DNA of 64,000 bases from Polytrichum commune. Its lineage: Eukaryota > Streptophyta > Polytrichopsida > Polytrichales > Polytrichaceae. Made by a program: the position numbers and the translations under genes. Shown in pieces: positions 1 to 64,000 of this stretch (position 1 is the stretch's first letter; every line of letters begins with the position of its first letter). The notes below the pieces were generated by a model. The model searched no databases. It was not told the DNA's origin and saw only the letters and a list, made by a program, of their open reading frames with translations. The DNA is taken from the NCBI GenBank assembly GCA_950295325.1, contig OX485805.1:27949501-28013500 (forward strand), in the 5' to 3' direction.

Positions 1-959
1 CGGGATGTCAGCCCCTTGGGCATGACACAGACTGTCTGTCTATCCCACTTGACGTTATTCATGAGGTTGTTTATCTGCCACTTCACCCCACCGCTCTCGC
101 AAGACCTTACCACCCACTTGTTGGGTGACTTTTCGCACTTGAAGCAGTCCACGTTGAACGTGAAGTGGCGCCCCATGGGCCAGCAATCCTTCGAGTAATT
201 ATTGAAATCTCGTAGGATCTTCGTTGCCTTCACCGCATCTGGATTCTCACCCTTCTTTAAAGGGGTTGGCATCACGGGAGGAGAGCTCACCTCAGCGCCC
301 TCTGTTACCCCAGACCTCTCCATTTCGTCCCGGGACCTCTTCGATGGCGTGGAATGACGGCTGGGACCCTCCGTCACCCTGCTCACGGAAGGCACCGGCT
401 TGGGTGCACTTCTCGATCCTCCTGCCCCGGATGCGGATGGTTTCCGTGGGCTCTTCTTCTTCTTGTTGGCTTCCGCGACCGCGCTATTGTACTTGGAGAT
501 ATTCAAGGAGAGCGCGGCCAACTTCCTTGCTGTCCAGTACGAGCTCAGGGCGTACTTCGTGAAGAGGTCCTTGAGGAAGTGTTTGGCATCAACCACTACG
601 TTATTTTCCGCGTATGTGTAGGAGAAACTATGTCTCCTGTACTCTAACAATAGGTTAATGTGATCCTTCTTGTTTTTCATGTCTAGAATCACATAATCTC
701 CTTGTGCCTCAATTGATTCTACTTCCCAAGTCTTCATCTGCACCCATTGCTCTGGCTGGTCCGGCGTCGTTTCCAGCTCGTATGTGAAGCGAAGACAGAA
801 AAGACCGTCTGATGTCTTCTCTGGCAGTGCCGTCCATTCCCCTATGAAGTCCTCCTTGGGGACATAATTATCGTTTCCGTTGGGGTCGGACACTGACTCT
901 GGTAGTTGATCTATCTGCACTGCGAACATCTCAATGGCGCTTCTGCTCGGTCTGGCCAT
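1..959 (-). CDS. Unknown protein, 5' part only, runs off the window
   Basis: The minus strand is open from an ATG at 957-959 to the window edge (319 codons, no stop), so the C-terminal part is missing. The product starts MARPSRSAIEMFAVQ. A lysine run near residues 165-168 followed by a Ser/Pro-rich stretch (to about 240) looks like a nuclear-localisation linker. After it comes a block with cysteines near residues 271, 274, 287 and 311, including FKCEKSPNKW; this spacing could hold a metal but matches no finger I know. The ATG lies 32 bp from the first palindrome, and the nearest plus-strand gene starts at 6216, so the palindromic block could act as a shared upstream region. Being next to transposon genes suggests an element-encoded accessory protein (inference). 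No family recognised. Confidence 0.6.
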   Translation of the reverse strand, partial: MARPSRSAIEMFAVQIDQLPESVSDPNGNDNYVPKEDFIGEWTALPEKTSDGLFCLRFTYELETTPDQPEQWVQMKTWEVESIEAQGDYVILDMKNKKDHINLLLEYRRHSFSYTYAENNVVVDAKHFLKDLFTKYALSSYWTARKLAALSLNISKYNSAVAEANKKKKSPRKPSASGAGGSRSAPKPVPSVSRVTEGPSRHSTPSKRSRDEMERSGVTEGAEVSSPPVMPTPLKKGENPDAVKATKILRDFNNYSKDCWPMGRHFTFNVDCFKCEKSPNKWVVRSCESGGVKWQINNLMNNVKWDRQTVCVMPKGLTS

Positions 960-990
960 CTGCAGAGCACATAAACATTTAGTATTGTGT

Positions 991-1556
991 TTACGAACGA
1001 GCATTCGTAATTGACAAAGCAAATCATATACACTAATCATTGAACTATGGCTATGGATACCCGTGAGAAGTTGTAATGATGTCTTCGTTGATTTCATTTA
1101 CGAACGATCGTTCGTAAAGAATGTGGTTGCTAAGGTGTATTTGACACAAGTTCACGAACGTGCGTTCGTATTGTTTCTAAACAAGTCCACGAGTTGTCCA
1201 GGGTTATCTAATTTCCACGAGGGTTGTTCGAATTTCCATGAGCATCTTCTAAATAGGTGAATTAATACTTTAGTTCTTATTTACGAACGTGCGTTCGTAA
1301 ATAATGCTACTTGGAAATGCAGACAATTACCATGAAGGGTTTGGTATATTGTTATAGTTTGTGATTACGAATGTTCGTTCGTATTTTTGTATGTGTAATT
1401 GGATTTGAGGATTTTCTGATGTACAGGGTATAGACGAATATACGAACGTGCGTTCGTAAAAATGGAGGGTGAGGTGCGTATTTACGAACGCACGTTCGTA
1501 TATGTTTGTGGGGTAAGGCATGTATTCACGCCACATTTACGAACGAACGTTCGTAA
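991..1556. repeat. Palindrome cluster P1 (8 sites)
   Basis: Eight copies of the 20-bp palindrome TTACGAACGnnCGTTCGTAA or close variants lie at 991-1010, 1098-1117, 1152-1171, 1281-1300, 1365-1384, 1440-1459, 1482-1501 and 1537-1556. The central two bases vary. Several sites extend symmetrically: the 1537 site is flanked by CCACAT and its complement ATGTGG, and the 1281 site by TTAT and ATAA. Degenerate sites (GCATTCGT at 1001, ACGAATG at 1367) look like CpG decay. The cluster begins just upstream of the minus-strand gene at 959. Confidence 0.9.
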
Positions 1557-2010
1557 ATGTGGTCATCTGGGATTAGGAAATGGTATATTTATTTATGTAC
1601 ATATATATCCGTACATATACGTATACGTATATGTACATATACATATAAATGTTGGTATGAATGTTGCAATCTGGCATTGTTCATGATCCTGCAACTCGTG
1701 ATCAGATTGATGAAACACAAGTGAAAAATGGAATCAGAACAAAATTGCGAGTCAGTGATTGATAGTTCAGAATGAAGAGGAAAGTGTTATTTCATACAAA
1801 ACATGACATACCTCATAATGCAGAAAACAAATCACAAGGAATTCATCAAACAACAATTTCAGATTGTGAAAGAGTAATTTGTAAAGGAAACCTGTACTCA
1901 CATTGAATTGTTGCACACAAATCCTCCTGCCTTCACTTTGTCACACTCTCAAGCCTTCACAACTTATATGCAAATCCTACACAAACCCTGATGTACACAA
2001 CTCACAAGCT

Positions 2011-2276
2011 TCACAAAACTCAAGCTTTCTGAAGCTCTCAAGCTCTCAAGCTCTCAACCTTTCTGAAACTCTCAACCTCTCAACCTCAAACTCAAGCTCT
2101 CAAGCTTTCTAAAACTCAAGCTCTCAAGCTTTCTAAAACTCAAGCTCTCAAGCTTTCTAAAACTCAAGCTTTCTAAAACTCAAGCTCTCAAGCTTTCTAA
2201 AACTCTAAACCTCTCAAGCTTTCTATAACTCTCAACCTCTCAACCTTTCCTACTCTCAAGCTTTCCTATTCTCAAG
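2011..2276. repeat. CTCAAGCTTTCTAAAA-type minisatellite
   Basis: Imperfect tandem copies of CTCAAGCTCTCAAGCTTTCTAAAA-like units of about 10-26 bp. The same motif recurs at the same relative place in copy B (32330-32660), so it is an inherited part of the duplicated block. No coding meaning seen. Confidence 0.8.
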
Positions 2277-2460
2277 GTTCTGACAACACAACAAAACAAC
2301 ATTCACAATGAGGCTCTAAAATTGGCAAGGGCTTCGCCGCACCTAAGAGCTCCTCTCCTCCTCTGCTCCAAATGACAAATGAGGAGGAGAGAGAGGGGCG
2401 CGGGGAGGTAGCCGGCGCCGCTAGGGTTTCCAAGCGGCAGCCACGTGGCTAGTGGCCACT

Positions 2461-2720
2461 GGCGAGGGCTGGGATGGGGGAGGGGGATGGGGAGGGGGAG
2501 GGGGATGGGGAGGGGGAGGGGGATGGGGATGTGGATGGGGATGGGGAATGGGAATGGGGAGGGAATGGGGAGGGGATGAGGATGGGAGGGGATGGGGAGG
2601 GGATGGGAAGGGGAGGGGATGGGGAGGGAATGGGAAGGGGAGGGGATGGGGAGGGGATGGGATGAGGATGGGATGGGAGAAGGGGAGGGGGAGGGGATGG
2701 GGATGAGGGGATACCATGGG
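2461..2720. repeat. G-rich GGGGAT/GGGGAGG array
   Basis: Simple G-rich array (GGGGATGGGGAGG type) on the plus strand, with long runs of G tetrads that could form quadruplexes. It is preceded at 2350-2395 by an inverted repeat built from CTCCTCCTCT and GAGGAGGAGAG around CAAATGACAAATG. The Pro/Ser-rich open frames here are artefacts of the repeat. Copy B has a shorter version at about 32850-32935. Confidence 0.85.
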
Positions 2721-3118
2721 GACATGGAGGGATGAGGGTTCAGGAAAAATGAAATAGGAGATGGGAGGAGCTTAGTTTAGGGACATAAATTTGACTTTCC
2801 GTATCCCCTTAGTACCTCGACATATGGATTCCTTGTAAACATATTTTAGAAAAGTATGTTCAGATAATTTGTATTTAACAATTCATGTCATTTAGTAGGT
2901 TTTCGATGAAGAATCCACCCCCAAGATGCAAATGTCGTTTTCATGAACGAGACATCTTTAAAGTTCTTCAATGGTTCCTCAAATAAATATTACATATATA
3001 AATGACTCAATTTAAATTGTGGAGAGGGGCTATCTGATTCTCCACAAGAGGTGGATGAAAATTCAATTTTCAATACGATGTCATTAATTTCATGAGGTGT
3101 TAGCTTGAACCACCCTTA

Positions 3119-3449
3119 ATATGATATTTAGTGTTAGATACTCTAAATACAAACGCATAGTACACTAAATATCACTAACCCTATGAAGGTAACTACTATT
3201 CATTGCGAACTCAAACACTTAATGTCAACTATAATGGTAATATGTGGATGTCGCATGCACAAATTTTGTATAAGGAAATTAATATGAAAAAAACAATTAA
3301 CAATGATAAAAGCATAAAGGACATGGTAGTAGGAAATGTGGTGGCCCATTTAATATGTCCAACACTAATTATCAAAGAATTGAAATTTAGTGTTGACCAT
3401 GATAGCGTAACAACACTATATTATACAATCAAACACTAAATATCATATT
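3119..3449. mobile_element. Small MITE-like insertion (about 330 bp)
   Basis: Perfect 18-bp inverted repeats, AATATGATATTTAGTGTT at 3119-3136 and its complement at 3432-3449, bound AT-rich non-coding DNA. The matching place in copy B (about 33340-33365) goes straight from AGCTTGAACTAA to the next shared segment, so copy B looks like the empty site. A small open frame inside (3203-3439) has no recognisable product. Exact ends and target duplication are unclear. Confidence 0.55.
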
Positions 3450-3647
3450 TAGTGTAGTGTATTTTAGCCATGTGGTCGCATGTTTTGCTAGTAGTATCAA
3501 TTGATAGTATGAGCTTCCCATAAATTAAGTTAGTGCGATATGGATTATTTAGGAGTCGATATTGTTTGTGTATATAATGCATTGAAGTAACGATCTAAAC
3601 CCTAAGCCCGCAAACCACATAGACAACTCTTTCACAAACTCTATACC

Positions 3648-3690
3648 CTAACCCCAAACCCCAAACCCTAAACCCTAAACCCTACATCTT
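3648..3690 (+). repeat. Interstitial telomere-type CCCTAAA repeats
   Basis: Several CCCTAAA units in a row (AACCCCAAACCCTAAACCCT), the plant telomere repeat in the C-rich orientation. Copy B has a shorter equivalent around 33517-33545. It is too short to be a telomere and is probably just sequence of the duplicated block. Confidence 0.7.
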
Positions 3691-4990
3691 TTTATCTTAC
3701 CAACCTTTCTTATATATGGCCATGTTGTGGTCTATGCGCATCATGTCAAAATGGTCTACCAATGTTGGTTCGATTGGAAATTGCTTTATTTGGGTCATAG
3801 CAACTATAATAATCTAGACTCATGCCAATAATTGTCATTTTGATATAAAACATTGGTTTAGGGGGTGAAGAATGAATTTTGAAATGCTAGCCCTTTCACC
3901 TTAATAGTTTTGAGTGCAATTTGATCACACAATACACACTTAGTCTTATTATAACATGAATGGTATAAGACTTCAACTTAAATCAACAGTTAAGCTATGG
4001 TCATGCACATACTTCTTGTTGCAAATAATACAAATATATAATTGTAAATGCATACTATTGTATGCACCATTCCAAATTCGTTATCCATTTCCACACCATG
4101 GTGGACCTAAAGTGAATTTCCAATAGGACGTCAAGTCATTTAATTAGGTGTCAACTTGAACTAACGATCGAATACTAGTGCATTAAACTTTAATTTTCAC
4201 CAATGATGAATTGCAACAATGATTCATATTAATATGGGCTGATGTTTGGTGAGCCTCCAGTTCCAAATGTCCTCAATCTACCTAGCACAAGCCATTATGG
4301 ATTAAGCGACTTTTTATTGGTATTCATGCACTTGGTGACCATATTATAAGCATTTTTTTATGTGAATCATATGATACCTACAATTTTAGGGAATTCCACA
4401 ATATGTTCTTAGCCACTCTTACCTCATTGTGTGTGTGAATATATATATCACTTAGACCTTCATCAATTCACTTGGACTTCACACCTTAGTCGCAAATAAT
4501 TTAATACTCAATGTTAACCCATCAACCTATATATATATAATATAATAACCCATATATAAAATAGTAAAATATACATATATATACATATAAATATAGACAT
4601 ATAGACATATAGACATATTTTCGTGCGACCTTGGTAACAACTAAGGTGTGCGACGGATTTATAGATTTTCAATATGTTGCGTGCACGCAAGACATGTTCC
4701 ATACATAATGCTATTTATATATTGCGCATGGATGGAATGGCATATTGTTAGGTCAAAGTAGGCGGCGGGAATCCGCTTTTTAAATAGCATCCAAGGGATT
4801 TTGAACCATCGGGGGGAAGGTACTTAAAGCTCTTCCCCCCCACAGAAGAGCTCTTTTCTGCGGCACATCCAAGTGTGCGCTCCACAGACCTGACTGGAAC
4901 GCGCTCAAACCATTTTCTTGTGCGCCAACCCTACACCACCCAGGTCCACTACAGACTGCACATACCCGTATATACCGCCGCAAATACCGG

Positions 4991-6073
4991 ACGTTTACGA
5001 ACGCACGTTCGTAAACGTGAGTTGGTAGCACATGTACAATAGGTACATCGATATGATATGAGTTGTTTACGAACGTGCGTTCGTAAGTTGATCACAACCG
5101 TACTCGACATTGAGTTCCTTATAGACAGAACTAGGCACGAAAATTGTGTCGATGATATACGAACGTACGTTCGTATATCTACCTTCAAGACCCAAACGCG
5201 CATGAGTTCCCGTGTAACCGTTTTCTCCAACGGAACATCTGGTGATGGGATATTTACGAACGTGCGTTCGTAAATATCACCTGGGATTATTTTTCAAGAA
5301 TTCAAAAAACATTCCTTAATTTATACACTTCAGTGCATTGGCCACGTTAACAATATGCAAGTTAAATACGAACGAGCGTTCGTATTTCTCACTACCGTTT
5401 GTGTCCGCGGAGAATTATGTTAGTTGAATTTTACGAACGCACGTTCGTAAATACCACTTGTCCACCGTCCACGCATCCACCAACAGGCCTGTTGACGCAA
5501 GCATGTGTAGAGGACTACACCGTGTTTATGATAGATACGAACGCTCGTTCGTATCTATGCAATCATGATTTAGTGATAGATGTCGACTGTCATTTTCCAC
5601 TGGTTATTGGATAACATGTTTCCCTGTAACGTGGCTATAGATATCTCTATTCGGACGTGTCCAACCATTTTTTCCAAACACTGTCGCGGCTGTGACATAC
5701 AGATGATCGGTCGTTTGCATCCGCCCCTAAGTTTCGGCTGGAACTTACGAACGATCGTTCGTAAACACTCGCCCATCAAATATGATGCTTACTGCATGTG
5801 GATAAAGTGGCAAGTATATTTTAGGTGCTCTTATAATATGTCCCATTTAGATTTTATTGTATATTGGGTTGATATTTTCGTCCGTGCGTTCGTGAATATA
5901 TGTGCTTGTGTTGTCCCTTGGTGGTGGACAACCCTTCCAATGTTTTATTGGCGACTCGACCCAAAGCCCTTCACGGGTAATATATATCGGAATGGGGTTC
6001 CGTTGTGCAGGGACATCTGAGTCCCGTGTAGGATTTGCATGTCATCGAGCTGTTGTCGAACGCACGTTCGTCT
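4991..6073. repeat. Palindrome cluster P2 (10 sites)
   Basis: Sites at 4995-5014, 5067-5086, 5157-5176, 5254-5273, 5366-5385, 5431-5450, 5535-5554, 5745-5764, and degenerate ones near 5876-5896 and 6054-6073. Spacing is mostly 65-112 bp. The 5154-5179 site is a perfect 26-bp palindrome. The 5249-5278 site has 14-bp arms with GATAT/ATATC flanks, 5531-5558 has ATAG/CTAT flanks, and 4991-5018 has ACGT on both sides. The cluster ends about 140 bp before the ATG of the transposase-like gene at 6216. Confidence 0.9.
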
Positions 6074-6215
6074 TCATATGTGAGGTCCCGCAACGGTGTG
6101 GCGAGAGTTGTTTGTGATTTTTGAGCCATATATGTAGGCATATCTCGTATCCACTTTTGTATGCATTGCGGTGGTTGTTGTGTTGGTCATTTTATTGGTG
6201 GTTTGTTTAGGTTGG

Positions 6216-9200
6216 ATGGCGATGCACGTTGGATATAGTTCATTGGAGTTGTCCACAAAAGCTTCCTCTTCCGATGATGACTGTAAACTATCTTCGCCAT
6301 CGGCGGGTAGTCATGGCATGGCAAATGCCATGGGTGGGTTTGTGGATGCATCCTCCCACGAATCATTTGAAGCGCACGAACAATCTATACGTTCCGGGGA
6401 TGACAATGATGACATTCCGTTATGTGCCGGTTTCGGTAGGGAGCAATGGGTGGGCCTTGATGTTGTTCTTTTCAACGATGTTGGTGTCCCCGTGGCAGAT
6501 GGCATATGTAGAAACTCTGATCCCCGTGATTGTGTTGATGCCAACCCCCTTGGTCCCGATGATGTGGGTGTGTGCATCTTGAATTCTTTGCTTCCGCTTG
6601 ACGTCCCGGTGACATGGAGATTTTCCTTGCGTCGATGGCCTCTTTGTCGGGTTCTCCATGACGGAGTAAGCTTGTTGGACCATGAGCGCCGCCATAATCA
6701 AACGCAATTAGCTTTGTTGACCAAAATACGTCCTCGCAAAGGCCTACGCAGATATGATTCTAACCGTGTGCCTCGTGGAGATAAGGAACGTCGACGGGAT
6801 CGCATATTGGGAGACGAAACTATCCGTCTTGTGTCCGCCAAAGACTGTTGCGAGAGGAAATGTTGCCAATTTTTCCCGCGGGAGAAAATTAAGTCCCTAC
6901 GTCAAGAGATGTGGCTTGCGGATTTCCGTATGAGATCGGCAAAGAAACTCGAGGTCCACAGAAATGTCCACATTGACACCCATGGGCGTAAGGTGGTCAC
7001 ACTTGAGAATGTGGAAGTGTGTTGTACTGCGTGGTATACCATCCACGCCGTGTCAAAGTCTGACTTTTATAGGTTTCAAAAATATTCATTGTTGGGTCGC
7101 CGCTCTCGATTTCATGGCAATTCGGGCACAAAGAAACCTAGGGAGGCTACACTCCAAGCCTCCGCGACACTCTCCACCATCATAGTCCCATTGGCCGATG
7201 CAATGCCCCACAAGACGAGGACATTGTCGTCAGGGGAGAAAGTTGTACAAATGGTATTGCCCACGGGTACAAAATGGAAGAACATATTAATGGACATCAA
7301 TGAAGTGGGTCGCATAGCGGGATGTGGGCCCATTTCTTTGTCCAAGTTTAGTGTGATTAAAAACCAACAGTTTGCCGAATACATTTTGAAGAGACCTGGG
7401 GACAAGTTCGCTAGGTGTACAACGTGTAAAAAATACAAAGGTCTTCGAGACGCCCACCCCATAGGCACCGAATCCCACACTAGACACCAAGCAAAATATA
7501 TTGAACATGTCAACAACCAAGAGGCTCACCATCAAGATTACTACAAGAACCGTGCTCTATCCATAATGAGGCCTACAGAGGTTCTAACAATCATCCATGA
7601 TAAAATGGACCACGCCAAGACCGCATGCCCTTGTTATGCACGCAAAATTAAGGCCACGGATGGTCTCTTCAAGTTGCCCGTATCTGTCACAGGTTTATAT
7701 TGAATCACAAATATGTATTCAAATTCTCTCAAATTTTACTGGGTGTGTTTGCCAAATGTCCAATTTCATACCTCCGTTTGGAGTTGTCGTTGTTATTGTT
7801 GTTGTTCAAGCATCGTTTGTTTTTTTTTGCAGGGATGATTGCCCACGGCCATGGAGACGTAAAGTATGCCCATTATGGGTTGGATTTTTACCCTGGCGAT
7901 GCTAACCACACAGTGGGTTCATTTGCAAAACTCTTGCGCGATCTGGAGAAGCCGCGGTTACATTCATCACGTGCACTTTTTGATGGTTGTGGAACGACAC
8001 CCCTTTACGAAGCAGTGCTTGCGGGGAAGGAGGTTTGTATGTCGTCATTGCCAGAACCACCGGGAGAACCTATTTGTGCAAAACCATTGCCTCCAACTCT
8101 TCACGTTCAACTTGATAATTGCGCGAAAGACAACAAATGTCGATACGTATTTTGTTTTTGGTCATTGCTCGTGGCGAAAGGAATCTTCAAGGAGGTGTTT
8201 GTGTCATTTTTGATGGTGGGACATACACACGACGACATTGATGCATCATTCGGACGGTGGAGCATGAAGTTGCATGAAGAAGATTTTCCAACCATACCTC
8301 TTCTTATGAAATCGTATATGGATTTGGACCATATGCCAGTAATTCCGCACATGATTGAGGAAGTACCAGATTTCAAGGCCTTCATCAAGTCATACATGTT
8401 GAAGGGAGGGGACCGTTTGGTGGGGCATACCAAAGCACAACAATTCCGATTCTATATAAGGGATGATGGTCTCCCAGCCATGCAATTCAAGCTTTTGTGC
8501 ACATCTCATAATTGGGGACCGGATGATGGTATACTCGTATGGCGTCAAGACAATGATGGGAAATGTTTGCTCCCGGATGGGGATCCAAAGCCTTGCAAAC
8601 CCGACCCCATGAGGAATGGGCCGGAAATCATCAAAGTCATATCCGGATTCATTGAATATTGGAAAGAGTTGTGTGAGGAGGACATCACTAGACGTGTTAG
8701 AGATACTCATGAACCTTTGATTGCGTATTGGGATCGCATTCGCTCGGCCCTAATGACATTTGGTGGTGACACCCGTACAACTTTAACACAAGGATTTTGG
8801 CCACAAAGTCGTTTGACGGTTGTCGAGTCCGACACCATGGTTTTTAGCAATGGAGACGTTCGTGAAGAGTTCGCAATGGACGAGCATTACGTTGGCCCTG
8901 CCCGCAATCGACCGGCACCGTCGTTTCGTGTAGGTGTTGATTGCCATGAAGGTTATTTGGTCCTTGTACGAGCAGGGGATGAGGAACATCCCAAGCCAAT
9001 TTGGTTGGTGAAAGCATTGTCTTCACCCAATTTTGTTTGAACTAGCCCCAACTTTCGTCAGATTGAGGTGGAATATTGTCGTCCAAGTACTAAAGACCAG
9101 AACGTGCTACGCACTTATTTAGGTTGGGACACCAAAAAGAATTTTAAGTGGACAATGGACTTAGCGTACACACCGGTTTGGATAAACACGGATACTATAC

Positions 9201-9352
9201 TTTGTGCTTGGAAGCCGCGCAAAGGTTCCAAAACAGAAACAATGACCATCCCCCAAAAACATATAGATTTTGCCAAAGACAACTTGGCACGTATTGTAGC
9301 TGCGGAAAATGACGCCGATAATGGATATGAAGCGGAAGACGGAGATGTGTAA
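6216..9352 (+). CDS. DDE-like transposase candidate with VGHTHDDID signature, two exons, one in-frame stop
   Basis: Exon 1 runs from ATG 6216 (MAMHVGYSSLEL) to 7692. A 140-bp intron (GT at 7693, polypyrimidine tract and AG at 7831-7832) joins in phase to exon 2 at 7833, giving VTGMIAHGHGD across the junction. Three acidic blocks stand out in order: IHDKMDHAKT (end of exon 1), VQLDNCAKDNK and FLMVGHTHDDIDASFG. This pattern suits an RNase H-fold DDE nuclease and resembles an uncharacterised eukaryotic family I think of as DUF7869-type (from memory, not checked). CTTCKKYKGL and CPCYARK could be zinc ligands. A TGA at 9038-9040 cuts the frame, but the next 104 codons stay open in the same frame to 9352. 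The stop therefore looks like a late CGA-to-TGA change, and the full product would be near 1,000 residues. Palindromes crowd the upstream region. Confidence 0.7.
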
Positions 9353-9833
9353 ACATAACATAGGTGGGAGTTCATGGCGAAAAACATGGATGCTTAGTAG
9401 ACTTGGTTTTTAATAGACTTCATGGACTTGTCACACTCCATTGTGGTATACGTTTGGGATGTGCCATCCAAATTCATAAGAGCCTTACTTATGGGATGCG
9501 CACCCCAAACTCTATAATGACATAAACCATTTGTTTTTTTAGATTCGATTGTTATTTTCCACATGGAGCTCACGTTTGCATTTTAATTGACATTCTCTAT
9601 TTTTAGAAATAAGAATATTCTTTACGTGCAACTTTTTAAATCGTTATGTTCTTGATGTTCCCAATATTCCGTATGCCCACAATATTGGCATCCCAAACTA
9701 TGGGCAGATTTTATTTTGAGACTTTCGAAAGTCTCCGATTAACGAATATAGTGTTTTAATTGTTAATATTGTTTTGTTCTACAAAATTCATAGTGGTTTT
9801 TGTACTAAGTTTTTCCAACTTCTTTATTTGCAG
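9353..9833. other. Non-coding, with two dyads
   Basis: Between two coding regions. 9449-9466 and 9497-9513 form an inverted repeat (GTTTGGGATGTGCC against GGATGCGCACCCCAAAC). 9718-9735 is a perfect 18-bp palindrome, GAGACTTTCGAAAGTCTC. These could belong to the 3' region of the transposase-like gene. No gene seen. Confidence 0.5.
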
Positions 9834-10427
9834 GATCTTCCATTCATGCATGCCGCAATGTGCACCGTCACATTGCGGCATTAGAAGCTGATGTAGATAT
9901 TTTTGAGGCCGTACTTGCTCCATTGATTATCTCTAGAGCAGCCTCTGAAGTCACTCTTGAAGACCGTGTCACCAGTGTAGAGGATCCTGAGGGTGAAGAT
10001 ATTCCCGTTGAGAGGATTGTGAAGAGATCTCGGTTTACTAAGTGAGTATGGTCCACAAATTCTCTTACCAGTGTTATGTTTTTTGCTGTCATTTCTTCTA
10101 AAGTTGAGTTATGAACATGGTACCATTGGCATTTGCAGATGCGATAAATTGAGCTATCCTATTCACCGGCCTTTTTTTTGTGACCCTAAATTCTATCCCA
10201 GCCCTCCAAAGTCTTGGCAACTTCCTACATATGCAAATGTTATTGCTAATCAACTAGCTGGAGGTTCTTATCAGACTTTTACATCTAAATATCATCCGGG
10301 AAGAGTTTTAGAGTTTTTGGATATAGAAGTTTTAGAATCAGATGGTCAGGCCTCCTCTGATGCATATATTAGTGATTCTAGAATGTCTTCATCATCACGT
10401 GATCACAGTGATTCGGATTTGATGTAA
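9834..10427 (+). CDS. Two 3' exons of an unknown element gene
   Basis: An acceptor (TTTATTTGCAG) precedes an open exon from 9834 to 10041. A GTGAGT donor, a 97-bp intron and an AG at 10137-10138 lead to the last exon, 10139-10427. The splice restores codon AAA and reads FTKCDKLSYPIHRPFF in phase, which supports the model. The first exon gives HRHIAALEADVDIFEAVLAP, a helical segment. The second has an aromatic/proline-rich part (FYPSPPKSWQLPTY) and a Ser/Asp-rich tail ending SDSDLM. No upstream exon is visible, so this may be the 3' end of a gene whose front was lost, or alternative 3' exons of the gene at 6216. Family not recognised. Confidence 0.5.
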
Positions 10428-12155
10428 TAGCTTCATGTGAATGTCTGTGTACTATCTAATATACCGGTTTTTCTTCCGTTGGTTTTTCAGTTTGTGCACT
10501 CATTCCGCATGAAATTCATTGTATTTGTATTACTTTCGGAATTTATGGGATTGCATATATAAAATTGCAGATTTAGGTTAACTTTTGACTTCGTGTTTTC
10601 TGATATTGTTCACTTAATTCCATAATCGGCCTATTAGTTCATACCCTTCTCTTTGAAATTTAAGGGTTTCCACTATTCTTCTATTATCGTTTTCATATAC
10701 TTTTTCAATGCTTGCTTACGATTTTAGGCGAATGTTGGGTTGAATAATTCACCATCAACCTCACCATTAATGTCACCTCATGAAATTTGGCATTCAAGTG
10801 TCTTGACTAATATCTCAGCATTAGTATGTTCCACAATGATATGAAGTGCACACCTATATTACACAATGGTCTACAAGTTGACTAAAGTGTACACCAACGA
10901 CACTTGACATTGGTATGCTCAAGAATATCTTCCCCTTGCATACTTCAACGCGGTCTAACAAACTTTTAGTACATATAGATCCATCTCTAGTTAATTCTAC
11001 TAGAATAATTCAAGGTCTTTGATCTTGATTAAGGTGTTAATTGGGTTTAGACCAATCATTCACATGTTCTACATGATAATTAGTTTCTTTGCTCTCCCCT
11101 TTAGTAGGTGTCAGGAAACTTCAATCCCAATCAAGGATCAAACATTATGGCAATACTATGAGTTGAAGGTGACAAAAAGTTTATTGTTTAATATCGCTTA
11201 GGTTTTTAATTATTAAGACATAATTTACTTTAGACTCATGATCATAGATATACTCCAAATGAGGTTAGAATATGCAATTTTAATGTCAAAAACTTCCAAG
11301 TTCACATAGAATTGTGGTCATTGGATTGGATCATAATTTTCCCATTTGGCTAGCGACTGAGAACCAAGAAATTTTTTATTTCATGTTTCAAAATTGAAGT
11401 TGAGATGCGAAGGTTATAATAAGTCAAAGTGAAGAATTTAATTTTTTTAAATGATGACTCGAGACCTCCTAGTTGTGTTGAGTGTTAAACCAAGAAGGCT
11501 TGTGCTTAAAATATGGACATCATCCTAGGTTTTATGTTCAACACAATTGCTCTTCTTAAATAACCACCTATATTTGAGTGGTATATAGTAAGGTGTTGTT
11601 GTTAGAGGAACATGTTGTAAACACTTCCAACATTTTCAGTTTCTTTAATATTTTCTTTAAGTTTCTTTCAACATTTTAAGTTTATGCTCATATATATATA
11701 TACACACACATACAAACGGATGGGTCTTCATGGGCATTACGTGTGAGACCTGCAGCATTGGGGTTTGGAGATTCCCTCACCACAATAGATGGAATCTTAC
11801 TTGCTAAATTGCTAGAGGTTGTCATGAAATTGTCGTGGTCAGGTAATATCCTGAACCTCCAAGAAGGTGCAAGCAAATACTATATAGGTTCCTCCACCAC
11901 GGTTATAGGTTCTTTTTGTCAATAAATTTGTCAATAAATATTTCAAAAGTTAGCTCTACACCACGGCCATAGGGCATGTTTCACCTGACAAAATTTCAAT
12001 ATTCTAGAAAACTTACCGCTCACCGCTCACCGCTCGCAAAATAGCTTTTCCCACAAATCAAAGGCAATTCAAATCAATTCCGCTATTTGAAGATGAGATT
12101 CACGAACTAAAAAGATCACTACCAAGCACCTTGAAGCATGAAGGAAGTCAAGGAA
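10428..12155. other. AT-rich DNA, no gene seen
   Basis: No credible coding region. 11690-11715 is a TA/CA microsatellite. The rest is AT-rich with no clear repeat boundaries. Confidence 0.5.
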
Positions 12156-13017
12156 CTACACAAGTGGTTCAGCAACTTTAGCAAGTTCTAAAATATGCAT
12201 AACCTCATTGTAGCTAAAGCTGGGTGCGTGCATGAAAGTGTCCACTTTGTAATCCATCTTGCAGAAATAGCGAAAGATGTAATACACATGCTTGCAATAC
12301 CTTCTTTCCTAAGGTCTCTGATGTCATCTTCATGAAATCGGGGCAGGTACATCCCGGTAAATCGGTGATGGTAATACAATACACCTTTCCATTACCACTA
12401 TCCATGGATATAACACACCCATATGCAGGGTATGGTATGGACGTAACGCTTGTCACATGACAATTGTTCATAAGTCCTGCACTGCTCCACTTATTGTGAT
12501 GCTCAGGAGTGGGTGCATCTGAGCTTCTTCTGATGGCAAAACCGTCTCGAGTTGTAGGATGTGAGTCTGGATTCACAGGAGTTGGGAAATGTGATATTGG
12601 AAGTGGCATGTTTGCTGCATTCTGGAATTGACGGCGCGGAGATAAGGCACCACGTTGTTGGAGTTGGAAACCTGCCTCTTCTAGAGCCAAGATTTCCTTC
12701 ATAGTTAAGTTTGTACCTTTCTTCACAGGCCAGGTCATAGGAACAGATGGCCAACCTACCACAAAGGATTTCTTGGTCCCCTTCACACATCGATTAATGT
12801 CATCTGCACAAAACCAAAATTCTGTAGAAATAGTTCGATGAGTTTTGTACCCCTTCTTATCGCCAACATACGTAGGGGCAGGGGTGCCATGTGGACCTCG
12901 TCCTACTCCGGTATCACATTTCTCATTAGTATGAGCATACATGGCCTGGCATTTCCGTGCGGATTTGCTTGAAAGACGGGCAATATGCCACTTCGAAGGA
13001 TCGCAGTTGGTTTCCAA
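12156..13017 (-). pseudogene. SWIM-type zinc-finger protein, frameshifted
   Basis: One long minus frame (13017 to about 12310) encodes CDPSKWHIARLSSKSARKC at its start and ends in GCTCPDFMKM. A 1-nt shift near 12310 continues as GRYCKHVYYIFRYFCKMDYK and stops at 12156-12158. Together they give CxC followed by CxH, the SWIM zinc-finger pattern seen in MULE/FAR1-type and related plant proteins. The segment VKGTKKSFVVGWP is a compact aromatic-basic motif I cannot assign. No ATG is clear at the 5' end, so an upstream exon is likely missing. A repeat end (13097) sits just upstream. Probably a decayed element gene. Confidence 0.6.
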
Positions 13018-13096
13018 AATGGAGGTACTGTGTTGGACGCCCGAGTCAGGTTTAGATAGAGCCTCCTCAATGCGTGTTTTAGTGGACCTCGTACCA

Positions 13097-13160
13097 GGGT
13101 AGATGCATGGTTGAGTGGCTCAATACCGGACCATACCCTGTTTTTTTTAACTCCATACCC
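13097..13160 (+). repeat. Terminus-like repeat (GGATGCATGGTTGAGTGG family), copy 1
   Basis: Starts GGGTAGATGCATGGTTGAG and continues CAATACCGGnCCATACC, then a T-run and a second CCATACCC. The same about 65-bp order occurs at 19665-19730, and its first 24 bp occur inverted at 31642-31665. It looks like the end of a mobile element family. No partner end for this copy was found in the window. Confidence 0.6.
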
Positions 13161-13463
13161 TTCAAATTGTATGACCACACGTGTAAAAGAACCGTCATCC
13201 AAATCTGCTCCGTCATTCATCCGACCATGATGGAGTTTCAAACTCGTTGGCGGGCATGTGTCACAGCCGTTAGATGGAACCCGATCGTGTGGCCCTGAAT
13301 GAGTAGGGTTTGAAGAGCATGGTCTCCCTTTGTCGCATGTGTTGTCCTCTCTTCCCGGAGGCCTGTCGCACGCGGAGCTGTACGCTGTCACGTTTTGTCG
13401 CATTCGAGAGTCGATTACGGAGACGTCCTCTTAGGCTGTTACGGTGACGTGAAGGTGTACGCC

Positions 13464-16400
13464 ATGTCCGATTCGAAGGACTCGCGGGAGGAGCTGGAGG
13501 AGAGGCTACTCTGTCCAAAACGAGGTGCGAAGAAGAGCAGCTGGGTGGATCCACTGTATGTTTGCCAGCCTGAGATCCTGTGGGATCGAAAGTCAATAGT
13601 GACAAGGGATTGGTTTGCAGAGAAATACAACTTGTGCAACAGAGGAATCACCCCGAAACAGATTAAGATTGGGCACCATTTAGAGGAGGCGGATGTGGAA
13701 AGCTTGTTTGGGCCGCGGCAGAATGGCAATGGCTATCGATACGCTACAATAGACGAGGAGTTTGTGCGTAAGGTGGAGACAATGTGGATGATTTGCCACC
13801 AAAAAACAGTGGTGCCCAACACCCGCATGGTGAACGTCTCCGAGGCAAAAGGGTTTGCGTATGAGATTGTGAAGAAAAAAAAAACTAACTGGGCCCTTTT
13901 CGTAAAGTGGACCTGTCGGGATCAGTTGAAGAAGTTGCGGGCAGAGGAAGAGGACGCCGCAAAGTCCAAGGGGATTTCTCTGAAGGGAGAGGTGGATTCG
14001 GAGAAGGAGTGTCAGCTGGGCAAAGAGAATTGCTCGCGAGATCAGGTGCCCGGCTCCGGGATCAATTGTGCAGGCATCATACCGCAACGAGGTCACAAAA
14101 TATCTTTTTTGGGAAAATTTGCTATGTCTATCGGAGAATGGAGTCTGTGCTTGGAGACGTTGGATCGGGAGTCCCTGGGCTTGGATGGGTACGTGCAGGT
14201 TCTCTTCGCCGAAAAAGAAGAGGCCAGAATGACCTTGCATAAGGTCTCCAGCCAAGTGGAGTATGGCCGCAAGCTCATTTCCGACGCTCAATCGAAGCTG
14301 TCGGAGTTGGAGGCAGAGCGGGATGCCTTGAGGGCTAAGCTGGTCTCGGTGAGGCCAGAAGACAGTGGGTTGGTCTTCATACACCGAGATCTTGAAGGCC
14401 TCCAGCTCCAAGTGGATGCACAAAAATCAATTATGGCCGTGTTTGAGGAGACTTGCGGTGGTGGGCAGGCAGAGATAGTGGAGTTGGCGAAATTGACCGC
14501 TGCCGAGGAAGCCTGGAGCAACACTAAGACGAGGCAGTTCTTGTGGAGCCATCACCGACTTGCACTCCAATCCCAGCTGCGAGGCATGCGGGCTGGCTAC
14601 GAACGTCCCACCACAACACCTGTGCCGTTGCCGGCTATCCACAACGACTGGGGTCAGGAGCCTATCGCCACTCACACAATCCAGGTGGGTGTGTGCCCAT
14701 TTTGTTTGCGGGGCTTTCAACCGGCGTGGGATTGTCGTTTAGCCTCCTGCCGCCACGCTTACCATTCATGGTGTGCACTCACGCATTTCAGTGAGTCCAC
14801 CAAATGCATCCACAAAGACTGTGCCATGGAGATGCACAAGGATTGGTGGATCTGCACAGGGATTCAGAAGCCCGTGGTGGGGAAGGATGGAGTCGTCATG
14901 GCTGCAGCTTGGGAGAGAGCACCTCTTACACGTAATCCCCTCACTCCCCTCATTTTGTGTCCATTTTGAGTTTATCATGCTGCTGTTGGTACATCGTTAT
15001 GGTTTGGGGACATCATGCTGGTTTAGGTATATGCTATGTACTTTTTTGGGGGGGGGAAACATAACCACACCTGCGTGTTCCATGGTTGTGGAAATTGGAG
15101 GTTGGCACTTGCTTCGCTTGCTGTAGTAAGTTTTTGCTATGGCTCAAAACAACAAAACCCAGGGAACAAAGTCTCCAGGAAGACTGAGATAGTGTCTATA
15201 AGGGTTAATGTCACATTGGATTTAAGGATTATAATAACAACTTAGGATCTTTCTTCCTTCATTCCTTCTTAATTCCACTTATTCCCCACTCTTATGGTTC
15301 CTTGTGCTTCCTCCGTCAAAAGTGATTCTGTCCTATCTTTAGGGAAAGTTTCTATCACTCTATGTCTTTGACCTATTTCAGTCGTGAAGCTCAAAAGCTT
15401 GGCAAGTAGTCCTTGGCAATTCGTCAGGACCGAAGTCCGGGGTAATGTCTTTTTGTAACCACATCGTCTTTGCATAACAAGAATTGAGTTTTGCAATAAC
15501 TTCAAATTAATTCATCTTAATTTAACTTACAGGCATTCGGCCCATCTTCACAAGACTGTAATCATCATCTTCATCTTCAACTGATTGGCAACTTGTCCAC
15601 ACAAATCCCCACAGCATTATATATAATCAATGCATCAACAATGTAGGCGATATTCCTTGATTAAGGCCTAATTACATTTTAAGCTCAAAATTATTAGCCT
15701 TTGGTAATGTCTTACACTAAGTAGGCAATTTCTCTTTCCTGAAATGGTAATGTCTTTTGCAGCTCACGCCTGCAATAACTCGTCTCGTCTCTGCAGCCAC
15801 TGCAACGGCTACACGCCAGGTAATGTCTTAGAGTAGGCCTTTGGCTATGCTCCCACGAGCGGCCTCTCTGTTCTCTTTCTCTCTTCTCTCACAGGGTTGA
15901 CACCTGCTAAGCCTATAGCCCTACAGGACGTTCCTCTCTCAACTCTCGCTCAAGGTCTCTCAGTAAACAGACAGGCGATAGCCAAGGGACTCAGACGATA
16001 GCCCTTCCTCGATACTTCGGCTCTCTGTCCGAGAAGGCGATGGCCCTAACCTCGACTATTTACCCTCACAGGCTTCTCTCGACACAGCCTATTGCCCAGG
16101 CCTTGCCTCACGGAAGTTACAGACTTCCAAGACTCTACCACTCACTGCCTAATGGCCAACACTTCTCTGTCCTTCTTGCGGCCATTGCCTTTGTCCTTCT
16201 CTTAGGCAAATAGTCTTTAACCTGTGCACCAGGCTGAGAGAAGTCTCTCTCATGTCTATGGCCATATTCAAACTCCGACTCCTCCTTCTTCCACTAGACT
16301 ATTGCCCTTCTTTCTCGGCAATCAGCCTTTGCTTCATTGACACGACTCACTCACAAGACGATGGCCATAGTCCGACCTCAACCATTGCAACTCCCAGACT

Positions 16401-18708
16401 CAATTACAAAGTTCCTCGCCCTCTCGGCGGATGATACATCTCTCTCAGTGTTCACGGCTATTGCCTGAATCTCTCAAGATATGCTTGGCCTCACGTCTCT
16501 CTTTCATATCAAAGCACACACACTTTACTGCTTGCTACTACTATAGACTCAATTCAACCCAAGATAAATTGCCTCAGTCTCAGACGACCACATCACAATC
16601 ACAATCACATTACACACACACAAGACTATTGCTCATTGAAATGAAACTTTACTCATATTCAAATGTCACATTGCCTGAGACTGAATCACTCAGTTCTCAC
16701 ACGTCTATTGCTGCTTCTCCCTCTCGGAGAAAGACTAATTGCACTCAGTCTCAATCACTGAGATCTGATGTCGCTAAAGCCTATTGCTATCCTAAGTGGA
16801 GACTATGTCAGATTCTATCAAATGGAAAATAGCCTGTCTTGGCGATGGTCAGCCTCCTCCTTATCGGCGGGGGAGGTGAAGGCAGTTGCAACTGCCTAGG
16901 AGCGACTATCGCCCTCGTTTCACACTGGTGATTTGCCTTTAAACGACTATTGCCGCTAATTGTCACTAATTTGAAAATGGTAGCTCTCCAGCTAGGCGAT
17001 AGCCCAAAAATTGCGTTTACACTTGCACTCCTGGACTCCTGGACTTTGTAGCTGCACACATGGGTTAGTCGTGAGCAAAATCCACTTCTCTCTTCTGATT
17101 GTGGGTTGGACTTTGCACTTGTGGGGAATTTAAGAATACATGAGGCGTTTTATGGACCCTGCATTGTTTGTATTGATTGGAAGAAGCCACATTCAGTAGT
17201 ATGTAGGGTTCATGGGTTTCAGTGTTAGGGTGTGGTGGAAATGGGCTTTAATCCCTCTCATGTCCAGGTCCACACAGAGAAAAAGAGGAGTTAGGGGTTA
17301 TTTTGAAAATTCTGGCATAGTTCAGAAGGTGTTTGTTGTGGTATTGATTGTATTGAGCCAATATGATGTTGTATGTACTTCCAATGGTCTTCAGTGTTTA
17401 GGGTTAGGTGGGAATGGGCTTCAGTCCCTCTCATGTGGATGTCCACTGACATCAAATGTGAAGTTTAGGGTTCATTTGAAAATTTTGGCATCGTAGTATA
17501 CCAGTGCAGAGGTTTGCCATGTACTATAGGGTTTGTGGACAGTGCAGTGTTCAAACTGGCTTCTTAGTGATTGTTGGAGTTGATTATGGAATACACGGGA
17601 CGCCCTTCAGTGTCTATAACTTTTGGAAGAGTCTTATGGAGGCATCATATAGAAATTTTGACTGTGTTGGGACAGTCCTGGATGTCAAAGAAGGGGAATG
17701 GGTTTCTATATATCATGGGTGGATAACCATTGACTTGTATGTAGAGTTCGATGTGATATTGATATATTGTGGCTTACATGGACTTTGAACTCCAGGGAGT
17801 GGATGTGTACTGACTACTAATGGGTGTGGTCATGGAAGGGTTTGTCACCGGGGTTTATGGGATCGCAATTCCTATATTGCTAAACCCTGACATCATCTCT
17901 GGTTCCCTAATCGTTGTCTGTGTGCAGACCTTGGACAAACCTCCCGAACGATTTATGGGGTTGATAAGGTGCGGGAACCAGCTCCTTCACTTACTCCAAG
18001 CCCCTCCGTTGGAAGCTTTCAAGACTTGGCCGGCAGGATGCCCCGCCAAGATGACGATGTGGCCAACAAGGTCACCCCCCCACCGAAACCGCAGCCACAT
18101 TCCAGCCGAATGGCACCTCCTGCCACTCGTGAGCTCGCAGTTTCAAAAATGCAGGCACCCGTTGCGCAATATGATTCCATCATACCCGAGACCGAGGCTG
18201 ACGCCACTTCCGATGAGTTGCAGTTTCAAGAGAGGCGCACAAAATCCAGAAACGACGTGCAGTGGGAAGAGAGGGTCTCCTGCGGTGACGAGGAAGTCAA
18301 TGGGCGGTTGAAGAGAAAAAAGGGCCACCAACGGGTTCAGCCACAGGAGAAGGAGGTTCGCATCAACTTACCAGAGGCAGACGTATCTCAAAGAGGAAGT
18401 CGAATCTGGGCAGTTCCAAGCGGGGTACTCAATCACAGACCCCTCGTGATTTTGAGGGCGACACTGTGGAATTCTCAACGGACAAGACCGACGATGGCGG
18501 GGGTTCGGAGGACGATTTTCAAGACAGGGAAACCCTGTCCCAGCTATGTTTTAGGCAGAAAGACTCCCACATTGATCGGTTCATGAGAGGTGAGAGTGAC
18601 GAAGATGACCGCACAAATTCACCTGTGAACAAGGGGAAGAAATTGACCCTTGCTAATCGAAAACCTATTTCCACGAGGACCAGATTGTCCCAGCGGCAGA
18701 GGCCTTAA
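13464..18708 (+). CDS. Coiled-coil protein with RING-like C-terminal finger, 3 kb intron
   Basis: ATG at 13464 (MSDSKDSREELEERLL). Exon 1 runs to 14931. A donor (CAC|GTAATC) and an acceptor at 17926-17927 (TGTGTGCAG) join exactly in phase to exon 2, reading HLGQTSRTIYGVDK, which strongly supports one gene. Residues about 270-360 are coiled-coil-like (SEYGRKL, LSELEAERDALRAKL). Near residue 415 lies a RING-like cluster, CPFCLRGFQPAWDC followed by CRHAYHSWC and two more Cys in TKCIHKDCAM. Exon 2 is acidic and lysine-rich (RLKRKKGHQ). A frame change is needed between about 18310 and 18395 to reach the last frame, which ends RTRLSQRQRP at 18708, so a 1-2 nt indel may have broken it. The full product would be near 750 residues. 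Role unknown; a repeat terminus 370 bp upstream suggests an element-borne gene. Confidence 0.6.
15640..17015. repeat. Dispersed GRC-TATTGCC / GGCGATAGCC motif in the intron
   Basis: At least 20 variants of a 9-10 bp motif (GACTATTGCC, GCCTATTGCC, GGCGATAGCC, GGCGATGGCC and complements) occur in this 1.4 kb, for example near 15908, 15975, 15994, 16037, 16090, 16299, 16360, 16456, 16625, 16781, 16905, 16946 and 17001. Spacing is irregular and the DNA between differs. Variants of GGTAATGTCTT occur near 15436, 15697, 15747 and 15821. All of it lies inside the intron 14932-17927. Confidence 0.6.
17140..17500 (+). repeat. About 185-bp direct repeat, two diverged copies
   Basis: Both copies share TTCAGTGTT(T)AGGGT, AATGGGCTT(T/C)A, TCCCTCTCATGT and TTTGAAAATTnTGGCAT in that order (around 17219-17320 and 17391-17495). 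Located inside the intron of the RING-like gene. No coding role seen. Confidence 0.6.
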
Positions 18709-19664
18709 GGATTCAGGTTTAGGGGTCTTTGCATATCCTATGGGAATCTTGTCTGTGGTTGGGCAGGAGGTTGCAGTGAAGATTGCATTATCTTCACGGT
18801 TTTGTGATAGTTGACTCTAGGGTGATGGGAAAGGGCTTTATTCCAAGATATAGCTAGGTAAGAGTCAGTTGTCAAGCACTGAGAGCTTGTCACTTGGCTT
18901 TATTCTTGAATCAAGGTCCTTGATCTTATGAACCTTGAAACATGGAATTATTTTTGAACCTACAAGGAAATAGAACGTTCTTGAGTGTCCTCAGGTATTC
19001 TTTGAATTTCTTCTTTTGCGATTGTCCTCAAGTATTCTTTGAAAGTCTCCTCTTGCATCTCAGGTGCCCAAGTGGAATTTCTATGCATAGAATTGCAGGC
19101 CCTGTTTTATTATAAATGTCTCAAATTCAAGTACAGTATGAGAATGTCATGGTACATCTAAGTGGAATTTAAAACTAAGATGATGGCATTTACCCTATGC
19201 TGTGACATTGTTTTGTTTTTAGAAGCTGCCATGGTCTTATGATAACATATAGAACATATTATCCATGCCTGGGATGATCAGAGAGTGGACCTGTAGCCCC
19301 TGTGAATTGGCTGGTAATTAGATGGCATTGGTAGTGGCAAGTCGAACTCATTCTGAAAAGCTATTTTTTGGTTTGAATATTGGGTGAAGAACTGGTTTTC
19401 CACATAAAGTTCATCGCTTTTGAAACAATGGCTGCTTGAAATTCAGTCGCCTCGGAACATTTGGCTATGTTTTCGGCACAGCAGATTTGAAGATGAGTGA
19501 ATGTGCAGGAACATATGGGAATTCAAGCAACCCCAGGTGTTGAAGTCTAAGCGATGGGAGCAGTGTCAAATGCCCTTCAATGCAGAGAATTATGGTTCGA
19601 AAATCCTGGGCCAAAGAGAGGGAGAAGCCTCACCAACAGAGAGGTAGATGAGACTCAAAACCCC
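18709..19664. other. Intergenic, no gene seen
   Basis: Follows the stop of the RING-like gene. A short duplication of TCCTCA(G/A)(G/T)TATTCTTTGAA lies at about 18980-19045. Nothing else recognised. Confidence 0.4.
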
Positions 19665-20007
19665 TAGGGTGGATGCATGGTTGAGTGGACCAATACCGGT
19701 CCATACCTTTCTTTTTTAAAGTCCATACCCCTGAAAGTCGAGACCGAAGACACTCAAAGTTTCAGCACTCTTGTTGCTAAGTGCTGGGTCCCGAAACTAA
19801 GATTATGAGATTCAATGTTCATACAAAAGTAAGAACAATTACAAAGTTAAAGAAATGGATAAACAAACAACTCTATTACTAATTACATAAATATCTACTA
19901 GTAGAAAACCTTTTGCTACTCCAGTTCCCTGAGAATGCTTCTGAAAGCATCACAATGAAGAAAACTATTAAAATTCATCATAAAATAAATAACAATTTTA
20001 AACAATT

Positions 20008-21222
20008 TTAAAAATTAACAACATAAATGAATTTCCTTACCCGTCTAGCTTCATAAGTTCTCTTGGCTTTGAAATACGCCAGTCCAATCTTGCTTGAAGG
20101 ATTATCCAGATTTTTTTTCAAGCGTAACATAAATGACATTTTTTGTACCAAAGCAATACCTAAAACACCAACTTGAACTGGTCGCGTTGTACAATGAACA
20201 GTAGTCTTTGAATTTAAAAGAAATGTTGCTCCCGCTGTTGGTGTACACCGTACCTTGTATTCTGGGAGCCATAAACTTGGTTGTTCTTCCACCTCAAGCT
20301 TCCCATCAGGAAAAAACCATACTATAAACCCATATCCATAGTCGGTATCATCGTCATGAGGACAACAATAATAATCCCTAGTAACTGAAAATAGAGTAAA
20401 AGGAGTGTTACCAAAATGACCGTCTCCTCCTAAAAGACCTTCATTTTCAAAGTTCTTGTCCAAAGTCTTCATAACATCGGGAAATGAAATTTGAAGTCAT
20501 TTTGATACTTCCGGAATAAAAATCTCTAACAAAGCATATAAACTCTCATGGGGATGAATAAACCATCCACATGAATGGTTCTCATATTGCCCATAAATGA
20601 CCATCCTCGATCCTCCCTTTGATTTACCTCTGTTGGTACTTTTTCCGTGCTCCTCAAGAATGGATGCCATTGCATAAAATCTTGAATGATCAGATACTGG
20701 AAAAACATTCAACCTCAAAACTCCCAATAAATTTCCAAATCCATCCACCATACGTACCGGACCTTCCATTGTCTTAAAATTTTTCTTCTCTTCCTCAAAA
20801 TTATACTCACTTGATACATAGTATTTGTTCTTTCTGAAAACTTTGAAAATCTCCATTGTATAGTCCGTTGAAGAAGAAAATGGTTGATGCTAGGACTTGA
20901 AATGTGGCTTCATCCTTTTAAAACTGAGGTTGTTGTCCATAAGCTCCAAAAAAGTTAAACACACGAATGTATTGTTACTTTTTATCCATTCAAAGTTCCA
21001 GGATTCTAAAATATCTTTCTTCAAAATCAGCTCAAGCATCCTCTGATGCTTGTTACCCAAGGTATGGCGCTCGATGTGTTTAGCTTCGTTGGTGATCTCA
21101 ATAAGACATATATCACACGTTACATTAGCCTTGGCCACCTTGATCCTCATTTTTGTCAATGATCCTAAATCGTTCAAAACTAATAACTTATTAGAATATA
21201 TGTTTTGAAAGTGCAAAATCAA
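20008..21222 (-). pseudogene. C2H2-finger protein with two in-frame stops
   Basis: Three open stretches (21222-20890, 20856-20497, 20472-20008) are all in the same reading frame and are separated only by a TAG (20890-20892) and a TGA (20497-20499), so about 400 codons formed one frame. The first part holds CDICLIEITNEAKHIERHTL followed by GNKHQRM, a U1/matrin-like C2H2 finger. The rest has no motif I know; VRMVDGFGNLLGVLRLNVFP reads like a beta-rich fold. The region upstream is cut by the solo LTR at 21364. Probably a decayed gene within the 12 kb element. Confidence 0.55.
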
Positions 21223-21363
21223 ACTATGACATCATCAGCAGCATTATTTAGAGAACTAAACTACAACTCCAAATAGATAAAATGTTGATTCCTTATTGGA
21301 ATACATTGTCATATTCATGACCAAATGCAAGAGGACGGCGACAATGGCACCCTCCATCTAATG

Positions 21364-22338
21364 TGTCGCAACCCTTGCTAGCCCCCCCTTGACCATCTTG
21401 CCAATTTTCAATTCTAGCAAAGATTACGAGTGGCTAACCCTTCGCATACCGCCATGCTAATGGTTAGCTCCTCTAACCCCGGACCAATAGTTCATAGGAG
21501 GGAACCAACCCTCCTACTTTGCTTTCGGGACTCACCCCTTCATCGGTAACCCATTTCCCCAATGTGGACTTCCATCCATGGAAGTCCAATCCTATGTTGA
21601 TCATCGTGTTGCCGGAGCAACACTACAACAACCCGAACCATACTAGGCAACTATGGCCTCACAATAGGCCAAAGCCCATGGAGGCCTTGCCGTTCGGCCT
21701 CGGGTGGGTGAGGCCACACCACCTCACCCGTATAAGCCTCTAGGACTTCACGCGGGGCCCCTACCCCACCGTCAACCAACCTCTTGTCTCTCTACCAAGA
21801 GTTGGGGCCAAGTGGACATTTTCCCTTAGCTGCTGGGCCTAGAACCCCCCAGCAGCTTCAGACCATCATAACTTCCTTGTATGATGTCTGATCATAACAA
21901 ACAACCACTCCATCTTCATCTACGCTTCACGTAGATGCCGATGGACTCCTCACTTGCCCCATTCGGGCAAGTGGTGAGGAAGTTATGCCTGTTTGAACCT
22001 TGGCAGTCCTGGGAATCACTCCCAGGCACTGCTGTAGCAGGGCGCTGTCCCGGGACAGCGCCCCACTCAAATGGCCATAACTCCTAGCTCACACCTCCGA
22101 TTGAGGTGTTCTTGAGCTTTCTAGAATCACCACGCCATGAGCTACGCATACCTCATGGCCTTACCCTTGTGCCTCCTAGTCTTCGTGGGTGGGAGGCGTT
22201 CCCAACGCCCGGGGCCCTCACCCACACTAGGATCACTTGGGCCCTTTCACCAACGGCGCCACAAGTCCCGGGTGTCACTCCGGGGTCCCCCTTGTGCCCA
22301 TGGTGTTTTGGGCATTCCTCATGGAGAGGTGCGCGACA
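21364..22338 (-). mobile_element. Solo LTR, family L1, with TAATG target duplication
   Basis: 975 bp beginning TGTCGCAACCCTTGCTAG and ending GGTGCGCGACA. It is the reverse complement of the LTR at 51705-52677. TAATG occurs directly on both sides (21359-21363 and 22339-22343), a 5-bp target-site duplication. No internal retroelement sequence is present, so the element was lost by recombination between its LTRs. The LTR contains the palindrome GCTGTCCCGGGACAGC. Confidence 0.9.
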
Positions 22339-23021
22339 TAATGCCTAACACAATATACATATTCACTCTATTGTCATGGTTGCAATTTCTAAGAGACTAG
22401 CACCATAAACTTCATACTTTAAGAGAGGCCAAGTCTTTATCACAAGGACACTGTGCATAGCACACATCGTTGCAAGATTTAAGAATTATGACCTCCCCAA
22501 AATATGAACTCTATATGCAGAATGTCATTCAAATATTTCATACATATTCACATACATATTTATAACAAATTGGTCGTCATCCACCTCAACATACACTTTG
22601 GCCTTGAAAAAAGAAGCACTCACCGATATGAACACTAGTAAAATCAACTTCCAAAGAAAACCGTGAGTTTGTAAGCTCAACTTCTAGTAAAAGTAGTTCT
22701 GAAAGCTTTTCACGCTAGGACTTGATAAATACTCTTTTTCTTCACCTATAAAAGAATAAGACCATTAATGTCAAACCATTAGCACAAATGAAGTTAATGC
22801 CAATTTAACCTACGTATCTAATGCCTAACACAATATACATATTAATTCTATTGTCATGGTTGCAATTTCTAAGAGACAAGCATCATAAACTTCACACTTT
22901 AAGAGAGGCCAAGTCTTTACCACAAGGACACTGTGCACAGCACACATCGTTGCAAGATTTAAGAATTATGACCTCCCCCAAAGTATAAACTCTATATGCA
23001 AAATGTCATTCAAATATTTCA
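22339..23021 (+). repeat. Direct duplication of about 205 bp, spacing 480 bp
   Basis: TAATGCCTAACACAATATAC begins both 22339-22541 and 22818-23021. The copies run in parallel through AAGAGAGGCCAAGTCTTTA and CATCGTTGCAAGATTTAAG with few differences. The first copy abuts the solo LTR, which inserted at its TAATG. Confidence 0.8.
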
Positions 23022-23351
23022 CTCAAGTACACACAAGAATGAGTTGTTATTGTACAAGATAATGGAGTGGTCAACAAGGTAGTCAGTGCCTTCATCCTCT
23101 GTCTTCATGTAATAGACTCTGTATGCAATTAGGAAAACCATCAATTAATGCTCTCATTCTTTTGCTACCTACAAGTGCAGAAAATAAGGTAGATACATCT
23201 TATGCTAACACCAGCCTTATTCAAACAACTACTTTTGGGTGCCTCTATTTCCAAAAGTTTGATGAATGAGCCAATTTTTCAGCCAGTGATTTTTGTACTC
23301 ATGAAAAGTACATGTGGCAAGTCCTGAATTTCTTCTACTAGTGCAAGAAAT

Positions 23352-24262
23352 CTAATGAGAAACTTGACCCTCCAGATTTGATGTAGAGGTATCAACCCAT
23401 TCTTCTAAAGAGGTATCTAATTTCTCTGCAATAGTACCTAACCATGCCTGCACAAGTTCAGTTGACATAAGAATTTGAGATTCAAATAAGACGTTTCTAT
23501 TTTGACTACGTCTACATGGTTCCCGTGCAAACACTTCAACTCAAAATGTCTCCTCACAACAAATTGGCCTGCGCAAAAAGAAACTTCATTTCAAAGGATG
23601 ACAAAGTACCTGGTCTCTAGATGTGAACCCACGAATTGTGTCACTTGCAACCACCAACACACCATCATCACCCAAAGGCTGTAGAATGACTGCCTGCTCA
23701 CATCCTCAAACCAGAAACACATTCAAGTAAGTCATGTAAGAATTTGCAACCTTAAGGAACACAAGAAAGGTATTAGCAGAGAACCTTCAGTCGTCTCACA
23801 AACTGGGAAAACAAAAACTATTGTGATATGATATTGCACATTTAGAAACTTGAAAGGAATAGGACAATCCTGAATACCAGACCTGTGCATTAGATGGCAG
23901 AAATGACAACTCGAATCGCCCAGGATAAAGTGCAAGATTTGCAAGATAGGTTTCTGCAATGCACAAACCAACAACCTTCGTCACCAAGGAGTTGTTATGT
24001 CCTACTAAAGAGTTAGTAAGTAAAAGCAATGACACAGCATAATTTCTCGGTCACGAGTTTAGTCCTTACGTTTCCCGGAGCTTTTAAGACCTTTACAAAG
24101 TGGTCCATGTAGGAATTTAGTGGCATTGACAGAGACTGCAGATCCATCCTCTGAGGCAGCAGCTAAACCTGTTTGCAGTATACAAGTGGTCCGATATAAT
24201 ATAATGAGAGCCTGTGACTGAGTAGAGCTCCTTATGGCATCCCACACCCTGGTCACACCCAA
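23352..24262 (-). pseudogene. Possible exons of an unidentified captured gene
   Basis: Short minus-strand open pieces flanked by splice-like sites read like exons rather than noise: VQAWLGTIAEKLDTSLEEWV (about 23375-23450), ETYLANLALYPGRFELSFLP (about 23890-23950) and ILYRTTCILQTGLAAASEDG (about 24140-24200). They look like helical host-protein sequence. I cannot name the protein and the joins are unproven. Confidence 0.3.
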
Positions 24263-25388
24263 AGGAAGAATCAGTTGACATAATTATGGTATGAAGATTA
24301 TTAGCATTTTGGGGCATACCCACTTGCTAGTTAAGGTAAGAAGGCCTAAATTGGTTACTTATCTTAATTGGACGCCTATATATGAGTGATGTGTGGTTAA
24401 GTGTGCATCTAAGAAATCTTCCCTCTGATAATCAATAAGATATTTATATCAGCTCCGAGAATTTTGAGGAAAATGACTATAGCCCTGAATTGGATGCACT
24501 AATCATCTCATGCTAATCACGTGTTTCATATACAAGGAGAAGTGAGCTAATCGGAAAAGTAACCAACTAAGAGCCACGTACTGTTCAAAGGTTACCACGC
24601 AACATGATTTTGCCTAGTGCATATTTACAGGCAAGCAGCCTTGCCATAAAAACTACTTTTTAACAAGGATGTACCATTGCAGCTCTTGGGCGACAGCAAC
24701 AGGCAAATTTGAGGCAATGTTGAAGCACTCAACACCTTCCATTTCCACCTATCCAATATCCCCCGATAATCATCCATTAAACATTGAAGATGCTACAACA
24801 TTAAAAAAAACCCATTAATCCGGTCCTAAAAGATGCAAGCATTGAAACCAGGATTAACCTGACTAGGAAGGGCTTCGATCAATACAAGTCTGTGCAAGAA
24901 ACATCAGCTCACCTGCGCTAGCTTGAATGATGAACACTTGGAGACAATCTCCACAAACCCTTACTCCTGTACAACAATTCCAAACCCTAAATACCATAAT
25001 ACCTCAGCTTCAAGTCAGGTATGCTAATAACTGTTGTACCTATAATCACCATGACCACCAAAATGAACATGATCAAAGACTTCAAGAAAAGTACCGGTCG
25101 TTTTAGAAGAATCTATAGAATATACCCCAATTCAATACATGAAAACCAGAGGATGTCTACATGTAACCGGTTGGACTTGCAAACACTAGTATCTCGTCCG
25201 ATTGTGTTTAGCTAGCTCTGATATGAACAGAGAACCGGCTGCTACTTAGAGACAAACCGGTTGAGTTTGAGAAATAACCATCTGAGGTTCAAGAATCCAG
25301 GAAACTATTACGAGTGCAAAAACAGCAAAGACAGAGCTTCGACCTGACTCATTCAATTTCTCAACCTGGCATTTTTTTAACACCTCCA
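24263..25388. other. No gene seen
   Basis: AT-rich DNA with no recognised coding or repeat structure. ACCGGTTG occurs three times between 25165 and 25262. Ends where the 18S rRNA similarity begins. Confidence 0.4.
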
Positions 25389-25446
<58 letters not shown>

Positions 25447-25470
25447 GCGGCTTAATTTGACTCAACACGG

Positions 25471-25509
<39 letters not shown>

Positions 25510-25702
25510 TTGAGAGCTCTTTCTTGATTCTATGGGTGGTGGTGCATGGCCGTTCTTAGTTGGTGGAGTGATTTGTCTGGTTAATTCCGTTAACGAACGA
25601 GACCTCAGCCTGCTAACTAGTTACGCGAAGGATCCCCTTCGCGGCCAACTTCTTAGAGGGACTATCGGCGTCTAGCCGATGGAAGTTTGAGGCAATAACA
25701 GG
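25389..25702 (+). rRNA. Partial 18S rRNA (3' major domain), about 314 nt fragment
   Basis: Sequence from GGTCGCAAGGCTGAAACTTA through GGAATTGACGGAAGGGCACC to GAGGCAATAACAGG follows eukaryotic 18S rRNA without a visible break. The variable part (AACTTCTTAGAGGGACTAT, then CGGCGTCTAGCCGATGGAAG) is of streptophyte type, closer to seedless plants or charophytes than to flowering plants as I remember them. Both ends are abrupt: the left flank is a T-run then AACACCTCCA, and the right flank is TGGAGCGCACC. It is far too short to be functional and lies within the 12 kb candidate element. It is either a captured rDNA piece or an insertion of an rRNA cDNA. Confidence 0.92.
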
Positions 25703-25870
25703 GTGGAGCGCACCGGTGTTTGCGAGCGATGGTGGCGGGGGTGAACAGGCTGGAGCGCACTTGGCATTTGGATGAATAAGTGTGGATGAATGTGGATAAG
25801 GTCGTCGTCTTTGATGTGTTTTGGTTTATATTAGACCCAGGGATGGTGTCTTCCCAGTCAAGCATGATCT

Positions 25871-26386
25871 TCACCTTGATACCCAACAGTATCCTCCCAG
25901 TACCCAATACACTCCGTGCTTATCTTTAAACCAACCGTCATTGCATTCAATTCGAGTCAGAAGGTTCACTGCCGTGACAGTTTGGGGTTCCTTCAATGTT
26001 GTAACACAACCACTCGGGATGAGAGCACCAAAGCCACGCGCTAAAAAATGTACATCACACCCAAAATGAAGCCTAGTCCATGAATAAACTCTGTATTCAT
26101 CAATGAAATAGTACATGTTTGAATGTAGCCCATGTACGACATCGTAAGGAATGGGGGTCACAGTCTCCAATGTGGAAGAGTCCAACACAAATCCACCCTT
26201 GGGACCTGCAGGCTGTCTCTTCAGGTCCACGGTTTCGCTCCTGGCCTTTTTTTCAGCCTTCTTGATGTCGTTGCTCTTGCGACGCTCCAAAAACTCTTCC
26301 CTGCATCTTGACGGCTGCACGTGCTCGATGCGCACATGAAGTCGGTTCTGGATGATCCTGTTTCCGACCTGTAACCAATCATGCAT
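25871..26386 (-). pseudogene. RPL21: Ribosomal protein eL21 exon fragment
   Basis: The minus frame reads [20 protein letters not shown], then [17 protein letters not shown] and [13 protein letters not shown], which matches the C-terminal half of 60S protein eL21 (known family) from about residue 80 to just before its end. Similarity covers 26368 to 26135. It starts right after GGTTACAG, a splice acceptor, so the piece seems to have been copied from genomic DNA at an exon edge. After DVV the normal C-terminus and stop are missing, and the frame runs on into unrelated sequence to 25871. eL21 belongs to the large ribosomal subunit; this copy lacks the N-terminal half and is not expected to work. 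Confidence 0.85.
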
Positions 26387-28594
26387 TCAATGCTTGGTGA
26401 GATTCTTTTCTACGTATTCACGGACACAATTGCCTGCATACGTTACAACCGTGGTTCCGCATACTCGGATTTTAGCTTGTAAACCAAACGCAGATGGAAC
26501 CAGAGGATAGAGGCGTTCTGAGATTCCAGCTTGAAACCATACTTTAAACATGATTAGTGCATTTAAATGATCATGCTCTCCAGGGTCTCAATAAAAATTC
26601 TCACCTTCATAGTGGGTCATCGTAATCGTCTCCCAAATAGGAATCCAGAACTTGACAACCCCCTCCACTGTGGAACTTAGGTTTTACCTGCAAGAAAACC
26701 CAGAATACCCTAAACCCTTCACGCCTGCTCCAAAATGGCGTCTTCCACTTTCCTCTGCAACTTGTACACGGGGTCATTACCAGACACACGGTGATCACAC
26801 ATTGACATCGGAAATTTGACTGCACAAACATGATCTGCCAAAATGTGTGCCCTATGTGACTTTCTCAAGAGGACATACGTATCAGCGCCTAAACCATACT
26901 TCTGGTAGTAGAGTCCCTCAAGAACCTGATCTCCAGGTTCGAATTCCTCACCCCACTTGCAAACAAAAGTTGTTTTACAAGTGTAAGCTTTCCTAGTGCA
27001 TACAAGAACATAAAAATCCACATTTTCTTCATTATCAGGGGAAGCTGCAATAGCAAAGTTATCACCCACTTCGATTATTGAAGCAAAATATGTGCCATTT
27101 ACACCAACATGATGCCAATCTTCCACCGAAAATTCATTCAACTGGACATTCCGAATATAAGCAGCATTCAATGGCACTAAGACCTCCAATTCCCAGTCCC
27201 CAGCCCAAGCTTTATTCTCACACTCCTCCCAGTTCCCTTCAATACATGAGAAACAAAAACATGCCAAATGGCGCTTCAACAACTTACCAACCTCCATGCT
27301 GCCGACAGACCGAATAGAGTGCAGATTTCTGCACCGGGGTATGGGCTCACAATCGTACTCGTGTTCCCTGTCAACATCTCCTTCCAGAACATGCCAAAAT
27401 GTTCTATTCACAGGCCTCCTATCGCCATAGACAGTTTTTGGGCGGCCACTCAACTCTTTCCTCAAGTAACCGACAACATCTTCAGCGCACTGTAACTTCG
27501 GGCCATTTATATCCAATTGGGCAGTTCGAATGTACCGTTTCAGGACAGCACCTGCTCCATCGTGCGGTCCTTTCCCATGTCCTGTTCCAAAAAAAAGACC
27601 ACATGCACGTGCAACCACCAGTAATCTCTGGATACCGAGCTACAAAGTACCACGGGACTCGACTCTTAAACTGATTTGCACAGCCATCGCTCCATATCCA
27701 GTGATGTTTGGGTATGAAACCCCCCTGAAGAACGCTTTCCCAATGCAACATGAGGCAGTGTTGCACAAAATAGCTATCATGTTTCATATCATCACTTATG
27801 TAGAAATGGTAGGTCGTGATATTACGTGTGCTCTCATCATGTGGATCTGGGTGAGGATTTCGGATATATGCTATGTGTACAAGGATACTAATTTGGTAGC
27901 TATGCCAGTGCATGGACTGGACTTCATTTTGTACCTCAAAAGAATAATTTTCAGCATAGTCAATGACGGACACCATTGTGTCAGCGGGGGAGGTCCTCAA
28001 GCACGTCCTAAATTGTTCATCCTCCCACTTCGCCACAAAACTATGACGCACAAAAAATTGGAGTTTTGGCTTGAGGTAGTTGATTAACTCACGCGATGTT
28101 GTGTCTTTGTAAACCAACTGCAATTTCTTTCGTTGTAGACCTTTCCTCGTAGTGATAGACTGCATCTCGTAATGCTTCCAGTGCACAGTTATAGGAGAGA
28201 TTCCATCCTCTTCGGTAAAACACATGGGCAGAATGTCCACACCGCAGCACATACATTCACCAAACAAACAATCCTTTGCATGCCACGCCGAATTAGGAGG
28301 TTTTGGGCACAACACTGCATCTGAAATGGCTGTCAGACCAGGATACACAAACACTCCCGCAACACATTGCCCCACATTTGATTCACTGAGACATACCTCA
28401 CATTAACAAGCACAATCTACTTTGTTGTGTATACCTGATTTTGTCCTCAGTTGAGTAAAAGCAGATAGCAATTCCTCCATTTCTACGTGGTATATACAAC
28501 AACACACATTTCGGTCATGCAATTTTTTCACCCAATATGGTTGCAAGGAATCAAAAACACACTTACCGACAATTACATCGGGATGGGCCTCACG

Positions 28595-29190
28595 GAAGCG
28601 CATATAGAACGCCATCTGTCACAGGAATACACAAACAAAACATTCAGCAAACGTTAGTCCTTTACAAGTTCCTGTAGAACTCCATAGAGGTGTTGTACAG
28701 TCCACACCCTCATATATTTCATGCAATAACTCCCTAAAAATCCATGACCCTCAAACCCTAGTCCTCACCATGGGTGACTATCTACAGATTGTACAATTAC
28801 ACTACGCTACTTCCATATACTCATGTGGAAGTCCATATACTCCCACACACTGCATATAACGTCTCGAGTAGTCACACATATTCAATACTTTACTCACCGA
28901 AGCGCATATAGGACGCCATATGTCACAGGAATACACTATTAAGACATTCACCAAAAGTGCATGTAGATCTCCATAGAGGTCCTGTGCAGTCCACACGTGC
29001 ACATATTTCCTGCAAGAACTTCAAGAACATCCATGACCCTCAAACAATGGTCCTCACCCTGGGTGACTGTCTACAGGGTTTGCAATTACACTGGCCTGCT
29101 TCCATATACTGATGAATAGGAAGTCCATATACTCCCACACAATGCTTATAACGTCTCCATATACCCCCACACAATGCATATAACGTCTCC
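28595..29190. repeat. About 304-bp tandem duplication in the intron, copying an exon edge
   Basis: GCGCATATAG(A/G)ACGCCAT, TGTCACAGGAATACAC, CTCCATAGAGGT, CATGACCCTCAAAC and GGGTGACT(A/G)TCTACAG occur in the same order from about 28595 and again from about 28899. The first copy holds the real exon start. The second holds a decayed copy of the first 20 or so exon bases, with ACAG changed to ACAT and a GTGAGT-like donor after it. Confidence 0.7.
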
Positions 29191-29530
29191 ATCAGAGACA
29201 CATATTCAATACTCGACTGCATACACTCCAAAGGAATGGTGAGAAATCCCATCGATGTCAATTTAGCAAATGCCCATATGTAAACATTCCATAAATTGAC
29301 AATTCCCTCCCATACTCTATATGGGGTCCCTGTAGCATATCCACCGTAGTACATACAATGGGAGGAGAAGTAAATAAACTCCAATATTTCCTTATGAAGA
29401 CCCAAGCGGATCACCCTGAACTCCCACCCATGCGTGAAAAGTTCCACAGAGTCCAGAAGTTGCAATGCCGTCCCTAAACCACAACGAAACTTATGGGATC
29501 CCATATGCACAGTACCGGTATGCGTTTTAT

Positions 29531-30015
29531 AGAGAAGTAGCCAGATTGCACACTCATGGCTTCAAATGACAAGCTAATACCCCAAACATGCATAGATCTA
29601 GGTGTACTCCTTGGTCCCTAGAATCAGTTGGAAGATAAAACCAGCATGCTCAATATAACCCAGAATATCACCCTAAAATCTAAGATTCGAATTAAAGCCC
29701 ACTGCATTCAATGTCGCAAGGAAAACCTGAAATCCTAAGAACATCTGTGACCCCTAAAACGCTCATCACATCAAATCAGGCAGATAGCCACAAGACTGAA
29801 GCCAATGGAGGAACGCACTGTCACCTTTCACCGATCCACCGAAACCCTAAACCCTTCATACCCTAGCACAGAAATTGCAAATTTCTACAACTTAAGTGAT
29901 AGGTAGGTCCATAGCCAGATTGCGCACTCATGGCTTCAAATGACACGAGAATACCCTAAACAGGCACAGATCTAGGTGTAGCCCTACGACCCTGGAATCG
30001 GTAGGAACCCTAAAC
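29531..30015. repeat. About 110-bp direct repeat, spacing 370 bp
   Basis: AGCCAGATTGC(A/G)CACTCATGGCT, TTCAAATGACA and CATAGATCTAGGTGTA-like segments occur at about 29531-29640 and 29905-30010. The repeat lies in the intron of the minus-strand transposase-like gene. Confidence 0.7.
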
Positions 30016-30867
30016 CAGCACGAAATTCGGAGACTCTCATTACACAAAAAAAAAGCAAGACGACATATGACATAGATGTGAGAGCGCCCACCAGAGATTC
30101 CAACAAATATTGAGCATGGTGTTGAACGTATGTTTTTGGAGCAACCCACTTCCTTACAACCTCCTTGCGATTCGGGCTTGGCCGTGTCTCTGCAGCCCAC
30201 CACGCAATGACAATGTCTTTCACCATCAGAGATTCGCATCGCTCCTTACCTTCCTGACGGACAAAGTCCACTCCATATGCACGGAACTGACCATGGTCGC
30301 TCGCCTCTGTGTGGCCATCGCTACATTGTGGGGATGAACCCCAAGCAGGCGAGCTGTCTGTCGGGCAGAGACTCGCTGTGGATTCGTCACAGCGGCTGTG
30401 AGGATAGCATGTTTGGTAGCTAAATGTGCCTTTGTCTTCGAAGTCTTCACCTCCGACAGGGATTGCAGCAAACTGGAAACAATTGTCTCTCGCGCATCTG
30501 TTTCACTGCAAACCCTTCGTGACCGAAGTGGCAGGAGATCCCTCGTCAACTTATTGTTCCACACGGACTGCATTACTGCCTGCTTGTGTGGAAGCAAGCG
30601 CCCTCTTCCTCTCAAAGTCCTTTGAACGCAGCTCAAGATTGCACGAACGTCCTGGCGCACCAATCTGCGGTAGGCGTCATCACCCTCTGACCACGATCTT
30701 GCGTCCACGTTGACACGCACGGAGTTCGTAGCATTTGCTCTCCTCCGACGCCGTGATTCGCGTTGGCGCTCCCTCGCCCGCTCTTGCGCAACATCCAGTC
30801 TAGCCCTCTCCACAGGGCCCTCTCTCCGAATACCTGCTCTCCTATCTCTCGCTCTCGCACTACCCAT

Positions 30868-31641
30868 TTCGGCGTGCAAGCGTCACTCAAGCTGAACCTT
30901 AAACCTCACTCTTCATGCACATGACGAGCACCTACAGGTTTGAACAAGAGACATGCGAGCTGTAACGAGCAACGCAAAACTGCTCCGGAACGTTTTCAGT
31001 CCCTAAACCCTAAAACAGAGGGTTGTAGTCCACGTGGCGCGTGGCACCAGTCACTGTGCACTCCACCCTACAACTAAACTCATCCACATCCACTCCCACA
31101 GTCGGTGGGACCCGAAAATGCTGCTTCCATAACTGTAGTATAGCAAGTAAAAGCGGGATTTTTGACAAGAAGCCCACCTGAAGATATTGTACATTAGTAG
31201 TTTCCCGAAAAAAAATAATGAAAAACGATTATTTTTGCTCCAAGTATGGACTTCCAAAAAAACGTCGTCATTTAGCCTACTTAAGAGTCCATACCAACTG
31301 TATTTCTACACATAATGTGGAAAAAAACATCACTACTATGGACCTCATAGTGGATCACATAACATACATAGTCACTCCTAGTAAAATGCCCAAAAATTCT
31401 AGACGTTTATGCCAAAATTCCTAAACCAAAACCTGTTGACCACAGTCCATATTGTATTTTCAAAAGTCCATCACCCTTAATTGAAGAAGAATTTCATGTA
31501 AAGGAATATGTGGTCATCTACCTATTCAAGTTACCATTGTGTATCCCAAATCTCACATCCATAGCTTCTATCAATTGTATGCAACGTGGCTTGCAATGCA
31601 CGGGGGTACACTGTAAAATAGGGTGTGACACAGAAAGTGAG
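30868..31641. other. Upstream region of the transposase-like gene, no gene seen
   Basis: Contains a CCCTAAACCCTAAAAC stretch (about 31000-31016) and AT-rich DNA up to the inverted terminus at 31642. No promoter could be identified. Confidence 0.4.
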
Positions 31642-31756
31642 CCACTCAACCATGCATCCACCCTATTGGTGTTCCTAAATTTATATTTGTGCTTTAGTTT
31701 TTCGGATAGGTTCATAGTAAAGTAAAGGTTCCATCTGAGTGATATTTAGCGTATAT

Positions 31757-34700
31757 TTACGAACGTGCGTTCGTAAATATAGAGCATTCCAAAGAACGTG
31801 GAGTGCGTATTTACGAACGCACGTTCGTAAATCGAGGTTGGGTATGCAGTGTATGTCCATTTACGAACGAGCGTTCGTAAATGTGATGGTTTTGGGATCC
31901 CATGTCCATACATATATGTATTCGTATATATACGAATACATATATATATGTATATGTCTCATTTATTAGCAACCTGCTTGCAGCCATGTCTGCAAATCTT
32001 GGTCAGAATAATGCAAATCTTGAATCAGAACACAATTGAGATGCAGAATGAGATTAAGAATGAAACATGAAGAAGAAAGTGATAATTCACATTGCATGTA
32101 ACAAAACAAATTGAATTCAAGAAGCAACATTTTCAGAATGTGAGAGGAGTTGGAAAGGATAACAAATTACATTGAAATGCTGCACACTTCAAACCCTGCT
32201 TCTTCTCTTTCTGAAAATCCCAGAAATCCTCACAACTGCACACTCAATTGCCTTTCAAATGCACACTCAGTTAACTCTCTAATGCAGACCTCAAGCCTTC
32301 ACAGCTTATATACAAACCCTAGTATATTCCCATGTACACAAAACTCACAAGCTTGTAGCTTTCAAGCTTCTGAACTCTTAAGCAAACCCTTAACTCTCAA
32401 GCTTCCCTAAACTCTCAAGCTTCACTTCTGAAGCTTCCCTAAACTCTCAAGCTTCAACTCTGAAGCTTCCTTAAACTCTGAAGCTTCTAAAGATCACCCT
32501 CAAGCTCTCAATCCGAAACTCTGAAGCTTTCCTACTCAAGCTCTCAAGCTTTTGAAACACACAAACTCTCACACTGAAAGCTTTCACAAACTCACAAGCT
32601 TTCACACTCTCAAGCTTGTAAAACTCTCAAGCTTTCACACTCAAACTTCTGAATCTGAAATCTCTCAAAACTTGCAACAAAACTAATTTAAAACTTCAAG
32701 ACTAAAAAAAGCAAGAGCTTCGCTCTCTAAGCGCTCCGCTCCTCCTCTCCTCGAAATGACAAATGAGGAGAAGAGGAAGGGGCGTGGGGAGGTAGGTGCG
32801 CCGCTAGGGTTTCCCAGCACCTGCCACGTGGCACAACTCCACTGGCTAGGGCTGGGAGGGAGATGGGATGGGATGGTATGGGAGGTGATGGGAAGGGATG
32901 GGATGCGATGGGATGCGATGGGAGATGGGAGATGGTTGTATATTGGAACCCTTCATGTTATACTCATGCTTTGACATATTTATATGTAATGGACGCGTTT
33001 AGGGCATTAACTTGAAAAACTTAGTTCAAATACATGAATTTTACTCGTTTTATTTCCTTAGTACCTCTACATTTGGATTCCTTGTAAACATATTTTAGAA
33101 AAGTATGCTCAGTTAATTTGTAATAAACAATGCATGTCATTTCCTAGGCTGTCAATGTAGAATCCACCCCCAAAGATATGTATATGGTGTTTTAAAATAT
33201 AGTTTATGTAAGAGCTAGATATCTTTCAATTGATTCGATGGTTCCTCAAATAAATATTACATGCAAAAAGGAATTCATAATATGAGATTGCGGAGAGTTG
33301 CTATACGATAGGATGTCAAATCAAGTTCCAATAGGTGTTAGCTTGAACTAATGCATTTCAGGAGTGATCAACTATTTTGCTAGCATCAACTACGAGCTTG
33401 CGATGAATGAAGTTAGTGCAATTACAAGGGTTTTTGAGGAGTCAATATTGTTTGTGTGTGTAATGTATCCTAGTAACAATCTAAAACCTAAACCCAAATA
33501 CCACATACACAACTTTCACAAACCCTAAACCCCTAAACCCTACATCCCTGCATCTTTTTATCTTACCAACCTTTCTTATATGTGGCCATGTTGTTGTCTG
33601 AGGGCAGGTCAAATTGGTCTACCAATGTTGGTTGGATGGAGAATGCTTAATTCCGTTCATAACAACTATAATAATTGATAATGATGCCAATTGTCATTTT
33701 CACATTCCAAATTAATAGATTTGAGATAAAACTTTGGTTTAGGTGATAAGTGAAATTTCAAATATTCCCTCTTTCACCTTAATAGTTATGAGTGAAATTT
33801 CATCACACAATCCACGATCTTATTATAATAACATGCATGTCTTAAGACTTCAATTTATATCAACACTTTAAGCTATGATGATGCACATCCTTCTCATAGG
33901 ATGCAAAACATATATTAATTGTAAGTACATACTATTGTATGCACCATTCCAAATTAATAGTGCATTTCTCCAAACCCTAAAAGTCTATTTCCAATAGGAC
34001 CTCAACTCATTTAATCAGGTGTCAACTTAAACTAACAATCGAACAATGCATTCAACTATAAATATCACCAATGATCTAATAAACATTTAACCAATGTGTA
34101 TCCGTACCCTTACAACAAGTGGAGGAAAATTCAATTTCCAATAGGACGTCAAACACATAATAATTGTAACTATGATTCAACGTTACGGTAGCTATGGTTT
34201 CAAGTCTCAATGATCATTACGCTATCATACTATACAGCATTACAAATTGATTAATCCTTCCTACTCATGCCATTTTAATTCCTTATTTTCACACCTTGAT
34301 ACCATTTGAAAGAAGACCTAACTTACATATATAATTAGGTATAATTAGTTCATAATGTCCTCAATCTACCCTAGTGCAAATCATTATGGATTAACCCGAT
34401 TTTTTAGTTGTATTCATGCACTTGGTGACCATATTACGGTCATTTTTTGATGTGAAACATATGATACCTATAATTTTAGGGGCGTCCGCAACATGTTCTT
34501 AGCCACTCTGACCTCATTGTGTGTGTGTGTATGTATATGTGTATATATGTATATATGTATATATATATATATCTATGACTTCGACATTCATAACTTTATT
34601 AGGCATCAATTGTCAATTAACTTGGACTTCATACCTTAGTCGCAAATCATTAAATATTCAATGTTAACCATCTCCATATTTAGACATTATGTGTATATAT

Positions 34701-35128
34701 AGATATAGATATATATATGTATATACATATATTTCGATGAGACCTTGGTCACAACTAAGGTGTGCAACCGATTTATATATTTTCAATATGTTGGCGTGCA
34801 TGCAAGGCATGTTCCATACATGACAGTGTTATTTATATAATTCCGCATGAATGGAATGGGAGATTGTTAGGTCAAAGAAGGCGGCGGGAATCCGCTTTTT
34901 AAAGAGCATCCAAGGGATTTTGAACCAGCGGGGTGAAGTACTTAAAGCTCTTCCCCCCACAACAAAGCTCTTTTCAGCGGCACATGCAAGTGTGCGCTCT
35001 ACAGACCTCACTGAACGCGCTCAAGCCATTTCGTGTGCGCCAACCCTACACCACCCAGGTACAGTACAGGCTGTACCTACCGCATATACCGCCGTAAATA
35101 CCGGAACTTTACGAACGCACGTTCGTAA
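31757..35128. repeat. Long duplicated non-coding block, copy B, with palindromes
   Basis: Matches copy A (1440-5018) in order and orientation. Palindromes lie at 31757-31776, 31811-31830 and 31861-31880, matching the spacing of the last three sites in P1, and at 35109-35128. The first has TATAT/ATATA symmetric flanks. TA-rich dyads follow (TATATATACGAATACATATA type, about 31920-31950). The CTCAAGCTT array is at 32330-32660, the G-rich part at about 32850-32935, and the GGCGGCGGGAATCCGC segment at about 34880. Left of 31740 the similarity stops, so copy B lacks the first five P1 sites and any adjoining gene. Confidence 0.75.
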
Positions 35129-35179
35129 AGATGAGGAGCTTCAGGTTTAGACAAATGATTCGGACCTGTACATGGCAAG

Positions 35180-35704
35180 GATTTACGAACGTGCGTTCGT
35201 AAATCCCACATGAGAGCATGCTCTGGATTGAGCTACTCATATGGATAGTCACATGCACGTAATCCATGTCAGTTATTTACGAACGTGCGTTCGTAAATAT
35301 GCCTTCGAGGACCATACAGACATATTTGATCCTTATCTATTGGTACCTGATGGTCGGTAATTTACGAACGTGTGTTCGTAAATCCCACATGAAAGCATGT
35401 TTTGGATTGAGCTACTCATGGATAGTCACATGCACATAATCCATGGCAATTATTTACGAACGTGCGTTCGTAAATATGCCTTCGAGGATCATACATACAT
35501 ATTTGACCCGTATTTATTGGTACCTGATGATCGGTAATTTACGAACGTGCGTTCGTAAATCCCACATGAGAGCATGTTTTGGATTGAGCTACTCATGGAT
35601 AGTCACATGCACATCATCCATGGCATTTATTTACGAACGTGCGTTCGTAAATATGCCTTCGAGGTTCATACATACATATTTGACCCGTATCTATTGGTAC
35701 CTGA
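35180..35704 (+). repeat. Tandem 178-bp array with two palindromes per unit (left part)
   Basis: Three units of 177-179 bp. Palindromes lie at 35183, 35277, 35362, 35454, 35539 and 35631, alternating 94/85/92/85/92 bp apart. Each unit has CCCACATGAGAGCATGTT after the first palindrome and ATGCCTTCGAGG after the second. The last unit is cut at GTACCTGA by the hAT element, and the array resumes at 50988. Confidence 0.95.
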
Positions 35705-35984
35705 CAGGGTTGTCTATCGCGACGTCATGACGGTGTCGTGCCGTCATGTCGTGTCGTGTCGTGACGGACCCCTCCGTCACGACACAATAGGGTCCATATA
35801 GGGTCAACATAGGGGGAATGGACTAGGGTGGGTAAAATACTTACCTTCTTGCCAAGGTGGCGTCCTATGTGGCAGAAAACGCCGACGTGGATGTGCATAT
35901 TTCCCTTGCCAAGTAAACCATTTTGCCATTGTGTTTATCATTCTGTTAAAATCAAAGTAGAAAAATATGACTAAGGAGGGTGTG

Positions 35985-36190
35985 GGGCGGACGGGGGCGG
36001 ACGGGTGGGGCGGACGGGGGAGGGGGGTGGTGCGGACGGCGGAGGGGGGTGGAGTGGACGGACGGGGGGGTGGTGTGGACGGGGGAGGGGGTTGGAGCGG
36101 ACGGACGGGGAGGGGGGTGGAGCGGACGGACGGGGGGGGAACGCTGGAGCGGACGGGGAAACGCGGAGGGGAGCGGGGGGGGGAGGAGAA
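35985..36190 (+). repeat. G-rich GGACGGGGG array near the left hAT end
   Basis: Repeats of GGACGG and runs of G. Similar arrays occur at 42745-43195 and 50565-50755, so this is a shared feature of the hAT element. Open frames inside are low-complexity artefacts. Confidence 0.85.
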
Positions 36191-36196
36191 CAACGT

Positions 36197-36945
36197 GCAA
36201 TTGCGGCCATATATTTTTTGGCAGTAGAAATAATATTGCATATTCATGTAGAGGATTTCATTACCTATCCATGGATACCAAGAACTCATTTTTTAGACTT
36301 TATATGAATTTTTGAGAGCCAAAAAACCGAGACTATGTCCAAACTTCCAAAAAAAAGTGAAAAAGTGCAGATTCAAGGGGAACAGCGTGGAATTTCGGCC
36401 ATATATTTTCTGGCAGTAGAAATAATATTGCATATTCATGTAGAGGACTTCATTACCTATTCATGGATACCAATAACTCATTTTTTGAACTTCATATGAA
36501 TTTTTGAGAGCCAAAAAACCGAGACTATGCCCAAACTTCCAAAAAAAAGTGAAAAAAGTGCAGATTCAAGGGGAACAGCGTACAATTGCGGCCATATATT
36601 TTCTAGCAGTAGAAATAATATTGCATATTCACGTAGAGGACTTCATTACCTATCCATGGATACCAATAACTCATTTTTTGGACTTCATATGAATTTTTGA
36701 GAGCCAAAAAACCGAGACTATGTCCAAACTTCTTAAAAAAAAAATTAAAAAGTGCAGATTCAAGGGGAACAGTGTAGAATTGCGACTATATACTTTCTGG
36801 CAGTAGAAATATTATTGCATATTCATGTAGAGGACTTCATTACCTATCCATGGACACCAAAAAAACATTTTTTGAACTTCATATGAATTTTTGAGAGCCA
36901 AAAAACCAAGACTATGTCCAAACTTCCAAAAAAAAGTGATTGTGA
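36197..36945 (+). repeat. 192-193 bp tandem repeat, four copies
   Basis: Each unit has GGCCATATATTTT, GCAGTAGAAATAATATTGCA, a TACCTATCCATGGATACC segment, GAGAGCCAAAAAACCGAGAC and a run of A. Anchors at 36205, 36397 and 36590 give periods of 192 and 193. A single further copy lies at 43200-43370, also right after a G-rich array. Confidence 0.9.
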
Positions 36946-37664
36946 ATTATATAAATATAAATATAAGCAATTGTGAAGAGTCCTTGTGAGAAAATACCAT
37001 TCATAAAATTGCACACTCAATCAAAACTTTATTCAATATCAAGTTTACAAATCACGAGTGAATATGAATCAATGTAACTGGATGTGTAGTTTTTATCATC
37101 CATATTATGGTTGTATTTCATCCGTTAATGTTTATAGAGTCAGATTTACAAAGAAGGGAGTACCATTTTGTTAACTGTTAACACGTTTAACATTTATAGT
37201 GTGCAATATGTGGGGAGTAGAAGAAAGTTAACATTTAGAGATGTTTATGATCACGTGTACAACCGATATAACTATTGCAATATTGTGCTCAACTTTAGTT
37301 AACTAGATATAACTATAGTTGACTACATTTTGTGGCATACCAAAATTAGAATAAATATAGGTAACTGCATTTTGGCAAGACATATCACAAACAACTATAG
37401 TTAACTTGAACTTAGCACATGGATGTGATAACAACGATGTGAAAGAACGATGTGGCCTCACGAGAGGCGAGAACCTTGGTTAGCTTCCCATAGACTTCTT
37501 CTCGATTATGGAGCAAAAGCCTCATGGAGTATGAACATTGCACTAAGATCCATAAACCTCATACAATATACAAGTTTTGTATGAAAAAATGATGGCTTTA
37601 TTTACATCTCCAATGGTTATAAAATTGGTATGATTCAAAATTGTTACAAAAAAACAAAAAAAAT
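36946..37664. other. AT-rich, no gene seen
   Basis: Several variants of ATAACTATAGTTAACT occur around 37270-37410, a weak dyad-rich stretch. Nothing coding. Confidence 0.4.
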
Positions 37665-38221
37665 CTATTTTACAGTGTCACGGAAGCACATTGTCGGGTT
37701 AACCATGTTGTATGGAGGGGACTTCAAAATGTTCACTACGTGTGTGATGGTTGACCTTTCCGCTGGATTGGTCTTCGTCAATGAATCCAATGCTAACTCA
37801 AACCGCATATTCAAGCCATTTGGATCACTGTTTAGCTGAAACAAGGGGTAAGTCGCATCCCTGGCATAAATCTTCTTTGCCAAAGCACCCACTAAGAAGG
37901 ACTCCGAAAGAAACGTGTGCCTATGTTTCCGAGCCATCCTCACCGGAGAGGTGGATGTTCCACGCTGCCCTCGTACATGGAATAATTCTAGACCAGCACA
38001 GTTGTATTTTTCTTTGTGCTTGTTCACCTCATCCACTGAATCTCTTCCATAGTTGGAGGGTGCGTCTTCACCTCCCCAGGATGCAATGCCCCAATCACAC
38101 ACACCAATGTAAACCGTGTTATCACGGTTTTGTGGGAAATGCAGCATGACATTGTTGGGATTAAGGTCATTGTGCAACACGTCATGCTTGTGCACTACAT
38201 CCACAATGCACATTAGAGCCC

Positions 38222-39920
38222 TGTGAGGCCAAATCTACCACCCTTAAGCGTCCTAGTCCGGGTGATGACTTTGAGAATCACATTTATCTATTACAACATT
38301 GAACCATGTGCAAGGTAATTTTCATGTTCAATTGGACGTGTATTGTCTCGCTCATTGTGCTTTATTAATGTTGGCCTCTTGGCTTGTGCTAGAGTTGGCT
38401 TTCTCAAGAGTCCAACCCGCGGCTTTAGCCGCGCATGCCCTTACGGACATTCCCCTCATTCTTTTGAGTTTCACCCCCTCTATCTTGCCATTGCAAGAGT
38501 CCTTCACATTCTCCATTAATAATGCAAGTGAGTTATTTTGACCAAGAGGTGCAAGTGTTGAGAAACACTTTTCTCAATGGTTAAACACACTCATACAAAC
38601 CCAAATGTGACACCAACTAGCCTAAATGAACCTAACTCCTTAACCACCACTAAAATGGCCTAATGTGAGTTAGCTTTTAATGTGCTAACCCCTAAACTCC
38701 CTAATAGTGATTTGTCACTAAGCCGCTTAGCTGCAGTCTGTAGCCAAGTCGAACCAGCTATCTGGTAGCAACAACTCACTGAAATCTGTAGCCCAGTCGA
38801 ACCAACAATCTGTAGCCAGTCTAACCGGCTGAGCCGGTAGCAACGACTTACTGAAATCTGTAGCCAGTCGAACCAGCTAACTGGTAGCAGCAACTTACTG
38901 AAATCTGTAGCCCAGTCGAACCAACAATCTGGTAGCAGCAACTTACTGAAATCTGTAACCAAGTCGAACCAGCAATCTGGTAGCAGCAACTTACTGAAGT
39001 CTGTAGCCCAGTCGAACCAACAATCTATAGCCAGTCTAACCGGCTGAGCCGGTAGCAGCGACTTACTGAAATCTGTAGCCAGTCGAACCAGCTAACTGGT
39101 AGCAGCAACTTAGCGAAATCTGTAGCCAGTCGAACCAGCTAACTGGTAGCAGCAACTTACTGAAATCTGTAGCCAGTCGAACCAGCGAACTGGTAGCAGC
39201 AACTTAGCTTGCCTCTAAACACAACCACCTTATCTCCTCATACAAATATTCTCTAATCTTTTCTCCTTCTTTTTCTTTCTTTTTGTTCCTTTTCTCCTTA
39301 ACTAATGAACTAGTCTACCACACTAAATTCACTAACAACTACCTAATCCTCCTAGGCAATCTCAAGCTCTAAGAGCTCACTCACTTGGGAGGCGTTGAGA
39401 GAGAGAGCTTAACTAATTATCTTCACTAAAACTAATGTCACACACACGTGGCTCAAGCTCCTAAGAGCTTGCTCCCTTGAGAGCGCTTGATGGAGAGAGT
39501 CGCAAATGAGAGAAAGAACACCTTAAGTAGCAAAGAGGGAGAGAGGGAGAGAGAGGTGAGGATAGGGTGGGAGGATTAGCACCTCCAATCACAATCCCTT
39601 AACCTTCACCTTCAAAGTAGGGACTAATCCCCTTCCACCAAGCTTCTTTCTTCCTAAACTACCAAGGTGGATCCAAAAGTGGGCATTTAACCCGCGGAGC
39701 TCACCTTGCCTCACCTTACCCTTTACTCACATAATCAAGGCATCCTCTTATTGAAATCAAACCTTGAAATAACTACACAACACATTCTAATGCCTAAACT
39801 TAAATCCAAACCACACTTCACTCTTTTTATGTTTTGTGAATAATCATAACACATCCAAGTCAAACTAAAATTAGTTTCGAAGAGTTAATCACCACATGTG
39901 GGCACCATTTTGGGCTCACA
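38222..39920. mobile_element. Solo LTR-like insertion L2 (1.7 kb) with AGCCC target duplication
   Basis: Begins TGTGAGGCCAAATC and ends TTTTGGGCTCACA. AGCCC flanks it on both sides (38217-38221, 39921-39925). Removing it and one AGCCC rejoins the kinase frame as AYLAWALMCIVDVVHKHD. TG...CA ends and a 5-bp duplication are LTR features. No coding sequence, primer site or second LTR was seen, so a solo LTR is the best reading. Confidence 0.8.
38725..39210 (+). repeat. About 46-bp minisatellite within L2
   Basis: Roughly ten variants of a unit containing AATCTGTAGCCAGTCGAACC, AGC(T/A)A(A/T)CTGGTAGCAG and AACTTACTGA. Some units are longer and include a GGCTGAGCCGG dyad. The Trp/Leu-rich minus frame here is a by-product. 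Confidence 0.85.
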
Positions 39921-40325
39921 AGCCCATGCCAAATAAGCTCGATGCCTTCGATATACAACCAACCGTTTCCGTGCTTCAAAGTCTGCCCCAGGCATTTGAA
40001 GGATTGTGCGCTCGTGGGTTTCCGGAACGATGAAGTCATAGACCTTCATGTTCTTCAAGGAGCCTCCATTCCACCACATCGAATAGGATTCGTATGTTTT
40101 CATATTGAGGTATTGTAGCTTGATTACCCTAGGATGATCTACTGGACACGCCAATGCTTCAACTGAACGTTCCTTTCGGTTCTCCAGACTATTCGTGGCC
40201 TTCATGGTCTTCCCAGCCCACTCTATCCAGCTAGGGATGAATGCTGCTCCATGAATTGTGACTCTCCGCACCACTCCGAAGGTCCCTTGGAAGATTTCCT
40301 TATCCAAGGCTTTGATCTCCGCATT

Positions 40326-41515
40326 TGTCGCGCACCTCTCCATGAGGAGTGGCCGAAACACCATGGGCACAAGGGGGACCCCGGAGTGACACCCGGGACT
40401 TGTGGCGCCGTTGGTGAGAGGGCCCAAGTGATCCTAGTGTGGGTGAGGGCCCCGGGCGTTGGGAACGCCTCCCACCCACAAAGACTAAGAGGCATGAGGG
40501 TGAGGCCATGAGCTATGTGTAGCTCATGGCGTGGTGATTCTAGAATGCTCAAGATCACCTCAATCGGAGGTGTGAGCTAGGAGTTATGGCCATTTGAGTG
40601 GGGTGCTGTCCCGGGACAGCGCCCTGGTACAGCAGTGCCTGGGAGTGATCCTAGTGTGGGTGAGGGCCCCGGGCGTTGGGAACGCCTCCCACCCACAAAG
40701 ACTAAGAGGCATGAGGGTGAGGCCATGAGCTATGCGTAGCTCATGGCGTGGTGATTCTAGAATGCTCAAGATCACCTCAATCGGAGGTGTGAGCTAGGAG
40801 TTATGGCCATTTGAGTGGGGTGCTGTCCCGGGACAGCGCCCTGGTACAGCAGTGCCTGGGAGTGATTCCCGGGACTGCCAAGGTTCAAACAGGCATAACT
40901 TCCTCACCACTTGCCCGAATGGGGCAAGCGAGGAGTCCAACGGCATCTACGTGAAGCGTAGATGAGGATGGAGTGGTTGGTTGTTATGATCAGACATCAT
41001 ACAAGGAAGTTATGATGGTCTGAAGCTGCTGGGGGGGTTCTAGGCCCAGCAGCTAAGGGAAAATGTCCACTTGGCCCCAACTCTTGGTAGAGAGACAAGA
41101 GGTTGGTTGGCGGTGGGGTAGGGGCTCCGTGTAGAGTCCTAGAGGCTTATATGGGTGAGGTGGTGTGGCCTCACCCACCCGAGGCCGAACGGCACGGCCT
41201 CCATGGGCATTGGCCCATTGTGAGGCCATAGTTGCCTAGTATGGTTCGGGTTGTTGTAGTGTTGCTCCGGCAACGCGATGATCAACATAGGATTGGAGTT
41301 CCATGGATGGAAGTCCACATTGGGGAAATGGGTTACCGATTAAGGGGTGAGTCCCGAAAGCAAAGTAGGAGGGTTGGTTCCCTCCTATGAACTATTGGTC
41401 CGGGGTAAGAGGAGCTATCCATTAGCATGGCGGAATGCGAAGGGTTAGCGCTCGTAACCTTTGCTAGAAACGAAAATTGGCAAGATTATTAAGGGACCTA
41501 GCAAGGGTTGCGACA
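40326..41515 (+). mobile_element. Solo LTR of family L1 with an internal 217-bp duplication
   Basis: Starts TGTCGCGCACCTCTCC and ends AGGGTTGCGACA. Flanks are GCATT (40321-40325) and ACATT (41516-41520), a 5-bp target duplication with one change. It is 1190 bp long where the family length is 973-975. The excess is a tandem duplication of 217 bp (40430 and 40647) whose copies appear almost identical, joined at GTGAT microhomology. It lies in the kinase gene between its glycine loop and the upstream region. Confidence 0.9.
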
Positions 41516-42744
41516 ACATTCCTAGGCAACCATATGACACCCTACTGGCCCTGAGTGGCAATGTTGTCTGCCATCTGCCTGTCAATAAGAATGGGAAGGT
41601 TGCGGGCGGATGTTCCTTTTGCTGCTATTACGCCTCTTTTCCAATTCTCTAGCTTCATGTATAGCTCGGACTTCCTGGCACTACTACTTCCCTCGCCAGG
41701 ATGCAGAGCATCATATTGCATTGTTGGATTGTAGATTGCTTCCACGGCTTGTTGTTCAATCCAGGTGTCCCAATCGCTCATGCCCCTAGCTTCTTCAAAC
41801 TCCGCTCCAGCCGTGGCTTCCGTGAGAATAAGCATCAAATCGTTCCTCACCAACTATAAACCCTTTGTACCATCATTGAGGTATTTTTTTTCCAAATAAA
41901 CCATGCTGTTATTTCTAAACCACTCCAACAGCACGACCCTACAATGGTTTCGAGCCTCATCGATCCGCGGGTCGCGTTTGCCTCTATTTTTCCTTTTCCT
42001 CAATTGCGAACCTGATACCGCGGACCCTTCCTCCGTCCCTTCCGAAATTGCTGGGCGTTTCAGTCCCTGTCTTTCACCATGCTCCGAACCCTGAGGTACA
42101 TCACGTGCAGGGTTCTCCGGTCTTGATGTCCCCCGTGTCGGAGATCGTGGTGGCACGGACTCCCCACGAGTGGCTACATTTATATTTGTGGAACTGCCTG
42201 AGCTTGGTCCCCTTCCTGTTCTCCCTCTATGTCCACTGTTTCCCCGACTCCCACGTGTTCCACGGCTTCCACGTGTTTGGTTGCCTACTGAATGACCAAG
42301 AACAAAGAACTCTTCGTCAAACCGAAAGGATCTGGACGTGGGGGACGTGCTGCAATACTTCCACTTCCGGCCTCGCTTCCCGTACCCTCTCCAGTATGCG
42401 CAGGTGCAATGCTTTGGAGCCAAGCACGGTGCAACCTCGTATCCTCGTCTTCGTAAGGAGCAATGTCCTCCCCCTCCATCGTGAAAAAAACCGCGTGAGT
42501 GAGTGAATGTAGAAATGAGCGCGTGAATCTGGAAAAAAAATTGCGAGGGTTCCCCCACAATTTGCCCTGCCCTCCCAAACCCCCTGAGACCCGCGCGGTG
42601 CCGCTGTCCTTGGGACGGCAACAAGGTCTCGGGTCCCTTTGTGGTGGGAGGAGAGGAAAGTGAGGGGAACTAAAGCCCCACGGCTTTATATAGGCAAAGG
42701 GGAGCACAATCATTATGGGATCCCGGTCGGATTTGACATGGGGC

Positions 42745-43195
42745 ACGAAAAGGACGTATGGGGAACGTGGGAACGCGGGGGCGGACGGAGGGAACGAGGG
42801 GGCGGACGTAGGGGAACTCGGGAGGGAACGCGGGCGGACGGAAGGGAACGGAGCGCGGACGGGCGGGAACGGGCGGGAACATGGGGCGGACGGGAGGGAA
42901 CGTGGGGCGGGAACGTGGGGCGGACGGAGGGGAACGTGGAGCGGACGGGAGGGGAACGCGGGGCGGACGGGAAGGGAACGGGCGGGAACATGGGGGGGAC
43001 GGGAGGGAACGTGGGGCGGACGGAGGGGAACGCGGTAGGGAACTCGGGTGGACGGAAGGGAACGGGGAGCGGACGAGAGGGAATGGGAGGGAACGTGAAC
43101 GCACGGAGGGGGAACGAGGGGCGGACGGAGGGGAACATGGGGCGGACGGGAGGGAACGTGAGGCGGACGGTAGGGAACGTGAGGGAAGGGGGGCA
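42745..43195 (+). repeat. GGGAACG/GGGCGGACGG array
   Basis: About 450 bp of interspersed GGGAACG, GGGCGGACGG and GAGGGAACG units just upstream of the kinase-like gene start, followed by one 192-bp unit (43200-43370). Long open frames on both strands are repeat artefacts. Confidence 0.85.
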
Positions 43196-43370
43196 GGGGA
43201 ACAGCGTGGAATTGTGGCCATATATTTTCTGGCAGTAGAAATATTATTGCATATTCATGTAGAGGACTTCATTACCTATCCATGGATACTAAGAACTCAT
43301 TTTTTGGACTTCATATGAATTCTTTAGAGCCAAAAAACGGACACTATGTCTAAACTTTTAAAAAAAAGTG

Positions 43371-44270
43371 TAAATGACCGAGTTCACACTATGGCCGTCC
43401 AAGTCGAGAGGCCGTGTGATTGAGTGGCCCAACTTTGTTGAGAGTCTAAAGAAATGAACTGAAAATAGCCAATAAAATATAGTAAGGGTAGCCTTGGTTG
43501 GGCATAGTGTGAAGCCTCCAAAGGCCAAGCGCAAAGTCCAAACCTTTGGCCATGAACTCCCACGGCCTCTCGGCTTGGATGGCCAAAGTGTGAAGCCTCC
43601 AAAGGCCAAGCCCAAAGTCCAAACTCAAAGGAGCATGCCACTTTATTCCTTGCTCAAAATAACCCCTCCAATATAACGGCCAAGATCTTGTCAATGATTG
43701 ATTATTTTAATGAAAAAAAAGTTCGGCCTCTCGACGGAAGTTTGGGTTGAGCATTTTGCTATACCCAAACTTTGCTCGAGAGGCCGAACTCTTGGCGCCA
43801 TAACTTCCTAAAAGTGTTGCCACCTAGGCTCTTTTGGAGGCGACGTCCTTTGGACTTCGGCCTCTAGTGTGAAGGCCGAGAGGACGGACTTTGGGCATTT
43901 CACACGGGTAGGTCACTTAGTGCATTTTAAAAACGACGTGCGGCATAATATAGAGAGGATTAAAATCATTTGAAATAAAAATTATAAAGGAATTCCAAAT
44001 AATGAAGGGGCCATTAAATTGAGACAATCCCATTATAAGTAAGTTAGATGGACATAAAACGTGGGCCATTATTTTTTTTGTAAAATTAATATAGGGGTTA
44101 AAGATAAGGATCCTAGAAGGTATGTTTAGTATGATATGTAAATGGGTTTAGGACTCACGGGGATGGATGATAATTGGGATTTCCGTCTGTCCAAAAATGG
44201 ATGAAAAGGGAACGGGCCGTCGTTGGGGTCGTCTTCCCCACACCCGTTTGCATATGGCTAGGGTTTCAAT
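43371..44270. other. Non-coding, duplicated segment and a long hairpin
   Basis: GTGTGAAGCCTCCAAAGGCC(AAG) occurs at about 43507-43529 and 43588-43610. 43721-43746 and 43764-43789 form a hairpin with 26-bp arms (GTTCGGCCTCTCGA end, three or so mismatches) and a 17-nt loop. The words GAGAGGCCG and CGGCCTCT recur through 43390-43890. No gene recognised. Confidence 0.6.
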
Positions 44271-46370
44271 TTGCTTTGCGTTTTTGTCCATTTTCATCAT
44301 GAAGTGCCCACACACTCACCGGATAACCATGATAATTGTCTTCAAGCAGGATCTTCATGTGGGTCAAGTCTGTTATGCAGAGGATCAGACTGTGGGGTGC
44401 ATTTTGTCCAACGAAGCACGATAAGGCTATCGTCAACTGTAAGATCCGCTGCCAAACGAAAAAGGGGACGTTCAAGTAATGTTAATAAAGCTGGAAATGC
44501 TACTAACATATTGAACGGAGTAGATGAGGGGTCATGGTGGGTGGGCAGGGTGCAAGCTATGCGGCGTCGCAATGGGAAACAATATGGAGTATTGAGGCAG
44601 GCGGTTGACCTCCTTGCCCGAACAAAGGAATCAGGGAGGAGAAATCCTAACAATCCTCATATTGAAGTAATGTTGCAATATTATAGAAAACATCCTGGCC
44701 ATGATAAGTTTAAATATGATCACACATATAGCCAATGGATTGATATAGATTGTGTTATATCTACTGTGACCATGAGCTACAATTCTACAAACGAAGTAGA
44801 CACTCTAGACATGAATGATTCAAAGCAGCTGTCCAAGTATATAGGATTTAGTACCAAGCTTGGATCATCTTCAACTGCTTCACACAATGTAAGTATTCAA
44901 CCTTATAGCATGTTAAAGTTTAAAGATTGTCATTTCTTAAGAAATTTTTTATGATTGATGAAATGTTATATAAAATGGAGGTTTAGGTATTTTGAATTCA
45001 AGGTTTTTGTATGTTCACTGCAATGCATTAAACCCTAAATGCCGAACATTGGATTAAGGAATTATTGCATTTTAGTGATGAATCATTATATTTTAGTGGT
45101 GAATTATAACATTTGAGTGAATTTATGAATTATTATGTTCATAAGCACTCACCTTCTAGATCATGCGCTTGATGTCTTTGGCAACTGGGTGTTGAGTCGC
45201 TGCCACGCCCAGCGGGAATGGGATCGCGTAGATCCCACAGATGAGGACCGCGCTAGTTTTATGAAGCTTCTTCCCCGTTTGGCCGTCATCCACAGCTCTG
45301 GCAAAGAATTTGTAGGGAGCATAGTGGAATTCGCAGCTTTCCGACTAAACCACTGCTATTCTTCCCGTTTTTTTGATGAGTTTGGGTCAGCATTTTGTAA
45401 ACCGCATGTTGTGTTTGTGAACACACATACATTTTTCCTCTGTTTCCACCCTTACCTTATTTGTGGTGTACTTGGGGTTATTTTGTACACGCTATAACAT
45501 TGTGACTCCACCCTAAATCATAAATTCTAAACCCGCTTTACTATGCTCTGTGTTTTTGGTCACTTGCATTGCAATGACCGCTATGGTATTTGTGTTGCCA
45601 TCTCCTATGTATTTTCATCATAACAATGTTTGCAATGATATTACTTTCAAGTTGAATCATGTGGGGCCTAATTCCATCCACAATGTCTAATAGGGAATAT
45701 GATCAAGAAACGCCAATGTCCTCATTGCAGATCACCCTTCCACCCTCGTTTGTACCTCCAATTTGGCCTTCGGGATTACATGCCTAATGACTGGGTGTTA
45801 AAGCCATGGGATTTTTCCTTCGATCTTCAAGAATTTTATGGGAAGAATGTTAAGTGGAGTTGGTTATACAATTGTGCCAAGGTTGAGCTATGGCACGAGA
45901 ACAGAAATGGCGACTGGACACGGAATGCACGTCAAATTTTGTATGTTGCAGACGAGTTGTATCCCAACAAGCCCCCCGATCATGGCTTGAAAAGATTTTT
46001 GTAGCAAACTCTTGAATGGCATTGGGATACAACCAGCAGACAATTAAAAAGAGGCACTCATCCTCCTTGGTACAATGCAGCAGATCTCGAATCAGTATCG
46101 GAGCATGATTTGGAAGAAGATGCAGATGACATACCTACGGAACGGGATCCGAAATTTGAATTGCAGTTAGAGGTGGGGTACCACAAAAACAGGCTGCAGT
46201 TGGCTGCAATTGATGCACTCTTCTATAGAGTTGCGGATGATGCGGTATTGAGATGGCTAAATGGTGGGCCTAGACCACGTAATGCCGTTCCATTGTCTCC
46301 TGGTAGTCGTCCATACCTCACCCGTGGAACAACGCGAAGCATGGAAGCGGGGGAATCATCACGAGCATGA
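44271..46370 (+). pseudogene. hAT cargo gene of unknown function, several exons, one in-frame stop
   Basis: An open stretch to a GTAAGT donor at 44889 encodes a basic segment (RSAAKRKRGRSSN) then EGSWWVGRVQAMRRRNGKQY. A second piece (about 45150-45420) reads HALDVFGNWVLSRCHAQREW and FMKLLPRLAVIHSSG. The last exon (from about 45699) has QCPHCRSPFHPR, a possible metal site, and WDFSFDLQEFYGKNVKWSWL. A TAG at 46002-46004 interrupts it, but the same frame continues TLEWHWDTTSRQLKRG to GESSRA at 46370. Exact splice joins, especially into the 45150 piece, are not settled. It converges on the hAT transposase. I cannot name a family; a DNA- or chromatin-binding accessory role is only a guess. Confidence 0.45.
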
Positions 46371-47115
46371 TGAGGATCTACTTCAGCTGCAATACACCTC
46401 AATTCAGATTCGGATTAGGCATTTTGTACCATGTTTAGAAAATTGTATAGGAACGGAGGAAAACTTTGGACACAATGAACATATTTCATGTTCAAAGAAT
46501 ATGTAATATAAAGAGGATTTACCGACAAGTTGTCATTTCTAAGATCGTGTAAAAGATAGCATATGGATGTCACATGTTTTAATGTTATTCGAAACTTTTA
46601 AAAACTTACTTGAATATTAGTAATTCATATGATAGTCTAACCAAAAGTACTATTGACTACATAGTCAATATTGAATACCACATAAAGATATAATTATATA
46701 AAACGGATAGAAAGGTCCTCAAAAAGAGGATGTCACCAACGAAGTATGTACAATCGAGCAATAGGGGATTGTTATATTTATAAAAGCATTTTCTTTAAGA
46801 AGCTCAATAAATAAACATAAAACTCCATTCACAGTAAGAATAATACAAAATAGAATTAATAAAGGCATAACATATTGTTGGAGATTAATTGCAATGCCAA
46901 GTTGACAACCATATTGTATTTAATTTTTTTTTTAAAACATGCAATAAATAATTTTATTACTATAATAAAATGATACAACTTCGAAGGTAACGTTCGCTTT
47001 GTGGTCTAAATGTCTTACCGAAGGCCCTAAAGTTGTAACTTGTATCAATTTTGACGTAAGTAATAAATTATGGGAGTACGTGGGAGCACCGAAATACCAC
47101 ATTTGTACAAAACCA
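46371..47115. other. AT-rich spacer between convergent genes
   Basis: Separates the ends of the plus-strand cargo gene and the minus-strand transposase. Contains an AATAAATAATTTTATTACTA-type stretch (about 46943-46962) that could serve 3' end formation. No gene seen. Confidence 0.4.
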
Positions 47116-50100
47116 TTACGTTCGAATCCGTACTGTGGGATCATTTGCTTCGACACATCTTGGGTCCTCTTCAGACTCGTCTGTGCTGCAATCATCATCC
47201 GTTTGGGGAGTCGCGCTCCGAAGATGCAACTCTCGGTCACGTTGTGAGAAAATTATCTTCTTGGTCGGCCGGGAGCCCTCTGCATCATGTATGCCATTTT
47301 CATCTAGATGTGGTCTACCCTCATTTTCATTGTAGTCTTCAGCAGTAAACGGAAGCGATCTTCCCTGATACCTTTTCCTAGTACGTTTGACACCTCTCGT
47401 AGTTCTCTGACGCCCTCTACCCGTACCACGACTTGAGTGCACTTCATCTCTACTTCCATCTATAAAAACATCCCCCGTTGTATTTCCGCCTCCAACTCCA
47501 AGGCCACATGTTCCATTGGATTGACTGTGTGGAAGTGAAACTGATGCGGATGGAATTGCAATTGGTATGTTGTCAACAACATGTCGACGAACAGATTGAC
47601 GACGTGGCGCCTCTGTAGTAACATTTCTTGAAACATTGTGTATAGCAACCAAAGTAGCACCCACCGCAGTTGCACGTGAAACACCCAATCTAGAAGTATT
47701 GGCAATACTTCGAGTGAGAGGACGACGTTGACCTTGTGCATGCACTTCCACCGTAGAGGTGGATGCAATTATTTGAAGAGCACGGAATCGAGTTGTAGGC
47801 ATTTCAGGAACATTGGGTGTTTGATCTTCTATACGATGGTTGGATATGAGGGAGGCGTCCATGAATTCAGAATGTACTCGGGCTGGAAGTGGATCCTGTT
47901 GAACGTGCGTTGGCTCATTTGCGGGTAGTACATTGTCACCTTCACCAAAAGAAAGAGAATCGCTCCGAGGTTGCAAGGAATCTACTTCAATTCCTACATT
48001 CTCACTTGCCCCCATAGCAATATTATGGTCAGGGCGAAACCCTTGTCCAATGTGGAGAGTTTCAAAAGGCGGTCCTCCAATAGACCCCTCATAATCGTCA
48101 TGCATTCCGTCGTTATGTTGGGGGACATCCGGTTCATCAAAAATCAAACACCCCAAGGTTTCCATCACTACCATTGCCATCCTCATCTTCTGAATCATGA
48201 TTATCGGAATCAAGGTCATCCAAATCAAAGTTGATGTCATCAACATTATTGTCATCATCATTTCCGGCCCTATCATTTGGATACACGTCATCTTCGTTGT
48301 CATCTTCTTCGTCAAGGTCATCGTCAGAATGGACCTCATTCAATTCGTACCATTGCGCATGTCTTGGGCCCCTCCGATGTCGAATGAGCCTACTATTGGT
48401 ATATATGTAGACGAGGTCCTCAGCACGACTATGCTTCAAGCGATTGCGACTCTTGTTGTGAACATATGAGTACATGCTCCAATTGCGTTCACATGCGGAT
48501 GCGGAACATATTTGTGCAAGGATACGTCTTGCTATTGTTTGGAGGGCTTTAGCTCCACCTCCCATTGCATCCCACCATTCATGGAGAGGTGCGGCATGCA
48601 CGCTCGGGTCAGTAGAATCAGCAAAAGGCCCTCGATTTTCAAGGAAATCTTGGTACTGGTGGAGGATTTGGACATAAGTGTCCTCATCTTGAGCAAGCCT
48701 GCGAAGAACTCGATTTAGGATTGTCTTCGAATTCTCATCCTCATGGAGTGGGGCCCAACCCCGTAGAAGCGGATTTAACATCGCTCCAGCCCAATGTAGA
48801 TCATTCAACATCAACCTCCATCTATTTTGAAACGTTAGCATAGCATTTGCAGCAAGCTCAGGGCTTAAGCGAAATGGAAGTTTACTGAATCCACGAATAT
48901 GGGTTTGTAAATCATGCATGACCCTCCAAGCCATTCCCATTGCAGGCGCCTTGCCATCAAATACACGAAGAGCTTTAACAACCGGGATCACCATATACAA
49001 GAAATTTTCGCACGTGTTCCAGAATCCATCAGAACGTATAAAGCTTCGCACAACAGAGCCCTTCATGTAAGAGGTGCGAGATCTCCTCTTCATATCACGC
49101 ATTAGAGTAGGCCAATCCTCATCAACCACCATTCTTTCCAAAGCATTGCGTACTTGGAGAAGACGTTCTATCATGATGAAGTTCGTTGCAAAACGGGTCT
49201 CTACAGGTAGGCGGAGTGAGAGATTTGGTGACAACCTCCGGAATATAGCTTGAGAAGCATGATGGTTTTTAACAAATACACAAATATGGCGCGCTTTTTT
49301 TACCAACTTTTTCACCCATTCCTCCTTCCCCCAATCTTCTAAGAGGAGATCTAGGCAATGTGCAGCACATCCTTGAAAATATAGATCGGAATTTGCTCGA
49401 ATCAAGTCGCGAGCAGCGGAGGCCATAACTGGGGCATTGTCGGTACAAACTTGGACCACATTATGTCGACCAACCTTTTCCACAAATGGTTGAATTTGAG
49501 CAACAACGTAGACATGATCCTTGTGATTTCCCGTGGTGTCAATGGTACCCAAGAAAACGTCTCCCTTTGTGCCACATTGAAGAACGTTTAGGAGAGGTCG
49601 GTTTTGCACGTTGTCCCATCCATCACAACATATTGTAACGCCATATTTGTCAACGGAATTCCCCAGCTTCTCCTTCACTTGCCTATCTAGGTCAACCTTT
49701 TTATTAGTTAACAACTTCGTACGGATGGCATTGTACAATGGTGGTGTGTAGGTTGGCATTCGATGACGGGCAGTTTCACGCATAGCATGAACAAATGCAG
49801 GATGTCTCACAATGTTGAAAGGAATGTTAGCTTCATAAAAAGCCGTTGCCCATGCTCTATCAAGGAGTTGTTTTGTTGACACATTGAACCCCTCCATTAT
49901 GTTGAGTTGACATAGTTCACGAGGAGGTGTGCCATATATCACAACATCAGAATGTTGAGTGGATTGGGACATAAGCAAAGGCTCTGTTTCACTAATTACG
50001 GAGTCCGCTATAATAGGCTCCAGAGGTACAATATCTGGCACCGGAGAGTCCTCATTTACAATGCCTACATGTAAGGGCACAATGCCTCTGCAATGTTCAA

Positions 50101-50332
50101 ACAAGACCCTAATATGCGGGGGTACCATCCTACATGTGGAAACATCACAAGCACCCCCTACAGGAGGTCTATAACTAAGGTGGGCCAACATTCTATTTCC
50201 TCGGTAAGATATGACGAACGGGCAAAACCTACATTTAACCTACTTTTGTGATTTACCGGGAACCATCCCCTTATCCTCGTACCAATGATCCCATGCATCA
50301 TTTCGGCGTGGCATGACTTCAACAAAACCTGC
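47116..50332 (-). CDS. hAT transposase (BED finger, DUF659/RNase H core, C-terminal dimerisation region), frame-disrupted
   Basis: The main frame, 50191-48137, is 684 codons. CCDGWDNVQNRPLLNV and VQVCTDNAPVMAS are DUF659/hAT RNase H motifs. WWDAMGGGAKALQTIARRIL with CSASACERNWSMYSYVHNKS is the hAT dimerisation region. The same frame upstream (from acceptor TTTGCAG at about 50333) encodes AWDHWYEDKGMVPGKSQK, then a TAG near 50245, then VKCRFCPF and MLAHLSYR, forming a BED finger (CxxC, H, C) cut by that stop. At the 3' end one extra T in a TTTTT run (about 48140) ends the frame at GVFDF. In the shifted frame 340 more residues follow (DEPDVPQHNDG to TVRIRT), with an Arg-rich segment GRGRQRTTRGVKRTRKR. 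It mobilises the hAT element when intact; two breaks make this copy doubtful. Confidence 0.88.
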
Positions 50333-50564
50333 AAATACAAACAAGTTAGAGCAAGTAACTTTGATCGCATACTAGGTCCTGTTCAAGAGTGCCACAAGGG
50401 CAACCCTAATTCACAGTCACTAGATTGGACAAAGTATCCTCTGCATTCGGGTCTCACGCATTCAATCCTCACTCCTCAAAGGAGAATCAAAAGACTTGAG
50501 ACACACTATGTCAGTGGAGGCAAAAATGGCACCTTGAACCCTCAATTTATAGTATTCGAATCGG
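50333..50564. other. Intron or leader of the transposase gene
   Basis: Upstream of the acceptor at about 50333 on the minus strand. No further exon recognised before the G-rich array. Confidence 0.35.
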
Positions 50565-50755
50565 ACGGGGGAGCGGACGGAAGGGGGGGGGGGAGCGGAC
50601 GGACGGGGGGGGGAGCGGACGGGGGGGGGGGGGGGGGAGCGGACGAGGCGGGGACCGGACGAGGCGGGGACGGGGCGGGGAACGGGAGCGGACGGGAGTT
50701 GGGAACAGGAGCGGACGGGGGTGGGGAACGGGAGCGGACGGGGGGGCGGACGGGC
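50565..50755 (+). repeat. G-rich GGACGG array near the right hAT end
   Basis: Runs of G with GAGCGGACGGG units, the counterpart of 35985-36190 near the other end. Together they bracket the element about 230-280 bp inside its termini. Confidence 0.85.
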
Positions 50756-50987
50756 TCTAGTAAAATTTTCCCTACTTTACCTTTACTTTGCTGACATGTC
50801 ATCACACGTGGACATTGTAAATCCTACGTGTCAGAAATGGGTTAATGTAATTACACAAAAAATTCGGTAAAATTCAAGTCCGTCAGGATAAAGACAGCAT
50901 CCGGCATAATGTCGTGACGGATACGTGTCGTGATGGCACGACATTATGCCGGGATTACCCTCCGTCACGACACAATACACAACCCTG

Positions 50988-51649
50988 GTACCTAATGGTC
51001 GGTAATTTACGAACGTGCGTTCGTAAATCCCACATGAGAGCATGTTCTGGATTGAGCTACTCATATGGTTAGTCACATGCACATAATCCATGAGAGTCAT
51101 TTACGAACGTGCGTTCGTAAATATGCCTTCGAGGATCATACATACTTATTTGACCCGTATCTATTGGTACCTGATGGTCGGGAATTTACGAACGTGCGTT
51201 CGTAAATACATGTCATTATTGTCTACGCATTCAGCAACACATCTTCATTCATACACATCAGTATGGCAGTTGTATACGAACACAAAATAGCAAGAAAAAT
51301 ATGCTCATCGCCCGTCCGTGAAGGTTGTGAAAACGGGGTCGCACCCATTTACGAACGTCCGTTCGTGAATGGGTAGGTACGCAAAAGTCAACATAATCAA
51401 ATTCACAATATGAAGGGGCTCAGTGTTCAAAATATTGTTGGAGTTGATTCAGGCATCATCTGCAGATTTACTACTTTTGTGCATATGGACAAGTGTTCTC
51501 TTGTGATAGTATATTGCGCACGTTCCTAAGTCAACATGGTACTTTGACCTACAAAACTGATATTCCTGAGGGTGCTCTCAGATGAGGGATCTCGAAGGCC
51601 GCCGGATGCACATGGAGAAGTTACTGAGGTCACGAACGCGCGTTCGTAA
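50988..51649 (+). repeat. Palindrome array, right part
   Basis: Continues the 178-bp array in register after the hAT element. Palindromes lie at 51007-51026, 51101-51120 and 51186-51205, then diverged ones at 51349-51368 (ACCCAT/ATGGGT flanks) and 51630-51649. The flank between 51206 and 51704 has no gene, and the L1 LTR begins at 51705. Confidence 0.9.
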
Positions 51650-51704
51650 ATGCATGTGGCGTTCTCGGATTTGTGATTTCGTCGTCGGTTGTATGGGCAC
51701 AGGC

Positions 51705-52677
51705 TGTCGCGCACCTCTCCATGAGGAGTGCCTGAAACACCATGGGCACAAGGGGGACCCCGGAGTGACATCCGGGACTTGTGGCGCCGTTGGTGAGAGG
51801 GCCCAAGTGATCCTAGTGTGGGTGAGGGCCCCGGGCGTTGGGAACGCCTCCCACCCACGAAGACTAGGAGGCACAAGGGTAAGGCCATGAGTTATGCGTA
51901 GCTCATGGCGTGGTGATTCTAGAAAGCTCAAGAACACCTCAATCGGAGGTGTGAGCTAGGAGTTATGGCCATTTGAGTGGGGCGCTGTCCCGGGACAGCG
52001 CCCTGTTACAGCAGTGCCTGGGAGCGATTCCCGGGACTGCCAAGGTTCAAACAGGCATAACTTCCTAAATACTTGCCCGAATGGGGCAAGTGAGGAGTCC
52101 ATCGGCATCTACGTGAAGCGTAGATGAAGATGGAGTGGTTGGTTGTTATGATCAGACATCATACAAGGAAGTTGTGATGGTCTGAAGCTGCTTGGCGGTT
52201 CTAGGCCCAGCAGCTAAAGGAAAATGTCCACTTGGCCCCAACTCTTGGTAGAGAGACAAGAGGTTGGTTGACGGTGGGGTAGGGGCCCCGCGTGAAGTCC
52301 TAGAGGCTTATATGGGTGAGGTGGTGTGGCCTCACCCACCCGAGGCCGAACGGCAAGGCCTCCATGGGCATTGGCCCATTGTGAGGCCATAGTTGCCTAG
52401 TATGGTTCGGGTTGTTGTAGTGTTGCTCCGGCAATGCGATGATCAACATGGGATTGGACTTCCATGGATGGAAGTCCACATCTAGGAATGGGTTACCGAT
52501 TAAGGGGTGAGTCCCGAAAGCAAAGTAGGAGGGTTGGTTCCCTCCTATGAACTATAAGGTCCGGGGTAGGAGGAGCTAATCATTAGCATGGCGGAATGCG
52601 AATGGTTAGCGCTCGTAGCCTTTGCTAGAATTGAAAATTGGCAAGATTGTCAAGGGGGGCTAGCAAGGGTTACGACA
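51705..52677 (+). repeat. 5' LTR of family L1
   Basis: 973 bp from TGTCGCGCACC to GGGTTACGACA, bounded by TG and CA. Matches the solo LTRs at 21364-22338 (inverted) and 40326-41515. Contains the palindrome GCTGTCCCGGGACAGC. Confidence 0.93.
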
Positions 52678-52679
52678 TT

Positions 52680-52691
52680 TGGTATCAGAGC
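52680..52691 (+). promoter_or_regulatory. Primer binding site for initiator Met tRNA
   Basis: TGGTATCAGAGC starts 2 bases after the LTR end. This is the usual plant retroelement primer site complementary to the 3' end of initiator tRNA-Met. Confidence 0.92.
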
Positions 52692-53492
52692 AGGGTTCCA
52701 ATATTTGAGCTAGCACTTTGAGGGAGACATGGCTATCAAACGTGAGGGTTATTATGGTTAGCCCGGGGTTTCCAAAAGGTTGTGAGGCTCAAATTAGAAC
52801 AAAGATCATGTGTAAAGGGAATTTGACCATACCATTGGTTCTAATGACAATGGTGGGCATGATGGTGGATTCGGTAAGGAAATTGGTGGAGTCCTTTGAA
52901 AGGGCTCCCGCACACCTCAAGAAAGCATTTGGGGCCTAGAATACCGAATGCACCCAAAACCTTGGAGGGCATTAATGTTGGATTGAAATTCCAATTCGAA
53001 ATGCTTGGAAGGTATTGATGTTGGAATGAATTTGGTGGAAATGAGGCGTGCGGGCCTCTTAAGGCGTATATGCGCGAATTTCACACCCAAATGAATTGTG
53101 CATCTTAGATGAACGAGTTTTCTAAGAAGTACATCGTTTTAGGTGGGATTTCAAAAGCGGGTGGTGAATACCAAGTTCAAATTTCCAAAAGTTTATTGAG
53201 GTTGTGGCGGGGATCATCGAAATTGCAACGAGCATTAAGGCCGATGACCCCAATAAGAAATTTGGTGGTGCCTTACAACAATGGACGTTGAGGGGAGATA
53301 GGTACCACGCCAAATAATACTTATGCCGCGGACCGAATGTAAGACGATGGCATTGTGGCCAAGGCTAGTAGCCTTAAGCCGAGGCCAAGTCTTTTGTACT
53401 TTGAGGCTCAAATGAATGGGACAAATGTCTCATGGGTTGATAAAGAGGCTACCATTCCTTCTTGAGCCCAAAACTCGCAAGGGAGTTGGGGC

Positions 53493-53991
53493 TTGCCGAT
53501 TGATAGAGCGGGCAAGCCCACCAAGGTGCGGTTTGGAAAGGGCGAACCGCATGAAACAAAGGAGGCCGCGATGCATGTAACTTTTCAATGTGGGACATTG
53601 GATTTTTGTCAAAATTTCACACCATGTGAAATAGATGAAATGCATGTCATTGTGAAGGCTGCCTTCTTTGGAACTCACATGATAGATGTGAGGTGCAAGC
53701 CGGTGAGCTTGTGGTGCATTTGTGATGTCTTGATGGCAAAGAATTGCACTACAAATTGACAAGGACTCCTATGGTAGGAGGAACCAACTCGAATTTGGTC
53801 TTAATGGACCAAATGAATAAACGGAAAAACATAATAATAATGGTCGTGGTTCAATTGGAGCAACTCCAAGGAACTCATGGGGAGGCTAGGAAAGATAGGC
53901 CTCCCCAAAACCACATTGGTGGGATGTTGGTGAGGTACAAGGATGTATTCACCAATGTGTTGTCCAAAATGTTACCGCCAACGAGTGGGGG

Positions 53992-54031
<40 letters not shown>

Positions 54032-54668
54032 TGCTCAACGAGAGATTGAGTTTTTGAGGTATGTGATGACAAAGGAAGTTGGTGGATGAACATGACAAAT
54101 GTCAAGGCAATCCAAGAGGAGAATTGGCCCTTGACTCAAGAGAAGGGCTAAGGTCATTTGTTGGCCTAGCCAACTGCTACCACCACTTCATTCGAGGTGT
54201 TTCTAAGGTTGCTAGGACCTTAGTCAACTTGTTGGAAAAATGGCTATCCCAAGAGTGGGATGAGCCTTGTCACCAAGCCTTTGGGGAGCTCAAGAGCAAG
54301 TTTCCTTCACAAGATGTGGTTAAGTTCCCGAGCTTTCACAAGCATTTTGAGATGCACATGGAGGCGAAGGACTTTACCATCGGCGGATGTTGGTCCAAGA
54401 TGGATGACCATTGCTCATGGGAGCATTAAGCTCCATGGTTGTCGAACCTTGTACGGCTTGTGCAAGAAATGGTTATCCCAAGAGTGGGATGAGCCTTGCC
54501 ACCAAGCCTTTTGGGGAGCTTAAGACCAAGTTCTCTTCGCCACCCGTGCTCAAGTTCGTGGAGTTTGACAAACCTTTGAGGTGCATACGGGGGCAAGTGA
54601 CTTTAGCATTGGCGGATCACTATGCCAAATGCAGGCTTTTTTTACTAGAGCAAGTTGACCGAACTTGA
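53493..54668 (+). pseudogene. Ty3 pol remnants (protease linker, RT end, RNase H start)
   Basis: 53493-53759 encodes CEIDEMHVIVKAAFFGTHMI followed by DVRCKPV, the linker after retropepsin in Ty3 elements. Next, KYKDVFTNVLSKMLPP resembles the RT entry. It stops at a 38-base A run (53992-54029), and the RT core is absent. 54079-54429 resumes with LRSFVGLANCYHHFIRGVSK, the RT/RNase H junction. A diverged copy of the following segment (LSQEWDEPCHQAF) recurs about 226 bp downstream (54236 and 54462). Not functional. Confidence 0.75.
53992..54029 (+). repeat. 38-bp A run replacing the RT core
   Basis: An uninterrupted run of A follows ACGAGTGGGGG in the RT entry and is followed by CTTGCTCAACGAGAGATTGA. 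It marks the deletion junction. It may be a real expansion or an assembly artefact. Confidence 0.8.
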
Positions 54669-54866
54669 CTAATTGTCACATGATGACTACAACTAGTAAA
54701 AAAATATTCCTAGAAGATTCCTAGTCAAGTTGTAGTAAAAAATAAGAGGACCTCGAGGGGGCGAACTTCGGGAACAAAATTTTACTCATTGGGTACGACC
54801 ATGGTGACCAATTTGACTAGTTTTAGTCCAATTTGACTACATCAGACGACGTCTCAAAAGGCCACA

Positions 54867-55448
54867 CTATAATCTCTCTTCATTGTTATCTGGCTCTTCC
54901 TCTCTTTCTTGTAGTGCTACATGAACGTCCTCAGCTTCTAGTACTATGCAGCCTTCTAGCACCGGTGCGCCAAGTTGCACATCTTCGTTTAAAATATTAG
55001 ATCTCAATCCACGGTAGTCTTCATCTCGTCCTACATGTAAACTAAGTGTTTCAGGTTTTCTCTCACATGTAGACGCCACTCTTGCACCTCGAGCTTCTTT
55101 CCTCAACACAACTTTCCATTCGGGATTCTCCACATCGTCCACAAAAAAGACTTGTTGCACATGGAGGGGAAATGCAAACGAGTCTGTTGAATAGGGTATG
55201 ACACGATCGAATTTGATCAATGTGAAGCCGTAGTCGTCACGTTTCATTGTTGCTCCGACGCCCCGGAGGTTGGCTCGCACCCATGTGCAATACAAAACTA
55301 TCAACTCAAACTCTCCATAGTCTACCCCTATTATTTCTTCCACCCATCCTATGTATTCTAAATTTGTTGTCCGTACATTTCTAGAACTGCTGCTCGCACG
55401 ACATGCTTGCGAAAAGGTCGCAGCCACACCACTATCACATGTATTCAT
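54867..55448 (-). pseudogene. DUF4216-type C-terminal part of a CACTA (En/Spm) protein
   Basis: 193 codons, reading YIGWVEEIIGVDYGEFELIV, CTWVRANLRGV, YGFTLIKFDRV, QQVFFVDDVENPEWKVVLRK. This order (I/DYxxF ... WV ... GFTxIxFxR ... QVFFVxDxxxPxWxVVL) is the DUF4216 pattern found near the C-terminus of plant CACTA transposase genes (known family). An acidic tail follows, ending EEEPDNNEERL. The frame opens with MNTCDSGVAATFSQ, but the large N-terminal transposase domain is absent from this window, so it is a fragment or a last exon. Confidence 0.75.
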
Positions 55449-55864
55449 GTTTGCTTCTATGCTTCGAACCCTTATGTGGTTTGGGTTTTGGGCAACCTAG
55501 ACTACTTTCAAATTTAACTTAAAGTGTTGACTAACGGTCAATGACCCTAATCTCCCCTTAACCCGAACCCGCCATGGAGAGCACCCTAGCCTCCCTCCCT
55601 CCCTCCCCGCCATTCACCGCACCCCAACTGCAACCCTTCCTTCCCCGCCATCCACCGCACTTACTGCCTCAACATTAACAAACGAGGACCCAAACGGCCA
55701 CCTAAGTGAACTACTGGTGTGTTCGGCATCCAGTGTAGGGGCAGCGCTCAACAACCTGCTAATTGCTTGGAGTAGAAAAACACAGCCTGCAACAATGGCG
55801 TGGATGCATTACATACCAGCTGACACCACCCATCCCTTCCTTCAGAGCTTTGGGTTGTTGAGTC
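55449..55864. other. Spacer, C-rich stretch
   Basis: 55580-55680 is C-rich (CCCTCCCTCCCTCCCC type). No gene recognised. Confidence 0.4.
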
Positions 55865-57997
55865 ATGGACACGGAAGAGGGGTTTGAGAATGCTAGCTAT
55901 GAGACTAGTGAGGGCGACACAATAAGCGGTAGTGAGAGCGGACCATGGAGCAAGAGCGAGGGCACCGAAAGCTTGAGCGACAGTGAGGGCGGCGAATCAC
56001 CAAGCAAAGCCTTGCAAGAAACATAGGTTCCCCTAACGGCATACGAGGCTACTCGCTTGAAGAGGATAGAGAGTAACAACAAGAAGCTTGAGGAGTTAGG
56101 GTTACAAGCGCTTGCAACTGAAGTCGGAGTGCCGAAGGCGGAGAAAGGCAGGCATCCCGAAAAACTTGGAGCTGGTCGTGTGCAGGTATCACTGCAGGTG
56201 GGGGAGGTTTCGAGGATCACTCGGTCACGGAGAGCACCATCTCCGACTTCTCTGTCGGATCAAGCTCGTCTCCAGGTAAGTTTTCATCTAGGGCTTTACT
56301 CAATCCCTGTTCTCTCTTGCAACCCTAAAGTCTAGGGTTGAGAGATTTAGGGTTTAAAGGCGTGTTTAATTCTTATCCTAGGATTTTTAATTCCCTGAGC
56401 CCGTTAGTGGGTTACAGAGAAATATTTCAATGATCTGGTTGTGCGTCGATTGGTCTACGTTGAGTACATTGACTTTCCAAAGTTTTCGTCTCTCTTTTTG
56501 TTTACCCTATTGAACTCGTTACGAGTTATTTTGTCAAAGATGGTTTTCTGGTTCTGTCACCTGAAATACTCCTTTCAATTTAGTGTAGCTGCGGTGATGA
56601 GAAAACCACAATAGCTGCCTATCACACTTGCAGACGGTAGTGGTCAAAAGACATAAGCTTTGTTTGGAATGGTTGTAACCTCTGTGCTTGTGCAAGTATG
56701 GCAATCAAGATGTAAGTGTATGAATATACATTGTTCCTGTTTTGGTCACTAAGCAATCTTTGGTCCAGGCCTGTGAATGAGACCCTTTTATGGTTTTCTG
56801 GTTCTGTCACCTGTATTGTCCAATTTAGCAGGTACTAAATTTTAGTCACTAATGTTGTAGCCTTTTCAGCTGCTTTGGTGTTCATATATACTTGTACTTC
56901 ATCAATTTGAAAGAGGAATCAAATGATAGTTGCCCAAATTTTGTTACGAAAGAGGTCATTTACTTTAAGTGACTTTGTCATACTGGGACATAATTTGGCT
57001 TGTTAGTCTTAACGTCCTAAGCTCCCACTCTTTTTGCAGAGTAGAGAATAGACAATATGTTTGAGGAAGAACAGTCTGACACAGATGATGATGATTCTGG
57101 AAACAAGCAAGGTATAACAGTGGAAGATGTCGATAGAGTTGATAGCCTCGTTGCTCTCGGTCAATCTATTTTCCCCGAATCGGAAGATGACATAGTATCA
57201 CCTCCAGAAAAGAAGAAAGGTGCTGGTAAACTAATTTTAGGCCGAGCAGCTCCACCTGACAAGCCTATTATTCCTTCTAAGTTCATGGCTGAAGGCCACA
57301 GTATTGAGCTAAGTTCTCAGGATCAAATTGATAGAAGCTACACTGCAGTCCAACACAAGAACAATTTTAAACCAAAGGGCAGGTCCAGTGATCTGGTGGG
57401 CTGTGCCCCAACTGCAGTAGAAATTACAAAACCTGAAAAGGACGACGACCTCACAACTCGTGCCATTAGGGCATGCCTAGCTGCTGAGGCAGTCATGGCT
57501 GCCCTTAGAGATGAATGTAGTTATTTACAGCCCAGTGTTACCGAAGGCAATCCACAAGGGAATGGTGGCCATGCAAGAAGAGATTGCAAATGTTCTGGTA
57601 AGGGTGCCACATGCAATGGGACTCTCAGCTTGCAGCTACAATTAGCTGCATGTGAGAATTTGTCACTGGCGCAGCAACAGCAGCTTTTCGCGAGCTTGTA
57701 GCTGCTCGTCTTGGAGTCCCAATGGCTGCACCCCTGCGTGGAAGCTCACCTAGGAGACAGCGAAAGAAATCCAAGAAAAGCAACAAAACTGAGAAGCCCA
57801 CAGTTGCTCAGAACTCTAAGTCTGGTCAAATAACAGATAAAGAAATGAAGGTGGCTCCTAGACGATTTTCTGCAAGGCCAAATGATGAAACAAACAGTAA
57901 AGGAAATACGTCCAAAGGACAGGAGCAGCTGCTGTCTCAGGGCCCTTTCAGTTGCTCACATCGTCCAGTACTATGTTCAGGGCAAAGTGCAGTATAA
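55865..57997 (+). pseudogene. Acidic/coiled N-terminal exons of an element gene, broken
   Basis: ATG 55865 opens a Ser/Glu/Asp-rich stretch. A TAG at 56024-56026 interrupts it and the same frame continues YEATRLKRIESNNKKLEELG to a GTAAGT donor at 56276. The ExxRLxRIxxNNxxLxxLGL word is common in plant transposon proteins. The next exon begins near 57040-57045; the first AG gives an immediate stop, while AG at 57044 stays in phase (RIDNMFEEEQSD). It is acidic, then contains LTTRAIRACLAAEAVMAALR. A frame change near 57660 leads to FRELVAARLGVPMAAP and a basic segment RRQRKKSKKSNKTEK. Probably the front of the same gene as 59402-60463. Confidence 0.45.
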
Positions 57998-59401
57998 TGT
58001 GCTTCGCCCTTCAGCTGTAACTGCTCCCCTTCTGTAGTGGCTGGTGCAAGGCCTTCCTGTTTTCGAGGTATGTGGGAGAGGTCTTTGTGTCTAGAAAGAA
58101 TTTGGAGATGTGTTCTCCAGTTCAGGATGACTTGTTCTTTTCGGTATGTTTGTGAGTGTCTGTGGTTTATGTGGATGTAAAAGGGTTTCCTTGTTATAGC
58201 TTCTGGAAAGTTTACCTTTCAGAGGGGCTGCAAGGCATTTGTCTATATTAGAAGTTTCAGCTGGACTTAGTGACTCCTTCACATGATTGAAAAAACTTGT
58301 TTTATAGAGATTGTGTTGACCATGGATCACCATTCTGGAATCATATCATTGATGTCTCAGGTGCTCATTTCACGTAGCTCCCTCACTTGTGCAGTTCAAG
58401 TGCAGGTTAATGCTTACTTTTAGAGTAAACTGACCCCTCAACAAGATCTGGATTGAAATTTATCCAATTTCCTGTGTTGAAGATTAGTTCAGGATAGCCT
58501 CCAAGGCAAAATTCAGCCTGGACTGAGATTACTTTTGAGAATTTAATCTTGGGCCAGACTCAGGTTTTGGTAGGCTGAATTTCCAAATCCGTCAATTGTA
58601 GAGTGTCCCTTAAATATTGGACTTATCATGCTTGCAACTGATATGCCCACCTCCTTTCCATATGGGTTAAAAGTGTTTTAAATGGACATTATTTTCAATC
58701 CAATAGATATTTATTAACCACAATGTTGACATCTGATATTTAGTGTGGGTTGGGAAATACTTCAATGCACAGAATTGTACCCATGACCCTTGAGAACCCA
58801 TGACCCATGAGAAGCAATTGCAGTGATGTGAGAAGCTGCATTGATTTTGGTATATTGCCACTGAAATTATTGTCATGAAGCTGCCTGTGACATAAACCAG
58901 CCTTTGGGTCAGCAACATGGCCTCGTGTTTGTAACTGGATGTACCAATTTCGTGTCTGTTTTGTGATATAATAATTGGGTTGGGAGTTTGAAGAGCAACA
59001 ACATACCTCTCTAGATTTCTTAGACTTCTGATGTTAGTCATTCGCATGCATAATTTGACTATTTCTTGTCACATTGTGTGCAGAAGGTGACAAACACTAG
59101 TATGATCGTTGAACATTTTAAATTGGTACTAGTAAAGTATGGAAGTACTAACTACTGCATAGGAACTACAGGCATTAGACGAAGAGGGGAGGAGGTCCAG
59201 AAGGAACTCGGAAGCAGTGTTGCCAACTTCTCCAGCTCCTAAAGCTCCTGCAAAGGTGCGTGTATGTACTTCAGTTCTAATGCTGCAAACAATGCCAGGT
59301 GTTGGTTCACCTTATGCATTATCTCAACTGTTAGTACGCTTAGCATCTTGAGAACTAGGAGTTATGTGCATAGAACTTGGAATAAGTCAGTGAATGCACA
59401 T
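57998..59401. other. Probable intron, no gene seen
   Basis: AT-rich DNA between two coding segments of what may be one gene. Nothing recognised. Confidence 0.4.
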
Positions 59402-60463
59402 GTGCAGGGGAAACCTGAACTGTCCGAGCCGGCGAAGTGGGACACCAGAAGGCCCTATAGTGTGAACAACACACCCACTTCAGCGCGTTCACAGCCTTCC
59501 ATCCCTTCAGGTGCAAAATTTGCGGTGCCACGCACAATTAGTCAACAAGACTCCGCAATACGAAAGGAAGCACGCAACATGTCGACTAGTGTGACGTGGT
59601 CATCTAACGATGGGGACGAGCATGACTTTCTGGAGGAGGAAAGCCTACTGGAGGATTATGCACCACCGCCAGCAAGGAGGTTCGATGGTTCACATTCTTC
59701 TGGTAGGACGTCTGAGCTTGGGCTGGACGACTATGCAAGCATGGACCTAAAGATTATCAGCAAGGAGTTGGAGATGCTGAAGGTACAGAGGGCTCAAAAG
59801 CAACGTCTTGCGGCTAAGCTCAGTCCAGAGGCAGTTGCGGGGGGAGAGTTCGATGATCCTCCACGCAGCTCGGAAGCTGACAAACGCCACCGGAGGCGAC
59901 TACATACACGACGATTGCAACAGGAAGCACCGGTGCGAGAGCAACATGAAAGAAAACGCTACACAGTGGAAGTGGATATGAAGGGAAATCCATGCGCGGG
60001 AAACCGTCACTTATGGCTGAAATGCCTACGAGGCCATGCAGTTGACTTGGACTTCAGTGTGGACAACTACAACGACCACAATGCAATGACGTTGTTGAAT
60101 ATCAAGAAGAGGGTGGATAATACCTTTGACTATGAACGTGGCATTGGGCACGTCACAGAGTGGTCCTTCCATGCAAATCTGAAATCACAGATGAAGATGA
60201 AGAGGTATGCCATGAAAAAGTTAATGGTCGCTGGCAGAGAGAAACCAAAGCACATCTGGCAAGACCATTGGGTCAACCTCTCAGCACTAATCGCAGACGA
60301 GAAGAAGGTAAAGCAAGCGGAGACACTCACTCTAAATCGCGCTCAACTGAAGCGACTTTCCCATGCTGGCAGGTCCGAGGGGGAGGTAACGGCAAATCTG
60401 GTAAGTATCCCTCCCAAGTTTCTACTCTTGTCATGCTGCAGTAGCTTTTTAGTCATATTTTAG
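59402..60463 (+). CDS. Plant transposase Ptta/En/Spm-type (Transposase_24-like) domain
   Basis: Open frame from within GKPELSEPAKWDTRRPYS to the stop at 60463. The segment NRHLWLKCLRGHAVDLDFSV, KKRVDNTFDYERGIGHV, KPKHIWQDHWVNLSALIADE and ETLTLNRAQLKRLSHAGRSE follows the plant transposase (Ptta/En/Spm) family order, including the NRAxxxxxHxxGR motif. Before it is a coiled stretch (MDLKIISKELEMLKVQRAQK). A GTAAGT donor at about 60401 (GCAAATCTG|GTAAGT) suggests the true exon ends there and the last residues are intron. No following exon was recognised. Such proteins accompany CACTA elements; the minus-strand DUF4216 piece nearby supports this. Confidence 0.65.
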   Translation: MQGKPELSEPAKWDTRRPYSVNNTPTSARSQPSIPSGAKFAVPRTISQQDSAIRKEARNMSTSVTWSSNDGDEHDFLEEESLLEDYAPPPARRFDGSHSSGRTSELGLDDYASMDLKIISKELEMLKVQRAQKQRLAAKLSPEAVAGGEFDDPPRSSEADKRHRRRLHTRRLQQEAPVREQHERKRYTVEVDMKGNPCAGNRHLWLKCLRGHAVDLDFSVDNYNDHNAMTLLNIKKRVDNTFDYERGIGHVTEWSFHANLKSQMKMKRYAMKKLMVAGREKPKHIWQDHWVNLSALIADEKKVKQAETLTLNRAQLKRLSHAGRSEGEVTANLVSIPPKFLLLSCCSSFLVIF

Positions 60464-62990
60464 TCATATTTTAGTCATATTTGAATCTGAAATCCCACAT
60501 AGCCTACAACTCCTCACAATTTCATTGTTTGAGGACGCATGCATGAAGCATTTAAATAGCTCTATACAGAGGCCTTTTTCACAAAATCAATTTCATTTCA
60601 TTACATGACAAATTCCTCATTAGCATTTGAGGAATTTTTCATTTTTGTGACTTACGGTTGGCAAAGGATCTTTGTCATTGTAAAGTGGAACTTAAATTTG
60701 TGTGCTGACTTTAGTACATATATTTTGGTAATAGTTTAGGTGATGCCTTCTACTTTCACAAGTGTTCATATGCATTTGAACTATTTAAGCATGAATAGAT
60801 GTAATCGAGTGTACATAACCGTATTTGAAAGCTATTGAGAGCAAGTTCTAGGTTTCTAAAAGTATTCAGACACATTTGAACTATTTAAGGCTGATTAGTT
60901 GCCAACCAACATTTTACACCTAATTCAGCATCATGAAGCCTAAACAAGTGAAATTAAGCACAATAATTTTCTTCTCTAAGTTAGATCATACTCAACTCAA
61001 CTAAGCACATTAAGAAATTAATTAGGCATAATTTGTTAGGTAGGCATAGTATCAGTTTTGATTAGGCTTGATTAGGTCCATCAAGCGCAATTAGGCTAAA
61101 TATGCTTGATTACATAGAATCAACCTTTATGAGTTTGGTTGTGTCTGAAAATTTTCAAAATTAAAAGACATCACCCAAAGTATATTAAATTGTACAATTG
61201 TAATGGGAACTCACAAAAATTATAACCTCCATGCTAACGAGTACTTTGTCATGCAATGTTATGAAATTGACGTTAAAATCTTGGAACCCATAAGGCTAAT
61301 AAGGCTAAAACTATATCATGATGGCTTCAAACCAACTCAATCTTTAGAGTGGTGGAGTGCGGTAGCCTCCGTAATGTTTTTGGCTTCCAAGGTAATTACA
61401 TGCTTTATTCATAGTTCCAATTCGGGAATGAAATCCTAATCAATTGTTTATTTGCTAAGTGGAAGTGCACGGATATAATGGATTTAGGACGTTGAAGGTG
61501 AAATGCAGTCAATATGGGATTTAAGAGAACTTCTCTTGTGATGCAACTGAAGTGAGCACATAGACATTTTTAATGGTACAGTTGCTTACATTAGTTTTGT
61601 TCTCCCCCGCTGAAGTTCCTCTTCTGCTAGCCTTGCTCTCGCCTGGAAGAGTTCAATCCAGCTTAAAAGGACTTTAATCAACATGTTCACTTAGCTACTC
61701 ATCTTTGACTCCTTGTAAGTTTACATGTGAACCTACGTGACGTTGTGGTACTTTTGGGCCACCCCCTTTCGAGGGAGCCTAAAAGTATCACACAAGCCCT
61801 TCGGTGAAGGTGGCCTGCATTTGCAGGCGCCCAAGCCGAACCCGGATGATAGGTGTATAACGTGAGTAGTTAGATTTTTAAGGGAGATTAAATATGTGTC
61901 GTAGTACCTCCGGAGGTTAGGCCTTAGTTTTTTACTAGTGTGGCTTTAAACTCCACTAACCAATTTCATATCTAGTTCTAACCTTAACCTACACCTATTC
62001 TACGCGCAGACGCACCAGCCTTGAAACCAAGGCAATCCTAATTTGTGAATTGGGATGGTTCTGATACACCCAACCGGGTGTGACTCATACCACCCTAACT
62101 CAACGAACGGAATAACGACAATTTGATGGACCATTCAATTCTTCCTATTTCTTTATTTAGTTCTATTTAGTTTTCTAAGCGGGGGAACTTGGCCTAAGTC
62201 CCACCCTTCACACAAATTCCTTCTTAATTACTTACTTTTGTTTGCACGTCCTAACTCACTTCATTAACATATTAGGCATCACCCTTTACCTCGGGTCTCT
62301 TGCCAACAAGGGTTTACGATTTATTTTGTATGTTTTGATTGTTAAATGTGTTTACACTGGATAGACCACGAAATGCAACTCAATGGGACCAGGGTGACGG
62401 GCGACCTGTAGGTTCAACCTGTTGCGCAATCTTCATAAATTGGGGCCATTACTCCCAATCTATGGGGCCAACAACATAATAGTGGATTCGCGGGTCATTA
62501 ACCCCACCTTTCCACCAACAACATTCAGAGTGGTCGTGTCGGTGATTAATCCGACTTACCACACACGAAACTTGCTAATAAATGAAGCTACTACCACAAA
62601 ACATACCAAGGGCCCCGAAAACAATGGAATTGGGTACTCCCTTGGCGGTCAAGTGGTCAAGCCACTTGACCTTACGGGATAGGTGAGTGGGTTTAGAAAT
62701 GCGTACCTTAGCCGTGCTCCCTCCAATCCTAAATGGAAGGCTTAAGGTTAGTTAATTTACCTCAATTTTCCTCGGTTGATTTGGGCTTGATGTAGGCCGA
62801 GCCGCTACCTCCTTCCTTGCTCCACTTTCCGAGCGTCGACCTTGCCTCCTTCTTTGTAACTAGTTTGGTAGTAAGCGTACCTTAGTTAACAATTAAAATA
62901 TAAAGTGTTATTCTGCCCTGTAATTTAATCCTAAGCATAATATTTATACTTAGTGCACCAAATTATCTTTCCAATGATCTAAAAATCACT
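60464..62990. other. AT-rich DNA, one strong hairpin, no gene seen
   Basis: TGTGGTACTTTTGGGCC (about 61745) pairs with GGAGCCTAAAAGTATCACACA (about 61776-61796). CCCTTCGGTGAAGG (about 61798) is a second dyad. These may lie near the end of an unrecognised repeat. No credible coding region. Confidence 0.45.
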
Positions 62991-63159
62991 CTAATCGGAT
63001 AAGAAATGCAAAAGTTATGAGGGTTGGAAGTGTGAGGTCGATTCAACCGACCCTTCCAACCCACCTATCTACCTTCTAACTTCAAAAATTCATAGCACAT
63101 TCCTTACTACTTGGATCTAGGCTTTCCTTATACCATTGGAAAGCTATGAACAAGCTCTA

Positions 63160-63730
63160 ACTAGAAAAATTATGACATCAGCAGGTTAAGCTAATAGAAA
63201 TTCAGCGGACTCCTTGTAACACAGCAGTCAATCAAGAAGGCTTAAACTATGTATCTCGCCTTCAACAATTCATATCTAATTCAAATCTTAGTCAAATCAA
63301 ACGTTCTATATGACCCTGGAGAGATATTAAAAAGATGTATTTGATAAAAATATGTGATTAGAAAGGTAAGCCGAAGTGAACCCAGCAGGTCCTCTGTAAT
63401 GCAGCAGTCAACCAAAAGTTCTCAAACTATGTGTCCCATCTTGCACAATTCATATCTAATTCAAATCATGCTCAAATCAAATGTTCTAAGCCATTTTGGA
63501 AAGCTACACAAAAGTTCTACTTGGGAAAAATATAATTTCTTGGAATTAAAATTCCTATTGGGCTCGCAGGTCTGATCCAGCAGCCGCTACCCACAAGACC
63601 ACCCAGTTTTTCTACTCCATCTTTGAAAATCCATAACTAATTGTCATCTCAACCAAATCACAAATGGGAAACGGCTATGGATGGCTATATGAAATCTCTC
63701 TAAGAGAAAAATGATAAGTATCTTGTTCTA
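63160..63730 (+). repeat. Diverged tandem repeat of about 178 bp, three copies
   Basis: Each copy has CAGCAG(T/G), TCTC/TCCATCTT, CAATTCATATCTAATT(CAAATC) and CAAATCAAA, then a GAGAAAAAT-like end, at about 63200, 63378 and 63560. Resembles degenerate repeats found inside plant LTR elements. Confidence 0.5.
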
Positions 63731-64000
63731 GCTTTTGAACTAAGCCTTCAGGGCATTGGCAGATGAGGTCTATAATGCCTCTACTCAAAACTCTACCATC
63801 CAACCTACCTCTACAAAAGAAGGAATAATTTTGTTGGTGTGTTAATAAACACACAACCTAACTAGGAGAGAGAGAGTAGAGGAGGTTCTCAAGCCTTTCT
63901 TTTAGACCATTGAGAATACATGCTAAAGGATTTTTTCCTAACTACATTGAAGCAGGGCTTCGCCCAAAAACTAGAGAAAGAGAGAGAGCTACAAGGTGGA
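63731..64000. other. Window end, short dyad
   Basis: GGTGTGTTAATAAACACAC (about 63836-63854) is a near-perfect dyad, followed by GAGA-rich DNA. No gene. Confidence 0.4.

Follow-up and report, generated by a model that had tools for sequence, protein, structure and literature searches.

In the 64-kb stretch of Polytrichum commune DNA analyzed here (the window), a 16-bp dyad, ACGAACGnnCGTTCGT, recurs in arrays whose core is nearly constant from site to site, while the bases abutting it differ between sites and are complementary within a site beyond what is obtained when flanks are exchanged among sites, a signal to which a minority of the sites contributes. These features point toward a sequence-specific dyad-site array that occupies the 5' control sequences of transposon-like genes and whose arms would have been lengthened site by site by inverted-repeat template switching, a reading that we prefer and hold with roughly even confidence.

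The window contains 28 exact copies of ACGAACGnnCGTTCGT and four with a single mismatch (starts 993, 1367, 6056 and 35364), three of the four changes being CpG transitions. The resulting 32 sites come close to the original prediction of about 33, and a relative with three mismatches, at 5878 in the right-hand array of region A, is additional to them. The dyad usually extends to 24 bp, ATTTACGAACGnnCGTTCGTAAAT. All 32 dyads are confined to two related, apparently noncoding regions, A (993-6071; 17 dyads) and B (31759-51647; 15 dyads), and none of the 22 forward or 24 reverse CGTTCGTAA half-sites stands alone away from a dyad. Region A comprises a left array of eight dyads at 993..1554 (993, 1100, 1154, 1283, 1367, 1442, 1484 and 1539) and a right array of nine at 4997..6071 (4997, 5069, 5159, 5256, 5368, 5433, 5537, 5747 and 6056). 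The left array of B, at 31759..31878, has three dyads (31759, 31813 and 31863) homologous to those at 1442, 1484 and 1539 in A, and its right array consists of seven dyads at 35111..35648, of which six belong to tandem repeats about 177 bp long, and five at 51009..51647 (51009, 51103, 51188, 51351 and 51632). These two groups are split by a hAT-type insertion on the minus strand (35705..50987; 15,283 bp), which terminates in CAGGGTTGT/ACAACCCTG, is bounded by an 8-bp target duplication containing one mismatch (GTACCTGA/GTACCTAA) and includes a frame at 48140-50239 in which Pfam recognizes a hAT dimerisation domain and DUF659.

Regions A and B share a common body (about 1438-5283 and 31755-35391, respectively), with roughly 70-75% identity where it is alignable. 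Directly before the A-right array, a conserved block (4745..4990, plus strand) agrees with B in 221 of 246 aligned columns and may represent a promoter; the spacers between dyads, with 117 of 228 columns identical and 24 gapped, fall far below that level. Adjoining the A-left array is a 26-bp perfect AT-rich palindrome (1611..1636) whose sequence is unlike the dyad, and the matching position in B holds a 34-bp perfect AT-rich palindrome of different sequence (31912..31945). The A body additionally shows a near-perfect palindrome, ACACTAAATATCATATTTAGTGT (3433-3455), within a stretch of about 450 bp that is absent from B and is possibly a small inserted element, as well as a run of the telomere-type repeat AAACCCT (3636-3684).

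Open frames lie on both sides of A. To the left, a minus-strand frame of 319 aa (3..959) runs off the window edge and has no Pfam family above its cut-off; its ATG at 959 directly follows a CAG resembling a 3' splice site and is 33 bp from the first dyad. To the right, a stop-to-stop plus-strand frame of 521 aa (6138..7700; no Pfam family) is likely the 5' part of the right-hand gene, with a splice-acceptor-like TTTGTTTAG near 6208, and a plus-strand DUF7869 frame (7652..9037; PF25273, E 3.3e-40) lies downstream of the A-right array. Since the flanking frames start just outside the arrays, each of two divergent genes would have an A array in its presumed 5' control region, leader or first intron. 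The neighborhood of B-left contains minus-strand frames without Pfam families, homology to A ending at 31755, and on its right side B gives way to an LTR retrotransposon beginning at 51705.

The Pfam scan covered 20 distinct open frames of the window. For the DUF7869 frame, single-sequence structure prediction gave a mean pLDDT of 36.2, the PDB sequence search returned only three matches (E 0.35-0.58), which were taken as chance, and a literature search for DUF7869 found no paper. Minus-strand frames at 26722-28402 encode SDGCANQFKS...GHGKGPHDGAGA, which by eye resembles LDNCAKDNK...VGHTHDDIDA of the DUF7869 frame; Pfam assigns them no family, and BLASTP did not match them to that frame. Elsewhere in the window we observed a DUF4216 domain (54870-55496, minus strand; 33.6 bits, above cut-off), a weak match to a TET/JBP oxygenase domain (20011-20496, minus strand; 16.1 bits against a cut-off of 34.9) and a fragment of eukaryotic 18S rRNA within unrelated sequence (25388-25728; 232 bits over 25446-25728, the match quality dropping after about 25690). 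An LTR family of the form TGTCG...CGACA is represented by three copies: 21364-22338, apparently a solo LTR bracketed by a TAATG duplication; 40326-41515, which is flanked by GCATT/ACATT and contains a 217-bp tandem duplication; and 51705-52677, followed by TTTGGTATCAGAGC, which we take to be like a primer-binding site.

The co-variation of flanks within each site, as originally predicted, was examined by shuffling right flanks among sites (20,000 permutations), with the summed uninterrupted complementary run as the statistic. The 32 sites give a summed run of 119, compared with 77.3±5.3 in the permuted sets, and the 26 nonredundant sites, obtained by leaving out six near-identical tandem copies (35364, 35456, 35541, 35633, 51009 and 51103), give 93 compared with 55.2±5.2; neither value was reached in any of the 20,000 permutations. 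The co-variation is therefore borne out within the window, and the eight flank pairs named in the prediction are all present, at core starts 1539, 4997, 5159, 5256, 5537, 31759, 35185 and 51351, the last having T-G as its core-adjacent pair, after which pairing restarts for 7 bp. All P values given here are post hoc, as the pattern was first picked in the same DNA, and they refer to sites that are partly dependent, some A and B sites being homologous.

Among the 26 nonredundant sites, flank positions 5-8 are paired in 42 of 104 cases (28.4±4.2 expected by permutation, P 0.0013), while positions 9-14 and 11-20 pair at chance. Nine of these sites have identical core-adjacent ATTT/AAAT, and their run further out is 16 compared with 5.3±2.5 (P 0.0002); the remaining 17 reach 41 compared with 25.4±4.3 (P 0.001). 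The excess is thus present in both groups, which rules out an artefact of two flank classes. Region A alone (17 sites) gives a run of 58 compared with 30.6±4.6, reached in none of the 20,000 permutations, and the nine nonredundant sites of B give a weak signal (35 compared with 29.3±2.6, P 0.059; positions 1-8, P 0.008). When the eight named sites are removed, the other 18 retain a run of 48 compared with 36.0±3.9 (P 0.005), with P 0.075 for positions 1-8 and chance pairing at positions 5-8 (P 0.46), and the 12 such sites in A have a run with P 0.054. Together, these results show that within-site flank complementarity is real, but carried by a minority of the sites.

Complementary runs abut the core and range from 0 to 8 bp per site, with only 0-2 bp at 11 of the 26 sites, 51351 included, and over the 4 bp past the first mismatch pairing is at chance (25 of 93 positions, compared with 21.7±4.0; P 0.24). 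The core follows a different rule: across 32 sites and seven pairs, 220 of 224 pair cells are consensus, four are broken on one side and none shows a compensatory change, and in seven homologous A/B pairs the core bases agree at 97 of 98 positions, compared with 72 of 112 flank bases (eight positions per side). The lack of compensatory change together with the agreement between A and B indicates that sequence rather than pairing is conserved in the core; selection on pairing only is disfavored, since it would allow the core to drift in paired form, and the core does not drift. In this regard, the CpG observed/expected ratio amounts to 0.67 over the window and to 0.42 in the central part of A, a depletion that suggests methylation-type decay is at work, and the CpG-rich cores persist nonetheless. 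Perfect inverted repeats with a spacer of up to 8 are also in excess outside the arrays (60,681 bp), with 107 of arm at least 7 compared with 36.9±5.9 under a local second-order Markov control, and 21 of arm at least 9 compared with 2.7±1.5, counts that are inflated by repeated transposable-element copies.

These findings allow us to propose a model in which the 16-bp dyad would be a sequence-specific binding site, arrayed on both sides of an apparently noncoding region of about 3-4 kb that may belong to a transposon-like multigene element, possibly mobile as a unit. The core would be recognized by a protein acting as a dimer, of element or host origin, through which expression or mobility would be controlled. 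As each site is a short inverted repeat, replication would occasionally jump from one arm to the other as template and so make the adjoining few bases of one flank complementary to those of the other; in separate events of this kind, some sites could become symmetric over more of their own local sequence. Hairpin copying of the dyad, as suggested in the original prediction, agrees with the shape of the signal, namely uninterrupted core-abutting runs at some sites followed by chance. In line with this notion, template switching is described as homogenizing inverted-repeat arms and as creating or repairing perfect stems (PMC8794818, PMC8604942). Quasi-palindrome correction produces uninterrupted reverse-complement arms, as seen at our sites, and multibase matched changes in short inverted repeats, and the runs of up to 8 bp seen here end as abruptly as such copying would predict; it is known as a mutation process at scattered loci, whereas in these arrays a single conserved dyad family would be its repeated target. 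At the homologous pair 1539/31863, left-arm positions 6-8 carry three differences and the right side one; with two copies only, flank changes are not polarizable, so that each individual template-switch event stays putative.

The statement that no plant element like this has been described proved too strong, given the palindromic arrays of Sirevirus LTR retrotransposons, the nearest known parallel (PMC2829016). In these elements, palindromic motifs are arrayed that share a fixed CGG-CCG core, to which each element adds symmetric sequence of its own, and they are located in the LTRs and near or before the ENV gene, and the core signature is found in all listed Sireviruses except Tnd-1 (PMC2829016, Table 3); the motifs are also cited as small-RNA hotspots in a later maize paper (PMC10760457). 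The likeness lies in plant mobile elements, putative in the present case, carrying at least eight short, CpG-rich, fixed-core palindromes per element, clustered in noncoding control regions, and the 17 copies in A and 15 in B exceed that number. Sirevirus arms, however, are described as differing between elements, whereas here the symmetric arm bases vary from site to site within a single array; moreover, the core here is CGAACGnnCGTTCG rather than CGG-CCG, and it lies beside the DUF7869 frame and an unassigned frame, not in Ty1/copia LTRs or before ENV. The LTR at 51705-52677 begins 57 bp past the last dyad, neither it nor the two other copies of its family hold any dyad, and the 20 frames scanned with Pfam include no reverse transcriptase or integrase domain. 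As core and location both differ, Sirevirus membership was dropped, and the resemblance is one of layout. Among the matches listed, literature searches with the motif strings found no description of such an element in the text available, and searches on transposon palindromes and template switching listed nothing matching.

Another explanation, which we consider unlikely, is that selection acts on the folded structure as such, be it a hairpin or cruciform or an RNA stem of the 5' leader, the core being read in folded form, for instance as a small-RNA source or by a hairpin-binding protein. Four tested core dyads form isolated RNA stems of -13.4 to -20.7 kcal/mol, the 816-base A-right stretch has a folding z of -9.6 (relative to 20 shuffles only), and the AT-rich perfect palindromes at matching places in A and B keep symmetry with different sequence; that dyads in a half-decayed state are nearly absent would likewise be compatible with the entire dyad being selected as a structure. 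The folding scores, however, follow from the palindromes and do not demonstrate use, and both the uncompensated core and the many sites with minimal runs argue against it. In homologous A/B flanks, 12 positions changed on both sides: four went from paired to paired, four from paired to unpaired and two from unpaired to paired, and two were unpaired throughout, so that compensatory change after divergence is no better than even. Nor was a G-U excess fitting the presumed transcripts found on either array side, the left-array mismatches (plus strand; 12 G-T, 4 A-C) being opposite to what a minus-strand transcript would leave and those of the right array being balanced (7 and 6). A pure RNA-stem reading thus received no support from these mismatches or from the core pair cells, and the idea that base-pairing itself is what is kept is not supported. 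The strong heterogeneity between sites and the run-then-chance shape are better explained by discrete copying events than by a stem required at each site.

CACTA and other DNA transposons carry many copies of short motifs at both sides of the element body, and the arrays may likewise be subterminal repeats bound by a transposase at the two ends of a CACTA-like DNA transposon of about 4-5 kb, autonomous or not, to which we give a similarly low probability. It would account for the arrays flanking a common 3-4-kb body in both copies. Against it, reading the sequence by eye revealed neither terminal inverted repeats nor a target-site duplication around A or B, regions that differ from CACTA-type elements in having no recognized ends. 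Open frames also start just beyond the A arrays, an arrangement more in keeping with control regions.

More doubtful is an extension of our preferred reading, according to which the array would be a self-perfecting operator of a large plant-lineage mobile element with divergent genes. Its arms would be continually rebuilt by hairpin-primed copying, private to each site yet symmetric, and element-directed or replication-linked synthesis would keep this symmetry for a binding protein or a folded form.

Herpesvirus replication origins combine dyads and AT-rich palindromes between divergent genes. The replication origin of a viral-like element, with an origin-binding protein reading the dyads, would match region A in this layout only, and is very improbable: the arrays here are far longer, the 20 frames scanned with Pfam contain no viral replication domain, the DUF7869 query has no relative in viral contigs, and the dyad occurs in viral contigs only as single, unrelated sites in four of them. 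That the complementarity arises by chance or from picking the best flanks, as the results without the eight named sites might suggest, is just as remote and is largely refuted, since the permutations over all sites count misses too.

Covariation is commonly taken to prove selected pairing, and here, in arrays of many copies, covarying arms surround a core that does not covary. With copies from across the genome, the extent to which template switching by itself mimics structural selection could be tested cleanly in nature, as could the means by which transposon control regions retain arrays of long palindromes in the face of instability and the risk of silencing.
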